A stretch of DNA of 64,000 nt from an uncultured Lachnospiraceae bacterium. GTDB lineage: Bacteria > Bacillota > Clostridia > Lachnospirales > Lachnospiraceae. The translations under genes and the position numbers were made by a program. The notes beneath the pieces were generated by a model. That model was not told where the DNA came from and did not search any database. It saw nothing but the letters and a program-made list of their open reading frames with translations. The stretch lies in NCBI GenBank assembly GCA_946414885.1, contig CAMKQH010000009.1, forward strand, positions 62,001-126,000, written 5' to 3'. Below, in pieces: positions 1 through 64,000 of the stretch (positions are counted from its first letter, which is position 1; each line of letters opens with the position of its first letter).

Positions 1-951
1 AGCACGGGACGAAAAGCGCAGGTGACGCTGTCCGCGCGCGCCGGCGTATACATGATCGACCGGACGGATCTGGCCGGTGAGGACGTCCTGATCTTTGCGG
101 GGCAGGCACTTAGCGATGCAAAATCAAAGGACAATGCGGACGTCATTAAGCTGACCCAGGACATCATTGATGCGATGGTTGATCGCAAGAAATTGGAAAA
201 TGACGTCAGGGCTGGACTTGAGTCCGGTGAATTCATACCGTACTATCAGCCCAAGATCAACATAAAGACGGGAAGGCTGTGCGGCGCGGAAGCACTGTCG
301 CGCTGGAATCACGGCGGGACGATCCTGTTCCCTGGAAAGTACGTGCCTCTCATGGAATCCAATGACATGATCCGGCTGTTGGATTTCTGCATTCTCGAGA
401 GTGCCTGTAAGGATATTGCAAAGTGGCTGGAGGATGGCATGGCAGTGCCGATGATCTCCGTGAACTTTTCGAGGCGGAACCTGATCGATCCGGATCTCGC
501 AAAGCACATTGATTCCGTGGTGACAAAGGCGGGGATCCCGAAGAATTTGATCGAGATCGAGGTGACGGAGAGCAGCGATGAGTTTTCGATCGGAGTGCTC
601 AGCAGCTTTGTTGAGCAGCTTCATGAGTTGGGATATAAGGTATCCATTGATGATTTTGGAAGTGCCAGTTCGTCGCTTGCCCTGCTCCGTGAGGTATCCT
701 TTGACACGCTGAAGATCGACAAGGGCTTCGTGAACCATGCAAAGTCCAAGGATCTCACGATACTGACGCACATCGTTAGGATCTCTGACGAGATCAACGT
801 GGACGTCGTTGCGGAGGGAGTGGAACAGGCGGTGCAAGTCAAGACCCTGGATGGTTTGGGCGTGGACGTGATCCAGGGATTTTACTTTGACAAACCGCTT
901 CCGAAGGACGAGATGACAAAGCGCTTGAAAGCGCCGGCTTATACGTTGTAA
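1..951 (+). CDS. c-di-GMP phosphodiesterase, GGDEF remnant plus EAL domain (5' truncated by window)
   Basis: The frame is open to base 1, so the N-terminus lies outside the window; an internal GTG at 22 is probably not the start. The first ~50 residues resemble the tail of a GGDEF domain (SARAGVYMID ... AGQALSDAK). An EAL domain follows. Counting from the GTG at 22, the catalytic set is present: EAL at 90-92, N148 (SVNFS), E180 (IEVTES), DD at 210-211 (IDDFG), K231 (LKID), E265 (AEGVE) and Q285 (QGFYF). The domain should therefore hydrolyse cyclic di-GMP to pGpG. Loop 6 reads DDFGSASSSL rather than the usual DDFGTGYSSL, a mild variation. Whether the missing N-terminus carries sensor or active diguanylate cyclase parts cannot be seen. 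Confidence 0.9.
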   Translation, partial: STGRKAQVTLSARAGVYMIDRTDLAGEDVLIFAGQALSDAKSKDNADVIKLTQDIIDAMVDRKKLENDVRAGLESGEFIPYYQPKINIKTGRLCGAEALSRWNHGGTILFPGKYVPLMESNDMIRLLDFCILESACKDIAKWLEDGMAVPMISVNFSRRNLIDPDLAKHIDSVVTKAGIPKNLIEIEVTESSDEFSIGVLSSFVEQLHELGYKVSIDDFGSASSSLALLREVSFDTLKIDKGFVNHAKSKDLTILTHIVRISDEINVDVVAEGVEQAVQVKTLDGLGVDVIQGFYFDKPLPKDEMTKRLKAPAYTL

Positions 952-1048
952 TTGATTGCTGCATTACCATGGCCGTTACGTTGACTCGATCACGCATCAG
1001 CGTAAGGCAGAGTATTGCGAAAGACATACGGAATAGGAATGGCAAGGT

Positions 1049-1073
1049 AAGCCGGTATGACAAATACCGGCTT
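1049..1073 (+). other. Perfect 10-bp hairpin after the EAL gene
   Basis: AAGCCGGTAT (1049-1058) and ATACCGGCTT (1064-1073) form a perfect stem with a 5-nt loop. No real U-run follows, so it is at best a weak terminator or an mRNA 3'-end stabiliser for the EAL gene. Confidence 0.5.
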
Positions 1074-1098
1074 ATAAATATATGGAGGATAAACGCTG

Positions 1099-1361
1099 AT
1101 GGGTTTGGAAAGCTTTTTGGCAAGCGGAATGCCACGGTTTTAAAGTCTTTGAAATAAAATGGAGGGAATGGCTACTCTTTTCAGACGGAGGAGGGCTACG
1201 TCGTTATCGGGGCGCTTGGCTCCGGCGATCCCGTCTTGTGTGAAAGGGATAGCGACGTGATCTCGATCTATAATCTGGAAGGCGGGAGAATCGAGGAAGA
1301 TGAGAGCTTCCCGGATTTCTTCACGTTCTTGAAGGAGCTGGAGGACATTTTGGGGCTGTAG
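1099..1361 (+). pseudogene. Decayed SUKH (SMI1/KNR4)-family immunity-like gene
   Basis: A GGAGG at 1084-1088 precedes an ATG at 1099 that opens only 14 codons (MGLESFLASGMPRF, stop). From 1161 to 1361 a different frame encodes 66 residues without a start: it begins NGGNGYSF, continues with GYVVIGALGSGDPVLC and ends with SFPDFFTFLKELEDILGL. The NGGNGYSF...GSGDPVLC core and the SFPDF..FL..L end match the C-terminal half of SUKH proteins, often immunity proteins against polymorphic toxins. The two pieces lie in different frames with a TAA directly before the second, which fits an internal deletion plus frameshift. No toxin gene is visible nearby. The family assignment is from pattern recognition only. 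Confidence 0.55.
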
Positions 1362-1384
1362 AAAGAAGGCCACGTAAAAATGAA

Positions 1385-1420
1385 ATCGCCCCGGGAGCCT
1401 GGATTGGCACTCGGGGCGAT
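1385..1420. terminator. Bidirectional terminator hairpin
   Basis: ATCGCCCCG (1385-1393) pairs with CGGGGCGAT (1412-1420), and the stem continues inward through GAGCC/GGCAC with mismatches. T-rich sequence follows on the plus strand (GATATTTT) and, read on the minus strand, TTCATTTTT. It separates the SUKH remnant from the convergent minus-strand gene ending at 1432. Confidence 0.75.
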
Positions 1421-1431
1421 GATATTTTAAA

Positions 1432-2997
1432 TCAACTTCTTGAACGGCGGTTCTTGATGAAAATGACAACAACCGTGATGGCAATTCCAAGGACGGCAAG
1501 CAGGATGATGATGGTAAGTGACTGAAAGCCCTCGGACATGGCTTTGGTTGGCCCTTCGGAAGCATCTCCGGAAGCCGCTTCGGGAGTTTCCGCCGGAGAT
1601 TTCGCGGGATCAAGGATTGTTACAAAGTACTTGACGGTTTTCCCGTCGATGGAACATATAATGTTTCCGTACCCTTCCTTTAATCCAACAACTTCGCCGT
1701 TTTCATAGGTAAAAGAATCCCCTCCGTTGACGGTGACGATCGCGGCACTTTCCGCTGGATCAGTCAGGATTTCTTTGCCGCCATAGTATTGCACCGTGAA
1801 CTTTAAGGGCACTCGTTCCCCGATCGATAAGCTTACTTCCGGTCCAAGAGATTTGTCGTGCAGAAGGTCCGTTACATAATAGGGAGTAAAAATATATCTC
1901 CACCAATTGTTGAAATATCCCTTTTCATCCCGTCCATCCTCATAAGGCATGTTATAAAACCACCAGCGGTGATGGGAGATACAGGGGTCACGGTCATAGG
2001 AAAACTGCGGATCGTCCAGATAGCATTCGTCCGGCGTAAAATCTTGTACGTCCGTGCCATTTTTCCAATCCTTGTAATACTTCACTTTATCTGGGTTATT
2101 CCAGTCATAGTCAGCCGTGGAATTTGGAGAAAAATGAACCATGCCATAGCCATACGTCTCCGTTTCGGGAGTGGCAAGGAATTTACAAAGACAGTATTTT
2201 TGCCAGTCGTTTAATTCTGAATAATTCGTTCCGTCAAGAATTCCGGGAACGTAGGGCACGGATCCATAGGTATATCCAAGCATGTTCTCTGCCATGTGGC
2301 CTATGTTTTCAATGGAACCGTCGAAGCGGGAGAACGTTACGGTGGCGATAACAAAATTATCACAATCAGCAATTACGCCTTCGCCATTGATCCAAAGAGG
2401 GGCACTTCCCACCATGCAGGTTTCGAATGGAGAGAGGGGATCGATCCCGATCAAATACAGCATGTCGAATTCGTTGGCATTTTTACGATTCACCAAATCG
2501 AGTTTTTCAACGTAATAGTCATAATCCAGATCACCGCAGGTGTCATATTGGCGGTATTCCGGCTTGAAAACGCCGCCGGTGTTGCCGTAACCGAAAGCAT
2601 CCTTTTCAAATAATGCCTGATAGGATTCATTGTTCAGAGAAGCGATGGATTTGTATTTGGGGAATTCATCGATGATCACTTTGTCCACAATGTTGAATTT
2701 CACCGTTTGATGTGACACTTCTTCAAAGACGGCACACCATTCTGACAGTGATTTGTCAAAGGAAAAACCCAGATATTCAGACGCGCGGATCTCATTTTTG
2801 CCATTCCAGAAAGGTTTGTCGTCAAGGGAAGTGAGAGTGGGATCAATGGCGGCGACCAGCAGATTAACGTGGATTTCCCCGGTGGACTTTGGCGATGGTC
2901 CGGAAAGATCCTTTTCAGAAGCATAAACCGTTACCGGCGTTAACAGGATTGCAGTTAAAAAACAGAACGTCAAGTAAGCGCATAGTGTTTTTCTCAC
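1432..2997 (-). CDS. Secreted, C-terminally membrane-anchored protein of unknown function
   Basis: 521 residues. A signal peptide covers residues 1-26 (hydrophobic LTFCFLTAILLTPVTVYA, then SEK). The large extracellular part is rich in Trp, Tyr and Asp and contains SRFDGSIENIGHMAENML and several WW/YY clusters. Around 380-455 there is a small beta domain resembling a bacterial Ig-like fold (SLSIGERVPLKFTVQYYGG ... TVKYFVTI). A Pro/Glu/Ser linker leads to one transmembrane helix (~495-515) and a short basic tail, so the protein should display its body outside the cell. Start is GTG at 2997-2995 with AGGAGG about 6 nt upstream; the nearby ATG is out of frame. It stands alone on the minus strand. 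I do not recognise an enzymatic family. Confidence 0.8.
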   Translation of the reverse strand: MRKTLCAYLTFCFLTAILLTPVTVYASEKDLSGPSPKSTGEIHVNLLVAAIDPTLTSLDDKPFWNGKNEIRASEYLGFSFDKSLSEWCAVFEEVSHQTVKFNIVDKVIIDEFPKYKSIASLNNESYQALFEKDAFGYGNTGGVFKPEYRQYDTCGDLDYDYYVEKLDLVNRKNANEFDMLYLIGIDPLSPFETCMVGSAPLWINGEGVIADCDNFVIATVTFSRFDGSIENIGHMAENMLGYTYGSVPYVPGILDGTNYSELNDWQKYCLCKFLATPETETYGYGMVHFSPNSTADYDWNNPDKVKYYKDWKNGTDVQDFTPDECYLDDPQFSYDRDPCISHHRWWFYNMPYEDGRDEKGYFNNWWRYIFTPYYVTDLLHDKSLGPEVSLSIGERVPLKFTVQYYGGKEILTDPAESAAIVTVNGGDSFTYENGEVVGLKEGYGNIICSIDGKTVKYFVTILDPAKSPAETPEAASGDASEGPTKAMSEGFQSLTIIILLAVLGIAITVVVIFIKNRRSRS

Positions 2998-3191
2998 AAG
3001 CCATCCCTCCTTTCATTATTTATAATCGACGCAGACGTTATGGATCCGTCAGTTTCACTGCAAAAGTGCTGAGAGGATCACAAACAGGAAAAATCCCCTG
3101 ATCGTGCGTGAAACGTTTGCGATTTCAAATTTATCATACGATAAAAGGTTGCGAGCGTCAATGGAAAACGTCCGTCAGTCAAGGCGCAAGA

Positions 3192-3220
3192 TTGCGCGGT
3201 TGCTTGCAACGTGGTATGAT
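3192..3220 (+). promoter_or_regulatory. Sigma-A-type promoter for the U32-like gene
   Basis: TTGCGC (3192-3197), 17-bp spacer, TATGAT (3215-3220). It lies inside the long upstream open frame, which argues that translation begins at the ATG at 3260 (preceded by AAGGGAGG at 3241-3248), not at the GTG at 3104. Confidence 0.6.
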
Positions 3221-3259
3221 AAACTTAATGCAAGTTCTGCAAGGGAGGCTATTAGCTTC

Positions 3260-4168
3260 ATGAAGGAAACGGAGAGAGGGAAGGCGTATTATCATCTTCC
3301 CGGATTGTTTGAATTCTATGAATTATACAAGGTTTTCCTGCCGCTCTTCCGGGAGCATGGGGAATGGTTTTATGACTGGTGCGGGATCGGATCCATTTAC
3401 GGCGCGCCGGGAGACTGCTTGTGGGGAGGCGGACGCGTTGGATTTGGAGAGGAACCGCCGGAGAACGTGGCGGCGCTGATGAAGGAGTATGGCGTGTCTG
3501 CGCGCCTTACCTTCAGCAATTCCCTGCTTGGGGAGGAGCATCTGGCAGACAAAAAATGCAATGCCCTGTGTGCCTTGTTCGAAAAGAGCGGCGTCGAAAA
3601 TGGGGTGATCATATGCTCGGATACGCTTCTGCGTTATCTGATGAAACGTTACCCTGGGTTTTACTTTGTTTCCTCGACGACGAAGGTGCTGATGGATTTC
3701 CGTCAATTCAAGGAGGAATTAAACCGTGAGGAATTCCGCTACGTGGTGCCGGATTTCCGGCTGAATAAGGATTTTGCCAGGCTGGATGCGCTTTCGGAAG
3801 CGCAGAAGCAAAAGGTGGAATTTCTTTGCAATGAATGTTGCTGGTTTGACTGTTATGACAGGAAGCGTTGTTATGAGAATGTCAGCGAAAAGAGCCTTGG
3901 GACGGACTGTGAGGATCACCGCTGCGTTTCCCCGACGGCAAGCAGGGGGTATCGCTTTTCGGATGCCATGAAAAATCCTGGATTCATTGGGATTGATGAC
4001 ATCCAAGACATATACGTGCCAAAGGGATTTTCACACTTTAAGATCGAGGGACGAAGCCTTGGCAGCGCCGTGGTTTTGGAGTTTTTACTGTACTATCTGA
4101 CCAAGCCGGAGTATTGGCTCAAGGTGCGGGAGGAAATCTATTTGGACAGCTCGCTGGATTTGTTTTAG
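3260..4168 (+). CDS. Peptidase U32-like TIM-barrel protein
   Basis: 302 residues from the chosen ATG; the frame extends upstream to GTG 3104, but that stretch holds a good promoter and lacks an RBS. The N-terminal part carries a conserved-looking block (YHLPGLFEFYELYKVFLP, WFYDWCGIGSIYGAP). A cysteine-rich segment (CNECCWFDCYDRKRC ... DCEDHRC) precedes FKIEGRSLGSAV near the end. This FKIEGR motif and the Cys cluster resemble U32 collagenase-like and RlhA/TrhP-type proteins, which are TIM barrels, several with an Fe-S cluster in RNA or ubiquinone hydroxylation. It is shorter than classical U32 peptidases (~400 aa), so function is uncertain. The downstream reductase gene begins 45 nt later and may be co-transcribed. 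Confidence 0.6.
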   Translation: MKETERGKAYYHLPGLFEFYELYKVFLPLFREHGEWFYDWCGIGSIYGAPGDCLWGGGRVGFGEEPPENVAALMKEYGVSARLTFSNSLLGEEHLADKKCNALCALFEKSGVENGVIICSDTLLRYLMKRYPGFYFVSSTTKVLMDFRQFKEELNREEFRYVVPDFRLNKDFARLDALSEAQKQKVEFLCNECCWFDCYDRKRCYENVSEKSLGTDCEDHRCVSPTASRGYRFSDAMKNPGFIGIDDIQDIYVPKGFSHFKIEGRSLGSAVVLEFLLYYLTKPEYWLKVREEIYLDSSLDLF

Positions 4169-4213
4169 CGGACGTCAAGTGTAAGAGATTAAGTAAGGGA
4201 AGGCGGGAAAACT

Positions 4214-5284
4214 ATGACGAGGGTGAATGATCCAATCGTAATCAATCAGACAAAGCTTCGCAACAGGCTGACCATGGCGCCGACGGTGAAATTTGATTAT
4301 GCCGGCGCGGACGGTAAGGCTACGGAGAAGCATATCGAGCATTACCGTGAGAGGGCAGCACACGGATGCGGCCTGATCTGTGTTGAGGCCACGGCAATTG
4401 CGCCAGGCGGAAGATTTTGGAAGAATCACATGGGTCTTTGGGAGGATGCGCAGATCGAAGGACATCAGGAGATCGTGAAGGCGTGCCATGAGAATGGGGC
4501 AGCAGTGATCCTCCAGATTAATCACACGGGGATCGCTTCCAATCCGGACTGCGGGCCTGCCATTGGGCCGTCAGCGGTTCCGACGCGGGAGCCGTCGGTT
4601 CTTTCGAAGGAGATGACTGTTGATGAAATCCATGAGATGCAAACGCTCTTCGCGGATGCGGCCGTGCGCGCAAAGAAGGCGGGATACGACGGCATTCAGC
4701 TCCATGGCTGTCACGGCTACCTGATCAATCAGTTCATCTCGAAAAAGACGAACCTTCGAAACGACGAGTATGGCGGAAGCGATGAAAACCGCGCGAGATT
4801 TGCGGCGGAGATCATCCGTGAGATTAGGAACAGATGCGGTGAGGAGTTTCTGATCTCCGTGAGGACTGCGGGGGTGGAGCCGGACGTGGCGACTGCCATC
4901 GCCGTAGCGGAAGAATACGTCAAGGCGGGCTGCGATTACCTGCAGGTGTCCACGGGAATTGTGTGGGAGGATCCGACGCTCGCCGAGCACGAGGCGCCAT
5001 ATAACCTAATCTGCGAGATGGGCATACGCTTCCATGAGCACTTCCGGGGCCGCGTTCCCGTTTCCTGCGTGAACAGTATCTTTACGCCGGAACAGATCAA
5101 GTACCTGATCGAAAATGAGCTTGTGGATACGGTGGATCTTGGCCGTGCCATCCTGGCAGACCCTGCGATCTGCGAGGCTGCATTAGACGGCGCACCCTAC
5201 GTGAAATGCTTTGATTGTCCTAGATGTCAATTTGGCCCGGGCATGGTACACAAATGCCCCGCCGAGATGCGAAGGATGCAATAG
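4214..5284 (+). CDS. Old Yellow Enzyme-family NADH:flavin oxidoreductase with C-terminal Fe-S cysteines
   Basis: 356 residues, RBS AAGGCGGG before ATG. The FMN-binding TIM barrel is recognisable from NRLTMAPTVKF near the N-terminus, the substrate-binding HGCHGYLINQF motif (HxxH pair), RTAG and the C-terminal phosphate-binding VDLGRAILADP. The last 25 residues carry C332, C335, C338 and C348 (CxxCxxC-x9-C), which resembles the [4Fe-4S] ligands of 2,4-dienoyl-CoA reductase/BaiCD-type enzymes. Unlike those ~650-aa enzymes, it ends right there and lacks the C-terminal FAD/NAD(P) domains, so it must receive electrons directly from NAD(P)H or from a partner. The likely role is ene-reduction of an unsaturated carbonyl; the substrate is unknown. 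Confidence 0.85.
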   Translation: MTRVNDPIVINQTKLRNRLTMAPTVKFDYAGADGKATEKHIEHYRERAAHGCGLICVEATAIAPGGRFWKNHMGLWEDAQIEGHQEIVKACHENGAAVILQINHTGIASNPDCGPAIGPSAVPTREPSVLSKEMTVDEIHEMQTLFADAAVRAKKAGYDGIQLHGCHGYLINQFISKKTNLRNDEYGGSDENRARFAAEIIREIRNRCGEEFLISVRTAGVEPDVATAIAVAEEYVKAGCDYLQVSTGIVWEDPTLAEHEAPYNLICEMGIRFHEHFRGRVPVSCVNSIFTPEQIKYLIENELVDTVDLGRAILADPAICEAALDGAPYVKCFDCPRCQFGPGMVHKCPAEMRRMQ

Positions 5285-5338
5285 GACTCGCCCGGTCAGA
5301 GGGCGGAAATGCAAGAGGATTTGAGAAAGGAGCCAGCC

Positions 5339-6724
5339 ATGCCAGTTATTGCTGCTTTTATGGTGCCACATCCCCCCATGATCCTGCCGCAGGTGGGACG
5401 CGGAAGGGAGAGACAGATTCAACGTACCATCGATGCCTATGAAAAGGTCGCGGAGGAGATCGCGGCGCTGAAGCCGGATACGATCCTGATTTCCAGCCCG
5501 CACTCCGTCATGTATGCGGATTATTTCCATCTTTCTCCCGGCAAGTCGGCAAAGGGTTCTTTTGCGGAATTTGGGGCGCCGGAGGTCAAGTTTCAATTGG
5601 AATATGACGCGGAGTTCGTGCAAACGGCATCGGGGCTCGCCTCGGAAAGGAGCTTTCCCGCGGGCACGCTTGGGGAGAGAAACAAGGAGCTCGATCACGG
5701 CACCATGGTGCCGCTTTGGTTCATCCTAAAGAAGTATAAGGACTTTCGGCTAGTGCGGACGGGTCTTTCTGGTCTGGACCTCACAAAGCATTATGAATAT
5801 GGCATGCTCCTTCGGGAGACCTGCGAAAAGCTCGGACGACGCATGGTGTTTGTGGCCAGCGGGGATTTGTCCCATAAGCTACAGAGCTATGGACCCTATG
5901 GCTTCGCGGAGGAAGGACCCGTCTATGACCGGCGGATCATGGAGACCTGCGGAAGCGCACGCTTTGGGGAACTGTTTGATTTTGACGAGAGCTTTTGTGA
6001 CAAGGCGGCAGAGTGCGGGCATCGCTCCTTTGTGATCATGGCGGGGGCGCTGGACGGCATGGCGGTCAAGGCCGAGCAGCTAAGCCATGAGGACGTGACG
6101 GGCGTGGGCTACGGAATTTGCACCTTCTACCCGCAGGGAGCGGACGAAGGCAGGAGATTCCTTGCGCAAAGACTTCAGAGCGAGGCGCGCAAACTGGAAG
6201 AAAAGAGAGAACAGTCGGATGCTTACGTAAAGCTTGCGCGGGCATCCGCGGAATATTTTGTAAGGACGGGTCTTACGCTGGAGATGCCGGTCTGGGTGCC
6301 GGAGGAACTGCGAAAGGCGAAGGCGGGAGCCTTTGTCTCCGTGCACGAGCACGGTCGGCTTCGCGGATGCATCGGGACGATCTCGCCCGTGAGGTCTTGT
6401 GTTGCGGAGGAAATCATCAGAAATGCGATCAGCGCCGTGTCGGAGGATCCGCGGTTTGATCCCGTGGGGGAGGAGGAACTTCCTTGGCTGGAGATCAGCG
6501 TGGACGTGCTGGGAGAGGCAGAGCGCGTAAAATCCGAGAGAGAGCTGGATCCAAAGAAATATGGCGTGATCGTGCAGAGCGGCATGAGAAGGGGACTTCT
6601 TTTGCCGGATTTGGAGGGCGTGGACACGGTGGAAGAGCAGATTTCCATCTGCAGGAGAAAGGGCGGAATCGCGCCGGACAGCCCGGTGGAGCTGTACCGG
6701 TTTGAGGTGATCAGGCATCATTAA
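5339..6724 (+). CDS. Fused AmmeMemoRadiSam proteins B (Memo-like) and A (AMMECR1)
   Basis: 461 residues from ATG 5339, chosen because GAAAGGAG lies just upstream; ten extra in-frame codons begin at 5309. Residues 1 to ~275 are a Memo/LigB-like class III extradiol-dioxygenase fold (VPHPPMILPQVG, DHGTMVPLWF, SGDLSHKL). Residues ~295-461 are an AMMECR1 domain with its signature LRGCIGT and EDPRFDPV. In many bacteria and archaea these two are separate genes next to a radical-SAM gene; here they are one polypeptide and the radical-SAM gene follows 78 nt downstream. The biochemical role of the trio is not settled; a redox or RNA/protein modification pathway has been proposed only from context. Confidence 0.88.
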   Translation: MPVIAAFMVPHPPMILPQVGRGRERQIQRTIDAYEKVAEEIAALKPDTILISSPHSVMYADYFHLSPGKSAKGSFAEFGAPEVKFQLEYDAEFVQTASGLASERSFPAGTLGERNKELDHGTMVPLWFILKKYKDFRLVRTGLSGLDLTKHYEYGMLLRETCEKLGRRMVFVASGDLSHKLQSYGPYGFAEEGPVYDRRIMETCGSARFGELFDFDESFCDKAAECGHRSFVIMAGALDGMAVKAEQLSHEDVTGVGYGICTFYPQGADEGRRFLAQRLQSEARKLEEKREQSDAYVKLARASAEYFVRTGLTLEMPVWVPEELRKAKAGAFVSVHEHGRLRGCIGTISPVRSCVAEEIIRNAISAVSEDPRFDPVGEEELPWLEISVDVLGEAERVKSERELDPKKYGVIVQSGMRRGLLLPDLEGVDTVEEQISICRRKGGIAPDSPVELYRFEVIRHH

Positions 6725-6746
6725 AGGTCAAGGCAGGGAATCAAGG

Positions 6747-6770
6747 CAGACCAAGAGGCGATTTGGTCTG
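6747..6770 (+). other. Intercistronic hairpin in the AmmeMemoRadiSam operon
   Basis: CAGACCAA (6747-6754) and TTGGTCTG (6763-6770) form a perfect 8-bp stem with an 8-nt loop. No U-run follows, so it is more likely an mRNA processing or stability element than a terminator. Confidence 0.4.
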
Positions 6771-6802
6771 TGCGTGGCAGGAACTGAGAAGGGGGTGAGG
6801 GC

Positions 6803-7654
6803 GTGGCGGAATGTGACGTGTGTTTCCGGAAATGTAAGCTGCAGGAGGGACAGACGGGCTTTTGTGGCGGGCGCATATGCGCAGGAGGTCAGGTCGTTGC
6901 CGCAAACTATGGAAGGATTACTTCGGCGGCGCTTGATCCCGTGGAAAAGAAGCCCTTAAAGCGCTTCCGGCCGGGGAAGATGGTGCTTTCCATCGGTTCC
7001 TACGGCTGCAACCTGCGTTGTCCCTATTGCCAGAATTACGAGATTTCCTGGTCGAAGGAGGCCATGAGCCTTGCGGGAGAAGCGGACTTTGCTTCGCCGG
7101 AGGAGATCGTCCGGATGGCGCTTGGGCTTCGAAACCGCGGAAATATCGGGATCGCCTATACCTACAACGAGCCGCTGATCGGATACGAGTTTGTGCGGGA
7201 CACGGCGAAGCTTGCGCATGAAAACGGATTGGCGAACATATTAGTTACCAACGGGACGGCCAGCAGGAAGGTGCTGGAGGAAATGGGACCTTACGTTGAT
7301 GCGATGAATATTGACCTCAAGGCTTTTACCGACAGGTTTTACGGGGAGTGGATCCAAGGGGACCTTGCCATGGTAAAGGACTTTATTGAGGGTGCGGTAA
7401 AGCTCTGTCACGTGGAGCTTACAACGCTGGTCATCCCCGGGGAAAATGACGGGGAGGAAGAGATGAGGGAGCTTTCCGGCTGGGTGGCGGGACTAAAGGG
7501 AAAGGTTCCGGGAAGGCAGATCCCGCTTCACGTAACAAGGTTCTTTCCGCGGTTTCACGTAACGGACAGAGGACCGACGCCGGTGGAAACCGTGCTTAGG
7601 CTCGCGGACGTTTCCAGGGAAAAGCTGGACTACGTTTATACGGGAAATTTGTGA
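6803..7654 (+). CDS. amrS: AmmeMemoRadiSam system radical SAM enzyme
   Basis: 283 residues from GTG 6803, with GAAGGGGGTGAGG just upstream. The radical-SAM [4Fe-4S] motif is C69-NLR-C73-PY-C76, followed by GNIGIAYTYNEP, NGTAS and MNIDLKAF, which match the pyruvate-formate-lyase-activating-like AmmeMemoRadiSam/PflX group. An N-terminal Cys set (C4DVC7, C11, GFC21GG) is typical of this group. The enzyme should cleave S-adenosylmethionine to a 5'-deoxyadenosyl radical; its substrate is unknown and presumably acts with the fused Memo-AMMECR1 protein encoded immediately upstream. Confidence 0.92.
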   Translation: MAECDVCFRKCKLQEGQTGFCGGRICAGGQVVAANYGRITSAALDPVEKKPLKRFRPGKMVLSIGSYGCNLRCPYCQNYEISWSKEAMSLAGEADFASPEEIVRMALGLRNRGNIGIAYTYNEPLIGYEFVRDTAKLAHENGLANILVTNGTASRKVLEEMGPYVDAMNIDLKAFTDRFYGEWIQGDLAMVKDFIEGAVKLCHVELTTLVIPGENDGEEEMRELSGWVAGLKGKVPGRQIPLHVTRFFPRFHVTDRGPTPVETVLRLADVSREKLDYVYTGNL

Positions 7655-7697
7655 CGATCCTGCGGCATGTTTGGGCGTATGGAAAGGCGGGATGGTG

Positions 7698-7743
7698 TTT
7701 ACAAAATCTTACGTCCGTGATATTGTTAACTGGAAACGGACGT
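7698..7743 (+). promoter_or_regulatory. Promoter for TraX gene with overlapping inverted repeat
   Basis: TTTACA (7698-7703), 17-bp spacer, TATTGT (7721-7726). An inverted repeat ACGTCCG (7711-7717) / CGGACGT (7737-7743) flanks the -10 element, a position suited to an operator, although 7-bp arms could arise by chance. Confidence 0.5.
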
Positions 7744-7789
7744 AATTTGCAGGAAACTGTATGTATACAAAAAGGAGAACGTAACAGAG

Positions 7790-8836
7790 ATGGAAATGAA
7801 TGCGACAACGGAAATGCCAGTTCAGGCGGCTCCGGAAAATAAAAAGGGCGTAACGGGAACAACCTTAAAGATGATTGCGATCGTGGCAATGTTTATCGAT
7901 CACTTTGCGGCAATATTGATTGAGCATTACTTAATGACGGTCACGCCGTCCAGCTTTAGTTCTGTCGAGGCACAAGCGGCGTGGATTAGAGAGAATTCTG
8001 GAGTTGCCATCATGGAAATCGTATACATAGTGATGCGACTGATCGGAAGATTTGGTTTCCCGCTGTTTGCGTTCCTGATCGTGGAAGGCTTTCAGCACAC
8101 GAGAAGCGTCAAAAAGTATGCACTTAACCTTGGCGTGTTTGCATTGATTTCCGAACTGCCCTTTAACCTTGGGTTTGCAAGCAAGCTGTTTTACGCGAGT
8201 TATCAGAACGTTTTCTTTACGTTGCTGTTGGGTCTCCTTTGCATTACCTGCATGCAATACTTCGCTGAGACGAAGAAGGACTGTGAGAAGCTGAAGCCAC
8301 TGTTTTATTTGGCGGCATTGCTGACGGGTCCTTACGTGGTATATATGTTTTTTATGGATTTCCAGGTTGGCTTATTAATCAAAAAAAGGATTTTGCACTT
8401 AGATGAAAATACGATCCTGATCATGGCGATCGCGGCTGCGGTGATCACTGCGATTCTTTTCACGATCCTCGGCAGAAAATGGGATACGGCGAAAAAGAAT
8501 GCCTTTTCTGGCATGATCCTGTCGCTGGTGGTATTCTGTGTGATTGCTGATTTGTTAAAGACAGACTACAGTGGTGGCGGCGTTTTGACCATTGCCATTC
8601 TGTACCTGCTCAGAAAGCGCAAGAAGCTTGCTTTCTCCATGGCGTGCCTGCAACTCACGATTTTCTCCGTATCTGAGTTCACGGCATTCCTCATGCTGAT
8701 TCCGGTGGCATTCTACAACGGAAAGCGCGGCGCCAAGATCAACAAGTACGTATTCTACGCGTTCTATCCGGTACACATTGGATTGCTCTTTTTGCTGACG
8801 CTGCTCAAGGGATACACAACCTTCGCCCTTCACTAA
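7790..8836 (+). CDS. TraX-family polytopic membrane protein
   Basis: 348 residues; ATG with AAAAAGGAG 11 nt upstream. About 9-10 hydrophobic helices are visible. The TraX signature is the opening GTTLKMIAIVAMFIDHFAAI, then RLIGRFGFPLFAFLIVEGF, LISELPFNLGF, and the C-terminal YVFYAFYPVHIGLLFLL. TraX of the F plasmid acetylates pilin, but chromosomal clostridial homologues are unconnected with conjugation and probably acylate an envelope or extracellular substrate. There are no conjugation genes here. The gene has its own promoter and ends 24 nt before a palindromic element that can act as terminator. Confidence 0.85.
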   Translation: MEMNATTEMPVQAAPENKKGVTGTTLKMIAIVAMFIDHFAAILIEHYLMTVTPSSFSSVEAQAAWIRENSGVAIMEIVYIVMRLIGRFGFPLFAFLIVEGFQHTRSVKKYALNLGVFALISELPFNLGFASKLFYASYQNVFFTLLLGLLCITCMQYFAETKKDCEKLKPLFYLAALLTGPYVVYMFFMDFQVGLLIKKRILHLDENTILIMAIAAAVITAILFTILGRKWDTAKKNAFSGMILSLVVFCVIADLLKTDYSGGGVLTIAILYLLRKRKKLAFSMACLQLTIFSVSEFTAFLMLIPVAFYNGKRGAKINKYVFYAFYPVHIGLLFLLTLLKGYTTFALH

Positions 8837-8860
8837 ATGGCTGTTTAGGATAAAGTTTGG

Positions 8861-8898
8861 GCCACGGGGACATGTCTAATGACACGTTTTCCGTGACC
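8861..8898 (-). repeat. Dispersed palindromic repeat, copy A (also a bidirectional terminator)
   Basis: Read on the minus strand this copy contains AAAACGTGTCATTAGACAT, then GTCCCCGTGGC, matching the three plus-strand copies at 12481, 12515 and 27416. The 38-bp unit is an imperfect palindrome whose outer arms GGCCACGG/CCGTGACC pair. It sits exactly between the convergent TraX and fucosidase genes and is followed by TCGTTTATTTT, so it can terminate transcription from TraX. Confidence 0.75.
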
Positions 8899-8908
8899 CT
8901 CGTTTATT

Positions 8909-10360
8909 TTAAAGTTGAATTTTCAGTACGCCAGGCATAACGGTGCTTCGTCTGTCGGGAAGATCAACGATGAGGACTCCGGACTGCTGGATGAAATTTA
9001 CAGGTCCGCTGCCAAGGAATTCCACGCTTTTCACCGTTTCTTCCGGCTTAAGGGAAGTGATGACGGCGGTCTTGTTGTGATCGGCCTTCATGACAAAGGC
9101 ATAGAGCACGTTGCCCTTGATGACGAAGCGGAAATCATCCTCATCCCACTTGACCTGATCCTCGCGGAAGCCGTCAATGATGACGTGGGCATGGCCTTCG
9201 CCGGAGACGCGGAAAGGCCTGGTCCCGTGAATGGCTTCGCCGTTGACGGCAAACCAGGCTGCGAGTTCGGAAAGAATATACTCAGCTTCCTCGTCGATGG
9301 ATCCGTCGGGACGCTGCAAAATATTGAGAAGGAGCGTGCCGTTCTTTGCGATGGAGTCGATCAAAATGTCGATAATATGGCGAGGCTTTTTATAAATGGC
9401 CTTCTTATCGTAGAACCAGCCGCCGATGCAGGTCTCAGACTGCCAGGGAACCGGTAAGATATCCGGAAGCTGGCTCCTTTCAATGTCAAGCGTGCCAACG
9501 GAATAGATCGCGGGATCGCGGTGCTTTTGCGTATAGACGGCCTGATTTGTTCCGTGGAGCTTCTCGGACACGTTGTAAAGGTGTGCAACTGCCTGTAAGC
9601 CATAGCGGTAAAGGTTGTGGTCGTCAGCGACCATATGGTTTTCCTCCTCAAAAGGCAGCCAGCTGTCGGAGTAGAGCAGGTCAGGCTGATAGTTGTCAAT
9701 GATCTCATACATGACCTTCAGCCAATACTCATGGAACTGGGGATTCTTTGTGAGCCAGATGCAGGGATCCTTACAATCCGGAGTCGTGACGTGCTCGTAA
9801 TTGTCGTGATAGAAATCGCGGTACGCGGGATCATTTCCGTCATAGGGTACGTCTTTATAAGGACCATAGGTGTCATGCCCCTTATTTGAACGCCACCACG
9901 CAAAGGACGCGCCGAGATGCTCCGTCATGCCAAAGGGTAAGCCATATTTCTTCGCGGCCGCCTTCCAAAGGCCGCAGATGTCCTTATGAGGACCAACGTC
10001 GACGGAATTGAAGCGGTTGAGCTTCGAAGCATAATTAAAAAAGTGATCATGATGTGAGGCCTGGGCCACGAAATAGCGTGCCCCGGCCTTATAATATTTC
10101 TCCATTAGCGCGTCCGGATCGAACTTCTCAGCCTTCCACAGCGCGCAAATATCCTTGTAACCAAATTTGGAAGGATGACCGTAAGTTCTAAGGTGATACT
10201 CATACTGCTCCGTGCCCTGAATATACATGTTGCGCGCGTACCAGTCGCCGCACATGGGCACGGACTGCGGCCCCCAGTGACTCCAGATGCCAAATTTCGC
10301 GTCCCGAAACCAGTCAGGACACTGGTGCGTTCTAAGAGATTCAAATGTGGGTTCAAACAT
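8909..10360 (-). CDS. Alpha-L-fucosidase, glycoside hydrolase family 29
   Basis: 483 residues, no signal peptide, so it acts in the cytoplasm on imported fucosylated oligosaccharides. GH29 marks: FGIWSHWGPQSVPMCGDWY near 23-41, ASHHDHF at 101-107, the probable nucleophile Asp at 232 in PDLLYSDSW, and the barrel end WFAVNGEAIHGTRPF. A C-terminal beta-sandwich follows. The start is an ATG with AGGAGG 6 nt upstream. It lies 13 nt downstream of an orphan hicB-like gene on the same strand, so the two are probably one transcript. The general acid/base residue varies within GH29 and was not assigned. Confidence 0.93.
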   Translation of the reverse strand: MFEPTFESLRTHQCPDWFRDAKFGIWSHWGPQSVPMCGDWYARNMYIQGTEQYEYHLRTYGHPSKFGYKDICALWKAEKFDPDALMEKYYKAGARYFVAQASHHDHFFNYASKLNRFNSVDVGPHKDICGLWKAAAKKYGLPFGMTEHLGASFAWWRSNKGHDTYGPYKDVPYDGNDPAYRDFYHDNYEHVTTPDCKDPCIWLTKNPQFHEYWLKVMYEIIDNYQPDLLYSDSWLPFEEENHMVADDHNLYRYGLQAVAHLYNVSEKLHGTNQAVYTQKHRDPAIYSVGTLDIERSQLPDILPVPWQSETCIGGWFYDKKAIYKKPRHIIDILIDSIAKNGTLLLNILQRPDGSIDEEAEYILSELAAWFAVNGEAIHGTRPFRVSGEGHAHVIIDGFREDQVKWDEDDFRFVIKGNVLYAFVMKADHNKTAVITSLKPEETVKSVEFLGSGPVNFIQQSGVLIVDLPDRRSTVMPGVLKIQL

Positions 10361-10373
10361 GATGATCCTCCTT

Positions 10374-10781
10374 TCAGATGAGTTCTTTTAAGGCTTTCTG
10401 TAATACTTGGGAGAAATTGACTCCGCGCTCTAATGCGGCGGCATTTAACCATGCGGGGAGCGTCACTGTGCGATTGACGGCTTTGGTTTCATGAGCAAGC
10501 CGAAGTGTAGGCATAAACACATCGATCAGAGCCGTTGTTTCCCCTTTCTTTAAGCGTAGCTTGGAAAGCTTTGACGGGGAAGGAATGCGCTCACCATCCT
10601 CCTCCAATCCGAGCATGGTAACGCCAAGAAGTTCCCGCGCGGAATTAAGTGCATCTGCGTCATCCGTTCCGCTGGTCGCCACCCCAAGATCCGGGAATTC
10701 GACGGCGATTTCTTTCCTGGGACCATAATCCGTAAATACGGCAGGAAAAACATATCGCTCAGGGAGTTTAATCTTTTTCAT
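10374..10781 (-). CDS. hicB: HicB-type antitoxin / regulator without a functional HicA
   Basis: 135 residues. The N-terminal degenerate RNase-H-like HicB domain shows FPAVFTDYGPRKEIAVEFPDLGVATSG and the helix DADALNSARELLGVTMLGLEEDG; the C-terminal ribbon-helix-helix-like DNA-binding segment reads AVNRTVTLPAWLNAAALERGVNFSQVLQKAL. HicB normally neutralises the HicA mRNA interferase and represses the operon. Its hicA partner directly upstream (10835-11031) is a pseudogene. GGAGG lies ~10 nt before the ATG. Because it is 13 nt upstream of the fucosidase, it may now serve only as a transcriptional regulator; that is inference. Confidence 0.85.
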   Translation of the reverse strand: MKKIKLPERYVFPAVFTDYGPRKEIAVEFPDLGVATSGTDDADALNSARELLGVTMLGLEEDGERIPSPSKLSKLRLKKGETTALIDVFMPTLRLAHETKAVNRTVTLPAWLNAAALERGVNFSQVLQKALKELI

Positions 10782-10834
10782 TGGATGAATGACCTCCTTA
10801 TTGCAAACTAATGGGTTAAGTGAGAAAAAGCGGA

Positions 10835-11031
10835 TTAAGTGAATTTTAGCCCAGATTGCCGTTCAATGCTTTTCAGAGTTTATATGGGAATGTCATGATC
10901 AGGATGCTTTATGGTAACGCGTCCTTTTCTGTGGGGTGCTTAAATTGGTGATGACTGCCAACAATGTTTACTTCATACCAGCTATCTGCCAATAGTAATT
11001 TGATGATTTCTCTTGAGGAATAGCTTTTCAA
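10835..11031 (-). pseudogene. hicA: hicA toxin gene inactivated by a frameshift and a nonsense codon
   Basis: Read on the minus strand from TTG 11031 the frame gives SYSSREIIKLLLADSWYEV then GSHHQFKHPTEKDALP and a stop. Moving one base at the A4 tract (10925-10928) restores GRVTIKHPDHDIPI, then a TAA at 10882-10880, then TLKSIERQSGLKFT and the natural stop at 10837-10835. GSHHQFKHP and the DIPI-x-TLKSI block are classic HicA (double-stranded-RNA-binding-like mRNA interferase, catalytic His in GSHH). One lost A (A5 to A4) plus one nonsense change explain everything. The start retains AGGAGG 5 nt upstream and a perfect-spacing promoter, so decay is recent or the remnant is still transcribed with hicB. 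Confidence 0.88.
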
Positions 11032-11047
11032 CCAAACCTCCTTTTTT

Positions 11048-11076
11048 AGTATGACACATATAATAGTATTTGTCAA
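11048..11076 (-). promoter_or_regulatory. Consensus promoter of the decayed hicA / hicB / fucosidase unit
   Basis: On the minus strand: TTGACA (11076-11071), 17-bp spacer, CATACT (11053-11048), then AAAAAAGGAGG and the TTG start of the hicA remnant. Confidence 0.75.
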
Positions 11077-11146
11077 ACCAAGAAAAAATAGTAATGGAAT
11101 AAGAGCGTCATTGGAAACGAGAGAGATTTGTCACGCAAGGGATAGT

Positions 11147-11246
11147 GTCTCCCTCCGCGTGGAGGGAGTGGATCGAAATTTCTACGGGCGTTTGCTCCAA
11201 GCCAAACTCAAGGGTCTCACTCCGCTAGGAGGGAGGCAAACAAGAG
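11147..11246 (+). CRISPR. Minimal CRISPR remnant: two type I-C-like repeats, one spacer
   Basis: Repeat 1 (11147-11179, 33 nt) begins GTCTCCCTCC and has a perfect 8-bp stem CTCCCTCC/GGAGGGAG around GCGT, ending TGGATCGAAAT; type I-C repeats typically end TGGATTGAAAT. A 34-nt unique spacer covers 11180-11213. Repeat 2 (11214-11246) matches at 22 of its first 25 positions (one A/C change in the stem, TA for GT in the loop) and then diverges, as terminal repeats do. No cas gene is in the window. The array polarity implied by the degenerate copy is left to right. It could be a cas-less remnant or an outlying array served by cas genes elsewhere. Confidence 0.75.
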
Positions 11247-11251
11247 AATAA

Positions 11252-11549
11252 GTGACTTGGGTTAAAGGATCAGAGGGGATTTCTGCAAAGTTTGAGATAT
11301 TTGAAATGGTAAATAATGTTAGATATAAGGCATGATTTAACTTGTAATCCACACCAAAATATATTATAATGTATATTAGCATATATGTAATTTGCGAAAT
11401 TTTTTTGTAAATAATATTTTCATTTATTATTCAAGGTTATTTCTTTTTATTCTAGTGTTTTGCTCTGCCTTTGTTTCCCTCAAAAATTATTAATTGCAAG
11501 AATTCTTATTAATGCTTCGAATAATATTATGTAATTTATGTATTCAATA
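11252..11549. other. AT-rich gene-free segment
   Basis: Markedly richer in A+T than the flanks, with many short A/T runs and no plausible reading frame with an RBS on either strand. It separates the CRISPR remnant from the hicA promoter. Its composition, with the hicAB pair, suggests acquired DNA. Confidence 0.5.
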
Positions 11550-11578
11550 TTGTAATTATGTATTTTATGTATTATACT
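11550..11578 (+). promoter_or_regulatory. Promoter of the intact hicAB operon
   Basis: TTGTAA (11550-11555), 17-bp spacer, TATACT (11573-11578), 16 nt before the GTG start of hicA, with AGGAGGAGG between them. Confidence 0.7.
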
Positions 11579-11594
11579 TAGGAGGAGGTTAGGA

Positions 11595-11768
11595 GTGAAG
11601 GGAATTGAAGTTGTAAAGTTATTAAAACGAAGGGGCTGGTCAATTGATCGCATACACGGGAGTCACTATGTTATGAAAAAAGGCAATCAAATCGAGGTGA
11701 TTCCAATACATAATAAAGATTTGCCAATAGGTTTGCTAAATGCAATCAAAAAAAGAACAGGAATATGA
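11595..11768 (+). CDS. hicA: HicA-type mRNA interferase toxin
   Basis: 57 residues from GTG 11595 (AGGAGGAGG ~9 nt upstream): KGIEVVKLLKRRGWSIDRI, HGSHYVMKKG, then IEVIPIHNKDLPIGLLNAI. This is the complete HicA pattern: lysine-rich first helix, the catalytic-His motif HGSHYVM, and the closing (D)LPIGLLN helix. HicA cleaves mRNA when not bound by HicB. The stop overlaps the RBS region of hicB, which starts 13 nt later. HYV is encoded with TAT-GTT, unlike the NAC-GTN habit of the rest of the window, and the gene is AT-rich, both pointing to transfer. Confidence 0.93.
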   Translation: MKGIEVVKLLKRRGWSIDRIHGSHYVMKKGNQIEVIPIHNKDLPIGLLNAIKKRTGI

Positions 11769-11781
11769 AGGGAGGTTTATT

Positions 11782-12168
11782 ATGACTCGTATTTATCCTG
11801 CAATATTTCACAATGAGAATGGTGCATATTGGATTGAATTCCCGGATCTTGAGGGGTGTAACACTTGTGGTAATACTTTTGAAGATGCCATGAGAATGGC
11901 GCAGGAAGCTTTGGGCTTATATATTAACGGATTGTATGAAAATGAGCTAGATATCCCGATGCCATCTGACATTCGTACCATTCTTCCGGGAAAGGATGCA
12001 TTTGTTAGCTACGTATGCTCGGATGATGCAAAATATCGAAGAGATACGCGGGCGGTTAAGAAAACGCTTTCCATTCCGGCATGGCTTGCGGCAGAAGCTG
12101 AAAAGAGAAATCTTAGCTTATCTAAGCTGTTGCAAGATGCTCTTCTTCAGAAAATAGAGGCAAAATAA
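11782..12168 (+). CDS. hicB: HicB antitoxin
   Basis: 128 residues from ATG 11782 (AAGGGAGG upstream); an in-frame ATG at 11740 lies inside hicA and has no RBS. The N-terminal HicB domain reads TRIYPAIFHNENGAYWIEF, PDLEGCNTCGNTFEDAM and AQEALGLYINGLYEN; the C-terminus RAVKKTLSIPAWLAAEAEK plus NLSLSKLLQDAL is ribbon-helix-helix-like. It neutralises HicA and should repress the promoter at 11550. The C-terminal halves of this protein and the orphan HicB at 10374 are alike (AV..T..(I/L)PAWL), so cross-talk is possible. Confidence 0.93.
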   Translation: MTRIYPAIFHNENGAYWIEFPDLEGCNTCGNTFEDAMRMAQEALGLYINGLYENELDIPMPSDIRTILPGKDAFVSYVCSDDAKYRRDTRAVKKTLSIPAWLAAEAEKRNLSLSKLLQDALLQKIEAK

Positions 12169-12185
12169 TGTTAAAGATATTATAT

Positions 12186-12221
12186 GCAAACATGCCATAG
12201 GATGGTTCTTATGACATGTTT
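12186..12221 (+). terminator. Rho-independent terminator after hicAB (first of two)
   Basis: AAACATGCCATA (12186-12197) pairs with TATGACATGTTT (12208-12219), one C-A mismatch, with the T tract continuing to 12221. Confidence 0.7.
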
Positions 12222-12278
12222 TTAACATATGTCGCCTGAAATAAATAGTAACTATATAGAGGGGTTTTCAGAAGGCAG

Positions 12279-12316
12279 AATCTCAGGTAGCGATCCGCAA
12301 CCTGAGATTTTTCTTT
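12279..12316 (+). terminator. Rho-independent terminator (second)
   Basis: AATCTCAGGT (12279-12288) pairs with ACCTGAGATT (12300-12309), followed by TTTTCTTT. The stretch 12317-12480 holds no recognisable gene or signal. Confidence 0.85.
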
Positions 12317-12480
12317 ACGATGTGTGCTACTTGTAAATAAGAATTAGGCACTGAAATGGATTGTCTACAGATAGCTTACTTGCGGTAAAAAACCTGGGAT
12401 TTACTTTTCCCATGGCGCAAAAGTCGTGAAAAAGTCGTACGGACAGCGTTCTTGCGGTGATTTTGTAAGTACAAGCCGAG

Positions 12481-12511
12481 AAAACATGTCAGTAGACGTG
12501 TTCCCGTGGCA
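12481..12511 (+). repeat. Dispersed palindromic repeat, copy B
   Basis: Begins AAAACATGTCAGTAGACGTG and continues TTCCCGTGGCA. It differs from copy C at three positions, two of which are compensatory-looking (ACATGTC with GACGTGT), keeping the short inner palindrome. It stands in tandem with copy C at a 34-bp period. Confidence 0.75.
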
Positions 12512-12514
12512 GAG

Positions 12515-12545
12515 AAAACGTGTCAGTAGACACGTCCCCGTGGCA
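12515..12545 (+). repeat. Dispersed palindromic repeat, copy C
   Basis: Begins AAAACGTGTCAGTAGACACG and continues TCCCCGTGGCA, the apparent consensus of the family. GAGA precedes both B and C, so the tandem unit is ~34 bp. The array ends 16 bp before the -35 of the FAD oxidoreductase promoter. Confidence 0.8.
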
Positions 12546-12560
12546 CAAAAAGGGGGATAT

Positions 12561-12588
12561 TTGATTTTTGGGGAAATGGGTGTATAAT
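12561..12588 (+). promoter_or_regulatory. Promoter of the FAD oxidoreductase gene
   Basis: TTGATT (12561-12566), 16-bp spacer, perfect TATAAT (12583-12588). Because it covers the ATG at 12568, that start cannot be used and translation must begin downstream. Confidence 0.7.
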
Positions 12589-12648
12589 CAAGAAGGATTT
12601 ATGAGATCCGTTTGGCGGAAAATTATGAGACGTGGAGGGGAACAGAAG

Positions 12649-14307
12649 ATGAGTGAAATGAATGCGGAGAAGATCCCGGCAGGTTTGTCGGAGGCGGAGG
12701 TGAAGCTTTCCGTCTGTGAGCTGGGGGAGATTAAGCCGGATAAGGTGTTGGATTTTGACGTCGTGGTGGTTGGCGCGGGCGCAGCCGGGGTGCCGGCGGC
12801 CGGATGGGCTGCAGAGCTTGGCGCGAAGGTGGCGCTGCTTCAGAAGGAGGCAAACGTGGTGTCGCAAGGTAACTGCGGATCGGCCATCATTAAGTCGCGT
12901 TCCACGGAGGCGGGCATTGCAAAGTGGATCCATCATACGAACGGACTTTGCGACTGGCGCGCGGACGTAAAGCAGCTTCGTGCATATGCGGATCATTCCG
13001 AGGAAGCCATGATGTGGCTGTGGAACCGCGCGGGAATGACGACGGAGACGGAGTATGGCGACGGCAGCAAGGTGGACAGCAATACGGAAAGCGCAAAGCT
13101 CCTGAATGACGGTGACAAGCTCTGCGCATTTATGTGTACGAGCGGCGACTTTACGGGAACCTGGCGTGACCGTGAGAGCAGTTATGAATATGGCGATGAC
13201 CATTGTTATTTCTGGGCACCCTGGTTTGGACCGAAGCCCCTGAACGTGGGTAATGCACTTCGAAAGATCGTGGACAACGTGCAGGCAAAGTGCCCGAATC
13301 TGGAGACATTTTTCTCTATGCCCGCGGTACAACTCATAAAAGACGGCGAGCGGGTAACCGGCGTGATCGGCAAGGCTGCAGACGGCACGTATATCCGGTT
13401 TAACGCGGCGAAGGCCGTGATCCTGGCAACGGGTGATTACACGAATAATGCGGCAATGGTGGCACGCTGGTGTCCGGACATTGCGGAGTTTGACAAGAAG
13501 CAGTTTGGCAAGACGGGTGACGGTCACGTACTGGCGATCAGCGCCGGCGCGAAGATGGAGAACCTGGGCCACACGAAGATGATGCATGACTTTGACTCCG
13601 CGCTCATGTGGGAGGAGCCGTTCCTGTACCTGAACATGAAGGGGGAGCGCTTCACCAATGAGTATACGGGCTTTGTATACATGGGGAACGTGCTGAAGTT
13701 TCAGCCTTCCTACAAGGGTTCCATGCTGGATGCGGAGCATAAGGAGACTGGCTCGAAGGGCTGGTATTGCACGATCTATGATGATGACTACATGAACTGG
13801 CCCGCGGACGAGTTTGTCAGCGGAAAGGTGCCGCCCATGGTGATGCAGAAGTTCATTCCCGGCGCGGTGGAGAACCCGCAGGGCGTGTTCAAAAACCTGA
13901 TCGACCTGCACAGATGCGATACTTTGGAGGAGCTTGCAAAGGAGCTGGACCTTCCTTACGAGACGATGAAGGCATCCGTGGACCGCTACAATGAACTTTG
14001 CGACAAGGGATGCGATACGGACTTTGGCAAGCCGGCCAAGTACATGCACAAGATCGAGAAGGCGCCGTTCTGGGGCGCGCGCAAGCACATCCGCGTGTCA
14101 GCGGAGGTGTCCGGCGTTCTGGCCAATGAGAACGGGCAGGCACTGAATGCTGCCGGTGAGCCGATCCCGGGCCTGTACTGCGTGGGAAATCTTGGCGGAC
14201 CGTTCTATGGCGGCAATGATTATCCTTTCCATCAGACGGGTCTTTCCCTGGGAAGATGTTATACCTTTGGCATGATCGCCGCAAAGCATGCCTTGGGAAA
14301 GCTGTAA
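12649..14307 (+). CDS. FAD-dependent oxidoreductase, fumarate reductase/flavocytochrome c type
   Basis: 552 residues from ATG 12649, chosen for GGAGGGG upstream and because the promoter ends at 12588. The Rossmann FAD motif FDVVVVGAGAAGVPAAGWAA lies near residue 40-60. Further marks are GNCGSAIIKSR, AVILATGDYTNN, GDGHVLAISAGAKMENLG and the C-terminal FAD-binding FHQTGLSLGRCYTFGMIAAKHA. The fold is that of fumarate reductase, urocanate reductase and ketosteroid dehydrogenase flavoproteins. There is no signal peptide, FMN-binding domain or haem motif, so it is cytoplasmic and its electron donor must be separate. The substrate cannot be told from sequence. It is a single-gene unit with its own promoter and terminator. 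Confidence 0.85.
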   Translation: MSEMNAEKIPAGLSEAEVKLSVCELGEIKPDKVLDFDVVVVGAGAAGVPAAGWAAELGAKVALLQKEANVVSQGNCGSAIIKSRSTEAGIAKWIHHTNGLCDWRADVKQLRAYADHSEEAMMWLWNRAGMTTETEYGDGSKVDSNTESAKLLNDGDKLCAFMCTSGDFTGTWRDRESSYEYGDDHCYFWAPWFGPKPLNVGNALRKIVDNVQAKCPNLETFFSMPAVQLIKDGERVTGVIGKAADGTYIRFNAAKAVILATGDYTNNAAMVARWCPDIAEFDKKQFGKTGDGHVLAISAGAKMENLGHTKMMHDFDSALMWEEPFLYLNMKGERFTNEYTGFVYMGNVLKFQPSYKGSMLDAEHKETGSKGWYCTIYDDDYMNWPADEFVSGKVPPMVMQKFIPGAVENPQGVFKNLIDLHRCDTLEELAKELDLPYETMKASVDRYNELCDKGCDTDFGKPAKYMHKIEKAPFWGARKHIRVSAEVSGVLANENGQALNAAGEPIPGLYCVGNLGGPFYGGNDYPFHQTGLSLGRCYTFGMIAAKHALGKL

Positions 14308-14356
14308 GAAGCAAGTATTTACAAAAATTGCATGCGTAATGCGCAGACGCGTAAGG

Positions 14357-14388
14357 GCCGTGACAAACGTCACGGCTCCTTTTTTATT
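14357..14388 (+). terminator. Strong rho-independent terminator
   Basis: GCCGTGAC (14357-14364), loop AAAC, GTCACGGC (14369-14376), then TCCTTTTTTATTT. Confidence 0.92.
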
Positions 14389-14428
14389 TGGTGACGTATG
14401 ACCTCTGCCCTTTTTCGATAAGTGTTTC

Positions 14429-14456
14429 TATAATGGAACCATAAGGATGATGGTTC
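14429..14456 (+). promoter_or_regulatory. -10 element and leader hairpin before the membrane protein operon
   Basis: A perfect TATAAT (14429-14434) has no good -35 partner. It is followed directly by GAACCAT (14436-14442) and ATGGTTC (14450-14456), a perfect 7-bp stem that would lie at the 5' end of the transcript or act as an operator. Confidence 0.45.
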
Positions 14457-14501
14457 TGTCTTGGGCCGATCTTAGGCCTGCTGAAAGAAAGAGGTGTGAT
14501 T

Positions 14502-16193
14502 ATGGAAGAGAAGAATAAGAAAGTGTTTTCAACAATCCTATTGGCGGTTGGAGTGCTTTTCATCGTAGTCTCCGGAGGCATTTTTGTTTCCCAGACTTGG
14601 AAGTATCTGCCGGCGGGGGTAAAGTTTCTGGCCTTGCTGACGGTGACGGGCGGCATCTTCGGCGGATCGCTCTACACGGAAAAGCTTTCGCTGGAAAAGG
14701 CATCCACGGCGCTGTATTATCTGGGCGTTTGCTTTTCAGGTTTTACGACGGCGCTGCTTATGAGTCTTTTGGATGTTACTGCACGGCTCGGAGGCTTCGC
14801 GGTATTATCCGTCATGTCAGTTCCCGTTGTGATCAGATTCCTGCGGGAAAAGAGCCTGATCGACGTCATCATTCAAATTTTCCTGTGCGACGGCATGGTG
14901 CTGTGTACGGCAGGTGAAGAATCCGTCTTGTTTGGAAATGAGTGGACCATGATCTGTGCGGCTACTTTGGTTATGGGACTTGCAGGCTTTGTTTATTACT
15001 GTAAGCGTGAGTTTACCGAGACAAACGCGATCCAGACCGTGGCGCTGTTGGCATTTGGCGTTCATGCAATCCCTTGCTACCTGTCGACGTTCATCAATCT
15101 GTTTGTTGCGGATTCCTTCCTCTTTGGCCTGTTCCCGGTCCTTTTGCTTGTGGCAGCGGTATCGGTGGTTTACGTGGCATGTGACAGACCCATTTTGTTA
15201 AGAATCCTGCAGAGCTGCGCATTATTATACGGTGCCTTTGCAACTACCCAGAGCATTTATCTCCACGTATTTGAAAGGGCCGGTTATCCGGAATTTGCCA
15301 CGGCTACGTTCGCGGCGTTTGTGATCGGACTGATCCTGATGGCATTCCTTGAGCGCACGGAGCTTTTCGTGGCATGCGGCGCCATGACGTTATTGTTATC
15401 TTTTGCTCAGGTGCTGGGCTACGTGATCATTAGCGACGAAATGAGGAATGGGATGTTGTGTCACCCTTACGGCTTTGGCGTCTGCATCGCCCTGGTGGCG
15501 TGGAAGCTGCTCCGTGACCCGGACGTAAGCTGGGGAAAGCTCAGTAAGGTTATGGCTGTCCTTGCTGCCCTGAACTTGAATGGCATTCTTTCTTATCTCA
15601 CGAGAGATTACGGTTGGCAATACGGCATATTCTTTATTTTGTCCCTTTCGGCATTGCTGGCAACCTTCGTTTTGGAAGCGTTCAATCGTGAGGTCGACGT
15701 TCAGATGGCTCTGAAGAGCATGTCCATATTCTTTGCATTCCTTGCACTTTGGATCCACCCCGTAGTTTCCACGAAGATCTATTCGCAGGCTGGGCACGAG
15801 CTGCTTGCAGACTTCGGAACGGAGTATTTCGTCATTCTTGCAGGAGTTGCTATTGTTCTTTTGGGAATTATTTGGTATGATAGGTTCAAGGGAATTCGTT
15901 CCCTCCAGTTTATTGGAACTTGTCTGCTGCTGGCGATACTGGTCATTCACAATCTGGCCGTACCCGCATTGCCGAACGTGATGTTCCTGGGAGTTGTGAC
16001 GCTGGTTATGCTGATCGTTGCCACACTGCTGAAAAAGAAGGATTACGCCATGGCGTCGGCTGCCACTCTGATCCTGGTGGCTCTGTACCTTACCAGAGAT
16101 CTTTGGATGAGCATCGCATGGTGGGTATACCTCTTCGTGGCAGGCGTTGGGCTTGTGATCTTTGCGATCAAGAAGGAAAAGGCTGAGAAGTAA
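14502..16193 (+). CDS. Large polytopic membrane protein (DUF2157/SCO7613-like)
   Basis: 563 residues from ATG 14502 with AAAGAGG 7 nt upstream (the in-frame GTG at 14496 touches the RBS). A short charged N-terminus (EEKNKKVFS) is followed by roughly 15 hydrophobic segments to the end and a KKEKAEK tail, with no sizeable soluble domain. The opening pattern LLAVGVLFIVVSGGIFVSQTW, then FLALLTVTGGIFGGSLY, resembles clostridial DUF2157/SCO7613-type membrane proteins of unknown role. Its stop is 1 nt before the histidine kinase start, so it is likely co-expressed with, and perhaps sensed or regulated by, that two-component system. Confidence 0.7.
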   Translation: MEEKNKKVFSTILLAVGVLFIVVSGGIFVSQTWKYLPAGVKFLALLTVTGGIFGGSLYTEKLSLEKASTALYYLGVCFSGFTTALLMSLLDVTARLGGFAVLSVMSVPVVIRFLREKSLIDVIIQIFLCDGMVLCTAGEESVLFGNEWTMICAATLVMGLAGFVYYCKREFTETNAIQTVALLAFGVHAIPCYLSTFINLFVADSFLFGLFPVLLLVAAVSVVYVACDRPILLRILQSCALLYGAFATTQSIYLHVFERAGYPEFATATFAAFVIGLILMAFLERTELFVACGAMTLLLSFAQVLGYVIISDEMRNGMLCHPYGFGVCIALVAWKLLRDPDVSWGKLSKVMAVLAALNLNGILSYLTRDYGWQYGIFFILSLSALLATFVLEAFNREVDVQMALKSMSIFFAFLALWIHPVVSTKIYSQAGHELLADFGTEYFVILAGVAIVLLGIIWYDRFKGIRSLQFIGTCLLLAILVIHNLAVPALPNVMFLGVVTLVMLIVATLLKKKDYAMASAATLILVALYLTRDLWMSIAWWVYLFVAGVGLVIFAIKKEKAEK

Positions 16194-16194
16194 A

Positions 16195-17466
16195 ATGCAA
16201 TTGGTACTCACTTTTATATACATAGCCGTGATCGGAGCAGTGCTGTTTTGTATGGCAGCGCTGCTCTTTCGAGGAGATGGAAGCGCCGGCAGCTGGACGT
16301 ATTTTACGTGTCAGGGCACGGTGGTTTTATGGTGTGCGTCCCAAATCTTGCAAATGATGGCAAAAACCAGGGGAGAACTGACGGCGGCGTTTCTTATCGG
16401 AAACGTGGGCATTTGTTTTGTTGGCTCCACCTGGTTTTATTTTACCATGCTTTACTCGGGAAGAAAGCTGAAAGGTCTGGTGAAGGTGGTCCCGGCGGTG
16501 GTTTCGGCGTTCTTTTACCTGAGCGTTCTGACGAATGAGCTGCATCATTTGTATTATCGGGATTTTTCTTTGGAGCACGTGATCCACGGACCGCTGTTCT
16601 ACGCGAACGTGACGTTTACGTATTTCTTCGCACTGACGGGTGCGGTGATCCTGTACGTAAAGATGGGACCGAAGCATCCGCTGGCCCGGAAGCTTGTGGT
16701 GGCATCCGTTCTGGTGCCGGTCGCGTTAAACGCCCTGTATCTTGTAGGTTTTGTGGCACCGTCCTTTGACATCACGCCGCTGGGATTCGCGATCTCGGTA
16801 TTCCTTGTGATGATGGCGGCATTTAAATATCGTTTTATGAATTTGAGGAAAGAACTGGCGATTACGAACGAGAAGCTTCTTTTGGAGCAGGAGAGAAACC
16901 GGATCGCGCAGCAGGTGCATGATACGGCGGGACATACGCTGACCATGATCCAGTCCTACATGAAGCTGGCGGAGATCTCTGCCGGAAAGGAAAACTTCGA
17001 CGAGGTCAAGGGGTATCTGACCGAGGCCAGACAACTGACGGGCCAGGGTATCAAGGAGCTCCGGGAATCCATCAACATGCTTCGCGAGGAGGCGGAGTAT
17101 GAACTGCTCACGCAGGGCGTAATGCAGCTGGCAAACCAGATGAAGGAGATTCCTGTGGAGGTGACCGTTCGCGGCGAGGACGGAAAGCAGTATTCCCACC
17201 TGTCCAAGACTGTGTACGACACGGTGAGGGAGAGCATGACCAACACTCTGAAATATGCAGAGGCGTCGAAGATGGACGTGGTCATCCGGTTTACGAAGAA
17301 TGCCGTGGAGCTGATGATTGCGGATGACGGCAAGGGATGCGAAAACATTCAGGACAACAACGGCCTTCGCGGAATCCGGGAGAGGGTTCAGAAGGCGGGC
17401 GGAACGGTGAGCTTTATCTCTTCGCCCGGGGAAGGATTTTTGACCAGAGTGAAATTGCCGCTTTAG
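16195..17466 (+). CDS. Sensor histidine kinase, NarL-partner (HisKA_3) type
   Basis: 423 residues from ATG 16195. About seven transmembrane helices occupy residues 1-210 (7TM histidine-kinase-like sensor). The dimerisation/phosphoacceptor segment is NRIAQQVHDTAGHTLTMIQS with H242. The HATPase domain shows KYAEASKMDVV, IADDGKGCE and GLRGIRERVQKAGGTV. It should phosphorylate the response regulator encoded next. ATG follows the previous stop by one base, so translational coupling is expected. The signal is unknown; absence of an extracellular domain suggests membrane or cell-envelope sensing. Confidence 0.93.
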   Translation: MQLVLTFIYIAVIGAVLFCMAALLFRGDGSAGSWTYFTCQGTVVLWCASQILQMMAKTRGELTAAFLIGNVGICFVGSTWFYFTMLYSGRKLKGLVKVVPAVVSAFFYLSVLTNELHHLYYRDFSLEHVIHGPLFYANVTFTYFFALTGAVILYVKMGPKHPLARKLVVASVLVPVALNALYLVGFVAPSFDITPLGFAISVFLVMMAAFKYRFMNLRKELAITNEKLLLEQERNRIAQQVHDTAGHTLTMIQSYMKLAEISAGKENFDEVKGYLTEARQLTGQGIKELRESINMLREEAEYELLTQGVMQLANQMKEIPVEVTVRGEDGKQYSHLSKTVYDTVRESMTNTLKYAEASKMDVVIRFTKNAVELMIADDGKGCENIQDNNGLRGIRERVQKAGGTVSFISSPGEGFLTRVKLPL

Positions 17467-17520
17467 GTGCCCTAAAGACACCGGAAAACGATATGTTTAG
17501 AAATATGTGGGGAGAATGGC

Positions 17521-18177
17521 ATGGAGAAGATTAAGGTTTTGATTGCAGACGACGTGATGATCTTAAGACAGGGTCTGAAGGCAGTGTTGGAACAGGATGA
17601 AGGAATCCAGGTGGTGGCACTGGCGGAGAATGGCAAGGAAGCCTTTGAAAAGTGCAAGGTGTTCCGGCCGGACGTGGTGATGATGGACATGCGGATGCCG
17701 GATTATGACGGCGCTTATGGCATCAAGGCCATCAAGGAGCAATGCCCGGGCGTGAAGGTCCTGGTGCTGACCACGTTTGACGACGAGGAGACCATAGACA
17801 AGGCGCTCTCCAGCGGCGCTGACGGATATATCCTGAAGGAGATGGAGGACGCAAAGGTGATCGCCTCCGTCAAGAGCGTGCATTCCGGGATCAGCGTCTT
17901 CGGTGACGGCGTGTACCGCGTGATGCGAAAGCGCATGGAGGAGGCACCCGCCCAAAAGCAGGACACGGCGCAGGATGAGGATACCATCTTGACAGCAAGG
18001 GAGTTGGACGTGGTAAAATTGGTTGCGCAGGGTTATGATAACAAGGAGATCGCCGGGGAACTTTACTTGGCGGAGGGCACGGTGCGAAACCAGATCTCGA
18101 AGATCTTGGAGAAACTGGAGTTGAAGGACCGGACGCAGCTTGCGGTATATGCGGTGAAACACGGATTGGACGAATAG
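17521..18177 (+). CDS. NarL/LuxR-family response regulator
   Basis: 218 residues. The receiver domain (1-~120) has the acidic pair D10-D11, phospho-acceptor D56 in VVMMDMRMP, T in VLVLTTFDDEE and K in YILKEM. The LuxR helix-turn-helix is at ~150-215 (TARELDVVKLVAQGYDNKEI, then LAEGTVRNQISKILEKL). It is the cognate regulator of the kinase 54 nt upstream and probably controls its own operon or envelope genes. Confidence 0.95.
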   Translation: MEKIKVLIADDVMILRQGLKAVLEQDEGIQVVALAENGKEAFEKCKVFRPDVVMMDMRMPDYDGAYGIKAIKEQCPGVKVLVLTTFDDEETIDKALSSGADGYILKEMEDAKVIASVKSVHSGISVFGDGVYRVMRKRMEEAPAQKQDTAQDEDTILTARELDVVKLVAQGYDNKEIAGELYLAEGTVRNQISKILEKLELKDRTQLAVYAVKHGLDE

Positions 18178-18196
18178 TCTGTTGGGAGGTGGCGCT

Positions 18197-18454
18197 ATGT
18201 TTGGTTTGTTTGGCGGAGTGAAGAAGAATTCTGAACTGGAGCATCTGATCGAGCGCATGGAGAATAACATGGCGAACAACTATAAAGATGCCGCCCAGGA
18301 GTATCTTGTGGAGTTTGAAGCGAAGTTTAAGGAACTGTCTGAGAATGGCGGCTTAAACGAGAAACAAAAAGCACATTACGAATCCCTTCTGGATTCTTAC
18401 AAGATCAGGATGAAGGGATTTACGCATAAGGATCAAAAGCCCTATTGGACCTAA
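18197..18454 (+). CDS. Small hypothetical cytoplasmic protein
   Basis: 85 residues from ATG 18197 (GGGAGGTGG upstream). The sequence FGLFGGVKKNSELEHLIERM continues as a charged, helix-rich protein with NYKDAAQEYLVEFEAKFKEL and a closing KDQKPYWT. No transmembrane helix or known domain. It follows the response regulator by 19 nt, inside the operon. Function unknown. Confidence 0.7.
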   Translation: MFGLFGGVKKNSELEHLIERMENNMANNYKDAAQEYLVEFEAKFKELSENGGLNEKQKAHYESLLDSYKIRMKGFTHKDQKPYWT

Positions 18455-18483
18455 AGCAATATTTGAAAATAAGGAGAACGAGA

Positions 18484-19320
18484 ATGACAAAGCGAAGTTG
18501 GAAAACGTGTCTGGTCGTCCTTGCGGCGAGCGCGATGATGGCAGGATGTGCGGGCAAGGAGGAAGAGATCAGCGTTGAACAGTCGGCACCGGTCAGCATT
18601 GAGGTGAGCCAGGCAACTCCCGAGCCTAAACCGGAAAAGGATTGGGCGGAGCACTACAAGGATTTTTTCAAAAACTATATTCTGAATGATCATCAGATGA
18701 CGTTAGCCTATCGTGAGAGGAGCGTCGGAGGCGTGATCATTCGCGTGACCCAGGCAAATAAAAGCGGCAGAGGTTACGAACGCTATGAATTTGAGGGAAA
18801 GGAGCCGACGGGCAACTACCTGGAAATTTATAATGATGAGCAGGGTGTGGTTTACTACAAGAGTCAGATCAGGGATCATGAACCAATCCTTTCCAAGACG
18901 GAAGGCATGATGAGTGAATTGGAGGCATCCATTGGAGTGGACAACCTCATCAAGTTTACGGACGAGGACGTGCTCGGGGCGACGTATGAACGTGAGGAGA
19001 CGGAGGAAGGCACCGTCTACGACGTGTTATACGCAAGAATTCTTCACAAGACCACGACAAGAGCAAACAGATACATCAAATATTATTTTTATGTCAACAG
19101 GGTTACGCAGGATTTGGAAAAAATCGTGATCCAGGATGCGGGCGATGAAACCATATGTTACGTTTCTCCCATTGAAAGCATTGAAATTCCGGAAGAATTA
19201 CTGAATGCAAAGAAGGTAAAGAAGAAGGAGGATTTCCTGTATAATCTCGGCAAGGAGATCATGAAGCATTCTTTGGAGGCGACGGGCGTAAAATCTGACA
19301 GTTTGGACAAAATGAAATGA
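18484..19320 (+). CDS. Lipoprotein of unknown function
   Basis: 278 residues from ATG 18484 (AAGGAG upstream; 13 extra upstream codons lack an RBS). A lipobox is clear: LVVLAASAMMAGC, with the lipidated Cys at residue 21. After an acidic linker (SVEQSAPVSIEVSQATPEPK) comes a beta-rich domain with repeated YYKSQ, YEREETEEGTVYDV and YIKYYFYVNRVTQDLEKIVI, similar in feel to LolA/LppX-like clostridial lipoproteins. It overlaps tatD by 4 nt (ATGA). Probably an extracellular sensor or lipid-binding component working with the two-component system, by context only. Confidence 0.75.
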   Translation: MTKRSWKTCLVVLAASAMMAGCAGKEEEISVEQSAPVSIEVSQATPEPKPEKDWAEHYKDFFKNYILNDHQMTLAYRERSVGGVIIRVTQANKSGRGYERYEFEGKEPTGNYLEIYNDEQGVVYYKSQIRDHEPILSKTEGMMSELEASIGVDNLIKFTDEDVLGATYEREETEEGTVYDVLYARILHKTTTRANRYIKYYFYVNRVTQDLEKIVIQDAGDETICYVSPIESIEIPEELLNAKKVKKKEDFLYNLGKEIMKHSLEATGVKSDSLDKMK

Positions 19321-20099
19321 GCGAATTGATTTTTGATACTCACGCACATTATGACGACAAGGCTTTCGACGAGGACCGGGAGCAGCTTTTGGAGCGGCTT
19401 CCCGCCGGAGGGATCGGAAGGGTTGTCAACGTGGGCTCTACGGTTGCCTCCTGTGAGGCATGCCTGAAGCTCGCTGAAAAATATGATCACGTATACGCGG
19501 CCGTCGGAGTGCATCCGTCAGAGACGGAGGAGCTGAACGAAGAGCGTTTTGAGCGTCTCAGGCAGCAGTGTCAGCACCCAAAGTGCGTGGCCGTCGGCGA
19601 GATCGGCCTGGATTATTACTGGCCGGAGCCAGAAGCTGACATGCAAAAGAAATGGTTTGAGAGACAGCTGGAACTGGCGCGGGAGATCAATAAACCCGTG
19701 ATCATTCATTCCAGGGAGGCTTGCAAGGACACGCTGGACGTTCTGCGGGCCCATGCGGCGGAGGAGATTGGCGGCGTGATCCACTGCTACTCGTATTCCG
19801 CGGAGACGGCAAGAGATTATTTGAAACTGGGATTCTTTTTTGGGATCGGCGGCGTACTGACTTTTAAGAATTCCAAGAAATTAAAGGAAACCGTGGAAAT
19901 GCTGCCCATGGAATCCATGATACTGGAGACGGATTGCCCGTATCTGGCGCCTGCGCCGCATCGTGGCAAACGGAATTCTTCCCTAATGCTGCCGTACGTG
20001 GTGGAAGCCATGGCGCAGATCAAAGGAATTTCTCCCGAAGAGGTGCGACGCATCACCTGGGAGAACGCATGCAGAATGTACCGGATGGACGTGCGGTAA
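19317..20099 (+). CDS. tatD: TatD-family metal-dependent DNase
   Basis: 260 residues. Amidohydrolase-fold metal ligands are all seen: FDTHAHYDD at the start, GEIGLDYYW (Glu), IIHSREA, VIHCYS and ILETDCPYLAP. These are the five TatD motifs. It hydrolyses DNA 3'->5' or acts as a D-aminoacyl-tRNA/DNA quality enzyme, depending on the homologue. Its start overlaps the lipoprotein stop (ATGA). Confidence 0.95.
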   Translation: MSELIFDTHAHYDDKAFDEDREQLLERLPAGGIGRVVNVGSTVASCEACLKLAEKYDHVYAAVGVHPSETEELNEERFERLRQQCQHPKCVAVGEIGLDYYWPEPEADMQKKWFERQLELAREINKPVIIHSREACKDTLDVLRAHAAEEIGGVIHCYSYSAETARDYLKLGFFFGIGGVLTFKNSKKLKETVEMLPMESMILETDCPYLAPAPHRGKRNSSLMLPYVVEAMAQIKGISPEEVRRITWENACRMYRMDVR

Positions 20100-20156
20100 G
20101 ACGTCTGATCCGGAATGGTAGGGTTTTTGGCGCATGAGGCGCCGCGGAGGATAGTA

Positions 20157-21035
20157 ATGGAAATTGTACGGATGATACTGCCGGTCCTGGTGGGAGCCAT
20201 TATCGGTTGTTTCACGAATTATATAGCGATCAAGATGTTGTTTCGCCCTCAGAAGGAGAAGAGGATCGGAAAGTGGCACGTGCCCTTTACGCCCGGCATC
20301 ATTCCGAAGAACCAGAAAAGGCTTGCCGCGGCGATCGGTGATGCCGTTGGCGGTCATCTGTTTAACATGGATGCCATCAAGGATAGCTTTCAAAAAAACG
20401 GCACGAAAGAAAAACTGGTAAAGAAGGTCGCGACGGCCCTTTATGAGAGTGAGGCCTGCATCGGGGATTTCTTTTCTTCGGATGAGAATCATGACGAACT
20501 GATCGGGAAATTCAGCGGCATCATGGCGGGGGCCGTGGCGGATAAGGTGCGCCAGATCGAGTTTAAGCCCATCGTCGCAGAGATCGGCAAGGACGCAATG
20601 AGTGATCTCTTGAGCCACAAGATGATCGCCATGCTGATCAATGAGGAGCGACAGGATGCCATCTACGATCGCATTGCACAGGCGATTCACAAGTATCTGG
20701 AGGAGAACGGCGAGGAGATGGTGCGCAGCGCGATTCTTCAGAACGTTAAAGAGATAGAGCATAAGCCGATCAAGGAGATCGTGCAGGCGGGCACCAGCCA
20801 GGAGGGTCTGGAAAACGTGGCCAATTACCTGGTGGACCGTGCGGCAGACCGCTTTGGCGCTGCGATCCTGCAGGCTGTGGACGTAAGCTCCGTGGTCCGG
20901 GAGCGCGTGGAAAGCATGGACGTGGCGGAGATGGAGAAACTTACGCTGTCCGTGTGCAGCAAGGAGCTTTCAGCGGTAGTTTATCTGGGTGCCGTGATCG
21001 GTGCCGTGATCGGTGTCATCAATATTTTCACCTAA
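20157..21035 (+). CDS. DUF445-family membrane protein
   Basis: 292 residues from ATG 20157 (CGGAGG upstream). An N-terminal helix (MILPVLVGAIIGCFTNYIAI) leads to the family signature KMLFRPQKEKRIGKWHVPF and TPGIIPKNQKRLAAAIGDAVG, then a long helical soluble segment and a C-terminal membrane helix (VVYLGAVIGAVIGVINIF). Both ends lie in the membrane. The family (YheB-like in Bacillus) is of unknown function. The 3' end contains a short nucleotide duplication (GTGCCGTGATCG twice) encoding GAVIGAVIG. Confidence 0.88.
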   Translation: MEIVRMILPVLVGAIIGCFTNYIAIKMLFRPQKEKRIGKWHVPFTPGIIPKNQKRLAAAIGDAVGGHLFNMDAIKDSFQKNGTKEKLVKKVATALYESEACIGDFFSSDENHDELIGKFSGIMAGAVADKVRQIEFKPIVAEIGKDAMSDLLSHKMIAMLINEERQDAIYDRIAQAIHKYLEENGEEMVRSAILQNVKEIEHKPIKEIVQAGTSQEGLENVANYLVDRAADRFGAAILQAVDVSSVVRERVESMDVAEMEKLTLSVCSKELSAVVYLGAVIGAVIGVINIFT

Positions 21036-21086
21036 ATGGCTTTTAAGACTTTCATTGGATACTGACAAAAGAAAAGAGGAATCAAA

Positions 21087-21926
21087 ATGCCTACGACGCA
21101 CGCACATTACGTACACGGGGAAGAGGTACGAAAGAAAATAAATCCCGAAGCCCGGGAGATCATTGACAAATATCCGGAGCTGTTTCATTTTGGAGTACAC
21201 GGACCGGATCTGCTCTTCTACTATGACGCGCTGAAAAAGAATCACGTAAACCAGACGGGGGGAAAGATCCATGACCTTCCCGGAAGGGATTTCTTTGAGA
21301 ATGCGGCGAAGGTCCTGCAAGGACTTTCTGAGGAAGAGAGCGGCGATTATCGGCCGTCCCTGTCCTATATATACGGTTTCTTATGTCATTTTTCTTTAGA
21401 TCTTTACTGCCATGGATACGTGCAGGAAAAGATGGATGCCAGCGGCATCTCCCATGCGGAGATCGAGGCGGAGATGGACCGCGAACTCCTTGTGCGGGAA
21501 GGCCTGGATCCCATCCGGACAAAGCTGACGGGGCATCTTGTTCCCTCCGGAAAGAATGCGCGCGTGATCAGCAGGTTTTATGAGGAGATCTCCCAGGAAG
21601 AGGTCTTCAAGGCCATGAAGGACATGGTGAAGTTCCTGGATTATCTAGTGCTTCCGCAGAAGGTAAAGCGTTCCGTGATCCTGGGAGTGCTGAAGGCCGT
21701 CGGACAATATGACGGTAAGCACGGGCTGATCATCAATTATGAGAAGAATCAGGAGTGTGCGGACAGCACGGAGCGGCTCCTTGCGTTGATGGAGGAAGCG
21801 GTGGATTTTGCGGCAGGGCTGATCGATGCGTTCCCTAAGATGGGCGATGAATACCGATATAACTTCCTTTCGATCGATCCTTCGTCGGGTGAGGTTTATC
21901 CGGCCAAGACAAAAGCGGAAAAATAA
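21087..21926 (+). CDS. Zinc-dependent phospholipase C-like protein
   Basis: 279 residues, no signal peptide. Likely Zn ligands: THAHYVHGEEV, HFGVHGPDLLFYY, FLCHFSLDLYCHGYV and downstream acidic residues. The family is the S1-P1/zinc-phospholipase-C fold commonly annotated 'zinc dependent phospholipase C' in Firmicutes. The lack of a secretion signal argues against a toxin-like role and suggests intracellular phosphodiesterase action. The MFS gene starts 16 nt downstream, so this begins the transporter/polymerase run. Confidence 0.85.
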   Translation: MPTTHAHYVHGEEVRKKINPEAREIIDKYPELFHFGVHGPDLLFYYDALKKNHVNQTGGKIHDLPGRDFFENAAKVLQGLSEEESGDYRPSLSYIYGFLCHFSLDLYCHGYVQEKMDASGISHAEIEAEMDRELLVREGLDPIRTKLTGHLVPSGKNARVISRFYEEISQEEVFKAMKDMVKFLDYLVLPQKVKRSVILGVLKAVGQYDGKHGLIINYEKNQECADSTERLLALMEEAVDFAAGLIDAFPKMGDEYRYNFLSIDPSSGEVYPAKTKAEK

Positions 21927-21942
21927 GGAGAGGCTACGTGGA

Positions 21943-23202
21943 ATGAAGCAGAAAATAACTAAGCAGGAACGCAACTGGATCTTGTATGACGTGGGTAATT
22001 CCGCATTTACCATGCTGGCCACGACGATCATTCCCATATATTTTAATTACATTGCCGGGCAGCAGGGCGTCAGCTCCGTGGATTATCAGGCGTACTGGGG
22101 CTACACGGCATCCATCGCAACGCTGATCGTGGCAATCCTGGGCCCCATCGTGGGAACCTTTACGGATAATAAAAATTTCAAGAAGCCTGTTTTTCTGGCG
22201 TCTCTGGCAATTGGCTCCATCGGATGCGTTTCCCTTGGATTTGCGGGACACTGGCTGGCTTTTTTGATACTGTTTATCATCTCTAAGATTGGTTATTCCT
22301 CGAGCTTGATCTTTTATGACTCGATGTTGCCGGACGTAACGACGAAGGAGCGCATGGACAAGATCTCGACTGCAGGATATGCCTGGGGCTATATTGGCAG
22401 CTGTGTTCCCTTCATCCTTTGTCTTGTCGTCGTGCTTGGAAAGGACAAGGTCGGACTGAGCATGGAGCTGGCAATGACGTTGTCCTTTGTGATCACGGCA
22501 GTTTGGTGGGTTGGCATGACCGTGCCGCTCCTTCGGACGTATCAGCAAAAGTACTACGTGGAATGCCGGGAGCATGCGGTGGCGGAAACCTTTAAGCGTC
22601 TGGGAAGCACGCTTGCAAATGCACGAAAGCACAGCAAGATCTTCTGGTTCCTGATCGCATTTTTCTTTTACATTGACGGCGTGTATACCATCATAGACAT
22701 GGCGACGGCTTATGGAACGGCACTGGGGCTTAGCAGTTCCGGTCTGCTCCTGGCACTTTTGGTGACGCAGATCGTGGCGTTCCCCTGCGCCATTATCTTT
22801 GGCAGGCTGGCCCAGAAATTCGAGGCAGAGAGATTGATCACGGTATGCATCGCGGCGTATCTTGGCATCGTGATCTTTGCCGTATTCCTGACGAACATTG
22901 TGGAGTTCTGGATCTTGGCCGTTCTTGTGGGCATGTTCCAGGGCGGCATACAGGCACTTTCCAGATCTTATTTTACAAAGATCATCCCGCCGGAGCAGTC
23001 GGGAGAGTTCTTTGGGATTTATGACATCTGCGGCAAGGGTGCGGCATTCCTCGGAACGACGCTGGTGGGCGTTGCAACGCAGCTGACGGGCAGCAATAAC
23101 AAGGGTATCAGCGTGCTAACCGTTTTATTTGTTTTGGGACTGCTCTTCTTTAGAATAGCGGCAGCCTCTGCCAAAAAGGATGAAGGGAATGGAAAAGCCT
23201 GA
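21943..23202 (+). CDS. UMF1-family MFS transporter (Atg22-like)
   Basis: 419 residues from ATG 21943 (AAGGAGAGG upstream). The opening ERNWILYDVGNSAFTMLATT is the hallmark of UMF1/Atg22-type permeases; about 12 membrane helices follow, with GGIQALSRSYFTKIIPPEQS as the second half-signature. Substrate unknown; yeast Atg22 exports amino acids. The end overlaps the YolD-like gene by 14 nt. Confidence 0.9.
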   Translation: MKQKITKQERNWILYDVGNSAFTMLATTIIPIYFNYIAGQQGVSSVDYQAYWGYTASIATLIVAILGPIVGTFTDNKNFKKPVFLASLAIGSIGCVSLGFAGHWLAFLILFIISKIGYSSSLIFYDSMLPDVTTKERMDKISTAGYAWGYIGSCVPFILCLVVVLGKDKVGLSMELAMTLSFVITAVWWVGMTVPLLRTYQQKYYVECREHAVAETFKRLGSTLANARKHSKIFWFLIAFFFYIDGVYTIIDMATAYGTALGLSSSGLLLALLVTQIVAFPCAIIFGRLAQKFEAERLITVCIAAYLGIVIFAVFLTNIVEFWILAVLVGMFQGGIQALSRSYFTKIIPPEQSGEFFGIYDICGKGAAFLGTTLVGVATQLTGSNNKGISVLTVLFVLGLLFFRIAAASAKKDEGNGKA

Positions 23203-23602
23203 GGGAAAATATGCGGACATTCTAGACCTCCCGCACCATCAGTCATCGAGAAGGCCACACATGCCACTCTCGGAGCGCGCGGCGCAGTTTATGCCCTTTG
23301 CGGCATTAACCGGGTATGATGCGGCGATCGCAGAGGCAGGGCGACAGACGGAAGAGTTCCGGGAGATGGACGAGAGTGAAAAGGCCTTGCTGGATGAGAC
23401 GCTCCGGGTGCTTGAGGAGCGGAAGGGGGAACGGCCGGAGGTCAAGACCACGTATTTTGTGCCGGATCCCGTAAAGGACGGCGGCGCGTACGTGGAGGTT
23501 ACGGGGAATTTTGTTAAGGTGGACCGCGCAAAGCGCGTAATGCTGTTGGAAGGCGGAACGCGGATTCCGCTGGATGAGATCACGCGGATTTTGATCCAGT
23601 GA
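23189..23602 (+). CDS. YolD-like protein
   Basis: 137 residues from ATG 23189; AAAAGG lies 9 nt upstream, and an in-frame ATG at 23180 lacks spacing. The YolD-like marks are PLSERAAQFMPFAALTGYD and the C-terminal small beta domain (GNFVKVDRAKRVMLLEGG, TRIPLDEITRI). YolD-like proteins are regularly found next to UvrX/YqjW Y-family polymerases on mobile elements and chromosomes of Firmicutes; here such a polymerase lies 274 nt downstream. It may tune access of the polymerase to the clamp; that is inference. Confidence 0.85.
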   Translation: MEKPEGKYADILDLPHHQSSRRPHMPLSERAAQFMPFAALTGYDAAIAEAGRQTEEFREMDESEKALLDETLRVLEERKGERPEVKTTYFVPDPVKDGGAYVEVTGNFVKVDRAKRVMLLEGGTRIPLDEITRILIQ

Positions 23603-23627
23603 GCTTGAGAAAAGAGAAGGTGATGGC

Positions 23628-23873
23628 ATGGAAGAGACGACAAACGCAGCTGAGGAGACGTTGGAAGTAACGCCGGAAGGGACGAAGGACGTAAAGTCGG
23701 AAGTACTCGAAAAGGTAAAGGGGTTCTTGATCGAGAACAAGGACGCACTGATGCTGGCAGGGCAGATCGCGATCGTTGCCATGATCTGCGTCGCCGGAAT
23801 CCGGAATGACATGGAGCCTCAGAATTGTTGCTGCAGAAGATGCAGGAAGAAGAGAAAGAAAAAGCGGAAGTAA
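23628..23873 (+). CDS. Small single-pass membrane protein with Cys/Lys-rich tail
   Basis: 81 residues, RBS GAAGGTG. An acidic N-terminus (EETTNAAEETLEVTPEG) is followed by one hydrophobic helix (~41-60, ALMLAGQIAIVAMICVAG) and a short tail NCCCRRCRKKRKKKRK. Four Cys in five positions followed by a basic run could bind metal or nucleic acid. The stop is 2 nt before the polymerase start. I know no family for it; the strong RBS and tight packing between YolD-like and polymerase genes support reality. Confidence 0.6.
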   Translation: MEETTNAAEETLEVTPEGTKDVKSEVLEKVKGFLIENKDALMLAGQIAIVAMICVAGIRNDMEPQNCCCRRCRKKRKKKRK

Positions 23874-23875
23874 TC

Positions 23876-25369
23876 ATGTCGGAGAGAGCTTACGTAGCGA
23901 TTGACTTAAAATCATTTTATGCATCCGTGGAATGCGTGGAACGAGGGCTGGATCCGCTGACCACAAATCTTGTGGTGGCGGATGAAAGTAGGACGGAGAA
24001 GACCATTTGTCTGGCGGTTTCGCCTTCTTTGAAGGCGTACGGGATACCCGGTCGCGCCAGACTTTTTGAAGTGGTTCAAAAAGTCCGGGAAGTCAACAGG
24101 AGCAGAAAGCGCGGCGAGCCAGAGCTTACGTATCTGGTGGCGAAGCCGCGGATGGCATTGTACCTGAAATACAGTACGGATATCTATCAGATTTACTTGA
24201 AATATATAGCGCCGGAGGACATTCACGTCTATTCCATCGACGAAGTGTTCATGGACGTGACGGCATACCTTAAGACATATCGCATGACGGCGCAGGAGCT
24301 GGCGAGGAAGATGGTCCGGGACGTGTATGACCAAACGGGGATCACGGCGACGGCCGGGATCGGAACAAACTTGTATCTCTGTAAGGTTGCCATGGACATT
24401 GTAGCAAAGCACGCGCCGGCAGATGAAAACGGCGTCCGCATGGCCACTTTGGATGAACGCAGTTACCGCGAACTTCTTTGGGATCATAAGCCGCTCACGG
24501 ATTTTTGGCGGGTCGGCAGGGGAATCTCCCGGAGACTGGAGGAAGTTGGGCTGTTTACCATGGGTGACGTGGCCAGATGCAGCGTCGGCAAGGAGACGGA
24601 GTTTTACAATGAGGATCTCTTGTACCGGATGTTTGGCATCAATGCGGAGCTTTTGATCGATCACGCCTGGGGCTGGGAGCCAACGCGGATCTCGGATATA
24701 AAGAGTTATAAGCCGGAGAACAATTCCGTCAGTTCAGGACAGGTCTTATCCCGCCCATATCCTTATGACCAGGCGCGGATCATCGTGCGGGAGATGGCGG
24801 AGGTGCTTTCGCTGGATCTTGCCGCGAAGAACCTGGTGACGGATCAGATGGTGCTGACCATAAGCTATGACGCGGACAATCTCAAAAATGCCGCGAAAGG
24901 AAAGGAATATCACGGGGAAACGTCCACGGATTTTTATGGACGGCAGGTGCCAAAGCATGCGCATGGATCGGAGAACCTGGAGGAATTCACGGTTTCGACA
25001 AGGGAGATCGTGGATGCGGTCCTGGCGATCTATGACCGCGTGGTGGATCCGGCGCTTTCGGTGCGAAGGATCGGCGTGGCCGCGAACCACGTGATGGAGG
25101 AGAAGGAGGCTGCAAGCCAGGAAAAATATGAGCAGCTGGAGCTCTTTAAGGATTATGGGGCTTCCTTGGCAGATCCTAGGCAAGCGGCCAAGACTGCTGA
25201 AGAGATCGCAAAAGAAGAAGAGCGAAAGCAACGCGAGAAAAGGATGCAGCAGGCCGTTCTCGGGATACAAAAGCGATATGGAAAAAACGCCGTCCTAAAA
25301 GGGACGGATTTTGAAGAAGGAGCTACCAAACGGGAGCGAAACAACCAGATCGGCGGGCACAAGGCGTAA
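23876..25369 (+). CDS. Y-family translesion DNA polymerase (UvrX/UmuC-like)
   Basis: 497 residues from ATG 23876, RBS GGAAG. Catalytic carboxylates: AIDLKSFYASVE at 7-18 and VYSIDEVFMDVT. Thumb/HhH: DFWRVGRGISRRLEEVGLF. The little-finger domain extends to ~430. QLELF, just before residue ~430, is a canonical beta-clamp-binding motif. A basic, coiled-coil-like tail (EEIAKEEERKQREKRMQQAV) follows, longer than in DinB. It should bypass DNA lesions in an error-prone way. No convincing SOS box was found at the operon start. Confidence 0.93.
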   Translation: MSERAYVAIDLKSFYASVECVERGLDPLTTNLVVADESRTEKTICLAVSPSLKAYGIPGRARLFEVVQKVREVNRSRKRGEPELTYLVAKPRMALYLKYSTDIYQIYLKYIAPEDIHVYSIDEVFMDVTAYLKTYRMTAQELARKMVRDVYDQTGITATAGIGTNLYLCKVAMDIVAKHAPADENGVRMATLDERSYRELLWDHKPLTDFWRVGRGISRRLEEVGLFTMGDVARCSVGKETEFYNEDLLYRMFGINAELLIDHAWGWEPTRISDIKSYKPENNSVSSGQVLSRPYPYDQARIIVREMAEVLSLDLAAKNLVTDQMVLTISYDADNLKNAAKGKEYHGETSTDFYGRQVPKHAHGSENLEEFTVSTREIVDAVLAIYDRVVDPALSVRRIGVAANHVMEEKEAASQEKYEQLELFKDYGASLADPRQAAKTAEEIAKEEERKQREKRMQQAVLGIQKRYGKNAVLKGTDFEEGATKRERNNQIGGHKA

Positions 25370-25420
25370 GGCGCATAGTCCCGCCCCGGAAACAGAGAAT
25401 AGGTTTAGGAGGGTTATGAC

Positions 25421-26479
25421 ATGCAAAAAAATGACAGTATTTCAATACCAGTGATCTTGAAAGTGGGGAAAGGATCCCTGGGATGTCTTGGACCGACGCT
25501 GATGGAGGAGGATCTCTCAGAAGTCGTGATCTTTTTTGGAAACGGATTGATCGATCTGTTTGGCACGAAGGTCATGGAGTCCATGCGTGCGGCTGGGGTT
25601 ACCGTTTTGGAGTATCAGGAACTGGACACGGTGGCCATTGAGGACATCATTCCCCTGGCATTTGCGATTCCCAACAAGGCGAAGGCGGTGGTTTCCATTG
25701 GCGGCGGCAAGGTGATCGATGCCGGTAAATATGCGGCATTCCTTCGCGGCATGCCATTTATCAGCGTGCCGACGAGCAGTTCGAGCGACGGTTTTTCCAG
25801 TGCCAGCGCGTCCCTGTTGGTTGGAGGCAAGAGAAATTCCGTGCCTGCAAAGCTGGCCTATGGGATCGTGGTGGACACGGAGGTTATCCGCACGGCGCCC
25901 GTGAAGTTCATTTATTCCGGCATCGGCGACATGGTGGCGAAGATCACGTCCCTGTATGACTGGGTATATGAGGCGCAGCACGGTGCGTCGGTACTGAACG
26001 ATTTTGCCGTGATGGTGGCAAAGAAGGCCGTGAACAGCTTCGTGCGCACGCCCTTCGAGAGCATTCAGGATGAGGTGTTCCTGAAGGAGCTGCTGGATTC
26101 CCTTGCCATGAGCGGCATTGCGAATGAGATCGCGGGCAGCAGCGCGCCCACCAGCGGAAGCGAGCATCTGATCTCCCATGCGCTGGATAAGTTTTTGGAA
26201 GTGCCCCAGCTCCATGGCGTGCAGGTGGGCATTGCAACCTATATCATGGCGAAGGTGCAGGATCACCGCCACGTCCGCGTCAGCAAGATCTTTGCGGATA
26301 CGGGCTTCTGGGATTACGTGGAAACTCTCGGCATGAGAAAAGAGGATTTCATTAAGGCGATCGACATGGCGCCGTCCATCAAGCCTCACCGTCATACCTA
26401 TCTGCATGAGGAAAAGTATCGTGAAGAGGCGAAGAGACTTGTCATGGAGGATGAGGTCCTGAAAAGGGTACTGGTATAA
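25421..26479 (+). CDS. sn-glycerol-1-phosphate dehydrogenase-like (iron/zinc alcohol dehydrogenase fold)
   Basis: 352 residues, RBS TAGGAGGG. NAD-binding VVSIGGGKVIDAGKYAA, then PTSSSSDGFSSASASL, and metal ligands in a GSEHLISHAL segment and LHGVQVGIA plus an upstream Asp (SGIGDMVAK). These motifs match glycerol-1-phosphate dehydrogenase (AraM/EgsA) more than 3-dehydroquinate synthase or glycerol dehydrogenase. It would convert dihydroxyacetone phosphate to sn-glycerol-1-phosphate. The GH3 gene follows 36 nt downstream; no archaeal-type lipid gene is adjacent. Exact substrate is uncertain. Confidence 0.8.
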   Translation: MQKNDSISIPVILKVGKGSLGCLGPTLMEEDLSEVVIFFGNGLIDLFGTKVMESMRAAGVTVLEYQELDTVAIEDIIPLAFAIPNKAKAVVSIGGGKVIDAGKYAAFLRGMPFISVPTSSSSDGFSSASASLLVGGKRNSVPAKLAYGIVVDTEVIRTAPVKFIYSGIGDMVAKITSLYDWVYEAQHGASVLNDFAVMVAKKAVNSFVRTPFESIQDEVFLKELLDSLAMSGIANEIAGSSAPTSGSEHLISHALDKFLEVPQLHGVQVGIATYIMAKVQDHRHVRVSKIFADTGFWDYVETLGMRKEDFIKAIDMAPSIKPHRHTYLHEEKYREEAKRLVMEDEVLKRVLV

Positions 26480-26515
26480 GGACTGGATGAGTTTATTTTG
26501 CGGGAGAAGAATTGC

Positions 26516-29350
26516 ATGAGTACAATTTTGGATTGGAAAAAATATCAGGAGAAGGCGACGCAGGCCATCGCGGAGGGCGTGGTCCTTTTGGAGAATAAGA
26601 ATGGGGCGCTGCCCCTTGACGCGGCAAAACAGATTGCCGTATTCGGAAGGATCCAGCTCGATTATTACAAGAGCGGAACGGGTTCCGGAGGCATGGTGAA
26701 CGTGTCGCACGTGATCAATATCCCGGAGGGACTGGAGCTTCGCGGGGCAAAGCTTGATCAGGATCTCAAGAAGGTTTATGAGGATTGGACGGCGGAGCAT
26801 CCCTTTGACAAGGGCGCCAGCTGGGGCGGAGAGCCTTGGTGCCAGGAAGAGATGCCTCTTTCCGAGGAGCTTGTCAAAGCATCCGCTGAGCGCTGTGAGA
26901 CGGCGCTGATCGTCATTGGACGTACGGCGGGTGAGGAGATGGACAATTCTTACAAGGAGGGCTCGTACCTGCTTACGGCCGGCGAAAAGAACGTGCTGAG
27001 GATCACTAGAAAATATTTCAAAAAGACGGTGGTGCTTCTGAACGTGGCATCCATCATTGACATGGGATTTGTGGACGAATTTGCGCCGGATGCCGTGCTG
27101 TATGCATGGCAGGGGGGCATGATGGGCGGCCTTGGAACGGCTGACGTGCTGCTTGGAAACACCTCGCCCTCCGGAAAGCTGACGGACGTGATCGCGCATA
27201 AGATCGAGGATTATCCTTCCCATGCGAATTTCGGCGATCAGGACAGGGATTATTATTGCGAGGACGTCTATGTTGGATACCGCTATTTTGAGACCTTTGC
27301 GAAGGATCAAGTGCGTTATCCCTTTGGATATGGGCTGTCTTATACGGAATTTGCGTACGGAGGCCTGCGGCTGGAGTGCGGAGACGCATTTGCAGCCGAT
27401 GACGGCGAGGACGCAAAAACGTGTCAGAAAACACGTCCCCGTGACCCAAAGATCGTGGTGGAAGTAAAGAACGTGGGGAAGGTTGCGGGAAAGGAGATCG
27501 TGCAGGCGTATTGCGAGGCTCCGCAGGGGAAGCTGGGGAAGCCGGCGAGAGTGCTGTGCGGCTTTGCAAAGACGAAGCTTTTGGCGCCCGGGGAGAGCGA
27601 GCAGGTTAGCATTGAGATCGACCTTGAGAGCATGGCATCCTTTGACGATACGGGAGTGACGGGGCATCCCCATGCCTTTGTCTTGGAGGCCGGGGAATAC
27701 CGGTTCCACGTCGGAAAGAACGTTAGGGAGACCATGGCACCGGTTGTTGCCAATTTGGATCAGACGGTCGTGGTTTTAGAGGCACAGTATGCGCTTGCAC
27801 CCGTGCTCCCCTTTGAGAGAATGGTCAATAAGAACGGCGTACCCGCATTTGAAGCCGCTCCCGTTGCAAAAACGTGGGAGAGCAAGGGCGAAAACGGTAT
27901 TCCGGCAGGCATCTATCGCGAGATGGAGGCGGAGAGGCGTCTTGCCGGCATGCCTAAGGAGATCGCATATACGGGCGATCTGGGAATAAAGCTTGCGGAC
28001 GTGGCGCTTGGAAAGAAGACCCTGGAGGAGTTTATTGCGCAGCTTTCGGATGAGGATTTGTCCTGCATCATCCGAGGCGAGGGCATGGGAAGTCCCAAGG
28101 TAACGGCAGGCACGGCAGCAGCCTTTGGAGGCGTTTCGCCGCGCCTTGCAGAGTTTGGAGTTCCTTGCGCGTGCTGCAGTGACGGTCCTTCCGGCATGCG
28201 CCTTGACTGCGGGACGAAGGCATTCAGCCTGCCTGGCGGAACGATGCTTGCATGTACTTGGAACCGCGAGCTTTTGACGGAGCTGTTTACGTTTACGGGT
28301 CTGGAGATGACGGCAAACCACGTGGAATGTCTGCTGGGACCGGGCATGAATATCCACAGGCATCCCCTGAACGGGCGTAATTTTGAGTATTTCTCAGAGG
28401 ATCCGTATCTTACCGGTGAGGTAGCCGCGGCGCAGCTTAAGGGCTTGCATGACGCAGGCGTTACGGGAACCATCAAGCATTTTTGTGGAAACAATCAGGA
28501 GACTAGAAGACATTTCCTTGACAGCGTGATCTCCGAGAGAGCGCTTCGGGAAATTTACCTTAGAGGCTTTGAAATTGCCGTAAAGAAAGGCGGTGCCTAT
28601 ACCATTATGACCACTTACGGCAGCGTAAACGGTCTTTGGACGGCGGGAAGCTATGATCTTACGACCACGATCCTTCGAAAGGAATGGGGCTTCGAGGGCC
28701 TCGCCATGACGGACTGGTGGGCAAATATCAACCGTCGCGGGCAGGCGCCGGACAAGCGGGATTTTGCAGCCATGGCCATGGCGCAAAATGACGTGTACAT
28801 GGTTTGCTCGGACGGGGAAAAGCATGATGACAACACGCTGGAATCCCTGGGAAAGGGAGAGGTGAAGCGCGCGGAGCTGCAAAGAAACGCGGCGAACGTG
28901 CTGGGAGTGGTGCTTCGCTCCAATGCCATGAAGAGACTCCTTGGCACGGCGCAGACCGTAGAGATCACGGGCCGGGAGGAGGAAGGCACCACAAGTCAGG
29001 AAGAGGTGCCTTGCTATCTGTTAGGCAATGATCTGACAGTGGATCTGAGCGGCGTAAAGACTGCCCGTGATGCAAGCTACAGTTTTGTGCTGGATCTGGA
29101 AAAACCGGGACTTTACCGCTTTACGCTGACGGCTAGCTCGGAGGCGGGCGAACTGGCACAGATTCCCGTGACGGTGTTCAGCATGGGAACGGCATCCGGA
29201 ACCTTTACCTGGAATGGAACCGGAGGAAAACCCGTCAGCTTTTCGGGCAGCACGTACATGTTCTCACGCTATACAACGATCCGTCTGTACTTTGCACAGG
29301 GAGGACTGGATCTTACGGACGTAAGGTTTGAGAGAGTGATGGAGGAATAG
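26516..29350 (+). CDS. Domain-permuted family 3 beta-glucosidase
   Basis: 944 residues from ATG 26516 (GGGAGA upstream; a TTG at 26498 gives six more codons). Domain order is reversed relative to most GH3: the alpha/beta sandwich comes first (~10-280, GSGGMVNVSHVINIPEGL, YPFGYGLSYTEF), then a fibronectin-III-like domain (~311-420), then the TIM barrel (~480-780) with DGPSGMR (D557), KHF (654-656) and the probable nucleophile D733 in GLAMTDWW, then a ~100-aa C-terminal beta domain. This order is known from Butyrivibrio and Ruminococcus albus enzymes. No signal peptide, so cytoplasmic hydrolysis of beta-glucosides. Residues 301-310 are encoded by a dispersed repeat. Confidence 0.92.
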   Translation: MSTILDWKKYQEKATQAIAEGVVLLENKNGALPLDAAKQIAVFGRIQLDYYKSGTGSGGMVNVSHVINIPEGLELRGAKLDQDLKKVYEDWTAEHPFDKGASWGGEPWCQEEMPLSEELVKASAERCETALIVIGRTAGEEMDNSYKEGSYLLTAGEKNVLRITRKYFKKTVVLLNVASIIDMGFVDEFAPDAVLYAWQGGMMGGLGTADVLLGNTSPSGKLTDVIAHKIEDYPSHANFGDQDRDYYCEDVYVGYRYFETFAKDQVRYPFGYGLSYTEFAYGGLRLECGDAFAADDGEDAKTCQKTRPRDPKIVVEVKNVGKVAGKEIVQAYCEAPQGKLGKPARVLCGFAKTKLLAPGESEQVSIEIDLESMASFDDTGVTGHPHAFVLEAGEYRFHVGKNVRETMAPVVANLDQTVVVLEAQYALAPVLPFERMVNKNGVPAFEAAPVAKTWESKGENGIPAGIYREMEAERRLAGMPKEIAYTGDLGIKLADVALGKKTLEEFIAQLSDEDLSCIIRGEGMGSPKVTAGTAAAFGGVSPRLAEFGVPCACCSDGPSGMRLDCGTKAFSLPGGTMLACTWNRELLTELFTFTGLEMTANHVECLLGPGMNIHRHPLNGRNFEYFSEDPYLTGEVAAAQLKGLHDAGVTGTIKHFCGNNQETRRHFLDSVISERALREIYLRGFEIAVKKGGAYTIMTTYGSVNGLWTAGSYDLTTTILRKEWGFEGLAMTDWWANINRRGQAPDKRDFAAMAMAQNDVYMVCSDGEKHDDNTLESLGKGEVKRAELQRNAANVLGVVLRSNAMKRLLGTAQTVEITGREEEGTTSQEEVPCYLLGNDLTVDLSGVKTARDASYSFVLDLEKPGLYRFTLTASSEAGELAQIPVTVFSMGTASGTFTWNGTGGKPVSFSGSTYMFSRYTTIRLYFAQGGLDLTDVRFERVMEE
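27416..27446 (+). repeat. Dispersed palindromic repeat, copy D, inside the GH3 reading frame
   Basis: Begins AAAACGTGTCAGAAAACACG and continues TCCCCGTGACC, matching copies A-C. It encodes KTCQKTRPRD (residues 301-310) in the linker between the alpha/beta sandwich and the fibronectin-III-like domain, without breaking the frame. Confidence 0.8.
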
Positions 29351-29361
29351 GAGGAGAAGCC

Positions 29362-30480
29362 ATGGAAGAACCGATCATGCAGGAAGAACCGATCATGCAG
29401 GAAGAATTGGACCACGACAGTGAAGTAACGCCGGAAGCATTAGACAAGGCGCGCTGGCATTTTACCATGCTTGGCCTGTGGCTGGTCTTAACTACGCTCC
29501 TTTTTAACGGGATGCAGTATCTCGCAGTCTTTGCGTGGAAGCTGTTAAAACCGTTGTTAATGAAGGACGGGCAAGCGTATGGGATCTTTGCATATAAGGG
29601 CTTTGGGTATTGGCTTCAGCTCTTGCCGACCTATTTGATTGCCGTGCCCTTGATCCTGTACTTGGGGAAAAAGCTTCTTCCCGGAACGACTCCTGAAAAA
29701 AGAGCGATCAAACCCGGACATTTTGTGTCTGCGCTTGCATGCACGTTCGGCGTCGCCATTACGTGCAACGTCATCGGACTGGTCATTACGGGCATCCTCG
29801 GGAAGGCCATGGGAGGATCGGTGAAGAACGTAAGCATGGAATTGATTTCCGGCTTGGATCCGTGGACTTCCGTCTTTTTGGTTACCATCGGCGCCCCGGT
29901 CTGTGAGGAGCTGATCTTCCGGAAAACGTTGGTGACGAGAACCTTGAAATATGGAGAAGGCGTGTCAATTCTGCTTTCCGGACTGGCCTTTGGTCTGTTT
30001 CACGGAAACTTTAACCAATTCGCATATGCATTCGGCATTGGCGTGCTTTTTGCATACGTATTCGTGAAAACTGGAAACATATTGATCACCATTGGGCTCC
30101 ATGCCTGCATGAATGGCTTTACGAGCGTTGTCTTGACAAACCTGATCCAAGCATTGGACTTACAAAAGCTCATGGATCTTGCATCAAAAGGCATGGTCAA
30201 TCTGCAGGATACAAAGGCGTTTGCGGAATACGCCAAGTTTGTGTCGGAAAATGGAGGGCTGATCGCGGCAATCGGTCTGTGCATCTTGTTTGAGTATGGA
30301 TTTGCGCTCTTTGGGATCATCTTTTTGCTTGTGAACTTGAAAAAGATCCGGGTGAATGCCGGAGAAGTGACGATTCCCAAGGGAAAACGCTTTTTCATTA
30401 TCTTTTGCAACGCCGGAATGATCGCATTCCTTGGCGTATGGATTTTCCAGATTGTCGCGCAGATCATGGGTTGGATGTAA
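29362..30480 (+). CDS. CPBP-family intramembrane protease
   Basis: 372 residues, RBS GGAGGAG. About 8 membrane helices. CPBP (Abi/CAAX-like) motifs: APVCEELIFRKTLV (EExxxR), FGLFHGNFNQFAYAF (FxxxH) and YVFVKTGNILITIGLHACMN. The glutamate pair and histidines form the catalytic site of a metal-dependent intramembrane endopeptidase. The N-terminal cytoplasmic stretch is acidic and carries a duplicated EEPIMQ unit. It starts 11 nt after the GH3 stop and is likely co-transcribed. Confidence 0.88.
   Translation: MEEPIMQEEPIMQEELDHDSEVTPEALDKARWHFTMLGLWLVLTTLLFNGMQYLAVFAWKLLKPLLMKDGQAYGIFAYKGFGYWLQLLPTYLIAVPLILYLGKKLLPGTTPEKRAIKPGHFVSALACTFGVAITCNVIGLVITGILGKAMGGSVKNVSMELISGLDPWTSVFLVTIGAPVCEELIFRKTLVTRTLKYGEGVSILLSGLAFGLFHGNFNQFAYAFGIGVLFAYVFVKTGNILITIGLHACMNGFTSVVLTNLIQALDLQKLMDLASKGMVNLQDTKAFAEYAKFVSENGGLIAAIGLCILFEYGFALFGIIFLLVNLKKIRVNAGEVTIPKGKRFFIIFCNAGMIAFLGVWIFQIVAQIMGWM
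29365..29400 (+). repeat. Perfect 18-bp tandem duplication at the start of the CPBP gene
   Basis: Two identical 18-bp units (29365-29382 and 29383-29400), each encoding EEPIMQ, followed by a diverged third GAAGAA. In-frame, so length can vary without breaking the gene; each unit carries an in-frame ATG. Confidence 0.8.
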
Positions 30481-30496
30481 AAAGGAAAGGGACAAA

Positions 30497-31204
30497 ATGT
30501 ATCAATTTGACAGTAGGATAAGATACAGCGAGACAGACAGCGAGGGAAAGTTATCCTTCATGGCGCTGCTCAATTATTTTCAAGATTGTTCGACGTTTCA
30601 GTCGGAGGATGCCGGAGTTGGCATCAAGTATTGCCTGGACCGGAATTTGGTCTGGGTGTTAAATGCCTGGCAGATCATTCCCATCAGAATGCCAAGGCTG
30701 GGCGAGAAGGTGACGATCGGCACGCTTCCCTACGAGTTTCAGAAGTTTATGGGACAGCGTAATTTTATGATGTTTGACCAGGAAGGGAATTACCTGGCAA
30801 AGGCAAACAGTATCTGGAGCCTAATCGATATCAAGACGGAAAGGTTTGTCACGCCGGACGAGGCGATGCTGAAGGGCTATCCCGTGGAGGAAAGGATTCC
30901 CATGGAGTATGCGGGACGGAAGATCGCGGTGCCTGCGGGCGGTAGCTTGGCAGGACCCATCACGGTCATGCCGCATCATTTGGACTCCAATCATCACGTA
31001 AACAATGGACAGTACGTGGCGATGGCTCTGGAATTCCTGCCGGAAGGCGCGGAAATACGTCAAATGCGCGCGGAGTATAAGAAACAGGCATTTTTGGGCG
31101 ACGTGCTGCATCCCTACGTCGCCGTGGAGGAAGGACGCCTGGTCGTTTCCCTGCAGGATGAGGGCGGAAGGGCTTATGCCGCCGTGGAATTTAGCATTGG
31201 ATGA
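30497..31204 (+). CDS. Acyl-ACP thioesterase
   Basis: 235 residues from ATG 30497 (AAAGGAAAGG upstream). Double hot-dog fold of FatA/bacterial acyl-ACP thioesterases: RIRYSETDSEGKLSFMALLN, FQDCSTFQSEDAG, YEFQKFMGQRNFMMFD, and in the second half HLDSNHHVNNGQYVAMALE, which supplies the Asn/His catalytic region. It releases free fatty acids from acyl-carrier protein. It lies between the CPBP gene (16 nt) and the CvfB-like gene. Confidence 0.92.
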   Translation: MYQFDSRIRYSETDSEGKLSFMALLNYFQDCSTFQSEDAGVGIKYCLDRNLVWVLNAWQIIPIRMPRLGEKVTIGTLPYEFQKFMGQRNFMMFDQEGNYLAKANSIWSLIDIKTERFVTPDEAMLKGYPVEERIPMEYAGRKIAVPAGGSLAGPITVMPHHLDSNHHVNNGQYVAMALEFLPEGAEIRQMRAEYKKQAFLGDVLHPYVAVEEGRLVVSLQDEGGRAYAAVEFSIG

Positions 31205-31227
31205 AAAGATAATGGAGGAGATTTAAG

Positions 31228-32064
31228 ATGAGCATGCGTTTGGGAGAGATCCAAAGGCTGGAGATCGTGAAGAAGGTGGAATTTGGCGTGTATCTGGCCG
31301 AGCCGGGAAAGACGGAGGACAGAGTACTTTTGCCGGCGAAGCAGGTGCCGGCTGGTGCAGCCGTGGGGGATTTGATGGAAGTCTTCCTGTACAAGGATTC
31401 CAAGGACCGCCTGATCGCGACGACAAAGCGTCCCAAGCTGATCATGGGTGAAACGGCACTTCTTACCGTTGCACAGTTAGGAAAGATCGGTGCTTTTTTG
31501 GACTGGGGGCTGGAAAAGGACCTGTTATTGCCGTTTAAGCAGCAGCGCGGCAGGGTGCGCGAGGGCGATCAGGTGCTGGTTTCCCTTTACGTTGACAAGA
31601 GTGAACGCCTCTGCGCCACGATGAACGTATATGAGCATCTCCTGCCGGACAGCCCGTATCAGAAAGAGGATAAAGTAACCGGCAGAGTGTATGAGATCAG
31701 TGATAATTTCGGCGCATTTGTAGCCGTGGACGACAAGTATTCTGCCTTGATCCCGAAGCGTGAACTGTACGGCGAGGTGGAGCCCGGTCAGATCATAACG
31801 GCGAGGGTGACCAGGGTGCAGGAGGACGGAAGGCTTTGCCTGAGCGTGAGGGAAAAGGCATACCTTCAGATCGAAAAGGATGCGGAGAAGATCCTGCAGC
31901 TTTTGGACGGTTATGAGGGCTCACTTCCCTTTACGGACAAGTCTGCCCCGGAGGTCATCACCCATGAGACCGGTATGAGCAAAAACGAGTTTAAGCGTGC
32001 CGTCGGGCATCTCCTGAAGGAGAAAAAAATACAGATTGGAGAAAAATCCATTCGGAGACTGTAA
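31228..32064 (+). CDS. CvfB-like S1 RNA-binding protein
   Basis: 278 residues, RBS GGAGGAG. The N-terminal S1-like region (LGEIQRLEIVKKVEFGVYLA, VLLPAKQVP), a second (TALLTVAQLGKIGAFLDWGL, DLLLPFKQQ), a third S1 domain (KVTGRVYEISDNFGAFVAVD) and a C-terminal winged helix (MSKNEFKRAVGHLLKEKKI) reproduce the CvfB/YitL architecture. Known homologues bind RNA and influence virulence-factor expression in Staphylococcus. Stop and next ATG are 2 nt apart. Confidence 0.92.
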   Translation: MSMRLGEIQRLEIVKKVEFGVYLAEPGKTEDRVLLPAKQVPAGAAVGDLMEVFLYKDSKDRLIATTKRPKLIMGETALLTVAQLGKIGAFLDWGLEKDLLLPFKQQRGRVREGDQVLVSLYVDKSERLCATMNVYEHLLPDSPYQKEDKVTGRVYEISDNFGAFVAVDDKYSALIPKRELYGEVEPGQIITARVTRVQEDGRLCLSVREKAYLQIEKDAEKILQLLDGYEGSLPFTDKSAPEVITHETGMSKNEFKRAVGHLLKEKKIQIGEKSIRRL

Positions 32065-32066
32065 TC

Positions 32067-32891
32067 ATGGTTTGGATGAGCATTTTACTGGTTTTGTTGT
32101 GGTCGCCCCTTTTGTATCTTTGGATGTTGGGGCCAAATAAGCCGAGACGAAAGGGCATGCGCCCCTATGAAAAGGTTTTGATCGCCCACCGCGGGCTTCA
32201 TGACGCGTCGAAGGGGATTCCGGAGAATTCCCTGACGGCCTTCCGGAAAGCCGTGGAGGCAGGCTACGGAATGGAAATGGACCTTCAGCTGACCAAGGAC
32301 GGAAAGCTAGTGGTCTTTCATGACCAGTCTTTGCAGCGCATGTGCGGCGTAAAGAAGAATCTAACGGATCTTACGTATGCGGAGCTGATGCAGCTTCGTC
32401 TCCTGGGGACGGAGGAAAAGATCCCCCTGTTTGACGACGTGCTTAAGATCGCGGACGGCAAGGTTCCCATGATCATCGAGATGAAGTCGGAGGGCCGGTG
32501 CTTCCGGGCGACGAAGATGGCGTGCAAACGGCTGGAGAGCTATCACGGCCTTTACTGTATGGAATCCTTTCACCCGCTCCTGATGTGGTGGGTCCGGAGG
32601 CATTATCCGCAGATTCTTCGCGGGCAGCTCTCCATGAATTATTTTGTGGAGGAGCCGGACAAGCCATTTTATCAAAAACTGGTCATGACGAGCATGATTT
32701 TTAACGTTTTTTCCAGGCCGGATTTTATCGCTTACAAGCATTCCCAGAGAGAGCAGTTTTCTTATCGGCTTCTGAGAAGACTCTATCCAGTGGAGAACGC
32801 AGCCTGGACAATCAAGAGCCAGAAAGAACTTGAACAAGCCAGATCCGTTTTCCAGGTGATGATCTTTGACAGCTTTACACCAAATGGGTGA
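32067..32891 (+). CDS. Glycerophosphodiester phosphodiesterase with N-terminal membrane anchor
   Basis: 274 residues. One hydrophobic helix (~4-22) then a GDPD TIM barrel: LIAHRGLHD, PENSLTAFRKAVEAGYGMEM, DLQLTKDGKLVVFHD and MIIEMKSEG carry the HRG, Glu/Asp metal ligands and catalytic His. It hydrolyses glycerophosphodiesters to an alcohol and glycerol-3-phosphate at the membrane face. It ends at the AT-rich gap carrying the regulator promoter. Confidence 0.9.
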   Translation: MVWMSILLVLLWSPLLYLWMLGPNKPRRKGMRPYEKVLIAHRGLHDASKGIPENSLTAFRKAVEAGYGMEMDLQLTKDGKLVVFHDQSLQRMCGVKKNLTDLTYAELMQLRLLGTEEKIPLFDDVLKIADGKVPMIIEMKSEGRCFRATKMACKRLESYHGLYCMESFHPLLMWWVRRHYPQILRGQLSMNYFVEEPDKPFYQKLVMTSMIFNVFSRPDFIAYKHSQREQFSYRLLRRLYPVENAAWTIKSQKELEQARSVFQVMIFDSFTPNG

Positions 32892-32907
32892 TCAATAGTT
32901 TCCATGG

Positions 32908-32953
32908 TTTTTTGTGCATTATGACGTGCACTGAAAGAAAAATTGCACAAAAA
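32908..32953 (+). promoter_or_regulatory. Inverted repeat with GTGCA motifs upstream of the regulator promoter
   Basis: TTTTTTGTGCA (32908-32918) and TGCACAAAAA (32944-32953) are inverted copies; a further GTGCAC (32926-32931) lies between. The right arm ends 4 bp before the -35. This layout suits an operator, possibly for autoregulation; the left arm could alternatively be part of a terminator for the GDPD gene. Confidence 0.5.
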
Positions 32954-32957
32954 GCTA

Positions 32958-32986
32958 TTGCTTTTTTTGGCTGTTTTTGGTATAAA
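32958..32986 (+). promoter_or_regulatory. Promoter of the PucR/CdaR-type regulator
   Basis: TTGCTT (32958-32963), 17-bp spacer, TATAAA (32981-32986). It rules out the in-frame ATG at 32943 as start. Confidence 0.7.
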
Positions 32987-33029
32987 TGTTTTATACGGTT
33001 TATTTTGGGACGCAAAGGAGCGTGTACAT

Positions 33030-34112
33030 ATGATTTCGAATCAGATACTTCAGAATACGATCGACGGGTTAAAAGGGATAGCCAGAATCGAGCTGTGCGT
33101 CATGGACGTGGATGGCAAAGAGGTTGCCAGCACCATCGACATGGGGAACTGCGCGAAGGCCGTGGTTGAGTTTGCAAGCTCGCCTGCGGATTCCCAGGAA
33201 ATCCAAGGTTATCAGTATTTTAAAATTTTTGACGAGCAGCAATTGGAATACGTGTTGATCGTGGCGGGCAGCGGCGAGGACGTGTACGTGATCGGTAAAA
33301 TGGTGGCGTTCCAGATCCAGAACCTGCTGGTGGCCTACAAGGAAAGATTCGATAAGGATAATTTTATCAAGAACCTCCTGTTGGATAACCTGCTGCTGGT
33401 GGACATCTACAGCCGTTCCAAAAAGCTGCACATCCAGACGGACGTGGCCAGAGTCGTCATGATCGTTGAGACGGGCAACCGTAAGGACAATAATGCCCTT
33501 GAGCTGACAAGGAATCATTTTGGTTCGAACAGCCGCGATTTTATCACGGCCGTGGATGAGAATAACGTGATTGTGGTAAAGGACTTGACGGACGTCAATG
33601 CCGCAAAGGAGATCGATAAGTCTGCGAAATCTCTTTGCGCCTTCCTGCAGAAGGAGGGATTGAAGGTTCGCGTCGCATACGGTACGGTGATCCAGGAGAT
33701 CAAGGAGGTCAGCCGTTCCTACAAGGAAGCAAAGATGGCGCTGGACGTAGGGAAAATCTTCTTTGACGACAGGGACATTGTCGCGTACAGTGAGCTTGGC
33801 ATTGGACGCTTGATCTATCAGCTCCCCATCCCGCTCTGTAAAATGTTTATCCGCGAAATCTTCGGCGGAAAGAGCCCGGATGAGTTTGACGAGGAGACGT
33901 TGTCCACGATCTACAAGTTTTTTGAGAACAGCTTGAACGTGTCTGAGACGTCACGTCAGCTTTTTATCCACAGAAATACGCTGGTTTATCGTCTGGATAA
34001 GCTTCAGAAGACGACAAATCTGGATCTTCGCGTCTTTGAGGACGCCATTACGTTTAAGATTGCGCTGATGGTAGTAAAATACATGAAGTACATGGAAAGC
34101 ATGGAATATTGA
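33030..34112 (+). CDS. PucR/CdaR-type helix-turn-helix transcriptional regulator
   Basis: 360 residues from ATG 33030 (AAAGGAG upstream). The N-terminal sensor-like region has DVDGKEVASTIDMGNCAKAV and VLIVAGSGEDVYVIGKMVAF; the middle GGDEF-like domain has VRVAYGTVIQEIKEVSRSYK and EAKMALDVGKIFFD; the C-terminal PucR HTH reads FFENSLNVSETSRQLFIHRN followed by TLVYRLDKLQKTT. This is the sugar-diacid-regulator (CdaR) class, whose members usually regulate nearby or their own genes. No sugar-acid genes are adjacent, so the ligand is unknown. It is monocistronic with an operator-like repeat upstream. Confidence 0.88.
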   Translation: MISNQILQNTIDGLKGIARIELCVMDVDGKEVASTIDMGNCAKAVVEFASSPADSQEIQGYQYFKIFDEQQLEYVLIVAGSGEDVYVIGKMVAFQIQNLLVAYKERFDKDNFIKNLLLDNLLLVDIYSRSKKLHIQTDVARVVMIVETGNRKDNNALELTRNHFGSNSRDFITAVDENNVIVVKDLTDVNAAKEIDKSAKSLCAFLQKEGLKVRVAYGTVIQEIKEVSRSYKEAKMALDVGKIFFDDRDIVAYSELGIGRLIYQLPIPLCKMFIREIFGGKSPDEFDEETLSTIYKFFENSLNVSETSRQLFIHRNTLVYRLDKLQKTTNLDLRVFEDAITFKIALMVVKYMKYMESMEY

Positions 34113-34130
34113 TCCCAAAATGGAACTAAC

Positions 34131-34165
34131 CGGGCCCCCATTTCGTCTAATTAGATGGGAGCCCG
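34131..34165 (+). other. GC-rich hairpin between regulator and ftsE
   Basis: CGGGCCCCCAT (34131-34141) pairs with ATGGGAGCCCG (34155-34165), one mismatch, 13-nt loop. Only a weak T-rich tail (GAGTTTGTGATT) follows, so termination or attenuation before ftsE is possible but not certain. Confidence 0.5.
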
Positions 34166-34224
34166 TGAGTTTGTGATTACGGAACGTTTGAGAAACAAAA
34201 AATATCGAAAGAATACGGGAAGTT

Positions 34225-34968
34225 ATGAGTAAAAAAGAAGAACAAGAAAGAGAAAGACAGGAATTTATTGAAGAGAAGGGCATCATTTATCTGGAGAACG
34301 TCAGCAAGACCTATTCTGCGGGCGTGGCTGCGGTAAGTGACGTAAACTTAAGCATCAAAAGAGGGGAATTTGTGTTTATTGTCGGTGAGAACGGCGCAGG
34401 TAAGTCCACGTTGTTCAAACTGTTGCTCCGGGAACTGAAGGCTTCCGAGGGAAGTGTCTACGTGATGGGGCAGGATGCCGGGAAGCTCCGGCATTATCAG
34501 ATCCCGAAATACCGCCGTCAGATCGGCGTGGTATTCCAGGATTTCCGTTTGCTGACGGACCGGAACGTGTACGAGAACGTGGCATTTGCCCAGAGAATCC
34601 TTGAGGTTCCTACGGAAGAGATCAGAAAGAACGTGCCCACCATTCTTGCAACGGTGGGACTTGCAGGAAAATATAAGGCGAAAATCCGGGAATTGTCCGG
34701 AGGAGAACAGCAGAGAGTCGCGCTGGCGAGAGCTCTGATCAATCAGCCTGCCATCTTATTGGCTGACGAGCCTACGGGTAACCTTGACCCGCAGAATGCA
34801 TGGGGCATTATGGAGCTCCTGGAGGAGATCAATGCCCAGGGAACGACCGTGATCATGATCACGCACAACAGAGAGATCGTTAACAGCATGCGTAAGCGCG
34901 TGATCGCGCTGAAAAAAGGCGTGATCGTAAGTGATCAAGAGGATGGTGAATATGTTGAGGAAGATTAA
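34225..34968 (+). CDS. ftsE: Cell-division ATP-binding protein FtsE
   Basis: 247 residues. An extended charged N-terminus (KKEEQERERQEFIEEKG) precedes the ABC ATPase: Walker A GENGAGKST, Q-loop VVFQDFRLLTDRNVYENV, signature LSGGEQQRVALARAL, Walker B ILLADEPTGNLD and H-loop MITHNRE. The FtsE hallmark is the sequence FRLLTDRNVYENVAF. With FtsX it forms a complex that activates peptidoglycan hydrolases at the septum or sidewall. It overlaps ftsX by 17 nt. Confidence 0.95.
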   Translation: MSKKEEQERERQEFIEEKGIIYLENVSKTYSAGVAAVSDVNLSIKRGEFVFIVGENGAGKSTLFKLLLRELKASEGSVYVMGQDAGKLRHYQIPKYRRQIGVVFQDFRLLTDRNVYENVAFAQRILEVPTEEIRKNVPTILATVGLAGKYKAKIRELSGGEQQRVALARALINQPAILLADEPTGNLDPQNAWGIMELLEEINAQGTTVIMITHNREIVNSMRKRVIALKKGVIVSDQEDGEYVEED

Positions 34969-35926
34969 TTCATTGGTATACGTATTTCGTCAGGGCATAG
35001 CGAATATTATGCGTAATAAGCTGTTTTCCCTGGCGTCCGTGGCTACGATCACGGCTTGTCTGTTTTTGTTTGGAGCATTTTATTCCATCGTTACGAATTT
35101 CCGTCACATGGTTATGCAGGCGGAGGAAGGCGTGTCCGTGACCGTGTTCTTCCACTCGGAATATGACCTTTGTTACTATGCGGAAGGCCTGAGCCACTGG
35201 GAGGATTACACCCATCCGGAAGGACAGATTCCTTCTGACGTCCGCTTGAAGGAGATCGGGACGGAGATCGCTGCGAGACCTGAAGTTTCCGAGGTGAAGT
35301 TTACCAGTGACGAGGAAGCATGGGCCAAGTTTGGACCGGAATACTTTGGACCGGATTATGCCATTGGCTACGAAGACAATCCGCTTCGCGGAGAAAACAG
35401 CTACGAGGTGTTCTTAAGTGACGTCAGTCTTCAGAATGACCTTGTCACTTGGCTAAATAGTCTTCCCGAGGTCCGGAAGGTAAATGCAGACGAGGCCACC
35501 GCAACGACTCTTACCGGCACAAACCTGATCATTGCCTATGTTTCTGCCGGCGTGATCGCGCTTTTGTTTGCAGTCAGCATTTTCCTGATCAGTAACACGG
35601 TTGCAACAGGCATCGCCATCCGCGCCCAGGAGATCAGCATCATGAAGTACATCGGCGCAACGGATTTCCTCGTGCGTTCCCCCTTCGTGATCGAGGGCAT
35701 GATCATGGGACTGTTTGGAGCCGGAATTCCTTTGATCGTATTGTATCACATGTATCAGTATGCAGCGGATTACCTTGTACAAAGGTTCCCCATGCTCATG
35801 TCGCGTTTGGGCTTGTTGCCCGCTGAAGCGATCTTTAACTTCCTGACGCCGGTATGTCTTGCGCTTGGCGTGGGAATTGGTTTCCTGGGGAGCATGTTCT
35901 CCGTGAGAAAGCATCTTAGAGTTTAG
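34952..35926 (+). CDS. ftsX: Cell-division permease-like protein FtsX
   Basis: 324 residues from ATG 34952 (AAGAGG 9 nt upstream), inside the end of ftsE in another frame. One N-terminal helix (LFSLASVATITACLFLFGAF), a large extracellular loop (~55-190) and three C-terminal helices give the FtsX topology. FRQGIANIMRNKLFSLASVA and ISIMKYIGATDFLVRSPFVI are family signatures. It transmits the ATPase state of FtsE to an extracellular hydrolase, here probably the M23 protein encoded 37 nt downstream. Confidence 0.95.
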   Translation: MLRKINSLVYVFRQGIANIMRNKLFSLASVATITACLFLFGAFYSIVTNFRHMVMQAEEGVSVTVFFHSEYDLCYYAEGLSHWEDYTHPEGQIPSDVRLKEIGTEIAARPEVSEVKFTSDEEAWAKFGPEYFGPDYAIGYEDNPLRGENSYEVFLSDVSLQNDLVTWLNSLPEVRKVNADEATATTLTGTNLIIAYVSAGVIALLFAVSIFLISNTVATGIAIRAQEISIMKYIGATDFLVRSPFVIEGMIMGLFGAGIPLIVLYHMYQYAADYLVQRFPMLMSRLGLLPAEAIFNFLTPVCLALGVGIGFLGSMFSVRKHLRV

Positions 35927-35963
35927 ACACCGTAAATTACAAGCAACGTAAGAGTGGTAACGT

Positions 35964-37199
35964 ATGAGAAAAAAGAGAATAACGACGCGGGTTCTTTTGC
36001 TTAGCCTGACGTTATTGTTCTTGGCAACCTGGCACGGCGACGTGATGATGGGAAGTGCCGCGAAGAGCGGGGACGCTTCCATTCTGGAGAGCATCCGGGA
36101 AAAGCAGGAACAGATTTCTAAGGCAGAGAAAGAAAAGAATGGCCTTAAGAAGAATTTAAGCGACGTACAAGGGATTAAAAAGAGCCTGGAATCCAAGAAG
36201 AAGGACTTGAACAATTACATTGCGGAGTTGGATGATCAGATTGCGCAGATCGAGCAGCGCATGAATGACCTAAAGGAGCAGATTACCACAAAGGAAGCCG
36301 AGATCGCGGAAACGCAGACACAGGTGGAAGAAGCCCTTGCCCGTGAAAAGGGGCAGATGGACAGCATGATCGTTCGCGCCCAGCAGATGTATGAAAAGAA
36401 AAGCAATCTGATGTCTGACCTGCTGTTAAGCGCTTCCGGCATCGGCGATTTCCTCAACAGGGCAGAGTTCATGGAAAAGCTGGTCAATTATGATAAGGAG
36501 CAGTGGACAAATTTCCAGAATTACCGTAAGTACGTGGAACTTTGCGAAAGACAGCTGGAGCTGGAAAAAGAGATCCTGGACCAGACGAAGGAAAACGTTC
36601 AGTTGGAACAGAACACGCTCGAGATCTTCATGGAACAAAAAAAGCGTGACATCGAGGCTTATCAGTCTGACATAGAGAATAAGGAAAAGGCCATCGAAGA
36701 GTACGAGGCCATGATCAAGCAACAGGACGAGGAGATCAAGGCGTTGGAGCTGGCCATTGAGGCGGACAGAAAGCGTCTTTCCGTCATGAGAACCTATGAC
36801 GGAGGAACATTCCAGTTCCCGCTGGCATCCTATACAAGGGTTAGTGATCCCTACGGATGGCGAATCCACCCGATCCTGAAGGTAAAGCAGTTCCACAACG
36901 GAGTGGATCTTGCGGCACCAAAGGGAACGGCGATCTATGCCGCGTACAATGGCGTGGTGGTTGCAGCGGCGTACAGCCCCACCATGGGTAACTACGTGAT
37001 GATCGATCACGGTGACAATCTATACACGATCTACATGCACGCATCAACTCTGAAGGTTCAGACAAATGCGGTGGTCAGCAAGGGTGACACCATTGCGCTT
37101 GTTGGTTCCACTGGACGATCCACGGGAAATCATTTACATTTTAGCGTGAGAAAAGACGGAGAGTACGTATCGCCCATGGATTACATAACGTTACCGTAA
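35964..37199 (+). CDS. M23 peptidoglycan endopeptidase with coiled coil (FtsEX effector)
   Basis: 411 residues. A signal/anchor helix (~8-30) is followed by a long coiled coil (~38-270, heptad-rich with many KEK/EEI repeats) and a LytM domain (~290-411). Zn ligands: H311 and D315 (FHNGVDLAAP) and H390/H392 (GNHLHFSVR), so the peptidase is catalytically complete. The coiled coil plus LytM layout matches EnvC/PcsB-like proteins that bind the FtsX extracellular loop. Operon position directly after ftsEX supports that partnership. Confidence 0.93.
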   Translation: MRKKRITTRVLLLSLTLLFLATWHGDVMMGSAAKSGDASILESIREKQEQISKAEKEKNGLKKNLSDVQGIKKSLESKKKDLNNYIAELDDQIAQIEQRMNDLKEQITTKEAEIAETQTQVEEALAREKGQMDSMIVRAQQMYEKKSNLMSDLLLSASGIGDFLNRAEFMEKLVNYDKEQWTNFQNYRKYVELCERQLELEKEILDQTKENVQLEQNTLEIFMEQKKRDIEAYQSDIENKEKAIEEYEAMIKQQDEEIKALELAIEADRKRLSVMRTYDGGTFQFPLASYTRVSDPYGWRIHPILKVKQFHNGVDLAAPKGTAIYAAYNGVVVAAAYSPTMGNYVMIDHGDNLYTIYMHASTLKVQTNAVVSKGDTIALVGSTGRSTGNHLHFSVRKDGEYVSPMDYITLP

Positions 37200-37253
37200 A
37201 GCCCGTTATGCCGGACAAAGGATTGACGTAAAGAGTAAAGGAGACGGCAGAAA

Positions 37254-38603
37254 ATGGATCAGAACAATGAATATCGGGACATTGATTCTTATCAGGCGAT
37301 AAATCAAGGGAAAACGAAGAAGAAAAAAGACAGCGGAGCCTTTATCGGCGGCATTGTCGTCGGCATGATCGGAACGCTGGTGATCGCATGCGTGATCATT
37401 CTTGTATACTGGCAGGCCGGAAACGTGTCAGCAAAAAAAGCCGATGAGGAAGTGGAGGAAACTACGACCACTTCCACGAAGAAGACTACCAAAAAAACTT
37501 TGAAGGTTAGTGAGGACGACTTCGTTACGGAAGCAATGGTCACCAAGATTAACGGTCTTGTGGAGGCCATTCGTGAAAAGTATTTTTTGGATGAAGTGAC
37601 GGATGAACAGCTGGAAAACGGAATCTACAGGGGACTTATGAATTCCCTGGGGGATCCGTATACGGAATACTATACGGCTGAGGAATACAATGATCTGATG
37701 CAGGGCGCGGAAGGAATCTACTACGGCATTGGCGCGTACGTGAGCATTGACGAGGAGACGCAGCTGCCAAAGCTGGGCACCATCTTTAAGCAGAGCCCTG
37801 CGGAAAAGGCTGGATTAAAGACGGATGACCTGATTTACAAGGTTGACGGCGAACTGACTTACGGAAAAACGCTTACGGAGGTGGTTTCCTGCATTAAGGG
37901 CGAGGAGAACACGAACGTGGTGCTCACTATCATCCGGAACGGAGAGCAGAAGGACGTAACCGCCACGAGAGGAAAGGTGGAGACGCCCACCGTAGAGTAT
38001 AAGATGCTGGATGACAAGATGGGCTATCTGCAGCTCACGGAGTTTGACGACGTGTCGACCAAGCAGTTCCTGGACGGCATGGATGAATTGTATGCACAGG
38101 GAATGCAAGGCATGATCTTGGATCTTAGGGCGAATCCCGGCGGAAATCTTTCCACCGTGGTGCAGATCGCTCAGAACCTGCTGCCGAAGGGAACCATCGT
38201 TTACACGGAAGACAAGGAAGGCAATAAGCAATATTATAAGAGCAAGGGAAATAATGAGATCCAGATTCCGTTAGTGGTACTGATCGACGGAAATTCCGCA
38301 AGTGCTTCCGAGATTCTTGCGGGTGCCATCCAGGACTACAAGAAGGGTACGCTTGTCGGTACCAAGAGCTATGGAAAGGGTATCGTTCAGACCATTTATC
38401 CCGCCAGGGACGGATCTGCCATCAAGATCACCACGAGCGGATACTTTACGCCGAACGGAAGAAACATTCACAAGGTCGGCATTGAGCCTGACGTGCTTTG
38501 CGAATTCGACAGTGAAATGTATTATGACGAGGAGAATCCGGTCGACAATCAGCTCGAGAAGGCCAAGGAAGTACTGGCTGATTTGATGAAGCAGGCGAAA
38601 TAA
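37254..38603 (+). CDS. C-terminal processing peptidase, S41 (CtpA/CtpB-like)
   Basis: 449 residues. A cytoplasmic start with KTKKKKDSG, one membrane helix (~30-55), a Thr-rich linker, a PDZ domain (~150-235, FKQSPAEKAGLKTDDLIYKV) and the S41 core: LRANPGGNLSTVVQIA, GNSASASEILAGAIQ (catalytic Ser ~348-352) and GTKSYGKGIVQ (catalytic Lys ~375). It cleaves C-termini of extracytoplasmic proteins and is often encoded with ftsEX and M23 hydrolases, hinting at turnover of the hydrolase. Confidence 0.95.
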   Translation: MDQNNEYRDIDSYQAINQGKTKKKKDSGAFIGGIVVGMIGTLVIACVIILVYWQAGNVSAKKADEEVEETTTTSTKKTTKKTLKVSEDDFVTEAMVTKINGLVEAIREKYFLDEVTDEQLENGIYRGLMNSLGDPYTEYYTAEEYNDLMQGAEGIYYGIGAYVSIDEETQLPKLGTIFKQSPAEKAGLKTDDLIYKVDGELTYGKTLTEVVSCIKGEENTNVVLTIIRNGEQKDVTATRGKVETPTVEYKMLDDKMGYLQLTEFDDVSTKQFLDGMDELYAQGMQGMILDLRANPGGNLSTVVQIAQNLLPKGTIVYTEDKEGNKQYYKSKGNNEIQIPLVVLIDGNSASASEILAGAIQDYKKGTLVGTKSYGKGIVQTIYPARDGSAIKITTSGYFTPNGRNIHKVGIEPDVLCEFDSEMYYDEENPVDNQLEKAKEVLADLMKQAK

Positions 38604-38633
38604 GAGAGAATATGAAATTGGATTGACGTGAGG

Positions 38634-38675
38634 GAGAGTACAGAACAAACATTCGATTTGCTCTGTACTTTCTTT
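38634..38675 (+). terminator. Possible terminator after the S41 gene
   Basis: GAGAGTACAGA (38634-38644) pairs with TCTGTACTTTC (38662-38672) with one G-T pair, loop 17 nt, then TTTGTCGTTT. It overlaps the SOS-box-like sequence and lies just upstream of the uvrB -10 (TATACT 38687-38692). Confidence 0.5.
38642..38655 (+). promoter_or_regulatory. SOS (LexA) box-like sequence upstream of uvrB
   Basis: AGAACAAACATTCG matches the Bacillus-type LexA consensus CGAACRNRYGTTYG at 12 of 14 positions (mismatches at the first base and the G of GTT). It lies ~32 bp upstream of the -10 TATACT of uvrB, a place where a repressor would interfere. Confidence 0.5.
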
Positions 38676-38725
38676 GTCGTTTCTGTTATACTGGGAATAG
38701 GGCGACAAAACGGGAAGGTGTATTT

Positions 38726-40708
38726 ATGGATCATTTTGCTTTGCATTCGGAATATCAGCCGACGGGCGATCAGCCCCAGGCGATCAAGGAATTAGTGGAC
38801 GGGTTCCGCGCGGGAAATCAGTTTGAGACCCTGCTTGGCGTTACCGGTTCGGGAAAGACGTTTACCATGGCGAACGTGATCGCGGCATTGAATAAGCCGA
38901 CGCTCGTCATCGCACACAATAAAACGCTTGCTGCACAGCTCTACGGGGAGTTCAAGGAATTCTTTCCTGAGAACGCCGTGGAGTATTTTGTGTCTTACTA
39001 TGATTATTATCAGCCTGAGGCCTACGTGCCGCAGTCAGACACATACATTGCAAAGGATTCTTCCATCAATGACGAGATCGATAAGCTGCGTCTCTCCGCG
39101 ACGGCATCCCTGACGGAACGGCGCGACGTGGTGGTGGTGGCCAGCGTGTCCTGCATATACGGACTGGGCAGTCCGGATGAGTATCAGGACATGGTGGTGA
39201 GCCTTCGCCCTGGCATGATGAAGGACCGTGACCAGGTGCTCAGGGATCTTGTGGGCATGCAGTACGTCCGGAATGATCTGGATCTGGAGCGCGGAACTTT
39301 CCGCGTAAGGGGTGACGTTCTTGAGATCTATCCCGCAGAGGGCGGAGATTATTTTATCCGGGTGGAATTCTTTGGCGACGAGATCGACCGCATTGCACAG
39401 GTGGAACCGCTTTCGGGAAAGGTCCACGCAACGCTGCAGCACGTGGCGATCTTCCCCGCTTCCCATTACGTCGTGGCACCGGAAAAGATCAAGGTTGCCT
39501 GCGACAACATCGAGAAGGAATTGGAAGAGCGCGTAAAGTTCTTTAAGTCGGAGGATAAGCTGATCGAGGCACAGCGCATCTCCGAACGGACGAATTTCGA
39601 CGTGGAAATGCTTAGGGAGACGGGCTTTTGTTCCGGCATAGAGAACTATTCGAGGCATCTCGTGGGCTCAAAGCCCGGGGATCCGCCCATGACGCTGATG
39701 GACTTCTTCCCAGATGATTTTCTGATCATCATCGACGAGTCCCACATGACGATCCCGCAGATCGGCGCCATGTTCCACGGCGACCGATCCAGAAAGACGA
39801 CGCTGGTGGACTATGGGTTCCGCCTGCCCTCGGCACTTGACAACAGGCCCCTGAATTTCGAGGAGTTCGAGGCACATATCGATCAGATGTTGTTTGTTTC
39901 CGCAACGCCCGCGAAATATGAGGAGGAGCATGAGCTCCTTCGCACGGAGCAGATCATCCGTCCCACGGGGCTCTTGGATCCCGAGGTGAGCGTGCGGCCC
40001 GTGGAAGGGCAGATCGATGATCTCGTGGGCGAGATCAACAAAGAGGTTGCAAAGCATAACAAGGTTCTTGTGACGACGCTGACGAAGCACATGGCGGAGG
40101 ACCTCACGGATTACCTGAAAGAGGTCGGGATCCGCGTGAAGTACCTTCACTCGGACATTGACACGCTGGAACGTGCCCAGATCATCAGGGACATGCGACT
40201 GGACGTGTTCGACGTGCTGGTCGGCATCAACCTGCTCAGGGAGGGACTTGACATACCTGAGATTTCCCTCGTTGCGATCCTGGATGCGGACAAGGAAGGC
40301 TTCCTCCGAAGCGGAACGTCCCTGATCCAGACAATCGGGCGCGCGGCTCGTAACGCGGAGGGCCACGTCGTCATGTACGCGGACGTGATCACGGATTCCA
40401 TGCGGACGGCCATCGACGAGACGAACAGGCGTCGCGCCATCCAGCAAAAATATAACGACGAGAACGGCATCACGCCACAGACGATAAAGAAGGCCGTGCG
40501 TGACCTCATCAGCATCTCCAAGGCGGTGGCTAAGGAAGAGATGCGCTTTGAAAAGGATCCGGAGTCGATGAGCAAGAAGGAACTGGAAAAGCTGATCGGT
40601 GAAGTACAAAAGAGGATGCAGCGGGCGGCAGCAGATCTTGATTTCGAGAGTGCGGCTGAGCTTCGTGACCAGATGATCGAGTTGAAGAAGCATCTTCGGG
40701 AGGTATAG
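38726..40708 (+). CDS. uvrB: Excinuclease ABC subunit B
   Basis: 660 residues, RBS GGGAAGG. Helicase motif [15 protein letters not shown], the damage-binding beta-hairpin [12 protein letters not shown], motif II IIIDESH, motif [14 protein letters not shown] and the C-terminal UVR domain that binds UvrC ([20 protein letters not shown]) are all present; length is normal. UvrB verifies DNA damage in nucleotide excision repair together with UvrA, encoded 0.7 kb downstream in the same direction. Confidence 0.98.
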
Positions 40709-40709
40709 C

Positions 40710-41099
40710 GTGAAAAAACAGATTCAGGAATACGTTAAGATGATCAAGCTCATCCTGACGGAGGATAAGCCAGGTACAAACTGGGCGGAGGTCGCTGCCC
40801 GGCATTTGGTGAAAATCCAGTTTTACCAGCATGAGAGGCTGATCCACTTGATCGTGACGGCGCTCTTTGCGGTGATGGAGGTCATTTGCGTGGCAACGCT
40901 TCTGGCGACGGCAAATCTGTGGTCGCTGGCTCTTATGGTCATGATCCTGGTGCTTTTGGTGCCGTATATCGGGCACTACTATTTCTTGGAGAATTCCGTG
41001 CAGGAATTGTATTTGATCTATGACGTGATCCTTTCGAGGATTCCCGGCGGGGATGCAAATAAGCATTCGGAAGAAGGACCCCAGGGCGGGGAGAAATAG
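40710..41099 (+). CDS. Hypothetical two-helix membrane protein between uvrB and uvrA
   Basis: 129 residues from GTG 40710, one base after the uvrB stop, with GGGAGGT 6 nt upstream. An amphipathic N-terminal part (EYVKMIKLILTEDKPGTNWA) precedes two adjacent membrane helices (~44-66 LIHLIVTALFAVMEVICVAT and ~70-90) and an acidic polar tail. No domain recognised. Translational coupling to uvrB argues that it is real, but a repair role is not implied by its sequence. Confidence 0.7.
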   Translation: MKKQIQEYVKMIKLILTEDKPGTNWAEVAARHLVKIQFYQHERLIHLIVTALFAVMEVICVATLLATANLWSLALMVMILVLLVPYIGHYYFLENSVQELYLIYDVILSRIPGGDANKHSEEGPQGGEK

Positions 41100-41120
41100 G
41101 TTTTCCGGAGGAGTGAGCAC

Positions 41121-41324
41121 ATGGATGAGCGGGAGATCAATGATCTGGTAAAAATGATCGACGGAAAGATGGATGGCGGCGTGAGCAGGCTGTCCGTGGG
41201 CTTTCTGGCGAATCAGAAAAAGGATTTTGTGGCGGAAAAACGCACGTATGGAAAGAGAGATGCCTGGGATCCGTGGGTCTGGGGCGAAGGATACGGAAGC
41301 AGGGATCAGGACGAGAGCTTTTGA
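41121..41324 (+). CDS. Hypothetical small acidic/basic protein
   Basis: 67 residues with a strong RBS (CCGGAGGAG). Sequence DEREINDLVKMIDGKMDGGV then SRLSVGFLANQKKDFVAEKR and a Trp/Gly-rich end (WDPWVWGEGYGSRDQDESF). No transmembrane helix. It lies 21 nt after the preceding gene, in the uvrBA run. Function unknown. Confidence 0.65.
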   Translation: MDEREINDLVKMIDGKMDGGVSRLSVGFLANQKKDFVAEKRTYGKRDAWDPWVWGEGYGSRDQDESF

Positions 41325-41396
41325 CGAAAGTCCGTTTGCTGCGTATTGGAAATAGTGATTTTAGTGAATAAACAAAGACGGAAAGTTGGAGAAATG

Positions 41397-44267
41397 ATGG
41401 CAGGCGAGAAAAATGCGCTCCCGAAGTTTGACGCGCGGGATTACATTAAGATCCGCGGCGCGCGGGAGCATAACTTAAAAAACATTGACGTAAACATCCC
41501 TAGAAACAAATTGGTTGTTCTGACAGGGATGTCAGGTTCTGGAAAATCTTCCTTGGCATTTGATACGATCTACGCAGAAGGGCAGAGACGCTACATGGAG
41601 TCTTTATCTTCTTACGCGAGACAATTCCTGGGGCAGATGGAGAAACCTGACGTGGAGAGGATTGACGGGCTTTCCCCCGCAATCTCCATTGATCAGAAAT
41701 CGACGAACCGGAATCCCCGTTCCACGGTGGGAACCGTGACGGAGATCTATGATTATTTCAGACTTTTGTATGCCAGGATAGGCACGCCGCACTGTCCAAA
41801 CTGCGGAAGGGTGATCGCAAGGCAGACGGTGGATCAGATGGTGGATCAGATCACGGCCCTCCCGGAGGGGACGAGGCTGCAGCTCCTTGCGCCCGTGGTG
41901 CGCGGCAGAAAGGGCCAGCACGAGAAGGTTTTGGAGCGGGCGAGCCGCAGCGGCTACGTTCGCGTTCGCGTTGACGGGAATCTGTACGAGCTGACGGAAG
42001 AGATCAAGCTGGATAAGAATATAAAGCATAACATAGAGATTGTTGTGGACAGACTTGTGGTCAAGCCCGGAATGGAAAGGCGACTTGCGGATTCCATCGA
42101 GAGTGCGCTGAATCTGGCGGACGGGCTTTTGGAGGTTGACGTGATTGACGGTGAGACCATGAGCTTTAGCCAGAATTTTGCCTGCCCGGACTGTGGCGTG
42201 AGCATTGGAGAGATCGAGCCCCGGAGCTTTTCCTTTAACAATCCGTTCGGCGCGTGCCCGGCCTGTTTTGGTCTGGGATATAAGATGGAATTTGACGAGG
42301 AACTTCTCATTCCGGACACGTCCCTGTCCATCCGCGAGGGAGCCATTGCCGCCCTTGGCTGGCAGTCCTGCGCTGACAAAGGAAGCTTTACGAACGCGCT
42401 TTTACAAGCGCTTTGCAAGGAATATAAGTTTGATCTGGATACGCCCTTTGAGAAATACCCGCAGAAGATCAAGGACGTGCTGATTCACGGTACAAACGGG
42501 AAAAGCGTGGACGTATACTATGAGGGCCAAAGAGGCAGGGGAATTTATCCCACGGCCTTTGAGGGGTTGATCAAAAACATGGAGAGAAGGTACAAGGAAA
42601 CCTTCTCGGAAGCCATGAAGCAGGAATATGAGACCTTCATGCGCATCACCCCGTGTAAGGAATGTAACGGCATGAGGCTGAAGAAGGAATCTCTCGCCGT
42701 GACGGTGTGTGATAAGAATATTTACGAAGTGACAAATCTGTCAGTTATTAACCTGCAGAAATTTTTGCAGGAGATGCAGCTTTCGCCTCAGCAGGAATTC
42801 ATCGGAAAGCGCGTGCTGAAGGAAATCCGGGCGCGGGTTGGCTTTTTGGTAGACGTGGGTCTGGAATACCTGTCCTTATCCCGCGCGACGGCCAGCCTTT
42901 CCGGCGGCGAGGCGCAAAGAATCCGTCTTGCCACCCAGATCGGTTCCGGACTGATGGGCGTTTGTTATATTTTGGATGAGCCCAGCATAGGCTTGCATCA
43001 GCGGGATAACGACAAGCTCTTAAATACGCTGAAAAACCTTCGTGATCTGGGTAACACGCTGATCGTTGTGGAGCATGACGAGGACACCATGCTGGCCGCG
43101 GATCACATAGTGGACATCGGACCTGGCGCCGGCTCTCACGGAGGAGAGGTGGTCGCACAGGGCACGGCGGAAGAGATCATGAAGGTGCCGGAGTCCATTA
43201 CGGGACAGTATTTGTCCGGAAGGAAGATGATCCCCGTGCCCGAAAGCCGCAGAAAGCCTGCGGCCTGGATCACGGTGAAGGGGGCGCAGGAGCATAATCT
43301 GAAGAATATTGACGTGAGGATTCCTCTGGGCGTAATGACTTGCGTGACAGGCGTGTCAGGTTCCGGAAAGAGCTCTCTTGTCAACGAGATTCTTTATAAA
43401 CGTTTGGCAAGGGAATTAAACCGCGCCCGCATCATTCCCGGAAAACACGCAGACATCGAGGGGATGAAGCAGCTTGACAAGGTCATTGCCATCGATCAGT
43501 CACCCATAGGACGTACGCCGAGATCCAATCCCGCAACGTACACGGGCGTCTTTGATCAGATCCGCGATCTCTTTGCCTCTACCGCGGACGCGAAGGCGAA
43601 GGGCTATGCGAAGGGGCGTTTTTCCTTTAACGTAAAGGGCGGACGCTGCGAAGCCTGCAGCGGCGACGGCATCATCAAGATCGAGATGCATTTTCTGCCG
43701 GACGTTTACGTTCCCTGTGAGGTCTGCGGCGGAAAGCGCTACAATCGCGAGACGCTGGACGTGAAATACAAGGGGAAGAGCATTTTTGACGTGCTTGACA
43801 TGACCGTGGAGGAAGCGCTCTCGTTCTTTGAAAACATGCCATCCATCCGGAATAAGATCCAGACCCTATTTGACGTGGGTCTTGGCTACGTAAAGCTTGG
43901 CCAGCCTTCCACGGAGCTTTCCGGCGGCGAGGCGCAGCGCATCAAACTTGCGACGGAGCTCTCAAGAAGGAGCACGGGCAAGACGATCTATATTTTGGAT
44001 GAGCCCACCACGGGCCTGCATTTTGCGGACGTCCACAAGCTTGTGGAGATTTTGCATCGTCTCGCGGACGGCGGAAATACCGTGGTCGTGATCGAACACA
44101 ATCTCGACGTGATCAAGACGGCCGATTATATCATTGACATGGGACCCGAGGGCGGAGACCGCGGAGGTACCGTCATCGCGGAAGGAACCCCGGAGGAGAT
44201 CGCAAAGAACAGGAAATCCTATACGGGCGAATACGTGAAACGCATGTTGGAGAAGGCTAAACGATAA
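41397..44267 (+). CDS. uvrA: Excinuclease ABC subunit A
   Basis: 956 residues from ATG 41397 (GGAG 5 nt upstream; 17 more in-frame codons start at 41346 without RBS). Two ABC modules: first Walker [21 protein letters not shown], signature [16 protein letters not shown]; second Walker [20 protein letters not shown], signature [16 protein letters not shown]. Zinc fingers CPNCG...CPDCG...CPAC and CEAC...CEVC are present. UvrA2 scans DNA and loads UvrB. Confidence 0.98.
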
Positions 44268-44282
44268 GGGCAGAGGAGACGC

Positions 44283-44936
44283 ATGAAGCATAAAAGACTA
44301 AACAGGGACCAGTGGGGATTTCAGTACTATCCGTACTATCAGATGAGGATTGACGACGATTGCTTTCACGGGCGCGCCACCCTGATCCGGATGACGGACG
44401 GGGAAAAGAATTATTGGCATGCGCCCCTTGCGGGAAAGGTACAGGTGACGGGGGAAGGCATGTGTTGGATGAGTCTGATCCCGGATGGCAGGGAGCACGT
44501 CATTACCGTGAAATACTTTCCCATCGGCATGCACGACGAGGAGCGCAGAAATTATCCGAAGCCCGGCGACGTGCGCTATCAGCCTTCCATTTGGTACGTC
44601 GACGTCTGTGAAGGGATCGAAGAGGATGAATATGGCGTCTGGGTTTACGTTGATAAATACCTGGACCTGGTCTTTACCCCCGAGGGCGACGTTCACGTGG
44701 ATGACAGGGATGAATTGGACGCAGCCCATGACAAGGGAGAGATTACTGACGCGCAATATGAAGCGGCGATCCGCGAGTGCAAGGACATAAAGAAAGAGCT
44801 CTGCGATGACATTTCCAAGACGGATGCATGGTGCGCAAGGATCCGCGACCTGGTTGAAAAGAAGATCGCGGCGGGTCATCCCGTTACAAAGTGCAGGGAA
44901 GTTTTGGAAATGGAACGGAAGAATGGAATACTGTAG
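44283..44936 (+). CDS. DUF402-domain protein
   Basis: 217 residues. The DUF402 (FomD-like) core is visible: WYVDVCEGIEEDEYGVWVYV, then DKYLDLVFTPEGDVHVDDRD, ELDAAHDKGEITDAQYEAAI. Family members with known activity hydrolyse nucleoside di- or tri-phosphates or cleave CMP-fosfomycin adducts using Asp/Glu-bound metals; the DxD and DRDEL acidic residues are present here. An N-terminal beta region (MTDGEKNYWHAPL, HVITVKYFPIG) precedes it. It lies 15 nt after uvrA and 18 nt before the helicase. Confidence 0.82.
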   Translation: MKHKRLNRDQWGFQYYPYYQMRIDDDCFHGRATLIRMTDGEKNYWHAPLAGKVQVTGEGMCWMSLIPDGREHVITVKYFPIGMHDEERRNYPKPGDVRYQPSIWYVDVCEGIEEDEYGVWVYVDKYLDLVFTPEGDVHVDDRDELDAAHDKGEITDAQYEAAIRECKDIKKELCDDISKTDAWCARIRDLVEKKIAAGHPVTKCREVLEMERKNGIL

Positions 44937-44954
44937 GAAAGTACGGAGAAACTT

Positions 44955-47027
44955 ATGATACAAAGCGAGAAGCTGGCGCAGTTCTATTTTACGCAATACC
45001 GGGACTGCGTCAAGGAGATGAAAAAGAAGAATAATGACGGGAAAAAGAACTTTGTGGAGCGCATGAACAGGCTGCATAAGGAGATGAAGGACTGTAAGAA
45101 TCCCAAGATCAGCCAGGCGCATCTCGACGAGTATCACCGCATGGTGCGCAGCATGGCGTATTATACCTTTAAGGAGGACAATCAGTTCGCCATCATGAAG
45201 CTTCGCGACATGATGATCCCTGAACTGGTACGCCTGGACCTGCTCGGGATGAAACCGGAGGAGCAGGAGCTTATCACGGCGAAGTTCCTGGAATATATCC
45301 GCGAAGAGCATCCCTATGAGATCTGCCAGAAGTCCCTTAGAAACCTGGCGAAGAATAATGCGGAGAGCGGCATACGAAGCCAGATCATCGGCATGGTGCC
45401 GACCAGGCCTGAGACGGAGTTCCCGAAGGCATTGGAGATGCAACGCCATTTCATCCTGCACGTGGGTCCCACAAACTGCGGAAAGACCTATCACGCGCTG
45501 GAGAGCCTAAAGAGGGCGATGAACGGCGTGTATCTGGGACCGCTCAGACTTTTGGCACTGGAAGTCTTTGAGAAGATGAATGATGCCGGCATCCCTTGTA
45601 CCATGCTGACCGGCGAGGAGAGGATCTATCAGGAGAATTCTTTCATCACCGCGTCCACCATAGAGATGCTGGACATTGAGCAGGAGTATGACGTGGCCGT
45701 GATCGACGAGGCGCAGATGATCACGGATCCGGACAGGGGTCATTCCTGGACGAGGGCGATCCTGGGCGTGCAGGCAAAGGAGATCCACGTCTGCATGAGT
45801 CCGGCGGCGGAGAAGGTGGTAAAGCACCTGATCTCACTCTGCGGCGATACGGAAGAAACCAATCACTATGAGAGAAAGACGAAGCTTCTTTGCGAGGACG
45901 TGCCGGCGGTTTTCCCGGATGACGTACAGGAAGGGGATGCGGTCATTGCGTTTTCGAAGCGCGCCGTCCTGGACATTGCGGGGCGCCTTGAGAGCGACGG
46001 CATCAAGGCCAGTGTAATCTATGGCAGCCTTCCGCCGGAGATCAGAAGACGTCAGATCCATCTGTTCACGACGCATCAGACGAAGGTGGTGGTCTCGACG
46101 GACGCCATCGGCATGGGCTTAAACCTTCCCGTACGAAGGATCGTCTTTGCGCAGACGACAAAGTTTGACGGAAAGGAGACGGGACCCCTGACGGTGGAGA
46201 CGATCCATCAGATCGCGGGCCGCGCAGGCCGTTTTGGCATCTATGATACGGGTTACGTCAACGCCGTTGGCGAGGATAACCTGAATTTCATCAAGGAGAA
46301 TTTCCCGAAGAAGGAAAAGGAGGTGGAGACGGTCAGCCTTGGCTTCCCGCAGGTGCTTCTCGACATGGATGAGCCGCTGGATGCCATCCTGAAGATCTGG
46401 AAGTCCGTTGAAACCCAGCCTCCCTTCGAGAAGATCAGCATAGAAGAAGTATTATTCCTGTATGAACGGGCCTACAAGGACCGCAAGGAGATCGACGGAT
46501 TTGAGGACAAGCACCTGCTCTATCGCATGCTGACCTGCTCCATTGACGTAAAAAACCGGGACATCGTTGAATTGTGGCTCTATTACTGTAAGACCTACAC
46601 GGCGGACGTGAGCCTGCATTTTCCTGCACTCATCATGTGCACGGACATTGGACTGCATAAGTACGAGACCTTTTATAAGCTCTTGGATCTCTATTATCAG
46701 TTTTCCATCCGCATGGGCAAGGTGATCGAGCAGGACCGTTTGGACAAGGAACGCGAAAAGACGGAGGAGACCATCATGCGCCTCCTTGCGAAGGACAAGA
46801 ACGTCTTTATCCGCAAGTGTCAGTACTGCGGCGCACCCATACCGCTGTCCAGTTCTTCAAGAATGTGTGACGTCTGCTATGCGGAAATGAAGGCACACAG
46901 AATTGTGGGGGAATCAAGCTTTGGAAAAATGAAAAGAAACGAGTTGCGCGGCGATTCGGGCAAGAAAAAAGAATCCCGCGGAGGCGGGCAACACCGCCGA
47001 TATCACCGTCGTCACGGAGATTCCTAA
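44955..47027 (+). CDS. Suv3-like superfamily 2 RNA/DNA helicase
   Basis: 690 residues, start ATG with a weak GGAGAA. A ~155-residue helical N-terminal region is followed by the helicase: motif I HVGPTNCGKTYHALESL, TMLTGEERI, motif II AVIDEAQMI (DEAQ), motif III MSPAAE, and motif VI HQIAGRAGRFG. This GPTNCGKT/DEAQ combination is that of mitochondrial Suv3 (DExH degradosome helicase). A C-terminal zinc ribbon (CQYCGAPIPLSSSSRMCDVC) and a basic tail with KRNELRG/RRYHRR suggest nucleic-acid binding. In bacteria such proteins are poorly studied; substrate could be RNA or RNA/DNA hybrids. Confidence 0.9.
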   Translation: MIQSEKLAQFYFTQYRDCVKEMKKKNNDGKKNFVERMNRLHKEMKDCKNPKISQAHLDEYHRMVRSMAYYTFKEDNQFAIMKLRDMMIPELVRLDLLGMKPEEQELITAKFLEYIREEHPYEICQKSLRNLAKNNAESGIRSQIIGMVPTRPETEFPKALEMQRHFILHVGPTNCGKTYHALESLKRAMNGVYLGPLRLLALEVFEKMNDAGIPCTMLTGEERIYQENSFITASTIEMLDIEQEYDVAVIDEAQMITDPDRGHSWTRAILGVQAKEIHVCMSPAAEKVVKHLISLCGDTEETNHYERKTKLLCEDVPAVFPDDVQEGDAVIAFSKRAVLDIAGRLESDGIKASVIYGSLPPEIRRRQIHLFTTHQTKVVVSTDAIGMGLNLPVRRIVFAQTTKFDGKETGPLTVETIHQIAGRAGRFGIYDTGYVNAVGEDNLNFIKENFPKKEKEVETVSLGFPQVLLDMDEPLDAILKIWKSVETQPPFEKISIEEVLFLYERAYKDRKEIDGFEDKHLLYRMLTCSIDVKNRDIVELWLYYCKTYTADVSLHFPALIMCTDIGLHKYETFYKLLDLYYQFSIRMGKVIEQDRLDKEREKTEETIMRLLAKDKNVFIRKCQYCGAPIPLSSSSRMCDVCYAEMKAHRIVGESSFGKMKRNELRGDSGKKKESRGGGQHRRYHRRHGDS

Positions 47028-47182
47028 GTTGTTCCAAAATGGACGAGGATCAGGGCGATTTCTAAAAAATTTTAAAATTTTTTTTAGTTCCTCTATGAAA
47101 ATGACGGGAATTCGGTTATAATGTATTGCGCGTGACTCATTAATTTGATTTTTTGGAATTTGAATGGAAAGAGGAGTTAAAA

Positions 47183-48175
47183 ATGCAAGGTACGGATATC
47201 GGCATTGACCTTGGAACGGCAAGCATACTTGTTTACATAAGAGGGAAGGGCGTGGTGTTAAAGGAGCCCTCCGTGGTTGCGCTCGACCGCGACACAAATA
47301 AGATTAAGGCGATCGGTGAGGATGCCAGACTGATGTTGGGACGCACTCCCGGCAACATCGTGGCCATCAGACCCTTACGTCAGGGCGTTATCTCCGATTA
47401 CACCGTGACGGAGCAGATGATGAAATATTTCATCCAAAAGGCCCTCGGCAAGAAGGTATTCCGTCGTCCTCACATTGCGGTTTGCGTACCCAGTGGCGTA
47501 ACGGAAGTTGAGAAGAAGGCCGTGGAGGATGCAACGTATCAGACTGGCGCGAAGGAGGTTTCCATCATTGAGGAGCCCATTGCGGCAGCCATTGGCGCGG
47601 GCATCGACATTTCCAAGCCCTGTGGAAACATGATCGTGGACATCGGCGGCGGCACCAGCGACATTGCCGTGATCTCTCTTGGAGGCACTGTTGTCAGCGC
47701 ATCCATCAAGATCGCCGGAGACGATTTCGACGAGGCGATTGTCCGTTACATGAGAAAGAAACACAATCTCCTCATCGGTGAAAGAACCGCAGAGGACATG
47801 AAGATCAAGATCGGATCTTGCTACAAGCGTCCTGAGCCTGACTTTATGGACGTTCGCGGACGTAACCTTGTGACGGGTCTTCCCAAGACCGTCAGCGTGT
47901 CTTCCGAGGAGATGGAGGAAGCGCTGAAGGAAGCGACGGCGCAGATCGTGGAGACCATCCACAGCGTACTGGAGAAGACTCCCCCTGAGCTTGCGGCCGA
48001 CATTGCGGATCGCGGCATCGTGCTTACCGGCGGCGGAAGCCTTCTGCGCGGTCTGGAGGAGCTGATCTCCGAGAAGACCGGCATCAACTGCATGACTGCA
48101 GAGGATCCCATGACTGCCGTTGCAATCGGTACCGGAAAGTTTGTAGAGTTTATGTCGAATTATCGTGAGCCTTAA
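47183..48175 (+). CDS. mreB: MreB/Mbl-family actin-like cell-shape protein
   Basis: 330 residues from ATG 47183 (AAAGAGGAG upstream; ten extra codons from 47153 lack RBS). Actin-fold ATP motifs: GIDLGTASILVYIRGKG, VCVPSGVTEVEKKAV, VDIGGGTSDIAVISLGG and ILTGGGSLLRGL-type (IVLTGGGSLL). It polymerises under the membrane and guides sidewall synthesis. No mreC/mreD follow, so it is more like the solitary Mbl/MreBH copies of Firmicutes. A -10-like TATAAT lies at 47117-47122 with an A/T tract 47064-47087 upstream that could act as UP element. Confidence 0.93.
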   Translation: MQGTDIGIDLGTASILVYIRGKGVVLKEPSVVALDRDTNKIKAIGEDARLMLGRTPGNIVAIRPLRQGVISDYTVTEQMMKYFIQKALGKKVFRRPHIAVCVPSGVTEVEKKAVEDATYQTGAKEVSIIEEPIAAAIGAGIDISKPCGNMIVDIGGGTSDIAVISLGGTVVSASIKIAGDDFDEAIVRYMRKKHNLLIGERTAEDMKIKIGSCYKRPEPDFMDVRGRNLVTGLPKTVSVSSEEMEEALKEATAQIVETIHSVLEKTPPELAADIADRGIVLTGGGSLLRGLEELISEKTGINCMTAEDPMTAVAIGTGKFVEFMSNYREP

Positions 48176-48220
48176 AGGCATATGCCCGGCAATACGCATC
48201 GGATGACGCCGGGAATGGTT

Positions 48221-48270
48221 GCGCAAAGTCTGTTGAAGAAAAGCAATGGGCTTTGCGCGTGCTTTTTTCT
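48221..48270 (+). terminator. Terminator after mreB-like gene
   Basis: GCGCAAAG (48221-48228) pairs with CTTTGCGC (48251-48258), then GTGCTTTTTTC. A second hairpin CCCGGC (48185-48190)/GCCGGG (48208-48213) lies just before it. Confidence 0.75.
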
Positions 48271-48388
48271 ATTTTCAAGATTTCTATTTTTTCTTCCGGA
48301 TTCCCCGGACAGTGATTTCATCAGTAACGCAGCGTAAAGATTGAAAAGGCTAGGGGCATGCGGATGACCCGTGGCTTTGGAGGTGTGC

Positions 48389-50617
48389 ATGGAAAGCATA
48401 AAGGGATACGTGGACCGCATTACGTACCAGAATACGGAGAATGGGTATACCGTGATCCGTCTCCTTGTTGGGGAGAAGGAATTGATTTGCGTGGGGTATT
48501 GCATGGGCATTTCCCAGGGAGAAACGATCGAAGCCTGGGGAGAATATGAGATGCACCCCACCTATGGCAAGCAGTTTCATATCTCGGAGTACGTGGTGAC
48601 CATGCCCACGGACCGGCTTGGCATGGAGCGGTATCTGGGCTCCGGTGCCATTAAGGGCGTTGGAGAAAAGCTTGCCGCCAGGATCGTAAAGACATTTGGC
48701 GATGATACGATGCGCATCATCGAGGAAGAACCGGAAAGGCTTGCGCAGATCAAGGGCATCAGCCTCCAGATGGCACAGAGAATCGCTGTGCAGATGGAAG
48801 AAAAAAAGGATATGCGGGAGGCGATGGTTTATCTCGCGGGCTTTGGGATTTCCAATCACTTGGCGGTAAAAATCTACGAAAAATACCAAACGGACGTCTA
48901 CCGGATCCTGCGCGAGAATCCCTATCAGCTGGCGGATGACGTTCACGGCGTTGGCTTCCGGATAGCGGATGAGATCGCGGCCAAGGTCGGGATCCAAGCG
49001 GACTCGGACTATCGGATCCGTTGCGGCATTTTGTACGTGTTGCAGCAGGCGACCATGGAAGGTCACGTTTACCTTCCCTTTGAGGAATTGCTGCCGCGGG
49101 CGTCAGAACTCCTGGGGGTATCGGAGGAGGCAGTCCGCGTCCAGGTGGATAACGCGGTAATGGATCGCAAGCTCGTCGCCAAGGGGAGTGCCGTTTTTCC
49201 AGCCTCCTACTACTATGCGGAGCTTTCCTGCGCCAAAATGTTGCATGACTTAAACGTGTCCATGGATCAAGGGCTGAAGACGCCTTCCCAGGAGGAGGCT
49301 TTGAAGAAGCGCCTGGAAAAACTTGCGTCCCGGCAGGGAATGGAACTGGATGAGCTCCAGATGCACGCGGTAATGGAGTGCATCCGCAACGGTATTTTCA
49401 TTCTGACGGGCGGTCCAGGAACGGGAAAGACCACGACCATCAACGTGATCATCCGGTATTTTGAGTCGGAAGGACTGGACATTTTCCTGGCAGCGCCCAC
49501 GGGCCGCGCGGCAAAGCGCATGACGGAGACGACGGGATTTGAGGCGAGAACCATCCACCGCATGCTGGAGCTTAACAGCGCACTCTCGGAGGATGACGGG
49601 CATCGCGTCAGCTTTGAGAGAAATGAGGAGAATCCCCTGGAGGCGGACGTGGTGATCATTGATGAGACTTCCATGGTGGACGTAAGGATTTTTCAGGCTC
49701 TCCTCAAGGCGATCGTTCCCGGAACAAGGCTGATCCTGGTGGGAGACGCGTCGCAGCTTCCCAGCGTTGGACCTGGGCAGGTGCTTCGCGACCTGCTTAA
49801 CAGCAAATGCTTTGCCAGCGTTGAATTACAAAAGATTTACAGGCAGGACGAGGGCAGCGACATTGTCGTGAATGCCCATCTGATCGATCAGGGCCGGGAG
49901 ATCCGCATGGATAATCATTCGAAGGACTTTTTCATGCTGGAGAGAAATGATCCGGCAGTGATCTATAAACACTTGATCCAGTTGATCCGGGACAAGCTTC
50001 CCGGCTACGTGAACTGTACGCCATTTGACGTACAGGTGCTGACGCCCATGCGCAAGGGCCCGCTTGGGTGTGAAACGCTCAACGGGATCCTGCAGCAATA
50101 CTTAAATCCTCCGGAACCCGCGAAGGCCGAGCACGTCTCTGGGGAGATCACCTATCGCGTCGGCGACAAGGTGATGCAGGTGAAAAACAATTATCAGCTG
50201 GAATGGGAGGTCATCGGCAAATACAACATTGTGATCGACAGGGGGACCGGCGTGTTTAACGGTGACATGGGGCGCGTTGCGGAGATTGACGAGACGTCCT
50301 CACACCTTGTCGTTGAATTTGATGAGGGGAAGCGCGTGACGTATCCCTTTGGGGAATTGGATCAGTTGGAGCTCTCGTACGCCATTACCATACATAAATC
50401 ACAGGGGAGCGAGTATCCGGCAGTCCTCTTGCCGCTGCTTGGCGGCCCCAAAATGCTGTTTACCAGGAACCTGTTGTACACGGCCATCACCAGGGCAAAG
50501 AGCTGCGTGACCATTTTGGGAAAAAGCGAGACAGTCCGTGAGATGATCGCGAACGGGAGAGAAAACAAACGCTACACGGCACTGGAGGAGCGGATCCGTG
50601 AGCTGGGCGCGCGTTAA
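48389..50617 (+). CDS. recD2: RecD2-type SF1B DNA helicase
   Basis: 742 residues from ATG 48389 (GGAGGTG upstream). N-terminal OB-like region, two helix-hairpin-helix repeats (IKGVGEKLAARIVKTFG, HGVGFRIADEIAAKVG) and then RecD helicase: motif I LTGGPGTGKTTTINVII, Ia APTGRAAKRM, II VVIIDETSMVD, III LVGDASQLPSVG, V/VI AITIHKSQGSEYPAVL and LYTAITRAKS. The long N-terminus and absence of RecBC identify RecD2, a 5'->3' helicase in replication-fork repair. Confidence 0.96.
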   Translation: MESIKGYVDRITYQNTENGYTVIRLLVGEKELICVGYCMGISQGETIEAWGEYEMHPTYGKQFHISEYVVTMPTDRLGMERYLGSGAIKGVGEKLAARIVKTFGDDTMRIIEEEPERLAQIKGISLQMAQRIAVQMEEKKDMREAMVYLAGFGISNHLAVKIYEKYQTDVYRILRENPYQLADDVHGVGFRIADEIAAKVGIQADSDYRIRCGILYVLQQATMEGHVYLPFEELLPRASELLGVSEEAVRVQVDNAVMDRKLVAKGSAVFPASYYYAELSCAKMLHDLNVSMDQGLKTPSQEEALKKRLEKLASRQGMELDELQMHAVMECIRNGIFILTGGPGTGKTTTINVIIRYFESEGLDIFLAAPTGRAAKRMTETTGFEARTIHRMLELNSALSEDDGHRVSFERNEENPLEADVVIIDETSMVDVRIFQALLKAIVPGTRLILVGDASQLPSVGPGQVLRDLLNSKCFASVELQKIYRQDEGSDIVVNAHLIDQGREIRMDNHSKDFFMLERNDPAVIYKHLIQLIRDKLPGYVNCTPFDVQVLTPMRKGPLGCETLNGILQQYLNPPEPAKAEHVSGEITYRVGDKVMQVKNNYQLEWEVIGKYNIVIDRGTGVFNGDMGRVAEIDETSSHLVVEFDEGKRVTYPFGELDQLELSYAITIHKSQGSEYPAVLLPLLGGPKMLFTRNLLYTAITRAKSCVTILGKSETVREMIANGRENKRYTALEERIRELGAR

Positions 50618-50628
50618 AATACGGGAGG

Positions 50629-51375
50629 TTGAATACGAGGGGAGATGACTCGGGAAATAACGGAATAAAATGGGCAGAGGCCGTGAAACAACTTCTTTTT
50701 CCGAGAAGATGTCCCGTTTGCGACGGCATTGTGACGCCGCAGGGGGAAAAGATCTGCTTTGGCTGTCTGAAAAAGCTTAAGCCGGTCGCAGCCCCCTGGT
50801 GCATGATCTGCGGAAAAGGTTTGGCGGCGGAGGGGACGTTCTGCGAAGACTGCAGGAAGGGCAGGATGCACGCGTACCGGCGCGCGAGGGCCCTTTACGA
50901 CTATCCAAGCATTGCGCCCTCCGTCTATCGGTTTAAGTATGGCGGCAGACGAGAATACAAAGATTTTTTTGGAGAGGAAATGGCACGGTATTTGGGGGAA
51001 TTTATCCGCATGACGGGGGCGGAAGGCCTGATCCCGGTTCCCCTTCATCCAAAACGCATGAGAAAGCGTGGATATAATCAGGCAGCTGAGCTCGCAAAGG
51101 TTCTGGGCCGGAAACTGGGGCTTCCCGTATACGAAAATATCCTGTTCCGGGTGAAAAATACGGCTCCCTTAAAGGAACAAAATTATAAAGAAAGACAAAA
51201 TAATTTGAAAAAGGCTTTTCTTGTTAGGAAAAATGATGTAAAATTAAAGACGATTATCCTTATTGACGACATCTATACAACTGGCACGACGGCGGACGAG
51301 GCAGCCATGGCCCTCATGGAGGGCGGCGTGGAAAACGTCTACGTGGTCGCGTTGGCCGGAAGCATGGAGGGATAA
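50629..51375 (+). CDS. ComF-family phosphoribosyltransferase-like protein
   Basis: 248 residues. An N-terminal double zinc finger (CPVCDGIVTPQGEKICFGC and CMICGKGL...CEDC) is followed by a PRTase domain: VPLHPKRMRKRGYNQAAELA, LKEQNYKERQNNLKKAF and the PRPP loop IILIDDIYTTGTTADEAA. ComF proteins are needed for DNA uptake or fork repair in several bacteria. The start is uncertain: TTG 50629 touches the RBS GGGAGG; GTG 50683 is an alternative that keeps the whole zinc finger. Confidence 0.9.
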   Translation: MNTRGDDSGNNGIKWAEAVKQLLFPRRCPVCDGIVTPQGEKICFGCLKKLKPVAAPWCMICGKGLAAEGTFCEDCRKGRMHAYRRARALYDYPSIAPSVYRFKYGGRREYKDFFGEEMARYLGEFIRMTGAEGLIPVPLHPKRMRKRGYNQAAELAKVLGRKLGLPVYENILFRVKNTAPLKEQNYKERQNNLKKAFLVRKNDVKLKTIILIDDIYTTGTTADEAAMALMEGGVENVYVVALAGSMEG

Positions 51376-51394
51376 GGGAAAAGTGGAGGATGCC

Positions 51395-51790
51395 ATGATT
51401 GATGAACAGAAAATTATCTTGATGACAAAACTGGCCACTTACGAAGAGAAAAAAGGAAGGAAAATGCGGAAGTACAACGAGGTCTATTGCAGCGATTACG
51501 TGCTGATCCACTTACTTGTGACCGTTTTGGCCGTAACGATTGCTTTCGGGGTTGTGTTTGGACTTTACGTATTTAATGATTTCGAGGCATTTATGCAGAG
51601 CGTGTACAAAATGGACGTCATTAGTTACGCCATGAACGTTCTGCGCGTTTATCTGTACGTGTTAGCGGGCTACGCCGCGTTTACGTTCCTGTATGCCGTG
51701 ATCAAATATCATCTCGCACGTAAGAGCCTAAATGGTTATTATCAAAATCTGAAAAAACTGAATGCTTATTACAAAGAGCATGGGAACTAA
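51395..51790 (+). CDS. Hypothetical two-helix membrane protein
   Basis: 131 residues from ATG 51395 (GTGGAGG upstream). Two membrane helices (~42-65 VLIHLLVTVLAVTIAFGVVF and ~85-105 VLRVYLYVLAGYAAFTFLYA) with a basic N-terminal cytoplasmic part and a C-terminal Tyr/Lys/Asn-rich helix (KSLNGYYQNLKKLNAYYKEH). No domain recognised. Lies 20 nt after comF and 20 nt before the next membrane protein, within the cdaAR operon. Confidence 0.75.
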   Translation: MIDEQKIILMTKLATYEEKKGRKMRKYNEVYCSDYVLIHLLVTVLAVTIAFGVVFGLYVFNDFEAFMQSVYKMDVISYAMNVLRVYLYVLAGYAAFTFLYAVIKYHLARKSLNGYYQNLKKLNAYYKEHGN

Positions 51791-51810
51791 GGTTTGACTG
51801 GGAGGAAGAA

Positions 51811-53259
51811 ATGACTCTGATACTGGAATATCGTGACAAAATCAAAAAATTCTACAGAATGAATGCCATAGTGATCCTGCCGATCCTGCGGTTTTTGCTG
51901 GCCTTCACTGCGTTGAACGGCGTGAATACCATGATGGGATACTTCCCGAAGCTGGACACGTTGGCCATCGTACTGGTTGCTTCGCTGGCTTGTTCCTTTT
52001 TGCCCGCGGGCTGTCTTGTCCTCTTGTGCGTGCTTTTTAGCCTGGGACACTTGTACGCTTTGTCTTTGGAGGCACTTCTTGTAGGCGTTTGCGTTTACCT
52101 ATTGATCTTTTTATTACTTTACCGGTTTGCGCCAAGTGATTCTTACATGGTCGTTCTGACGCCGCTCTTTTTTGCAATGAAGATTCCTTACGTGATTCCC
52201 ATTGCTGCAGGCCTTTTGGGAGGACCGCTCTCCGCGATCTCCGTTGCCTGCGGCGTGATCATTTATTACGTGCTGACGACAATGGTCGGATGCGCGCCTA
52301 CGCTGATCACCATGGGAGAAAAGGAATATGCGGAAAAGATCCGGTTCCTTCTCGAGAAGCTGTTGAGCAACAAGGCCATGCTGGTGATCGCTGCGGCTTT
52401 TGCCCTTACGGTTGTCGTGACGTGGGTGATTCGCAGAATGGCCGTGGAGCATGCCTGGACCATCGCGATCGTGGCGGGCGCTATGGTGAATCTGGTGGTT
52501 CTTTTGGTTGGGAATTTGAAATATGACATCCATCTGTCCCTGGGCTCTGCCATTTTTGGTTCCATTTTGGCGGTTGCCTTGTCGATGGTGATCCTATTTT
52601 TCCGGTTTTGTCTGGATTACGGGCGAACGGAATGGGTACAGTTTGAGGATGATGAATATTATTATTACGTAAAGGCCGTTCCGAAGATGACCGTTGCGGC
52701 TCCGACGAAAACCGTGAAGAAGATCAATACTTCTTCTGGAAGACCCGCAGCCTCCGGAAAGACCGCGGCAGGCAGAACTGCCGCACAGGGAAAGGCAGCC
52801 GCGCAGCGCAGGACTGCCGCGCAGGGAAGACCGTCCTCTCAGGGAAATGCCCAGAGCAGGGAAAGAATCCGCGAGGCCCAGCGTGCCCGCAGATATGAGG
52901 AAGGTTACGAAGGAACGGATGGCGGCGATGAGATGGGTCAGACCAGGGCCATGCCCCAGGTGAGAAGCACCAGTCAAGGCAGAACCGCCGTCAAGTCAGG
53001 AACCGGAAGTCAGGAGCGGGGAACCAGACAGGTTACCGTACAGTCCAAGAGAACCGTGGAGAGATCTGCTGACGGAATGACCTCCGGAAGTGCTAATTTT
53101 GGCGGAAATACGAGAAGCGTCACCACGGAACGGGTACCTAGAAATGATGACGCGTCCTATCGCAAACAGAGCAGTCTTCCGGCGAAGGAAATTACCGTGG
53201 GAAGCAACCAAATGACGGAAAATACGGAAGAATCCAATGGTTATGAGGAGCTGTTTTAA
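51811..53259 (+). CDS. Polytopic membrane protein with long disordered tail, upstream of cdaA
   Basis: 482 residues, RBS GGGAGGAAG. Eight or nine membrane helices fill residues ~18-268 with a conserved-looking KIPYVIPIAAGLLGGPLSAI. A short motif EWVQFEDDEYYYYVKAVPKM follows, then a ~190-residue low-complexity, basic tail built of imperfect TAAQGR/KAAAQ repeats and Ser/Thr/Gln/Gly-rich sequence, ending in NGYEELF. The cdaA start lies 3 nt after its stop, so expression is tied to c-di-AMP synthesis. No catalytic family recognised; a sensor or scaffold role is inference. Confidence 0.75.
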   Translation: MTLILEYRDKIKKFYRMNAIVILPILRFLLAFTALNGVNTMMGYFPKLDTLAIVLVASLACSFLPAGCLVLLCVLFSLGHLYALSLEALLVGVCVYLLIFLLLYRFAPSDSYMVVLTPLFFAMKIPYVIPIAAGLLGGPLSAISVACGVIIYYVLTTMVGCAPTLITMGEKEYAEKIRFLLEKLLSNKAMLVIAAAFALTVVVTWVIRRMAVEHAWTIAIVAGAMVNLVVLLVGNLKYDIHLSLGSAIFGSILAVALSMVILFFRFCLDYGRTEWVQFEDDEYYYYVKAVPKMTVAAPTKTVKKINTSSGRPAASGKTAAGRTAAQGKAAAQRRTAAQGRPSSQGNAQSRERIREAQRARRYEEGYEGTDGGDEMGQTRAMPQVRSTSQGRTAVKSGTGSQERGTRQVTVQSKRTVERSADGMTSGSANFGGNTRSVTTERVPRNDDASYRKQSSLPAKEITVGSNQMTENTEESNGYEELF

Positions 53260-53262
53260 TTG

Positions 53263-54165
53263 ATGCAATACATTGAAAGGCTAAAGGATTATCTGGATAA
53301 GTTTAAGACATATAGTACCAACATGGATTTTGGCGACGTCCTTGAGATCGTTTTGATTTCCGTGCTGGTGTACTATATTCTCGCATGGATGAAGACAACC
53401 CGTGCATGGGCCCTGTTGAAGGGCCTTGTTGTGATTGTCGGATTTATGCTGTTCGCGGCATTCATGGAGATGAAAACCATCCTGTGGATCGGTGAAAAGG
53501 TCTTGGGATTTGCCGTGACCGCGCTGATCATCGTGCTTCAGCCTGAGCTTCGTAAAGCATTGGAGGAATTGGGTAATAAAAATCTGCTTTCTGATTTTAC
53601 CGGACGTTTGCCGTTTGACACCAGACGAAAGGCTGGAGACGGCATTATTTCCGATAAGAGCATTAATGAGATCGCAAAGGCCTGCGTGGAGATGGGAAGA
53701 GTGAGAACGGGCGCGCTGATCGTGATCGAGAGGGAAGAATCCCTGCGCGAGTACTCCAGGACGGGAATTGACATCGACGCAATGATCACCAGCCAGCTTC
53801 TCATCAACATTTTTGAGAAGAACACGCCGTTACATGACGGCGCCGTGATCATCACGGGAAACAGGGTGTCATCCGCGACCTGCTATCTTCCTCTGACGGA
53901 TAATCTCACGCTTAGCAAAAATCTGGGAACCAGACACAGGGCAGCCGTAGGAATTTCTGAGGTTACGGATTCCGTTACGGTGATCGTTTCCGAGCAGACG
54001 GGAAAGATCAGCCTTGCCTTTGAGGGCACTCTGACCACTGACCTGGATCAGGAGAAGTTAAAGACGATGATCCATCAGATCGTCAAGAAGGAGCCTGAGG
54101 AACAGCAGAAGGAAAAGCAGAAAGGAAAGCTTTTGCGGAAGGGAAGGAGTAAGGCGAAGGGATGA
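53263..54165 (+). CDS. cdaA: Diadenylate cyclase CdaA (c-di-AMP synthase)
   Basis: 300 residues from ATG 53263; a TTG directly before it is less likely. Three N-terminal membrane helices (~22-85) lead to the DisA_N/DAC domain: GRVRTGALIVIEREESL, NTPLHDGAVIITGNRV (DGA motif) and NLGTRHRAAVGISE (RHR motif), all needed for ATP binding and condensation of two ATP to c-di-AMP. A basic tail (KEKQKGKLLRKGRSKAKG) follows. It overlaps cdaR by 4 nt. Confidence 0.96.
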   Translation: MQYIERLKDYLDKFKTYSTNMDFGDVLEIVLISVLVYYILAWMKTTRAWALLKGLVVIVGFMLFAAFMEMKTILWIGEKVLGFAVTALIIVLQPELRKALEELGNKNLLSDFTGRLPFDTRRKAGDGIISDKSINEIAKACVEMGRVRTGALIVIEREESLREYSRTGIDIDAMITSQLLINIFEKNTPLHDGAVIITGNRVSSATCYLPLTDNLTLSKNLGTRHRAAVGISEVTDSVTVIVSEQTGKISLAFEGTLTTDLDQEKLKTMIHQIVKKEPEEQQKEKQKGKLLRKGRSKAKG

Positions 54166-55463
54166 AGGCATTTTTTGCGTGGTTGAAGAAAAAGATCCTG
54201 CATAACTGGGGCCTGAAGCTCGCTTCCGTTTTACTGGCATTTGTCATCTGGTTTATTGTAGCACAGGTCGGGGATCCAAAAGACACAAGATCGTTTAACA
54301 ACATTCCCGTGAGACTTATCAACGTGGAACTCTTGTCAGAACAGAATAAGTATTATGCGGTCATCGACGGTACGGACAGCGTACGCGTCAGCGTGACGGC
54401 TCCCACGAGCGTTTTCCAGTCGCTTCGCGCTGGTGACATCGTTGCGGAGGCCGATGTCAGCAAACTGACGGACATCAACACGATCGCCATTACGTATTAT
54501 GCATTAAACGCAAACTCGGATTACATTTCCTTTGAGGGTGATCACGACGTCGTAAAGCTCGAGGTGGAAGACAAGGCGGACAAGTGGATCCGCGTAAACT
54601 ATGGCACCGTGGGTACCGTTGCGCAGGGTTGCGTGATCGGCAACATTTCGTCTGATCAGACCTCCATTCACGTAGTTGGCCCGAAATCTGCCGTGAATCT
54701 GATCGGCAGCGCTGACGCGGAGTTGAACGTGGAAGGCCAGGCGACAACGACCAGGGCAAACGTGGACATTCGTCTGAAGGACAAGGAAGGAAAGCAACTC
54801 TATTTGGATAACGTGGAGCTGAGCACGGACCACGTGCTGCTCACGGCGGAGATCCTGTCGACGAAGGAAGTTCCGATCTACGTTTCCTATTCCGGAGAGC
54901 CTGCGGAAGGCTTTAAGGTGGTAGGTACCGCAATGAAGGACGTGGATTCCGTGGTGGTGGCGGGGACGGTGACAAATCTGTCCAGGATTAAGTCCATTAC
55001 CATTCCGAGCGACAAGGTAGACGTTACCGGGGCGAAAGATACCGTTGAAATCAGTCTGAACCTAAAGGATTTCCTGCCGGACAACGTGAGGCTGGCAGAT
55101 CCAGAGGTCAATCAGATCAACGTAACGGTGACGGTCAAGGCTACCAAGGAAAGAACCATGGAGATTCCGGCGCAGAATATTGCCCTGCAGAACATACCGG
55201 CAAACTACAAGGTGAGCCTGCCGGAGGATGAAACGGAAAGATTGCCGGTTACCCTTAAGGTTTATGGACTTCTGGAGAACGTAAACGCGTTAAAGCCGGG
55301 ATCCATTACGGGAACTGCAGACGTGGAAGCATGGATGAGGAGCCGCGGATCGGAAGAATTACCGTCAGGCTATTATGACGTGCCGGTAAGCTTTACGATC
55401 GGCAGTGACGTAAAGGTTTTGGAGAGCGGAACCGTCCGCGTGGAGATCACGAAGCAGGAGTAA
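54162..55463 (+). CDS. cdaR: CdaR, YbbR-domain regulator of CdaA
   Basis: 433 residues. One N-terminal helix (WGLKLASVLLAFVIWFIVAQ) anchors an extracellular chain of about four YbbR repeats; visible units include NNIPVRLINVELL, NVDIRLKDKEGKQLY, VTATKERTMEIPAQNIAL-like segments and FTIGSDVKVLESGTVRVEI. CdaR modulates diadenylate cyclase in Firmicutes. Start ATG overlaps the cdaA stop (ATGA). In many Firmicutes glmM follows; here it does not, and HPr follows instead. Confidence 0.92.
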   Translation: MKAFFAWLKKKILHNWGLKLASVLLAFVIWFIVAQVGDPKDTRSFNNIPVRLINVELLSEQNKYYAVIDGTDSVRVSVTAPTSVFQSLRAGDIVAEADVSKLTDINTIAITYYALNANSDYISFEGDHDVVKLEVEDKADKWIRVNYGTVGTVAQGCVIGNISSDQTSIHVVGPKSAVNLIGSADAELNVEGQATTTRANVDIRLKDKEGKQLYLDNVELSTDHVLLTAEILSTKEVPIYVSYSGEPAEGFKVVGTAMKDVDSVVVAGTVTNLSRIKSITIPSDKVDVTGAKDTVEISLNLKDFLPDNVRLADPEVNQINVTVTVKATKERTMEIPAQNIALQNIPANYKVSLPEDETERLPVTLKVYGLLENVNALKPGSITGTADVEAWMRSRGSEELPSGYYDVPVSFTIGSDVKVLESGTVRVEITKQE

Positions 55464-55475
55464 AAAATAAAATAC

Positions 55476-55504
55476 TTGTTGGGGAAGACAAATGGTGTTA
55501 TACT
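55476..55504 (+). promoter_or_regulatory. Promoter of the HPr gene
   Basis: TTGTTG (55476-55481), 17-bp spacer, TATACT (55499-55504). It begins 13 nt after the cdaR stop, so HPr is a separate unit. Confidence 0.7.
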
Positions 55505-55554
55505 GATATTGGAAACTCGCGTTGGGGTTGTCTTATGTTTGGAGGTTACGGACT

Positions 55555-55818
55555 ATGGTAAGTCAGAAGGTTGTGATAAAGAATCCTACCGGACTGCACT
55601 TGAGACCGGCTGGCATTCTTTGCAAAGAGGCCATGCAATTTAAGTCACTGATCACTTTTTCCTTCCGGGAAAGCACGGCGAATGCCAAGAGCGTTCTTAG
55701 CGTTTTGGGCGCATGCATTAAATGCGGCGATGAGATTACGTTCACTTGCGAGGGAGAAGATGAGGAGGCGGCATTAAAGGCATTGGTTGCCGTCGTTGAA
55801 AGCGGACTTGGCGAATAA
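55555..55818 (+). CDS. ptsH: HPr-family phosphocarrier protein
   Basis: 87 residues from ATG 55555 (GGAGG upstream). The phosphorylatable H15 lies in NPTGLHLRPAG (L16 instead of the usual A16), and S46 (AKSVLSVLGA) is the HprK target used in carbon catabolite control. It relays phosphate from enzyme I to sugar-specific EII components. No ptsI is adjacent, so this could be the main HPr at a separate locus or a second HPr-like paralogue; the GACIKCGDEI segment with two Cys deviates from textbook HPr. Confidence 0.88.
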   Translation: MVSQKVVIKNPTGLHLRPAGILCKEAMQFKSLITFSFRESTANAKSVLSVLGACIKCGDEITFTCEGEDEEAALKALVAVVESGLGE

Positions 55819-55842
55819 AGTGAAATCAGAATAAAACATAAC

Positions 55843-55880
55843 AAAAAGGATCTCGTGCGTTTGGCATGAGATCCTTTTTT
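55843..55880. terminator. Bidirectional terminator
   Basis: AAAAAGGATCTC (55843-55854) pairs with GAGATCCTTTTTT (55868-55880). A-run on one side and T-run on the other serve HPr (+) and the DUF3048 gene (-), whose stop codon lies within the T-run. Confidence 0.92.
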
Positions 55881-57012
55881 ATCGGAACGTAAAGTCATCC
55901 GTGTCGCGGATGATCAAGATCATGGTTTTTCCGGTATTCAGCTCAATTTCGTTTCCTGCGTCGTCAAAGTACTGGGTGGGTTCATAGTCCCCAGTTTTTT
56001 GCCAGGTGACGTGAATGCCCTTGCCCTTCGTGAAAAACCATCCGTCCCTTGTCGTATCGTGACACTGCATGGCGAGATATCCGTTGCCGATTTCTTCCTG
56101 CTTTACGTGTTGAACGAGAAGATTGCTGAAGGATAACTGTTCGCCGGTGGCGCCATCCACGTGCGGTCCGTCCGTGCTTCCGGACAAATACTGGGAGCGA
56201 TAATAAAGCCCGTCAGTTTCATTGTAGTTGAAATAACATCTGGTCAGGGGATAAGCGCCCGTCATGTCAACGTAAGTCGCGCTCTTTGCATTCTCACCAT
56301 ACTGACTCAAGTCATTGGGGTGATCGGCTGCAGCAAAGACAAAGTGGTGATCCTTGATCATACCGCGATAATTAAGGCTATAGCCGTGCTTCGTGACGGA
56401 GGAAACGATCCCAGAGCCGGAAGTATAAGCGTTATGCGGGGATTCGCGATCCGTCGTGCGGTAAAAAGCAAGCGTGTCCTGCATGCCGTCCACGTTTTCC
56501 GTGGTCTCCACGTCCAGCAGGTCATAAACAAAATAAGGTCCGCCGTAGTGGACGATGATGGGGTCCCATTCAAAAGCCCAGTAGGCGAAATAACTTCGTA
56601 TGCTTCGCACGTTTCCGATCTTTTCCAGGTCCTGCCAATCTTCGTAGATCGCCATCAGGCGGGTCATGCTGCCTTCCACCTTGGCTTCGTAAACGACGGA
56701 GGCTTTGGAAAGATTGTAATGGGGCTGTGCGCGGGATTCGTTGGGGATGATCACGGCGATGGGCCGGGTCTCGGCAACTTCTTCCTCAATCCATTCATTT
56801 GTCAATTTGCTTCGCACCATGCCGTCTCGCGGAGGCAGCAAAGGATCATCGACGAAGGGATCGGGTCCTTCGGGATGCCAAGGATCATTCGTGGGAATGC
56901 GTTCCCCCGATATTTGCGTCGGATCCTCGATGGCCCTGCCCCATTCGCAGCCCGTAAGCGTCAAGAGAAAGATGCTTGAAAGGACTGAAAACAGTATCTT
57001 TTTGACTTTCAT
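55879..57012 (-). CDS. DUF3048 (YerB-like) lipoprotein
   Basis: 377 residues. Lipobox LLTLTGC with lipidated C22. DUF3048 core: PIAVIIPNESRAQPHYNLSK, ASVVYEAKVEGSMTRLMAIY, GNVRSIRSYFAYWAFEWDPI and VHYGGPYFVYDLL; the C-terminal DUF3048_C ends TGKTMILIIRDTD. Bacillus YerB is of unknown function; conserved residues suggest an extracytoplasmic enzyme-like fold. Downstream of the PAP2-like gene on the same strand (37 nt). Confidence 0.92.
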   Translation of the reverse strand: MKVKKILFSVLSSIFLLTLTGCEWGRAIEDPTQISGERIPTNDPWHPEGPDPFVDDPLLPPRDGMVRSKLTNEWIEEEVAETRPIAVIIPNESRAQPHYNLSKASVVYEAKVEGSMTRLMAIYEDWQDLEKIGNVRSIRSYFAYWAFEWDPIIVHYGGPYFVYDLLDVETTENVDGMQDTLAFYRTTDRESPHNAYTSGSGIVSSVTKHGYSLNYRGMIKDHHFVFAAADHPNDLSQYGENAKSATYVDMTGAYPLTRCYFNYNETDGLYYRSQYLSGSTDGPHVDGATGEQLSFSNLLVQHVKQEEIGNGYLAMQCHDTTRDGWFFTKGKGIHVTWQKTGDYEPTQYFDDAGNEIELNTGKTMILIIRDTDDFTFR

Positions 57013-57049
57013 GTTGGTAACCTCAATATTTTCTAAAATCGAGTACGGA

Positions 57050-57517
57050 TTATGGCATAAGGCTGCAGAAGAGTATTGCGATCAGTATGCCCAAAATGGC
57101 ACCCGCCAATACCTGGAGTGGCGTGTGGCCTACGAATTCTTTGAGCTTCTCGTCCGGGGACAGCTCGGGCCGTCCCATTTCGGCAAAGGCGTCCATCATT
57201 TCATTGATCAGCTTTGCCTGAATGCCGGTTTCCCTTCGCACGCCCATGGCATCGTACATGACGATGAGTGCCAGGATCAGGGAGACGGCAAACTCAAACG
57301 AATCTGCACCGCAGTGGATACAGGATGCCGTCGCAAGCGCACAGACCGTAGCGGAGTGTGAACTGGGCATGCCGCCGCTTCCGATGAGCCTTTCCGCGTT
57401 AAATTTTTTTGTGATAAACATGTGTATCAATGTCTTTAATACCTGAGCGACCAGCCATCCTGCGGCCGCTGAGATAAACGTTACGTTATGAAATATCGTT
57501 CCCAAGGGTTTGTCCAT
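57050..57517 (-). CDS. Divergent PAP2-family (YuiD/DUF212) membrane protein
   Basis: 155 residues from ATG 57517. The longer frame to 57562 contains a likely -10 (TATACT, 57556-57551 on the minus strand), and family proteins start a few residues before the first helix, so the shorter start is preferred. Marks: AAGWLVAQVLKTLIHMFITK, IGSGGMPSSHSATVCALATA, MYDAMGVRRETGIQAKLINE and GHTPLQVLAGAILGILIA. The GGMPSSHS and GHTP blocks are those of PAP2 phosphatases, so a lipid-phosphate substrate is likely. Five hydrophobic helices. Confidence 0.9.
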   Translation of the reverse strand: MDKPLGTIFHNVTFISAAAGWLVAQVLKTLIHMFITKKFNAERLIGSGGMPSSHSATVCALATASCIHCGADSFEFAVSLILALIVMYDAMGVRRETGIQAKLINEMMDAFAEMGRPELSPDEKLKEFVGHTPLQVLAGAILGILIAILFCSLMP

Positions 57518-57616
57518 CCATAAAGATTTGCGCATAAAAGCACAAAATATAGTATAGCGCATTTAGGAGGAAAAGTCCATGCCTTTTGTTGGAAAAAGGG
57601 TGGGGGAAAAAGTTGG

Positions 57617-57667
57617 TTGTCACGCCGCGGAAAGCGTGATAAACTAGGAATAACGTCAGATCTGACG
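57617..57667 (+). promoter_or_regulatory. Promoter with perfect 14-bp palindrome at the start site
   Basis: TTGTCA (57617-57622), 17-bp spacer, TAAACT (57640-57645). CGTCAGATCTGACG (57654-57667) is a perfect palindrome beginning about 9 bp after the -10, that is across the expected transcription start, a classic operator position. Confidence 0.6.
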
Positions 57668-57716
57668 GGATCACGCAGAAGAATGCCTTATTTTGAGGCA
57701 TCGGAAAGGGGTAGCC

Positions 57717-58646
57717 TTGAGTTTATTGACGGTGATCTGCCCTTGCTACAATGAGGAAGAGAGCGTAGGTCTCTTTTATCAGGAGATATGCAAGAGCAAG
57801 GATTATTTTAAGAAAAAAAACGTGGAAATGGAATTCCTTTTCGTGGATGACGGATCTTCGGACGGAACGCTCGCGGAGATCAAGAAGCTTCGTGAACGGG
57901 ATGAAGGGGTACATTTTGTTTCTTTTTCGCGCAATTTTGGAAAGGAAGCAGCCATGTATGCCGGCTTGGAGCACGCAAAGGGTGATTACGTCGTAATCAT
58001 GGACGTGGACCTGCAGGATCCCCCCGGCCTTCTTCCGGAGATGTTTTCCCAATTGGAACAGGGATATGATTCTGCGGCGACCAGGCGCGTAACCCGCAAG
58101 GGAGAACCCGTGATCAGAAGCTTATTTGCAAGAATGTTCTACTCGATCATGCGGAAGATCTCCAAGACGGAGATCGTGGACGGAGCCAGGGATTATCGCC
58201 TTATGACGCGAAAAATGGTTGACGCGCTTCTGTCCATGGGAGAGTACAACCGCTTTACCAAGGGCATGTATGGATGGGTTGGATTCCGCACAAAATGGAT
58301 CGAATATGAGAACGTGGAACGGGCAAAGGGCGAGACCAAATGGAACTTTTGGAAATTGTTTGCCTATTCCGTGGAAGGAATCACGGCTTTTTCCACCGTG
58401 CCGCTTTCCATTGCCGCCTTCGTGGGCGTGTTATTTTGTGCCGTGGCGTTTTTCATGATCATCTTTATCATTGTCAGAAAGCTTATTTTTGGTGATCCCG
58501 TGTCGGGCTGGCCTTCCTTGGTGTGTATCATCTTGATGACCAGCGGCGTTCAGTTTTTTTGCACGGGAATTTTGGGGCAATATCTCGCGAAGACCTATCT
58601 TGAGGTAAAAAAACGTCCCATCTATTTGACGAAAGAGGAGGCATAA
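57717..58646 (+). CDS. GtrB/DPM1-like family 2 glycosyltransferase
   Basis: 309 residues from TTG 57717 (GGAAAGGGG upstream; another in-frame TTG at 57693 is before the RBS). GT2 domain: LTVICPCYNEEESVGLF, EFLFVDDGSSDGTLAEI, SFSRNFGKEAAMYAGLEHA, VIMDVDLQDPPGLLPEM (DxD) and ARDYRLMTRKMVDAL. Two C-terminal membrane helices (~230-295). It transfers a sugar from a nucleotide donor to undecaprenyl or dolichyl-type phosphate for envelope glycosylation. It has its own operator-bearing promoter. Confidence 0.93.
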   Translation: MSLLTVICPCYNEEESVGLFYQEICKSKDYFKKKNVEMEFLFVDDGSSDGTLAEIKKLRERDEGVHFVSFSRNFGKEAAMYAGLEHAKGDYVVIMDVDLQDPPGLLPEMFSQLEQGYDSAATRRVTRKGEPVIRSLFARMFYSIMRKISKTEIVDGARDYRLMTRKMVDALLSMGEYNRFTKGMYGWVGFRTKWIEYENVERAKGETKWNFWKLFAYSVEGITAFSTVPLSIAAFVGVLFCAVAFFMIIFIIVRKLIFGDPVSGWPSLVCIILMTSGVQFFCTGILGQYLAKTYLEVKKRPIYLTKEEA

Positions 58647-58682
58647 GACATAAGTAACCTTGATTCTTGCGATAAATATACG

Positions 58683-58748
58683 TTGCAAAATTCGACGGCT
58701 ATGGTAAAATTTTCATAAGCAGTCGCAAATAGAAGGCTATATTCGACT
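58683..58748 (+). promoter_or_regulatory. Promoter with two 0A-box-like sites
   Basis: TTGCAA (58683-58688), 16-bp spacer, TAAAAT (58705-58710). TTCGACG (58691-58697) lies between the -35 and -10, and TTCGACT (58742-58748) lies downstream. Each matches 6 of 7 bases of the Spo0A target TTCGACA (reverse of TGTCGAA). The downstream gene encodes a Spo0A-type DNA-binding domain, so self-regulation or Spo0A control is plausible. Confidence 0.5.
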
Positions 58749-58769
58749 TGATGAAAGGGGACTACGTAC

Positions 58770-59147
58770 ATGGAAATTGCGAATTTAGATGACTGCTTTA
58801 TTGAGAAGTATATCACGAACATTATGCTGGAAATGGGGATTCCGGCGCACCTAAAGGGATATCATTATCTGAGAGATGCCATTTTGCTGTCAGGCAAGGA
58901 CGTGGAGGTTGTCACTTCCGTGACCAAGCTTTTGTATCCGACGGTGGCGAGACGCTACAAGACGACGGGACAGAAGGTTGAGAGAGCCATTCGCAACGCA
59001 ATAGAGGTCTCTTGGAGCAGAGGGAATGATGAAACCTTTGTAAACTTGTTTGGTTATTCCTCTTCAAACGGAAAAACCAGACCGACAAACAGTGAATACA
59101 TCGCGAGAATCGCCGATAAAGTACGCTTAGACATTAAATCCATGTAG
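58770..59147 (+). CDS. Stand-alone Spo0A C-terminal (DNA-binding) domain protein
   Basis: 125 residues, RBS AAAGGGG. The whole protein aligns by eye with the Spo0A effector domain: ITNIMLEMGIPAHLKGYHYL, RDAILLSGKDVEVVTSVTKL, LYPTVARRYKTTGQKVERAI and RNAIEVSWSRGN; these are the sigA/DNA-recognition helices. There is no receiver domain, so activity cannot depend on phosphorylation in cis. It may compete with or assist full-length Spo0A, or act as an independent regulator, at 0A boxes. It is monocistronic with its own promoter and terminator. Confidence 0.9.
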   Translation: MEIANLDDCFIEKYITNIMLEMGIPAHLKGYHYLRDAILLSGKDVEVVTSVTKLLYPTVARRYKTTGQKVERAIRNAIEVSWSRGNDETFVNLFGYSSSNGKTRPTNSEYIARIADKVRLDIKSM

Positions 59148-59211
59148 CAATCAAATGGTGGATGAATTTGGTGAACTCAGCAAAAAAGTACAGCCTTCAG
59201 GAAAGACTGCC

Positions 59212-59242
59212 ATGCAGCTGCGATACGCAGCTGCATTTTTTT
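59212..59242 (+). terminator. Strong rho-independent terminator
   Basis: ATGCAGCTGC (59212-59221) and GCAGCTGCAT (59227-59236) form a perfect 10-bp stem followed by TTTTTTT. Confidence 0.93.
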
Positions 59243-59346
59243 GCCCCAAAACGGAAATTCTTAATAAAATTTAATGTCTTAATTTTTTCTTATTTTCGTA
59301 GAATAAAAAGCCAAACTATGGTAAGATACTATCGGTGAGGTGGCAG

Positions 59347-60366
59347 ATGTTAGCATTGGTTTTTGTGGCTTTTCTACCGCTGGCCTGGTTTCTTGGAAAT
59401 GCGTTGATCACCGTGGTGGATGCGAAGCGTTCTGCGCGGGAATGGCACTTGGAAGACCGGGTGGTTGCGGGCATTTTAGTGCTGATCGGACTGGCCGAAG
59501 GCGCCTACTTGGCAGCCATGACGCGCGGGCAGTCTGTTTCTGCTTTCACAAAATATTACGGCAGCCTGCTGATCGCGGCAGGAATTGCATCCTGCTTGGT
59601 CACGCTGGCCTTCGCATGGATCGGGAAAAAACGCGGGTGGCCTGGCCGGCAGGGATTAAATCTGGACTCCATAAAGAAATTTGAGCGCAAGGAATGGGTT
59701 GTCATCATTCTTTTTCTGATAGCGGTAATGGCTCAAACGTTTATGATTCTGTTTAGGACAAGCGTCTTTCTGGAATATGACGAAACGCTGGAAACGGTCG
59801 TCAGCTTTTTGCAAACGGACCGGTTTTACGAGGTGAATCCTTTGACGGGACAGCCCTTTGAGCAGGGAATGCCCATGCGCCTTAAAATTCTGTGCCTTCC
59901 GGCGCTCCTTACGTTTCTGGCGAAAATCACCCAAGCGGATCCAAGGTTGGTAACATGGCACGTTTTTCCGGTTATCACGTTACTGGGGGCTTATCTGGCG
60001 TACGTTTCCCTGGCCAGGAGCCTATTCCCTGAAAAACGCTTTCACAGATGTCTGTTCTTGCTGGCCGTGGCCCTTCTGGTCTTTGTCGGCGACTGCGCTT
60101 ACGGCGCGGAAGGCTTTGGGCTTTTGCACGGGGGCTTTCAGGGAACGGCCATTCGCGGAGCGGTGATGATGCCTTGGGTATTTGGCTTGTGCATCCGGAG
60201 AAAATGGCGTCTTGTCCCGCTTGTGATCCTTGCGGAAGCGTGCATTGTCTGGACGCTGTACGGGCTAGGCATGAGCGCTTTGGCTTCAGTAACGTTTCTG
60301 GCGTATTTGGGGCTTAAAAACATGCTTCAGAGGCGAAAGGAGGGACAGCAATGCTTGAACTCCTAA
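59347..60366 (+). CDS. Polytopic membrane protein, GT-C/DUF6077-like (N-terminal half?)
   Basis: 339 residues from ATG 59347 (GGTGAGGTGG upstream). About nine membrane helices. Between helices an extracellular loop with FLEYDETLETVVSFLQTDRF, then YEVNPLTGQPFEQG, resembles the acidic loop-1 site of GT-C glycosyltransferases and DUF6077 proteins found in clostridial polysaccharide clusters. The reading frame ends in LGLKNMLQRRKEGQQCLNS and overlaps the next gene by 16 nt. Because that next protein is a membrane-plus-soluble half of similar theme, the pair may together equal one ~630-residue protein. Confidence 0.65.
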   Translation: MLALVFVAFLPLAWFLGNALITVVDAKRSAREWHLEDRVVAGILVLIGLAEGAYLAAMTRGQSVSAFTKYYGSLLIAAGIASCLVTLAFAWIGKKRGWPGRQGLNLDSIKKFERKEWVVIILFLIAVMAQTFMILFRTSVFLEYDETLETVVSFLQTDRFYEVNPLTGQPFEQGMPMRLKILCLPALLTFLAKITQADPRLVTWHVFPVITLLGAYLAYVSLARSLFPEKRFHRCLFLLAVALLVFVGDCAYGAEGFGLLHGGFQGTAIRGAVMMPWVFGLCIRRKWRLVPLVILAEACIVWTLYGLGMSALASVTFLAYLGLKNMLQRRKEGQQCLNS

Positions 60367-61232
60367 GAAATGCCTGGAAGGGCTGGCTGGACGCGACGGA
60401 CGCCGGAAAGCTTGGCGCGTTGCTTCTCCTGGTACTTATGCTGGTTTGGCTCTGGAAGCTTGGAAGTGAAAAACAAAAGGACCTGTTCCGGTACGGGGCG
60501 GTCATGACGGCCGTCTGCATCTGTCCCGTCAGCGCGGTGCTTTTGATGCTTTATCAGACAAAGTTTTATGATTATGAGTGGATCTGGACGGCGGTTCCTG
60601 CCATGGCCGTTCTGGCCTGCGGCGGCACCTTGGTCCTGGAACGTCTGTGGGAGAAGGCAGACGGAAAGTGGGCGCGGATTGCCATTACCGGCATGGCGCT
60701 TGCGGTACTTCTTCTTTGCGGAAAGCTGGGAAATCCCAAGTGGACCGTGCAGGACGTGAGCACGGAGAGGGAGGAAGTTGCCGACGTTTTGAAGCAGGTA
60801 GGAGAGGTCACGGGCGGCATTGGCTGTCTCTGGGCGCCAAAGGAAGTGATGTCACAAGCCCGAAGCCTCGATGGAAGCATCCGCCTTCTCTATGGCAGAA
60901 ACATGTGGCAGGAGCATCTGAACGCGTTTTCCTATGATGATTACTCTCAGGATCAAAGAGATCTTTACGCGTGGATGAGCCTGGCCGGAGCGTATGGGAC
61001 GCTGAACGTGCCGGTCCCGGCGGATCTGGACGTGGTCGGAGAAGCTCCGGAGGCAGGGGGAACCTTGGAAGGGATTTCCTGCATTCAAAAGGCACTGGAT
61101 CTGGGCGTGGATCAAATCTTGCTTCCCGGGATTCTGACGGAGGATTCCCTTGCGGAAGTGGAGAGCACGTTTTCAGTATCGCCCCAAAAGATTGGCCGGT
61201 ATTGGCTGTTATCCTTTGAACGGAAGGACTGA
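60351..61232 (+). CDS. Membrane protein with extracytoplasmic domain (partner of the preceding gene)
   Basis: 293 residues, with its own RBS AAAGGAGGG before ATG 60351, inside the end of the previous gene. Three or four membrane helices (~20-35, 43-63, 75-92, 105-120) are followed by a ~165-residue soluble domain (STEREEVADVLKQVGEVTGG ... LWAPKEVMSQARSLDGSIRL, LYGRNMW). No known family. The topology fits the C-terminal part of GT-C/DUF6077-type proteins. Functional assignment to cell-surface polysaccharide export or assembly is by position in the EPS cluster. Confidence 0.65.
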   Translation: MLELLRNAWKGWLDATDAGKLGALLLLVLMLVWLWKLGSEKQKDLFRYGAVMTAVCICPVSAVLLMLYQTKFYDYEWIWTAVPAMAVLACGGTLVLERLWEKADGKWARIAITGMALAVLLLCGKLGNPKWTVQDVSTEREEVADVLKQVGEVTGGIGCLWAPKEVMSQARSLDGSIRLLYGRNMWQEHLNAFSYDDYSQDQRDLYAWMSLAGAYGTLNVPVPADLDVVGEAPEAGGTLEGISCIQKALDLGVDQILLPGILTEDSLAEVESTFSVSPQKIGRYWLLSFERKD

Positions 61233-61262
61233 TCCCCGCAGGTGCGGAGGATGGACGAAGGA

Positions 61263-62033
61263 ATGGTGGAAGAAAAACTTCCGGTCGTAAGCATTGTTAC
61301 GCCGGTTTACAACGTAAAAAAGTTCATACGGGAAACGATGGACTGTGTCCGCGCCCAGACTTTTGAAGCGTGGGAAATGCTTTTGGTAGAAGACGGGAGC
61401 ACGGATGGTACGCCGGAAGAGATCCAAAGGTATTTGGAGGAGACGGGGGAAAGCCGGATCCGGCTGATCCGCCAGGAGGATAACGGCGGAGCGGCGCGGG
61501 CGAGGAACCGAGGCGTGAAGGAATCGCGGGGAAGATTTATCGCGTACGTCGACGCGGATGATCTCTGGGAGCCGGACAAGCTGAACCGTCAGCTCCGGTT
61601 CATGGAGGAAAGAAAAGCGGCATTTTCCTTCACGGGATATGAGTTTGCGGATGAAAACGGGAAAGGTACCGGGAAGGTTGTCAAGGTCCCGGAGACCATA
61701 AATTACAAAGAGGCCTTGAAAAACACCACGATTTTTACTTCGACGGTCATGTTTGACTCGGAGCAGATTCCCAAGGAAGAATTGATGATGCCTGAGATCA
61801 AAAGTGAGGATACGGCCCTTTGGTGGAAGGTGCTTCGCAGCGGACGCGTGGCATACGGGCTGAATGAGAATTTAGTGAAATACAGACGGGCAGGCAAATC
61901 CCTGTCATCAAATAAGCTGGAAGCGATCCGAAGGATTTGGAACCTGTATCGCAAGGCAGAGGGAATGAGCATATTAAGCAGCTGTTGGCATTTCTGCTTT
62001 TGGGCGATACGGGCCGTGAAACGCCGGGTTTAG
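61263..62033 (+). CDS. Family 2 glycosyltransferase (EpsH/WaaE-like)
   Basis: 256 residues from ATG 61263. The start is uncertain: GGAGG (61246-61250) directly abuts an ATG at 61251 and is 12 nt from 61263. GT-A domain: VSIVTPVYNVKKFIRETMDC, LLVEDGSTDGTPEEI, GGAARARNRGVKESRGRFIA and YVDADDLWEPDKLNRQL (DxD), SEDTALWWKVLRSG. A short amphipathic C-terminus follows. Cytoplasmic sugar transfer onto a lipid-linked repeat unit is likely. Confidence 0.93.
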   Translation: MVEEKLPVVSIVTPVYNVKKFIRETMDCVRAQTFEAWEMLLVEDGSTDGTPEEIQRYLEETGESRIRLIRQEDNGGAARARNRGVKESRGRFIAYVDADDLWEPDKLNRQLRFMEERKAAFSFTGYEFADENGKGTGKVVKVPETINYKEALKNTTIFTSTVMFDSEQIPKEELMMPEIKSEDTALWWKVLRSGRVAYGLNENLVKYRRAGKSLSSNKLEAIRRIWNLYRKAEGMSILSSCWHFCFWAIRAVKRRV

Positions 62034-62053
62034 TAATTGGAGGTACTTACGTC

Positions 62054-63511
62054 GTGGAAAGAAACGTGCATGAAGAGCGATTGCGAAAAATGGAGGCATT
62101 TAAGCGGTTGATCAACCTGGGCTTGTCCATGTTAAGCCTGGCGGTGGTGATCGGCATCTTTGCCTATTTCTGGTTTGTCTATTACCAAAAGAGTCTGGTG
62201 GATGACCTGCATTTTTACAGATACGGACACCTGCTGGAGATCACCATATACGGCGTTGTTCTCTACGCGTTTTCCAAAATGTACGGCGGAACGAGATTTG
62301 GATACCTGAAGAATACGGAAATCATTTTCTCCCAGATTTTTGCAACCGCGATCGCGGATCTGTTTATCTACGGAGAGCTTTCCCTGATGGCGTTTCAACT
62401 GTTCTGGCCGATGTTTTTTGTATGGATGTTCCTGGCACAGTCCGTTGCCCTTATCATTTACACCAACATAGCGAACAAATTGTATCGTCACATGTTCCCG
62501 CCCAGAAAGCTTTTGTTCCTGCATGGTCCTCGTTCTACGGAAGACATTTGCGCCAAGTTTGCCGGAAGAAAGGACAAGTACCTGATTACCAGAAAAGAGC
62601 AGGTTCGCGAGGATATGACAGAGAATTACCGGCTGATCATGGAATCCTATCAGAGCGGAGAATGCAATGCCGTGGTGATCTGGGACGTGTCCACGGCAGA
62701 TCGCAACAAGTTGTTGAAATTTTGTTACGCAAATTCCATTCGCATCTACATGATGCCGAAGATCACGGACGTGATCATGACGGGGGCGGAGGAGCTTCAC
62801 GTGTTTGACAGCCCCATGCTTCTTACGAGGGAGTACTCCCTTACCATGGAACAGAGATTTATCAAGCGCATGATCGACATAGTCTGTTCCCTGATCTTGA
62901 TCGTTCTTGCGTCTCCCATCATGCTGATCACGGCGATTCTGATCAAGTTGGGGGACCGGGGTCCCGTGCTCTACAAACAGGTTCGCTGCACCATCGGGCA
63001 AAAGGAGTTTAAGATCCTAAAATTCCGCAGCATGAGAACCGATGCGGAGAAGGACGGACAGGCCCGTCTCGCGCAAAAGAATGACGACCGCATCACGCCG
63101 ATCGGAAAATTCATTCGGGCGTGCCGCATTGATGAATTGCCGCAACTCTTCAACATCCTCAAGGGCGACATGTCCTTTATCGGTCCAAGACCGGAGCGCC
63201 CTGAGATCATCGCACAGTATCTGGAAGTGATGCCGGAGTTCGTATATCGCATGAAGGTGAAGGCTGGACTTGCGGGCTTTGCGCAGGTTTACGGAAAATA
63301 CAACACGACGCCCTACGACAAGTTGAAGCTGGACCTGACCTACATCGAGAATTATTCCGTGTTGCTTGACGTGAAGTTAATGCTGTTAACGCTGAAGGTG
63401 CTCTTCTGGCCGGACAGCACGGAGGGCGTGGATGCACAGCAGATCACGGCGCTTCGTGAGGAAAAGCGGGAGCAGGAGATGCTTGAGAAGGAGAACGGGG
63501 ATGAAAGATAA
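62054..63511 (+). CDS. Polyprenyl-phosphate glycosyl-1-phosphate transferase (priming sugar transferase)
   Basis: 485 residues from GTG 62054 (GGAGG 9 nt upstream); the longer frame to 61937 lies within the previous gene. Four N-terminal helices, a nucleotide-binding-like middle domain, then the bacterial sugar-transferase core: a helix IDIVCSLILIVLASPIMLIT, GPVLYKQVRCTIGQKEFKIL, KFRSMRTDAE, RACRIDELPQLFNILKGDMS and FIGPRPERPEI. It loads the first sugar-1-phosphate onto undecaprenyl phosphate and so starts the repeat unit. It overlaps the next gene by 11 nt. Confidence 0.95.
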   Translation: MERNVHEERLRKMEAFKRLINLGLSMLSLAVVIGIFAYFWFVYYQKSLVDDLHFYRYGHLLEITIYGVVLYAFSKMYGGTRFGYLKNTEIIFSQIFATAIADLFIYGELSLMAFQLFWPMFFVWMFLAQSVALIIYTNIANKLYRHMFPPRKLLFLHGPRSTEDICAKFAGRKDKYLITRKEQVREDMTENYRLIMESYQSGECNAVVIWDVSTADRNKLLKFCYANSIRIYMMPKITDVIMTGAEELHVFDSPMLLTREYSLTMEQRFIKRMIDIVCSLILIVLASPIMLITAILIKLGDRGPVLYKQVRCTIGQKEFKILKFRSMRTDAEKDGQARLAQKNDDRITPIGKFIRACRIDELPQLFNILKGDMSFIGPRPERPEIIAQYLEVMPEFVYRMKVKAGLAGFAQVYGKYNTTPYDKLKLDLTYIENYSVLLDVKLMLLTLKVLFWPDSTEGVDAQQITALREEKREQEMLEKENGDER

Positions 63512-64000
63512 TGCATGGGGAAAAGAACCCTTTGACCTTAGGCTGACTTTTCTTCGGATGATCCGGGAACTCCCCTGGATCCTGGTGACGACGGCGTTGG
63601 TGACGATCGTGCTCGGCGGCGGTTATTATCTGAAAAACGTCACGTTCCGTCAGAGGGTATATGAGGCGTCAACCACGTGCAACGTGGAATACGCCGATCC
63701 CAACTGGTATCAAAACACAAAATACCTCAATGAATATACCTGGGGACTTTGGGTGCAGACAAGTGAGTTTGCGGACGGTATCGTAAAGCGGCTCCCGGCG
63801 GGAACGGTTGCTGCGGAGGAGCTGGAGCAGACGCTGAGGGCTGAGCTTCCCTCCGACCTGAGAATGGTGAGGGTTTGCTATTCCTCCACCGATGAAAACA
63901 AAGCCAATCTTGTGAACGGGGCGATCGGGGCGACCATGGAGGAAGACATCGCGGCGATCCATCCGGACATTGCCGCCATTCGCGTCGTGGACGTTAAGAA
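63501..64000 (+). CDS. Wzz/YveK-type polysaccharide chain-length or co-polymerase protein (3' truncated by window)
   Basis: The frame is open from ATG 63501 (AAGGAG upstream) to the window end, 166 codons. Sequence: KDNAWGKEPFDLRLTFLRMI, then a membrane helix (~23-44, PWILVTTALVTIVLGGGYYL) and an extracellular region with YEASTTCNVEYADPNWY, STDENKANLVNGAIGATMEE. The helix-then-periplasmic layout fits the Wzz superfamily (capsular co-polymerase, chain-length control), expected next to a priming transferase. The C-terminal helix is beyond the window. Confidence 0.75.
   Translation, partial: MKDNAWGKEPFDLRLTFLRMIRELPWILVTTALVTIVLGGGYYLKNVTFRQRVYEASTTCNVEYADPNWYQNTKYLNEYTWGLWVQTSEFADGIVKRLPAGTVAAEELEQTLRAELPSDLRMVRVCYSSTDENKANLVNGAIGATMEEDIAAIHPDIAAIRVVDVK

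Follow-up and report, generated by a model that had tools for sequence, protein, structure and literature searches.

Four copies of a palindromic repeat in the window

The window, that is the whole stretch of 64,000 nucleotides that was analysed, corresponds to C9:62001-126000 of a Lachnospiraceae source genome (G000), a 3.80-Mb draft in 51 contigs that is 97% complete. A 27-mer repeat matches at 8861-8887 on the minus strand and at 12484-12510, 12518-12544 and 27419-27445 on the plus strand. All copies (4/4) of the dispersed palindrome described in the initial annotation were thereby recovered, with 0 mismatches to the consensus of the sequence given there and 0 matches expected from 100 shuffles. 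An Rfam scan of the window at gathering scores found no known RNA.

Copy 1, extended to a quasi-palindrome (8859-8899, minus strand), lies between two convergent ORFs, a TraX-like gene (7790-8836) and an alpha-L-fucosidase gene (8909-10360). The initial annotation placed one copy in a terminator position; a simple terminator scan (8700-9050) does not report copy 1 as a terminator. Its counterpart in the sister genome G011 could not be mapped within the G011 DNA compared. Copies 2 and 3 (12482-12511 and 12516-12545, both plus strand) are located upstream of a gene for an FAD-binding protein, and their coordinates confirm the annotated tandem pair with a 34-bp period; G011 has one unit in place of the two.

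Copy 4 (27416-27446, plus strand) resides within a GH3 glycosidase ORF of 950 aa (26498-29350, plus strand). In agreement with the annotated position in a protein linker, it is in frame, covers approximately residues 306-316 and is situated between the GH3_C (28-282) and Fn3-like (333-408) domains. The C-terminal domain of this enzyme precedes the N-terminal one (order GH3_C, Fn3-like, GH3_N). G011, which is 89% identical to the window from 12509 to 27900, carries an eroded copy of the repeat at the linker site, and G018 and G046 have a different linker with no copy. Copies fixed at orthologous positions in distant relatives, with no empty sites, had been named as evidence against mobility; so far this is not what is seen, as G018 and G046 lack the copy at 27416, the only site that is comparable with more distant relatives.

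The repeat family in the source genome and its relatives

The repeat is dispersed and abundant in three close relatives, where it takes several forms, including bounded pairs that enclose a core. In the whole of G000, the repeat pattern yields 104 matches at ≤3 mismatches (reversed control: 0), compared with the count of fewer than ten that the initial annotation would have taken as evidence against a mobile family. Among the 100 matches listed of these 104, 74 places can be distinguished, comprising 50 single copies, 12 full palindromes, 7 inverted or mixed places and 5 tandem arrays, three of which have a 34-bp step; these classes are defined by the pattern at ≤3 mismatches, and chance may account for a few of the places with 3 mismatches. 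Composites (see below) make up seven of the 50 'single' places, their second arm being too decayed for the pattern (C2, C5, C8:72255, C11:56482, C18:41419, C19:66185 and C31). Inverted doublets hence account for 7 of the 74 places plus these 7 with a decayed second arm, and single copies still form the majority among the matches listed. Single REPs are regarded as remnants of doublets by the authors who described REPINs in Pseudomonas SBW25 (PMC3116915). The single copies found here, including those in the window, are probably mostly remnants of larger units as well.

The consensus, drawn from 129 distinct stretches of which most belong to G000 and G011, reads AAAACGTGTC-AGTA-GACACGTCCCCGTGAC. 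The repeat consists of a 7-bp stem, a 4-nt loop and a CCCCGTGAC tail, which lengthens the stem where the left side is CGGGG. Position counts over the same stretches reveal no conserved unpaired GTAG or CGTC tag, and the CGT preceding CCCC is part of the stem rather than an unpaired tag. No clear strand bias relative to genes was seen with a rough ORF caller, and one strict pattern gave 0 matches in viral contigs.

Only three of the 138 genus genomes are rich in the repeat, namely G000, G011 and G155 with 84, 134 and 61 matches at ≤2 mismatches, respectively. All three are drafts and close relatives, with 85-99% identity in the flanks compared. Any match at this threshold occurs in 10 of the 138 genomes; the seven besides the rich three have 1-2 each, and the reversed control gives 1 match in a similar number of genomes.

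A composite unit enclosing a conserved core

Inverted repeat pairs 244-301 bp apart in G000 enclose a conserved core of ~180 nt, the fold of which is far more stable than that of shuffled sequences (z -16.5). The resulting units measure ~270-330 bp, have inverted termini and contain no gene. Nine of the 11 G000 composites were compared, as in the other two a repeat had decayed beyond what the matcher could recognise. Their mean pairwise identity is 89% for either repeat, 68% and 61% for the two spacers, and 54% and 56% for the sequence outside, which gives 54% when shuffled. Repeat, spacer, core, spacer and repeat behave as one unit, which in the nine composites is delimited by its terminal inverted repeats, homology ending at their outer edge. 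We infer insertion from these homology boundaries, as the comparison yielded no site that is cleanly empty of a whole composite. No target-site duplication was seen by eye in the nine composites, and no parent transposon with the same ends was noticed in the loci read, the transposase profile search having covered Y1 only.

G000 contains at least 19 core matches. By our own reading, 13 of those scored have clean or decayed repeats on their flanks, and the other 6 are plain. Seven G000 cores (C2, C5, C6, C8:72304, C10, C14 and C18) have a length of 236-238 nt and are thus ~57 nt longer; where read, the insert consists of two small hairpins, a repeat within the repeat. Two further inverted pairs of ~1.2 kb, one with a weak, partial end, were considered as an autonomous element between inverted repeats and rejected because they enclose ordinary-looking ORFs, which on reading suggest an aldo-keto reductase and a zinc-ribbon protein.

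Distribution and fold of the core

A covariance model search detects the core in 86 of the 138 genus genomes and, across the order, in 47 of 392 genomes and 22 of 173 genera, all 47 belonging to the family of the window, Lachnospiraceae; these counts are lower bounds, with up to 19 candidates scored per genome in the genus and 6 in the order. Elsewhere in Lachnospiraceae the core occurs without the repeat of the window, and the window itself has no core at E ≤ 0.1. Among named genomes, the core pattern is found in 10 stretches, five in Acetatifactor sp. RUI221 and five in Lachnospiraceae bacterium RGIG7929, labelled as from water-buffalo rumen.

For the analysis of flanks and fold, a hand selection was made from 132 core matches, dropping other-strand echoes, duplicates and cut matches; 91 entered the arm test and 41 alignment A6. 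Another alignment (A1) omits 3 of 32 extracted cores, those with the ~57-nt insert. In the MAFFT alignment of the 41 diverse cores, both partners change in 29 of the 33 pairs, and 88.6% of cells pair, compared with 70.2% after shuffling. The covariation score is 0.493 (0.165 shuffled, with 0 of 500 shuffles as high); the structure was derived from the same 41-core alignment, a bias in its favour, but sliding the partner columns by 1-3 lowers the score to at most 0.131. Two features hardly vary, namely the AGC-GNRA-GCG mini-hairpin, which adjoins a three-way junction, and the pair of strands CGYCGGYACTTAG and CTTA-GTACCGCTRCG. We regard the core as a candidate structured RNA element, with a predicted fold that is supported by covariation. 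In Rfam searches of 7 and 16 core loci at permissive thresholds, no core reaches a gathering score; the permissive matches are to miRNA-precursor models (L298, E 1.8e-7; L303, E 0.0099), both far below gathering, and are taken for an effect of the long hairpin.

For the 91 cores, pairing between the two 60-nt flanks of one locus is stronger than between flanks of swapped loci (mean -29.8 vs. -17.6 kcal/mol), also without the repeat-flanked cores (-26.3 vs. -16.5 kcal/mol). The own flank is the best partner of all in only 22 of 91 cores (20 of 78 without the repeat-flanked ones). Counting in 25 nt of each core end, perfect arms reach 37, 35, 32 and 31 nt (L254, L214, L244 and L290, respectively). 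Long, locus-specific (private) core arms occur, but not universally.

The surroundings of the cores vary. In other species, some cores have a different inverted flanking motif, approximately GGTAATTGCGAAACTC (L246, L247, L250, L255 and L310), and the core of L201 (1474-1654) has another repeat, GGCACGTTTGTGCCACCGGGGACGGTTCT, in tandem on its flanks, a layout like that of the window repeat. Eleven loci contain two cores, which diverge in 10 and point in the same direction in one (L310). The diverging pairs have their 5' ends facing each other at distances of 18 bp to 1.2 kb (L243, L249, L256, L258, L268, L291, L296, L297, L300 and L303). An autonomous element between paired cores was also considered and rejected; five loci hold ordinary-looking ORFs or none, as judged by eye. 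Several cores, in sense orientation, immediately precede a likely Shine-Dalgarno sequence with a start codon (L189:8381-8561, L213:1425-1573, L209:1500-1676, L221:1500-1679 and L197:1471-1653). As judged by reading the sequence, the core of L213 is placed between atpA-like and atpG-like genes and that of L189 before a purF-like start.

Orthologous sites and likeness of the arms

Orthologous sites exist in different forms, described here as differences between genomes with no direction assigned; arms can be more alike within a locus than between loci, and an interior can be inverted. At one site, a repeat-core-repeat in G000 faces a single repeat in G011, a net difference of 304 bp with CAC common to the ends and flanks of 94% and 88% identity. 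At another, a 41-bp pair in G000 corresponds to a palindrome in G011 that is perfect (net difference 32 nt, with GACA at the ends), and a perfect pair in G011 coincides with a G000 pair that has a decayed left arm.

Orthologues were found for 14 of 18 G000 core loci in the G011 and G155 DNA compared. These include one clear inversion, one likely and two partial ones, the rest being direct or too short. At L263/L207, 168 nt of the interior are 99% identical in inverted orientation, whereas the flanks are direct (94% and 92%). The interior of L038/L228 is 81% identical when inverted and 67% when direct, and the interiors of L007 and L040 are partly inverted. The quasi-palindromic core gives ~67-74% identity in the wrong orientation, so that the value of 99% is clear and that of 81% less so. 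Furthermore, G011 is without an inner part of the core at L050/L230 and at L189/L146, where this part amounts to 132 nt, and without most of the composite at L268/L219, and the ~57-nt two-hairpin insert of G000 is missing from the orthologue at L263/L207 and L266/L274.

For pairs <100 bp apart, the two arms of a locus differ by 1.40 mismatches per 27 nt and arms from different loci by 3.36 (n = 10; a value this low in 1 of 20000 permutations). For core-bearing pairs the values are 2.54 and 3.80 (n = 13; 13 of 20000). The permutation sets contain orthologous loci of the three genomes, which makes the loci less than fully independent. No significant homogenisation is seen in the four pairs spaced 100-220 bp apart (2.75 vs. 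3.58; 2509 of 20000), three of which have a truncated core. Mirrored variants are present in several palindromes. In individual pairs the arms match poorly, e.g., with 7 mismatches in L095.

Proposed origin and remodelling of the family

We lean towards reading the repeat as a lineage-specific, apparently non-autonomous REPIN/BIME-like family that is remodelled by hairpin template switching and deletion. Template switching creates and repairs perfect stems in one step (PMC8794818), and homogenised arms and spacer inversion have been described (PMC8604942). Replication template switching at hairpins would homogenise the arms and flip the interiors, and hairpin-directed deletion would strip away one arm or the core. 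The orthologous sites suggest corrected arms, inverted spacers and deletions, the marks expected of these two processes. The initial annotation had proposed a REP/MITE-like mobile palindrome, perhaps mobilised by a RAYT-type transposase; the dispersed, high-copy family and the inverted pairs with homology ending at the repeat are in line with the former, whereas the RAYT part is unsupported.

This part bears on the idea that the repeats are classical REPINs, doublets spread by a RAYT (a single-copy Y1 transposase) that has since been lost or escaped detection. The inverted doublets and probable-remnant singles do resemble published REPINs (PMC3116915), and RAYT-sized single Y1 genes of 246-262 aa are present in the relatives G046, G150 and G181 (L285, L284 and L283, respectively). 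Yet these three genomes have 0 repeat matches, and the repeat is without a GTAG tag. PF01797 was searched in G000, in 146 genomes including G000 and in seven chosen relatives; it has 0 matches in G000 (97% complete) and G155 (98%), and the only match in G011 is partial (query 35-121 of 121, in a 122-aa frame) and, on its contig, ~5.1 kb away from the closest repeat found. A Y1 gene flanked by the palindrome, as the initial annotation had suggested looking for, was found in none of the three rich genomes. We consider a classical REPIN unlikely. Alternatively, the palindrome could be the terminal inverted repeat of a MITE moved by a DDE transposase, as the composites end in inverted termini where homology stops. 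The two ~1.2-kb pairs with their aldo-keto-reductase-like and zinc-ribbon-like ORFs speak against such an element, and reading the nine composites by eye showed no target-site duplication. We consider this origin distinctly improbable.

Immobile, sequence-specific functional hairpins under selection, such as terminators or mRNA stabilisers, would be in keeping with the T-run of ≥5 within 22 nt on one strand at 8 of 12 full palindromes (a count with no background control) and with the few non-inverted intergenic copies between divergent genes (3/35 in G000 and 4/24 in G011, from a rough ORF caller and with no expectation computed). Against this, a terminator under selection would not require 27 nt to be conserved in sequence, the repeat also forms tandem arrays and sits within a gene, and relatives lack some copies at orthologous sites. 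Selection on function as the whole explanation is very hard to credit. Within a family remodelled by template switching, some full palindromes followed by T-runs might nevertheless act as terminators.

A further proposal, possible but doubtful, concerns the core, which might be an undescribed multi-copy Lachnospiraceae element that nucleates template switching. It would comprise a three-way-junction hairpin that carries the GNRA mini-hairpin, with CGYCGGYACTTAG / CTTAGTACCGCTRCG as conserved internal strands, and through its own fold any flank would be copied into perfect arms, long and specific to the locus. The flank copied in one clade would have been the REP-like repeat of the window, and the resulting repeat-core-repeat might have become the dispersing unit. 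If true, a repeat family would have been born from a hairpin duplicating its neighbourhood in inverse, without a dedicated transposase.

Comparison with known systems

No earlier description of the repeat or the core in Lachnospiraceae was recognised in the literature searched, with most subscription papers outside its coverage. The two join subjects usually studied apart, REP-like repeats and structured elements. The core, covarying across the family and with no Rfam match at gathering, offers transcript studies and genetics in Lachnospiraceae a concrete new target. Moreover, three close genomes hold the same sites in different forms, and the making, flipping and loss of palindromes can thus be read site by site.

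With REPINs and BIMEs, the family shares high-copy, short, mostly intergenic palindromes, inverted doublets, probable-remnant singles and lineage specificity (PMC3116915). It departs from them in two features, neither a GTAG/CGTC tag nor a repeat-flanked RAYT having been found, and it differs further in that some doublets enclose a structured core of ~180 nt, in its mirrored arm variants and in interior inversion. The GTAG and CGTC REP superfamilies are similar in size, 4-nt loop, dimers and short stem (7 bp here, 8-9 bp in CGTC families), but have the unpaired tag that is missing here; the REP families of that study are from other phyla, 'Firmicutes' and 'Clostridi' occurring 0 times in its main text (PMC3733652). 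MITEs with long terminal inverted repeats resemble the gene-free composites of ~270-330 bp with their inverted termini. Among the differences, the composites and loci read by eye showed neither target-site duplication nor parent transposon, and the core has different, sometimes locus-specific, outer arms in other species. The template-switch (quasipalindrome) hairpins are alike in that perfect stems are made or corrected in one step; there, this is a general mutation process (PMC8794818), whereas here it would be concentrated on one dispersed family.
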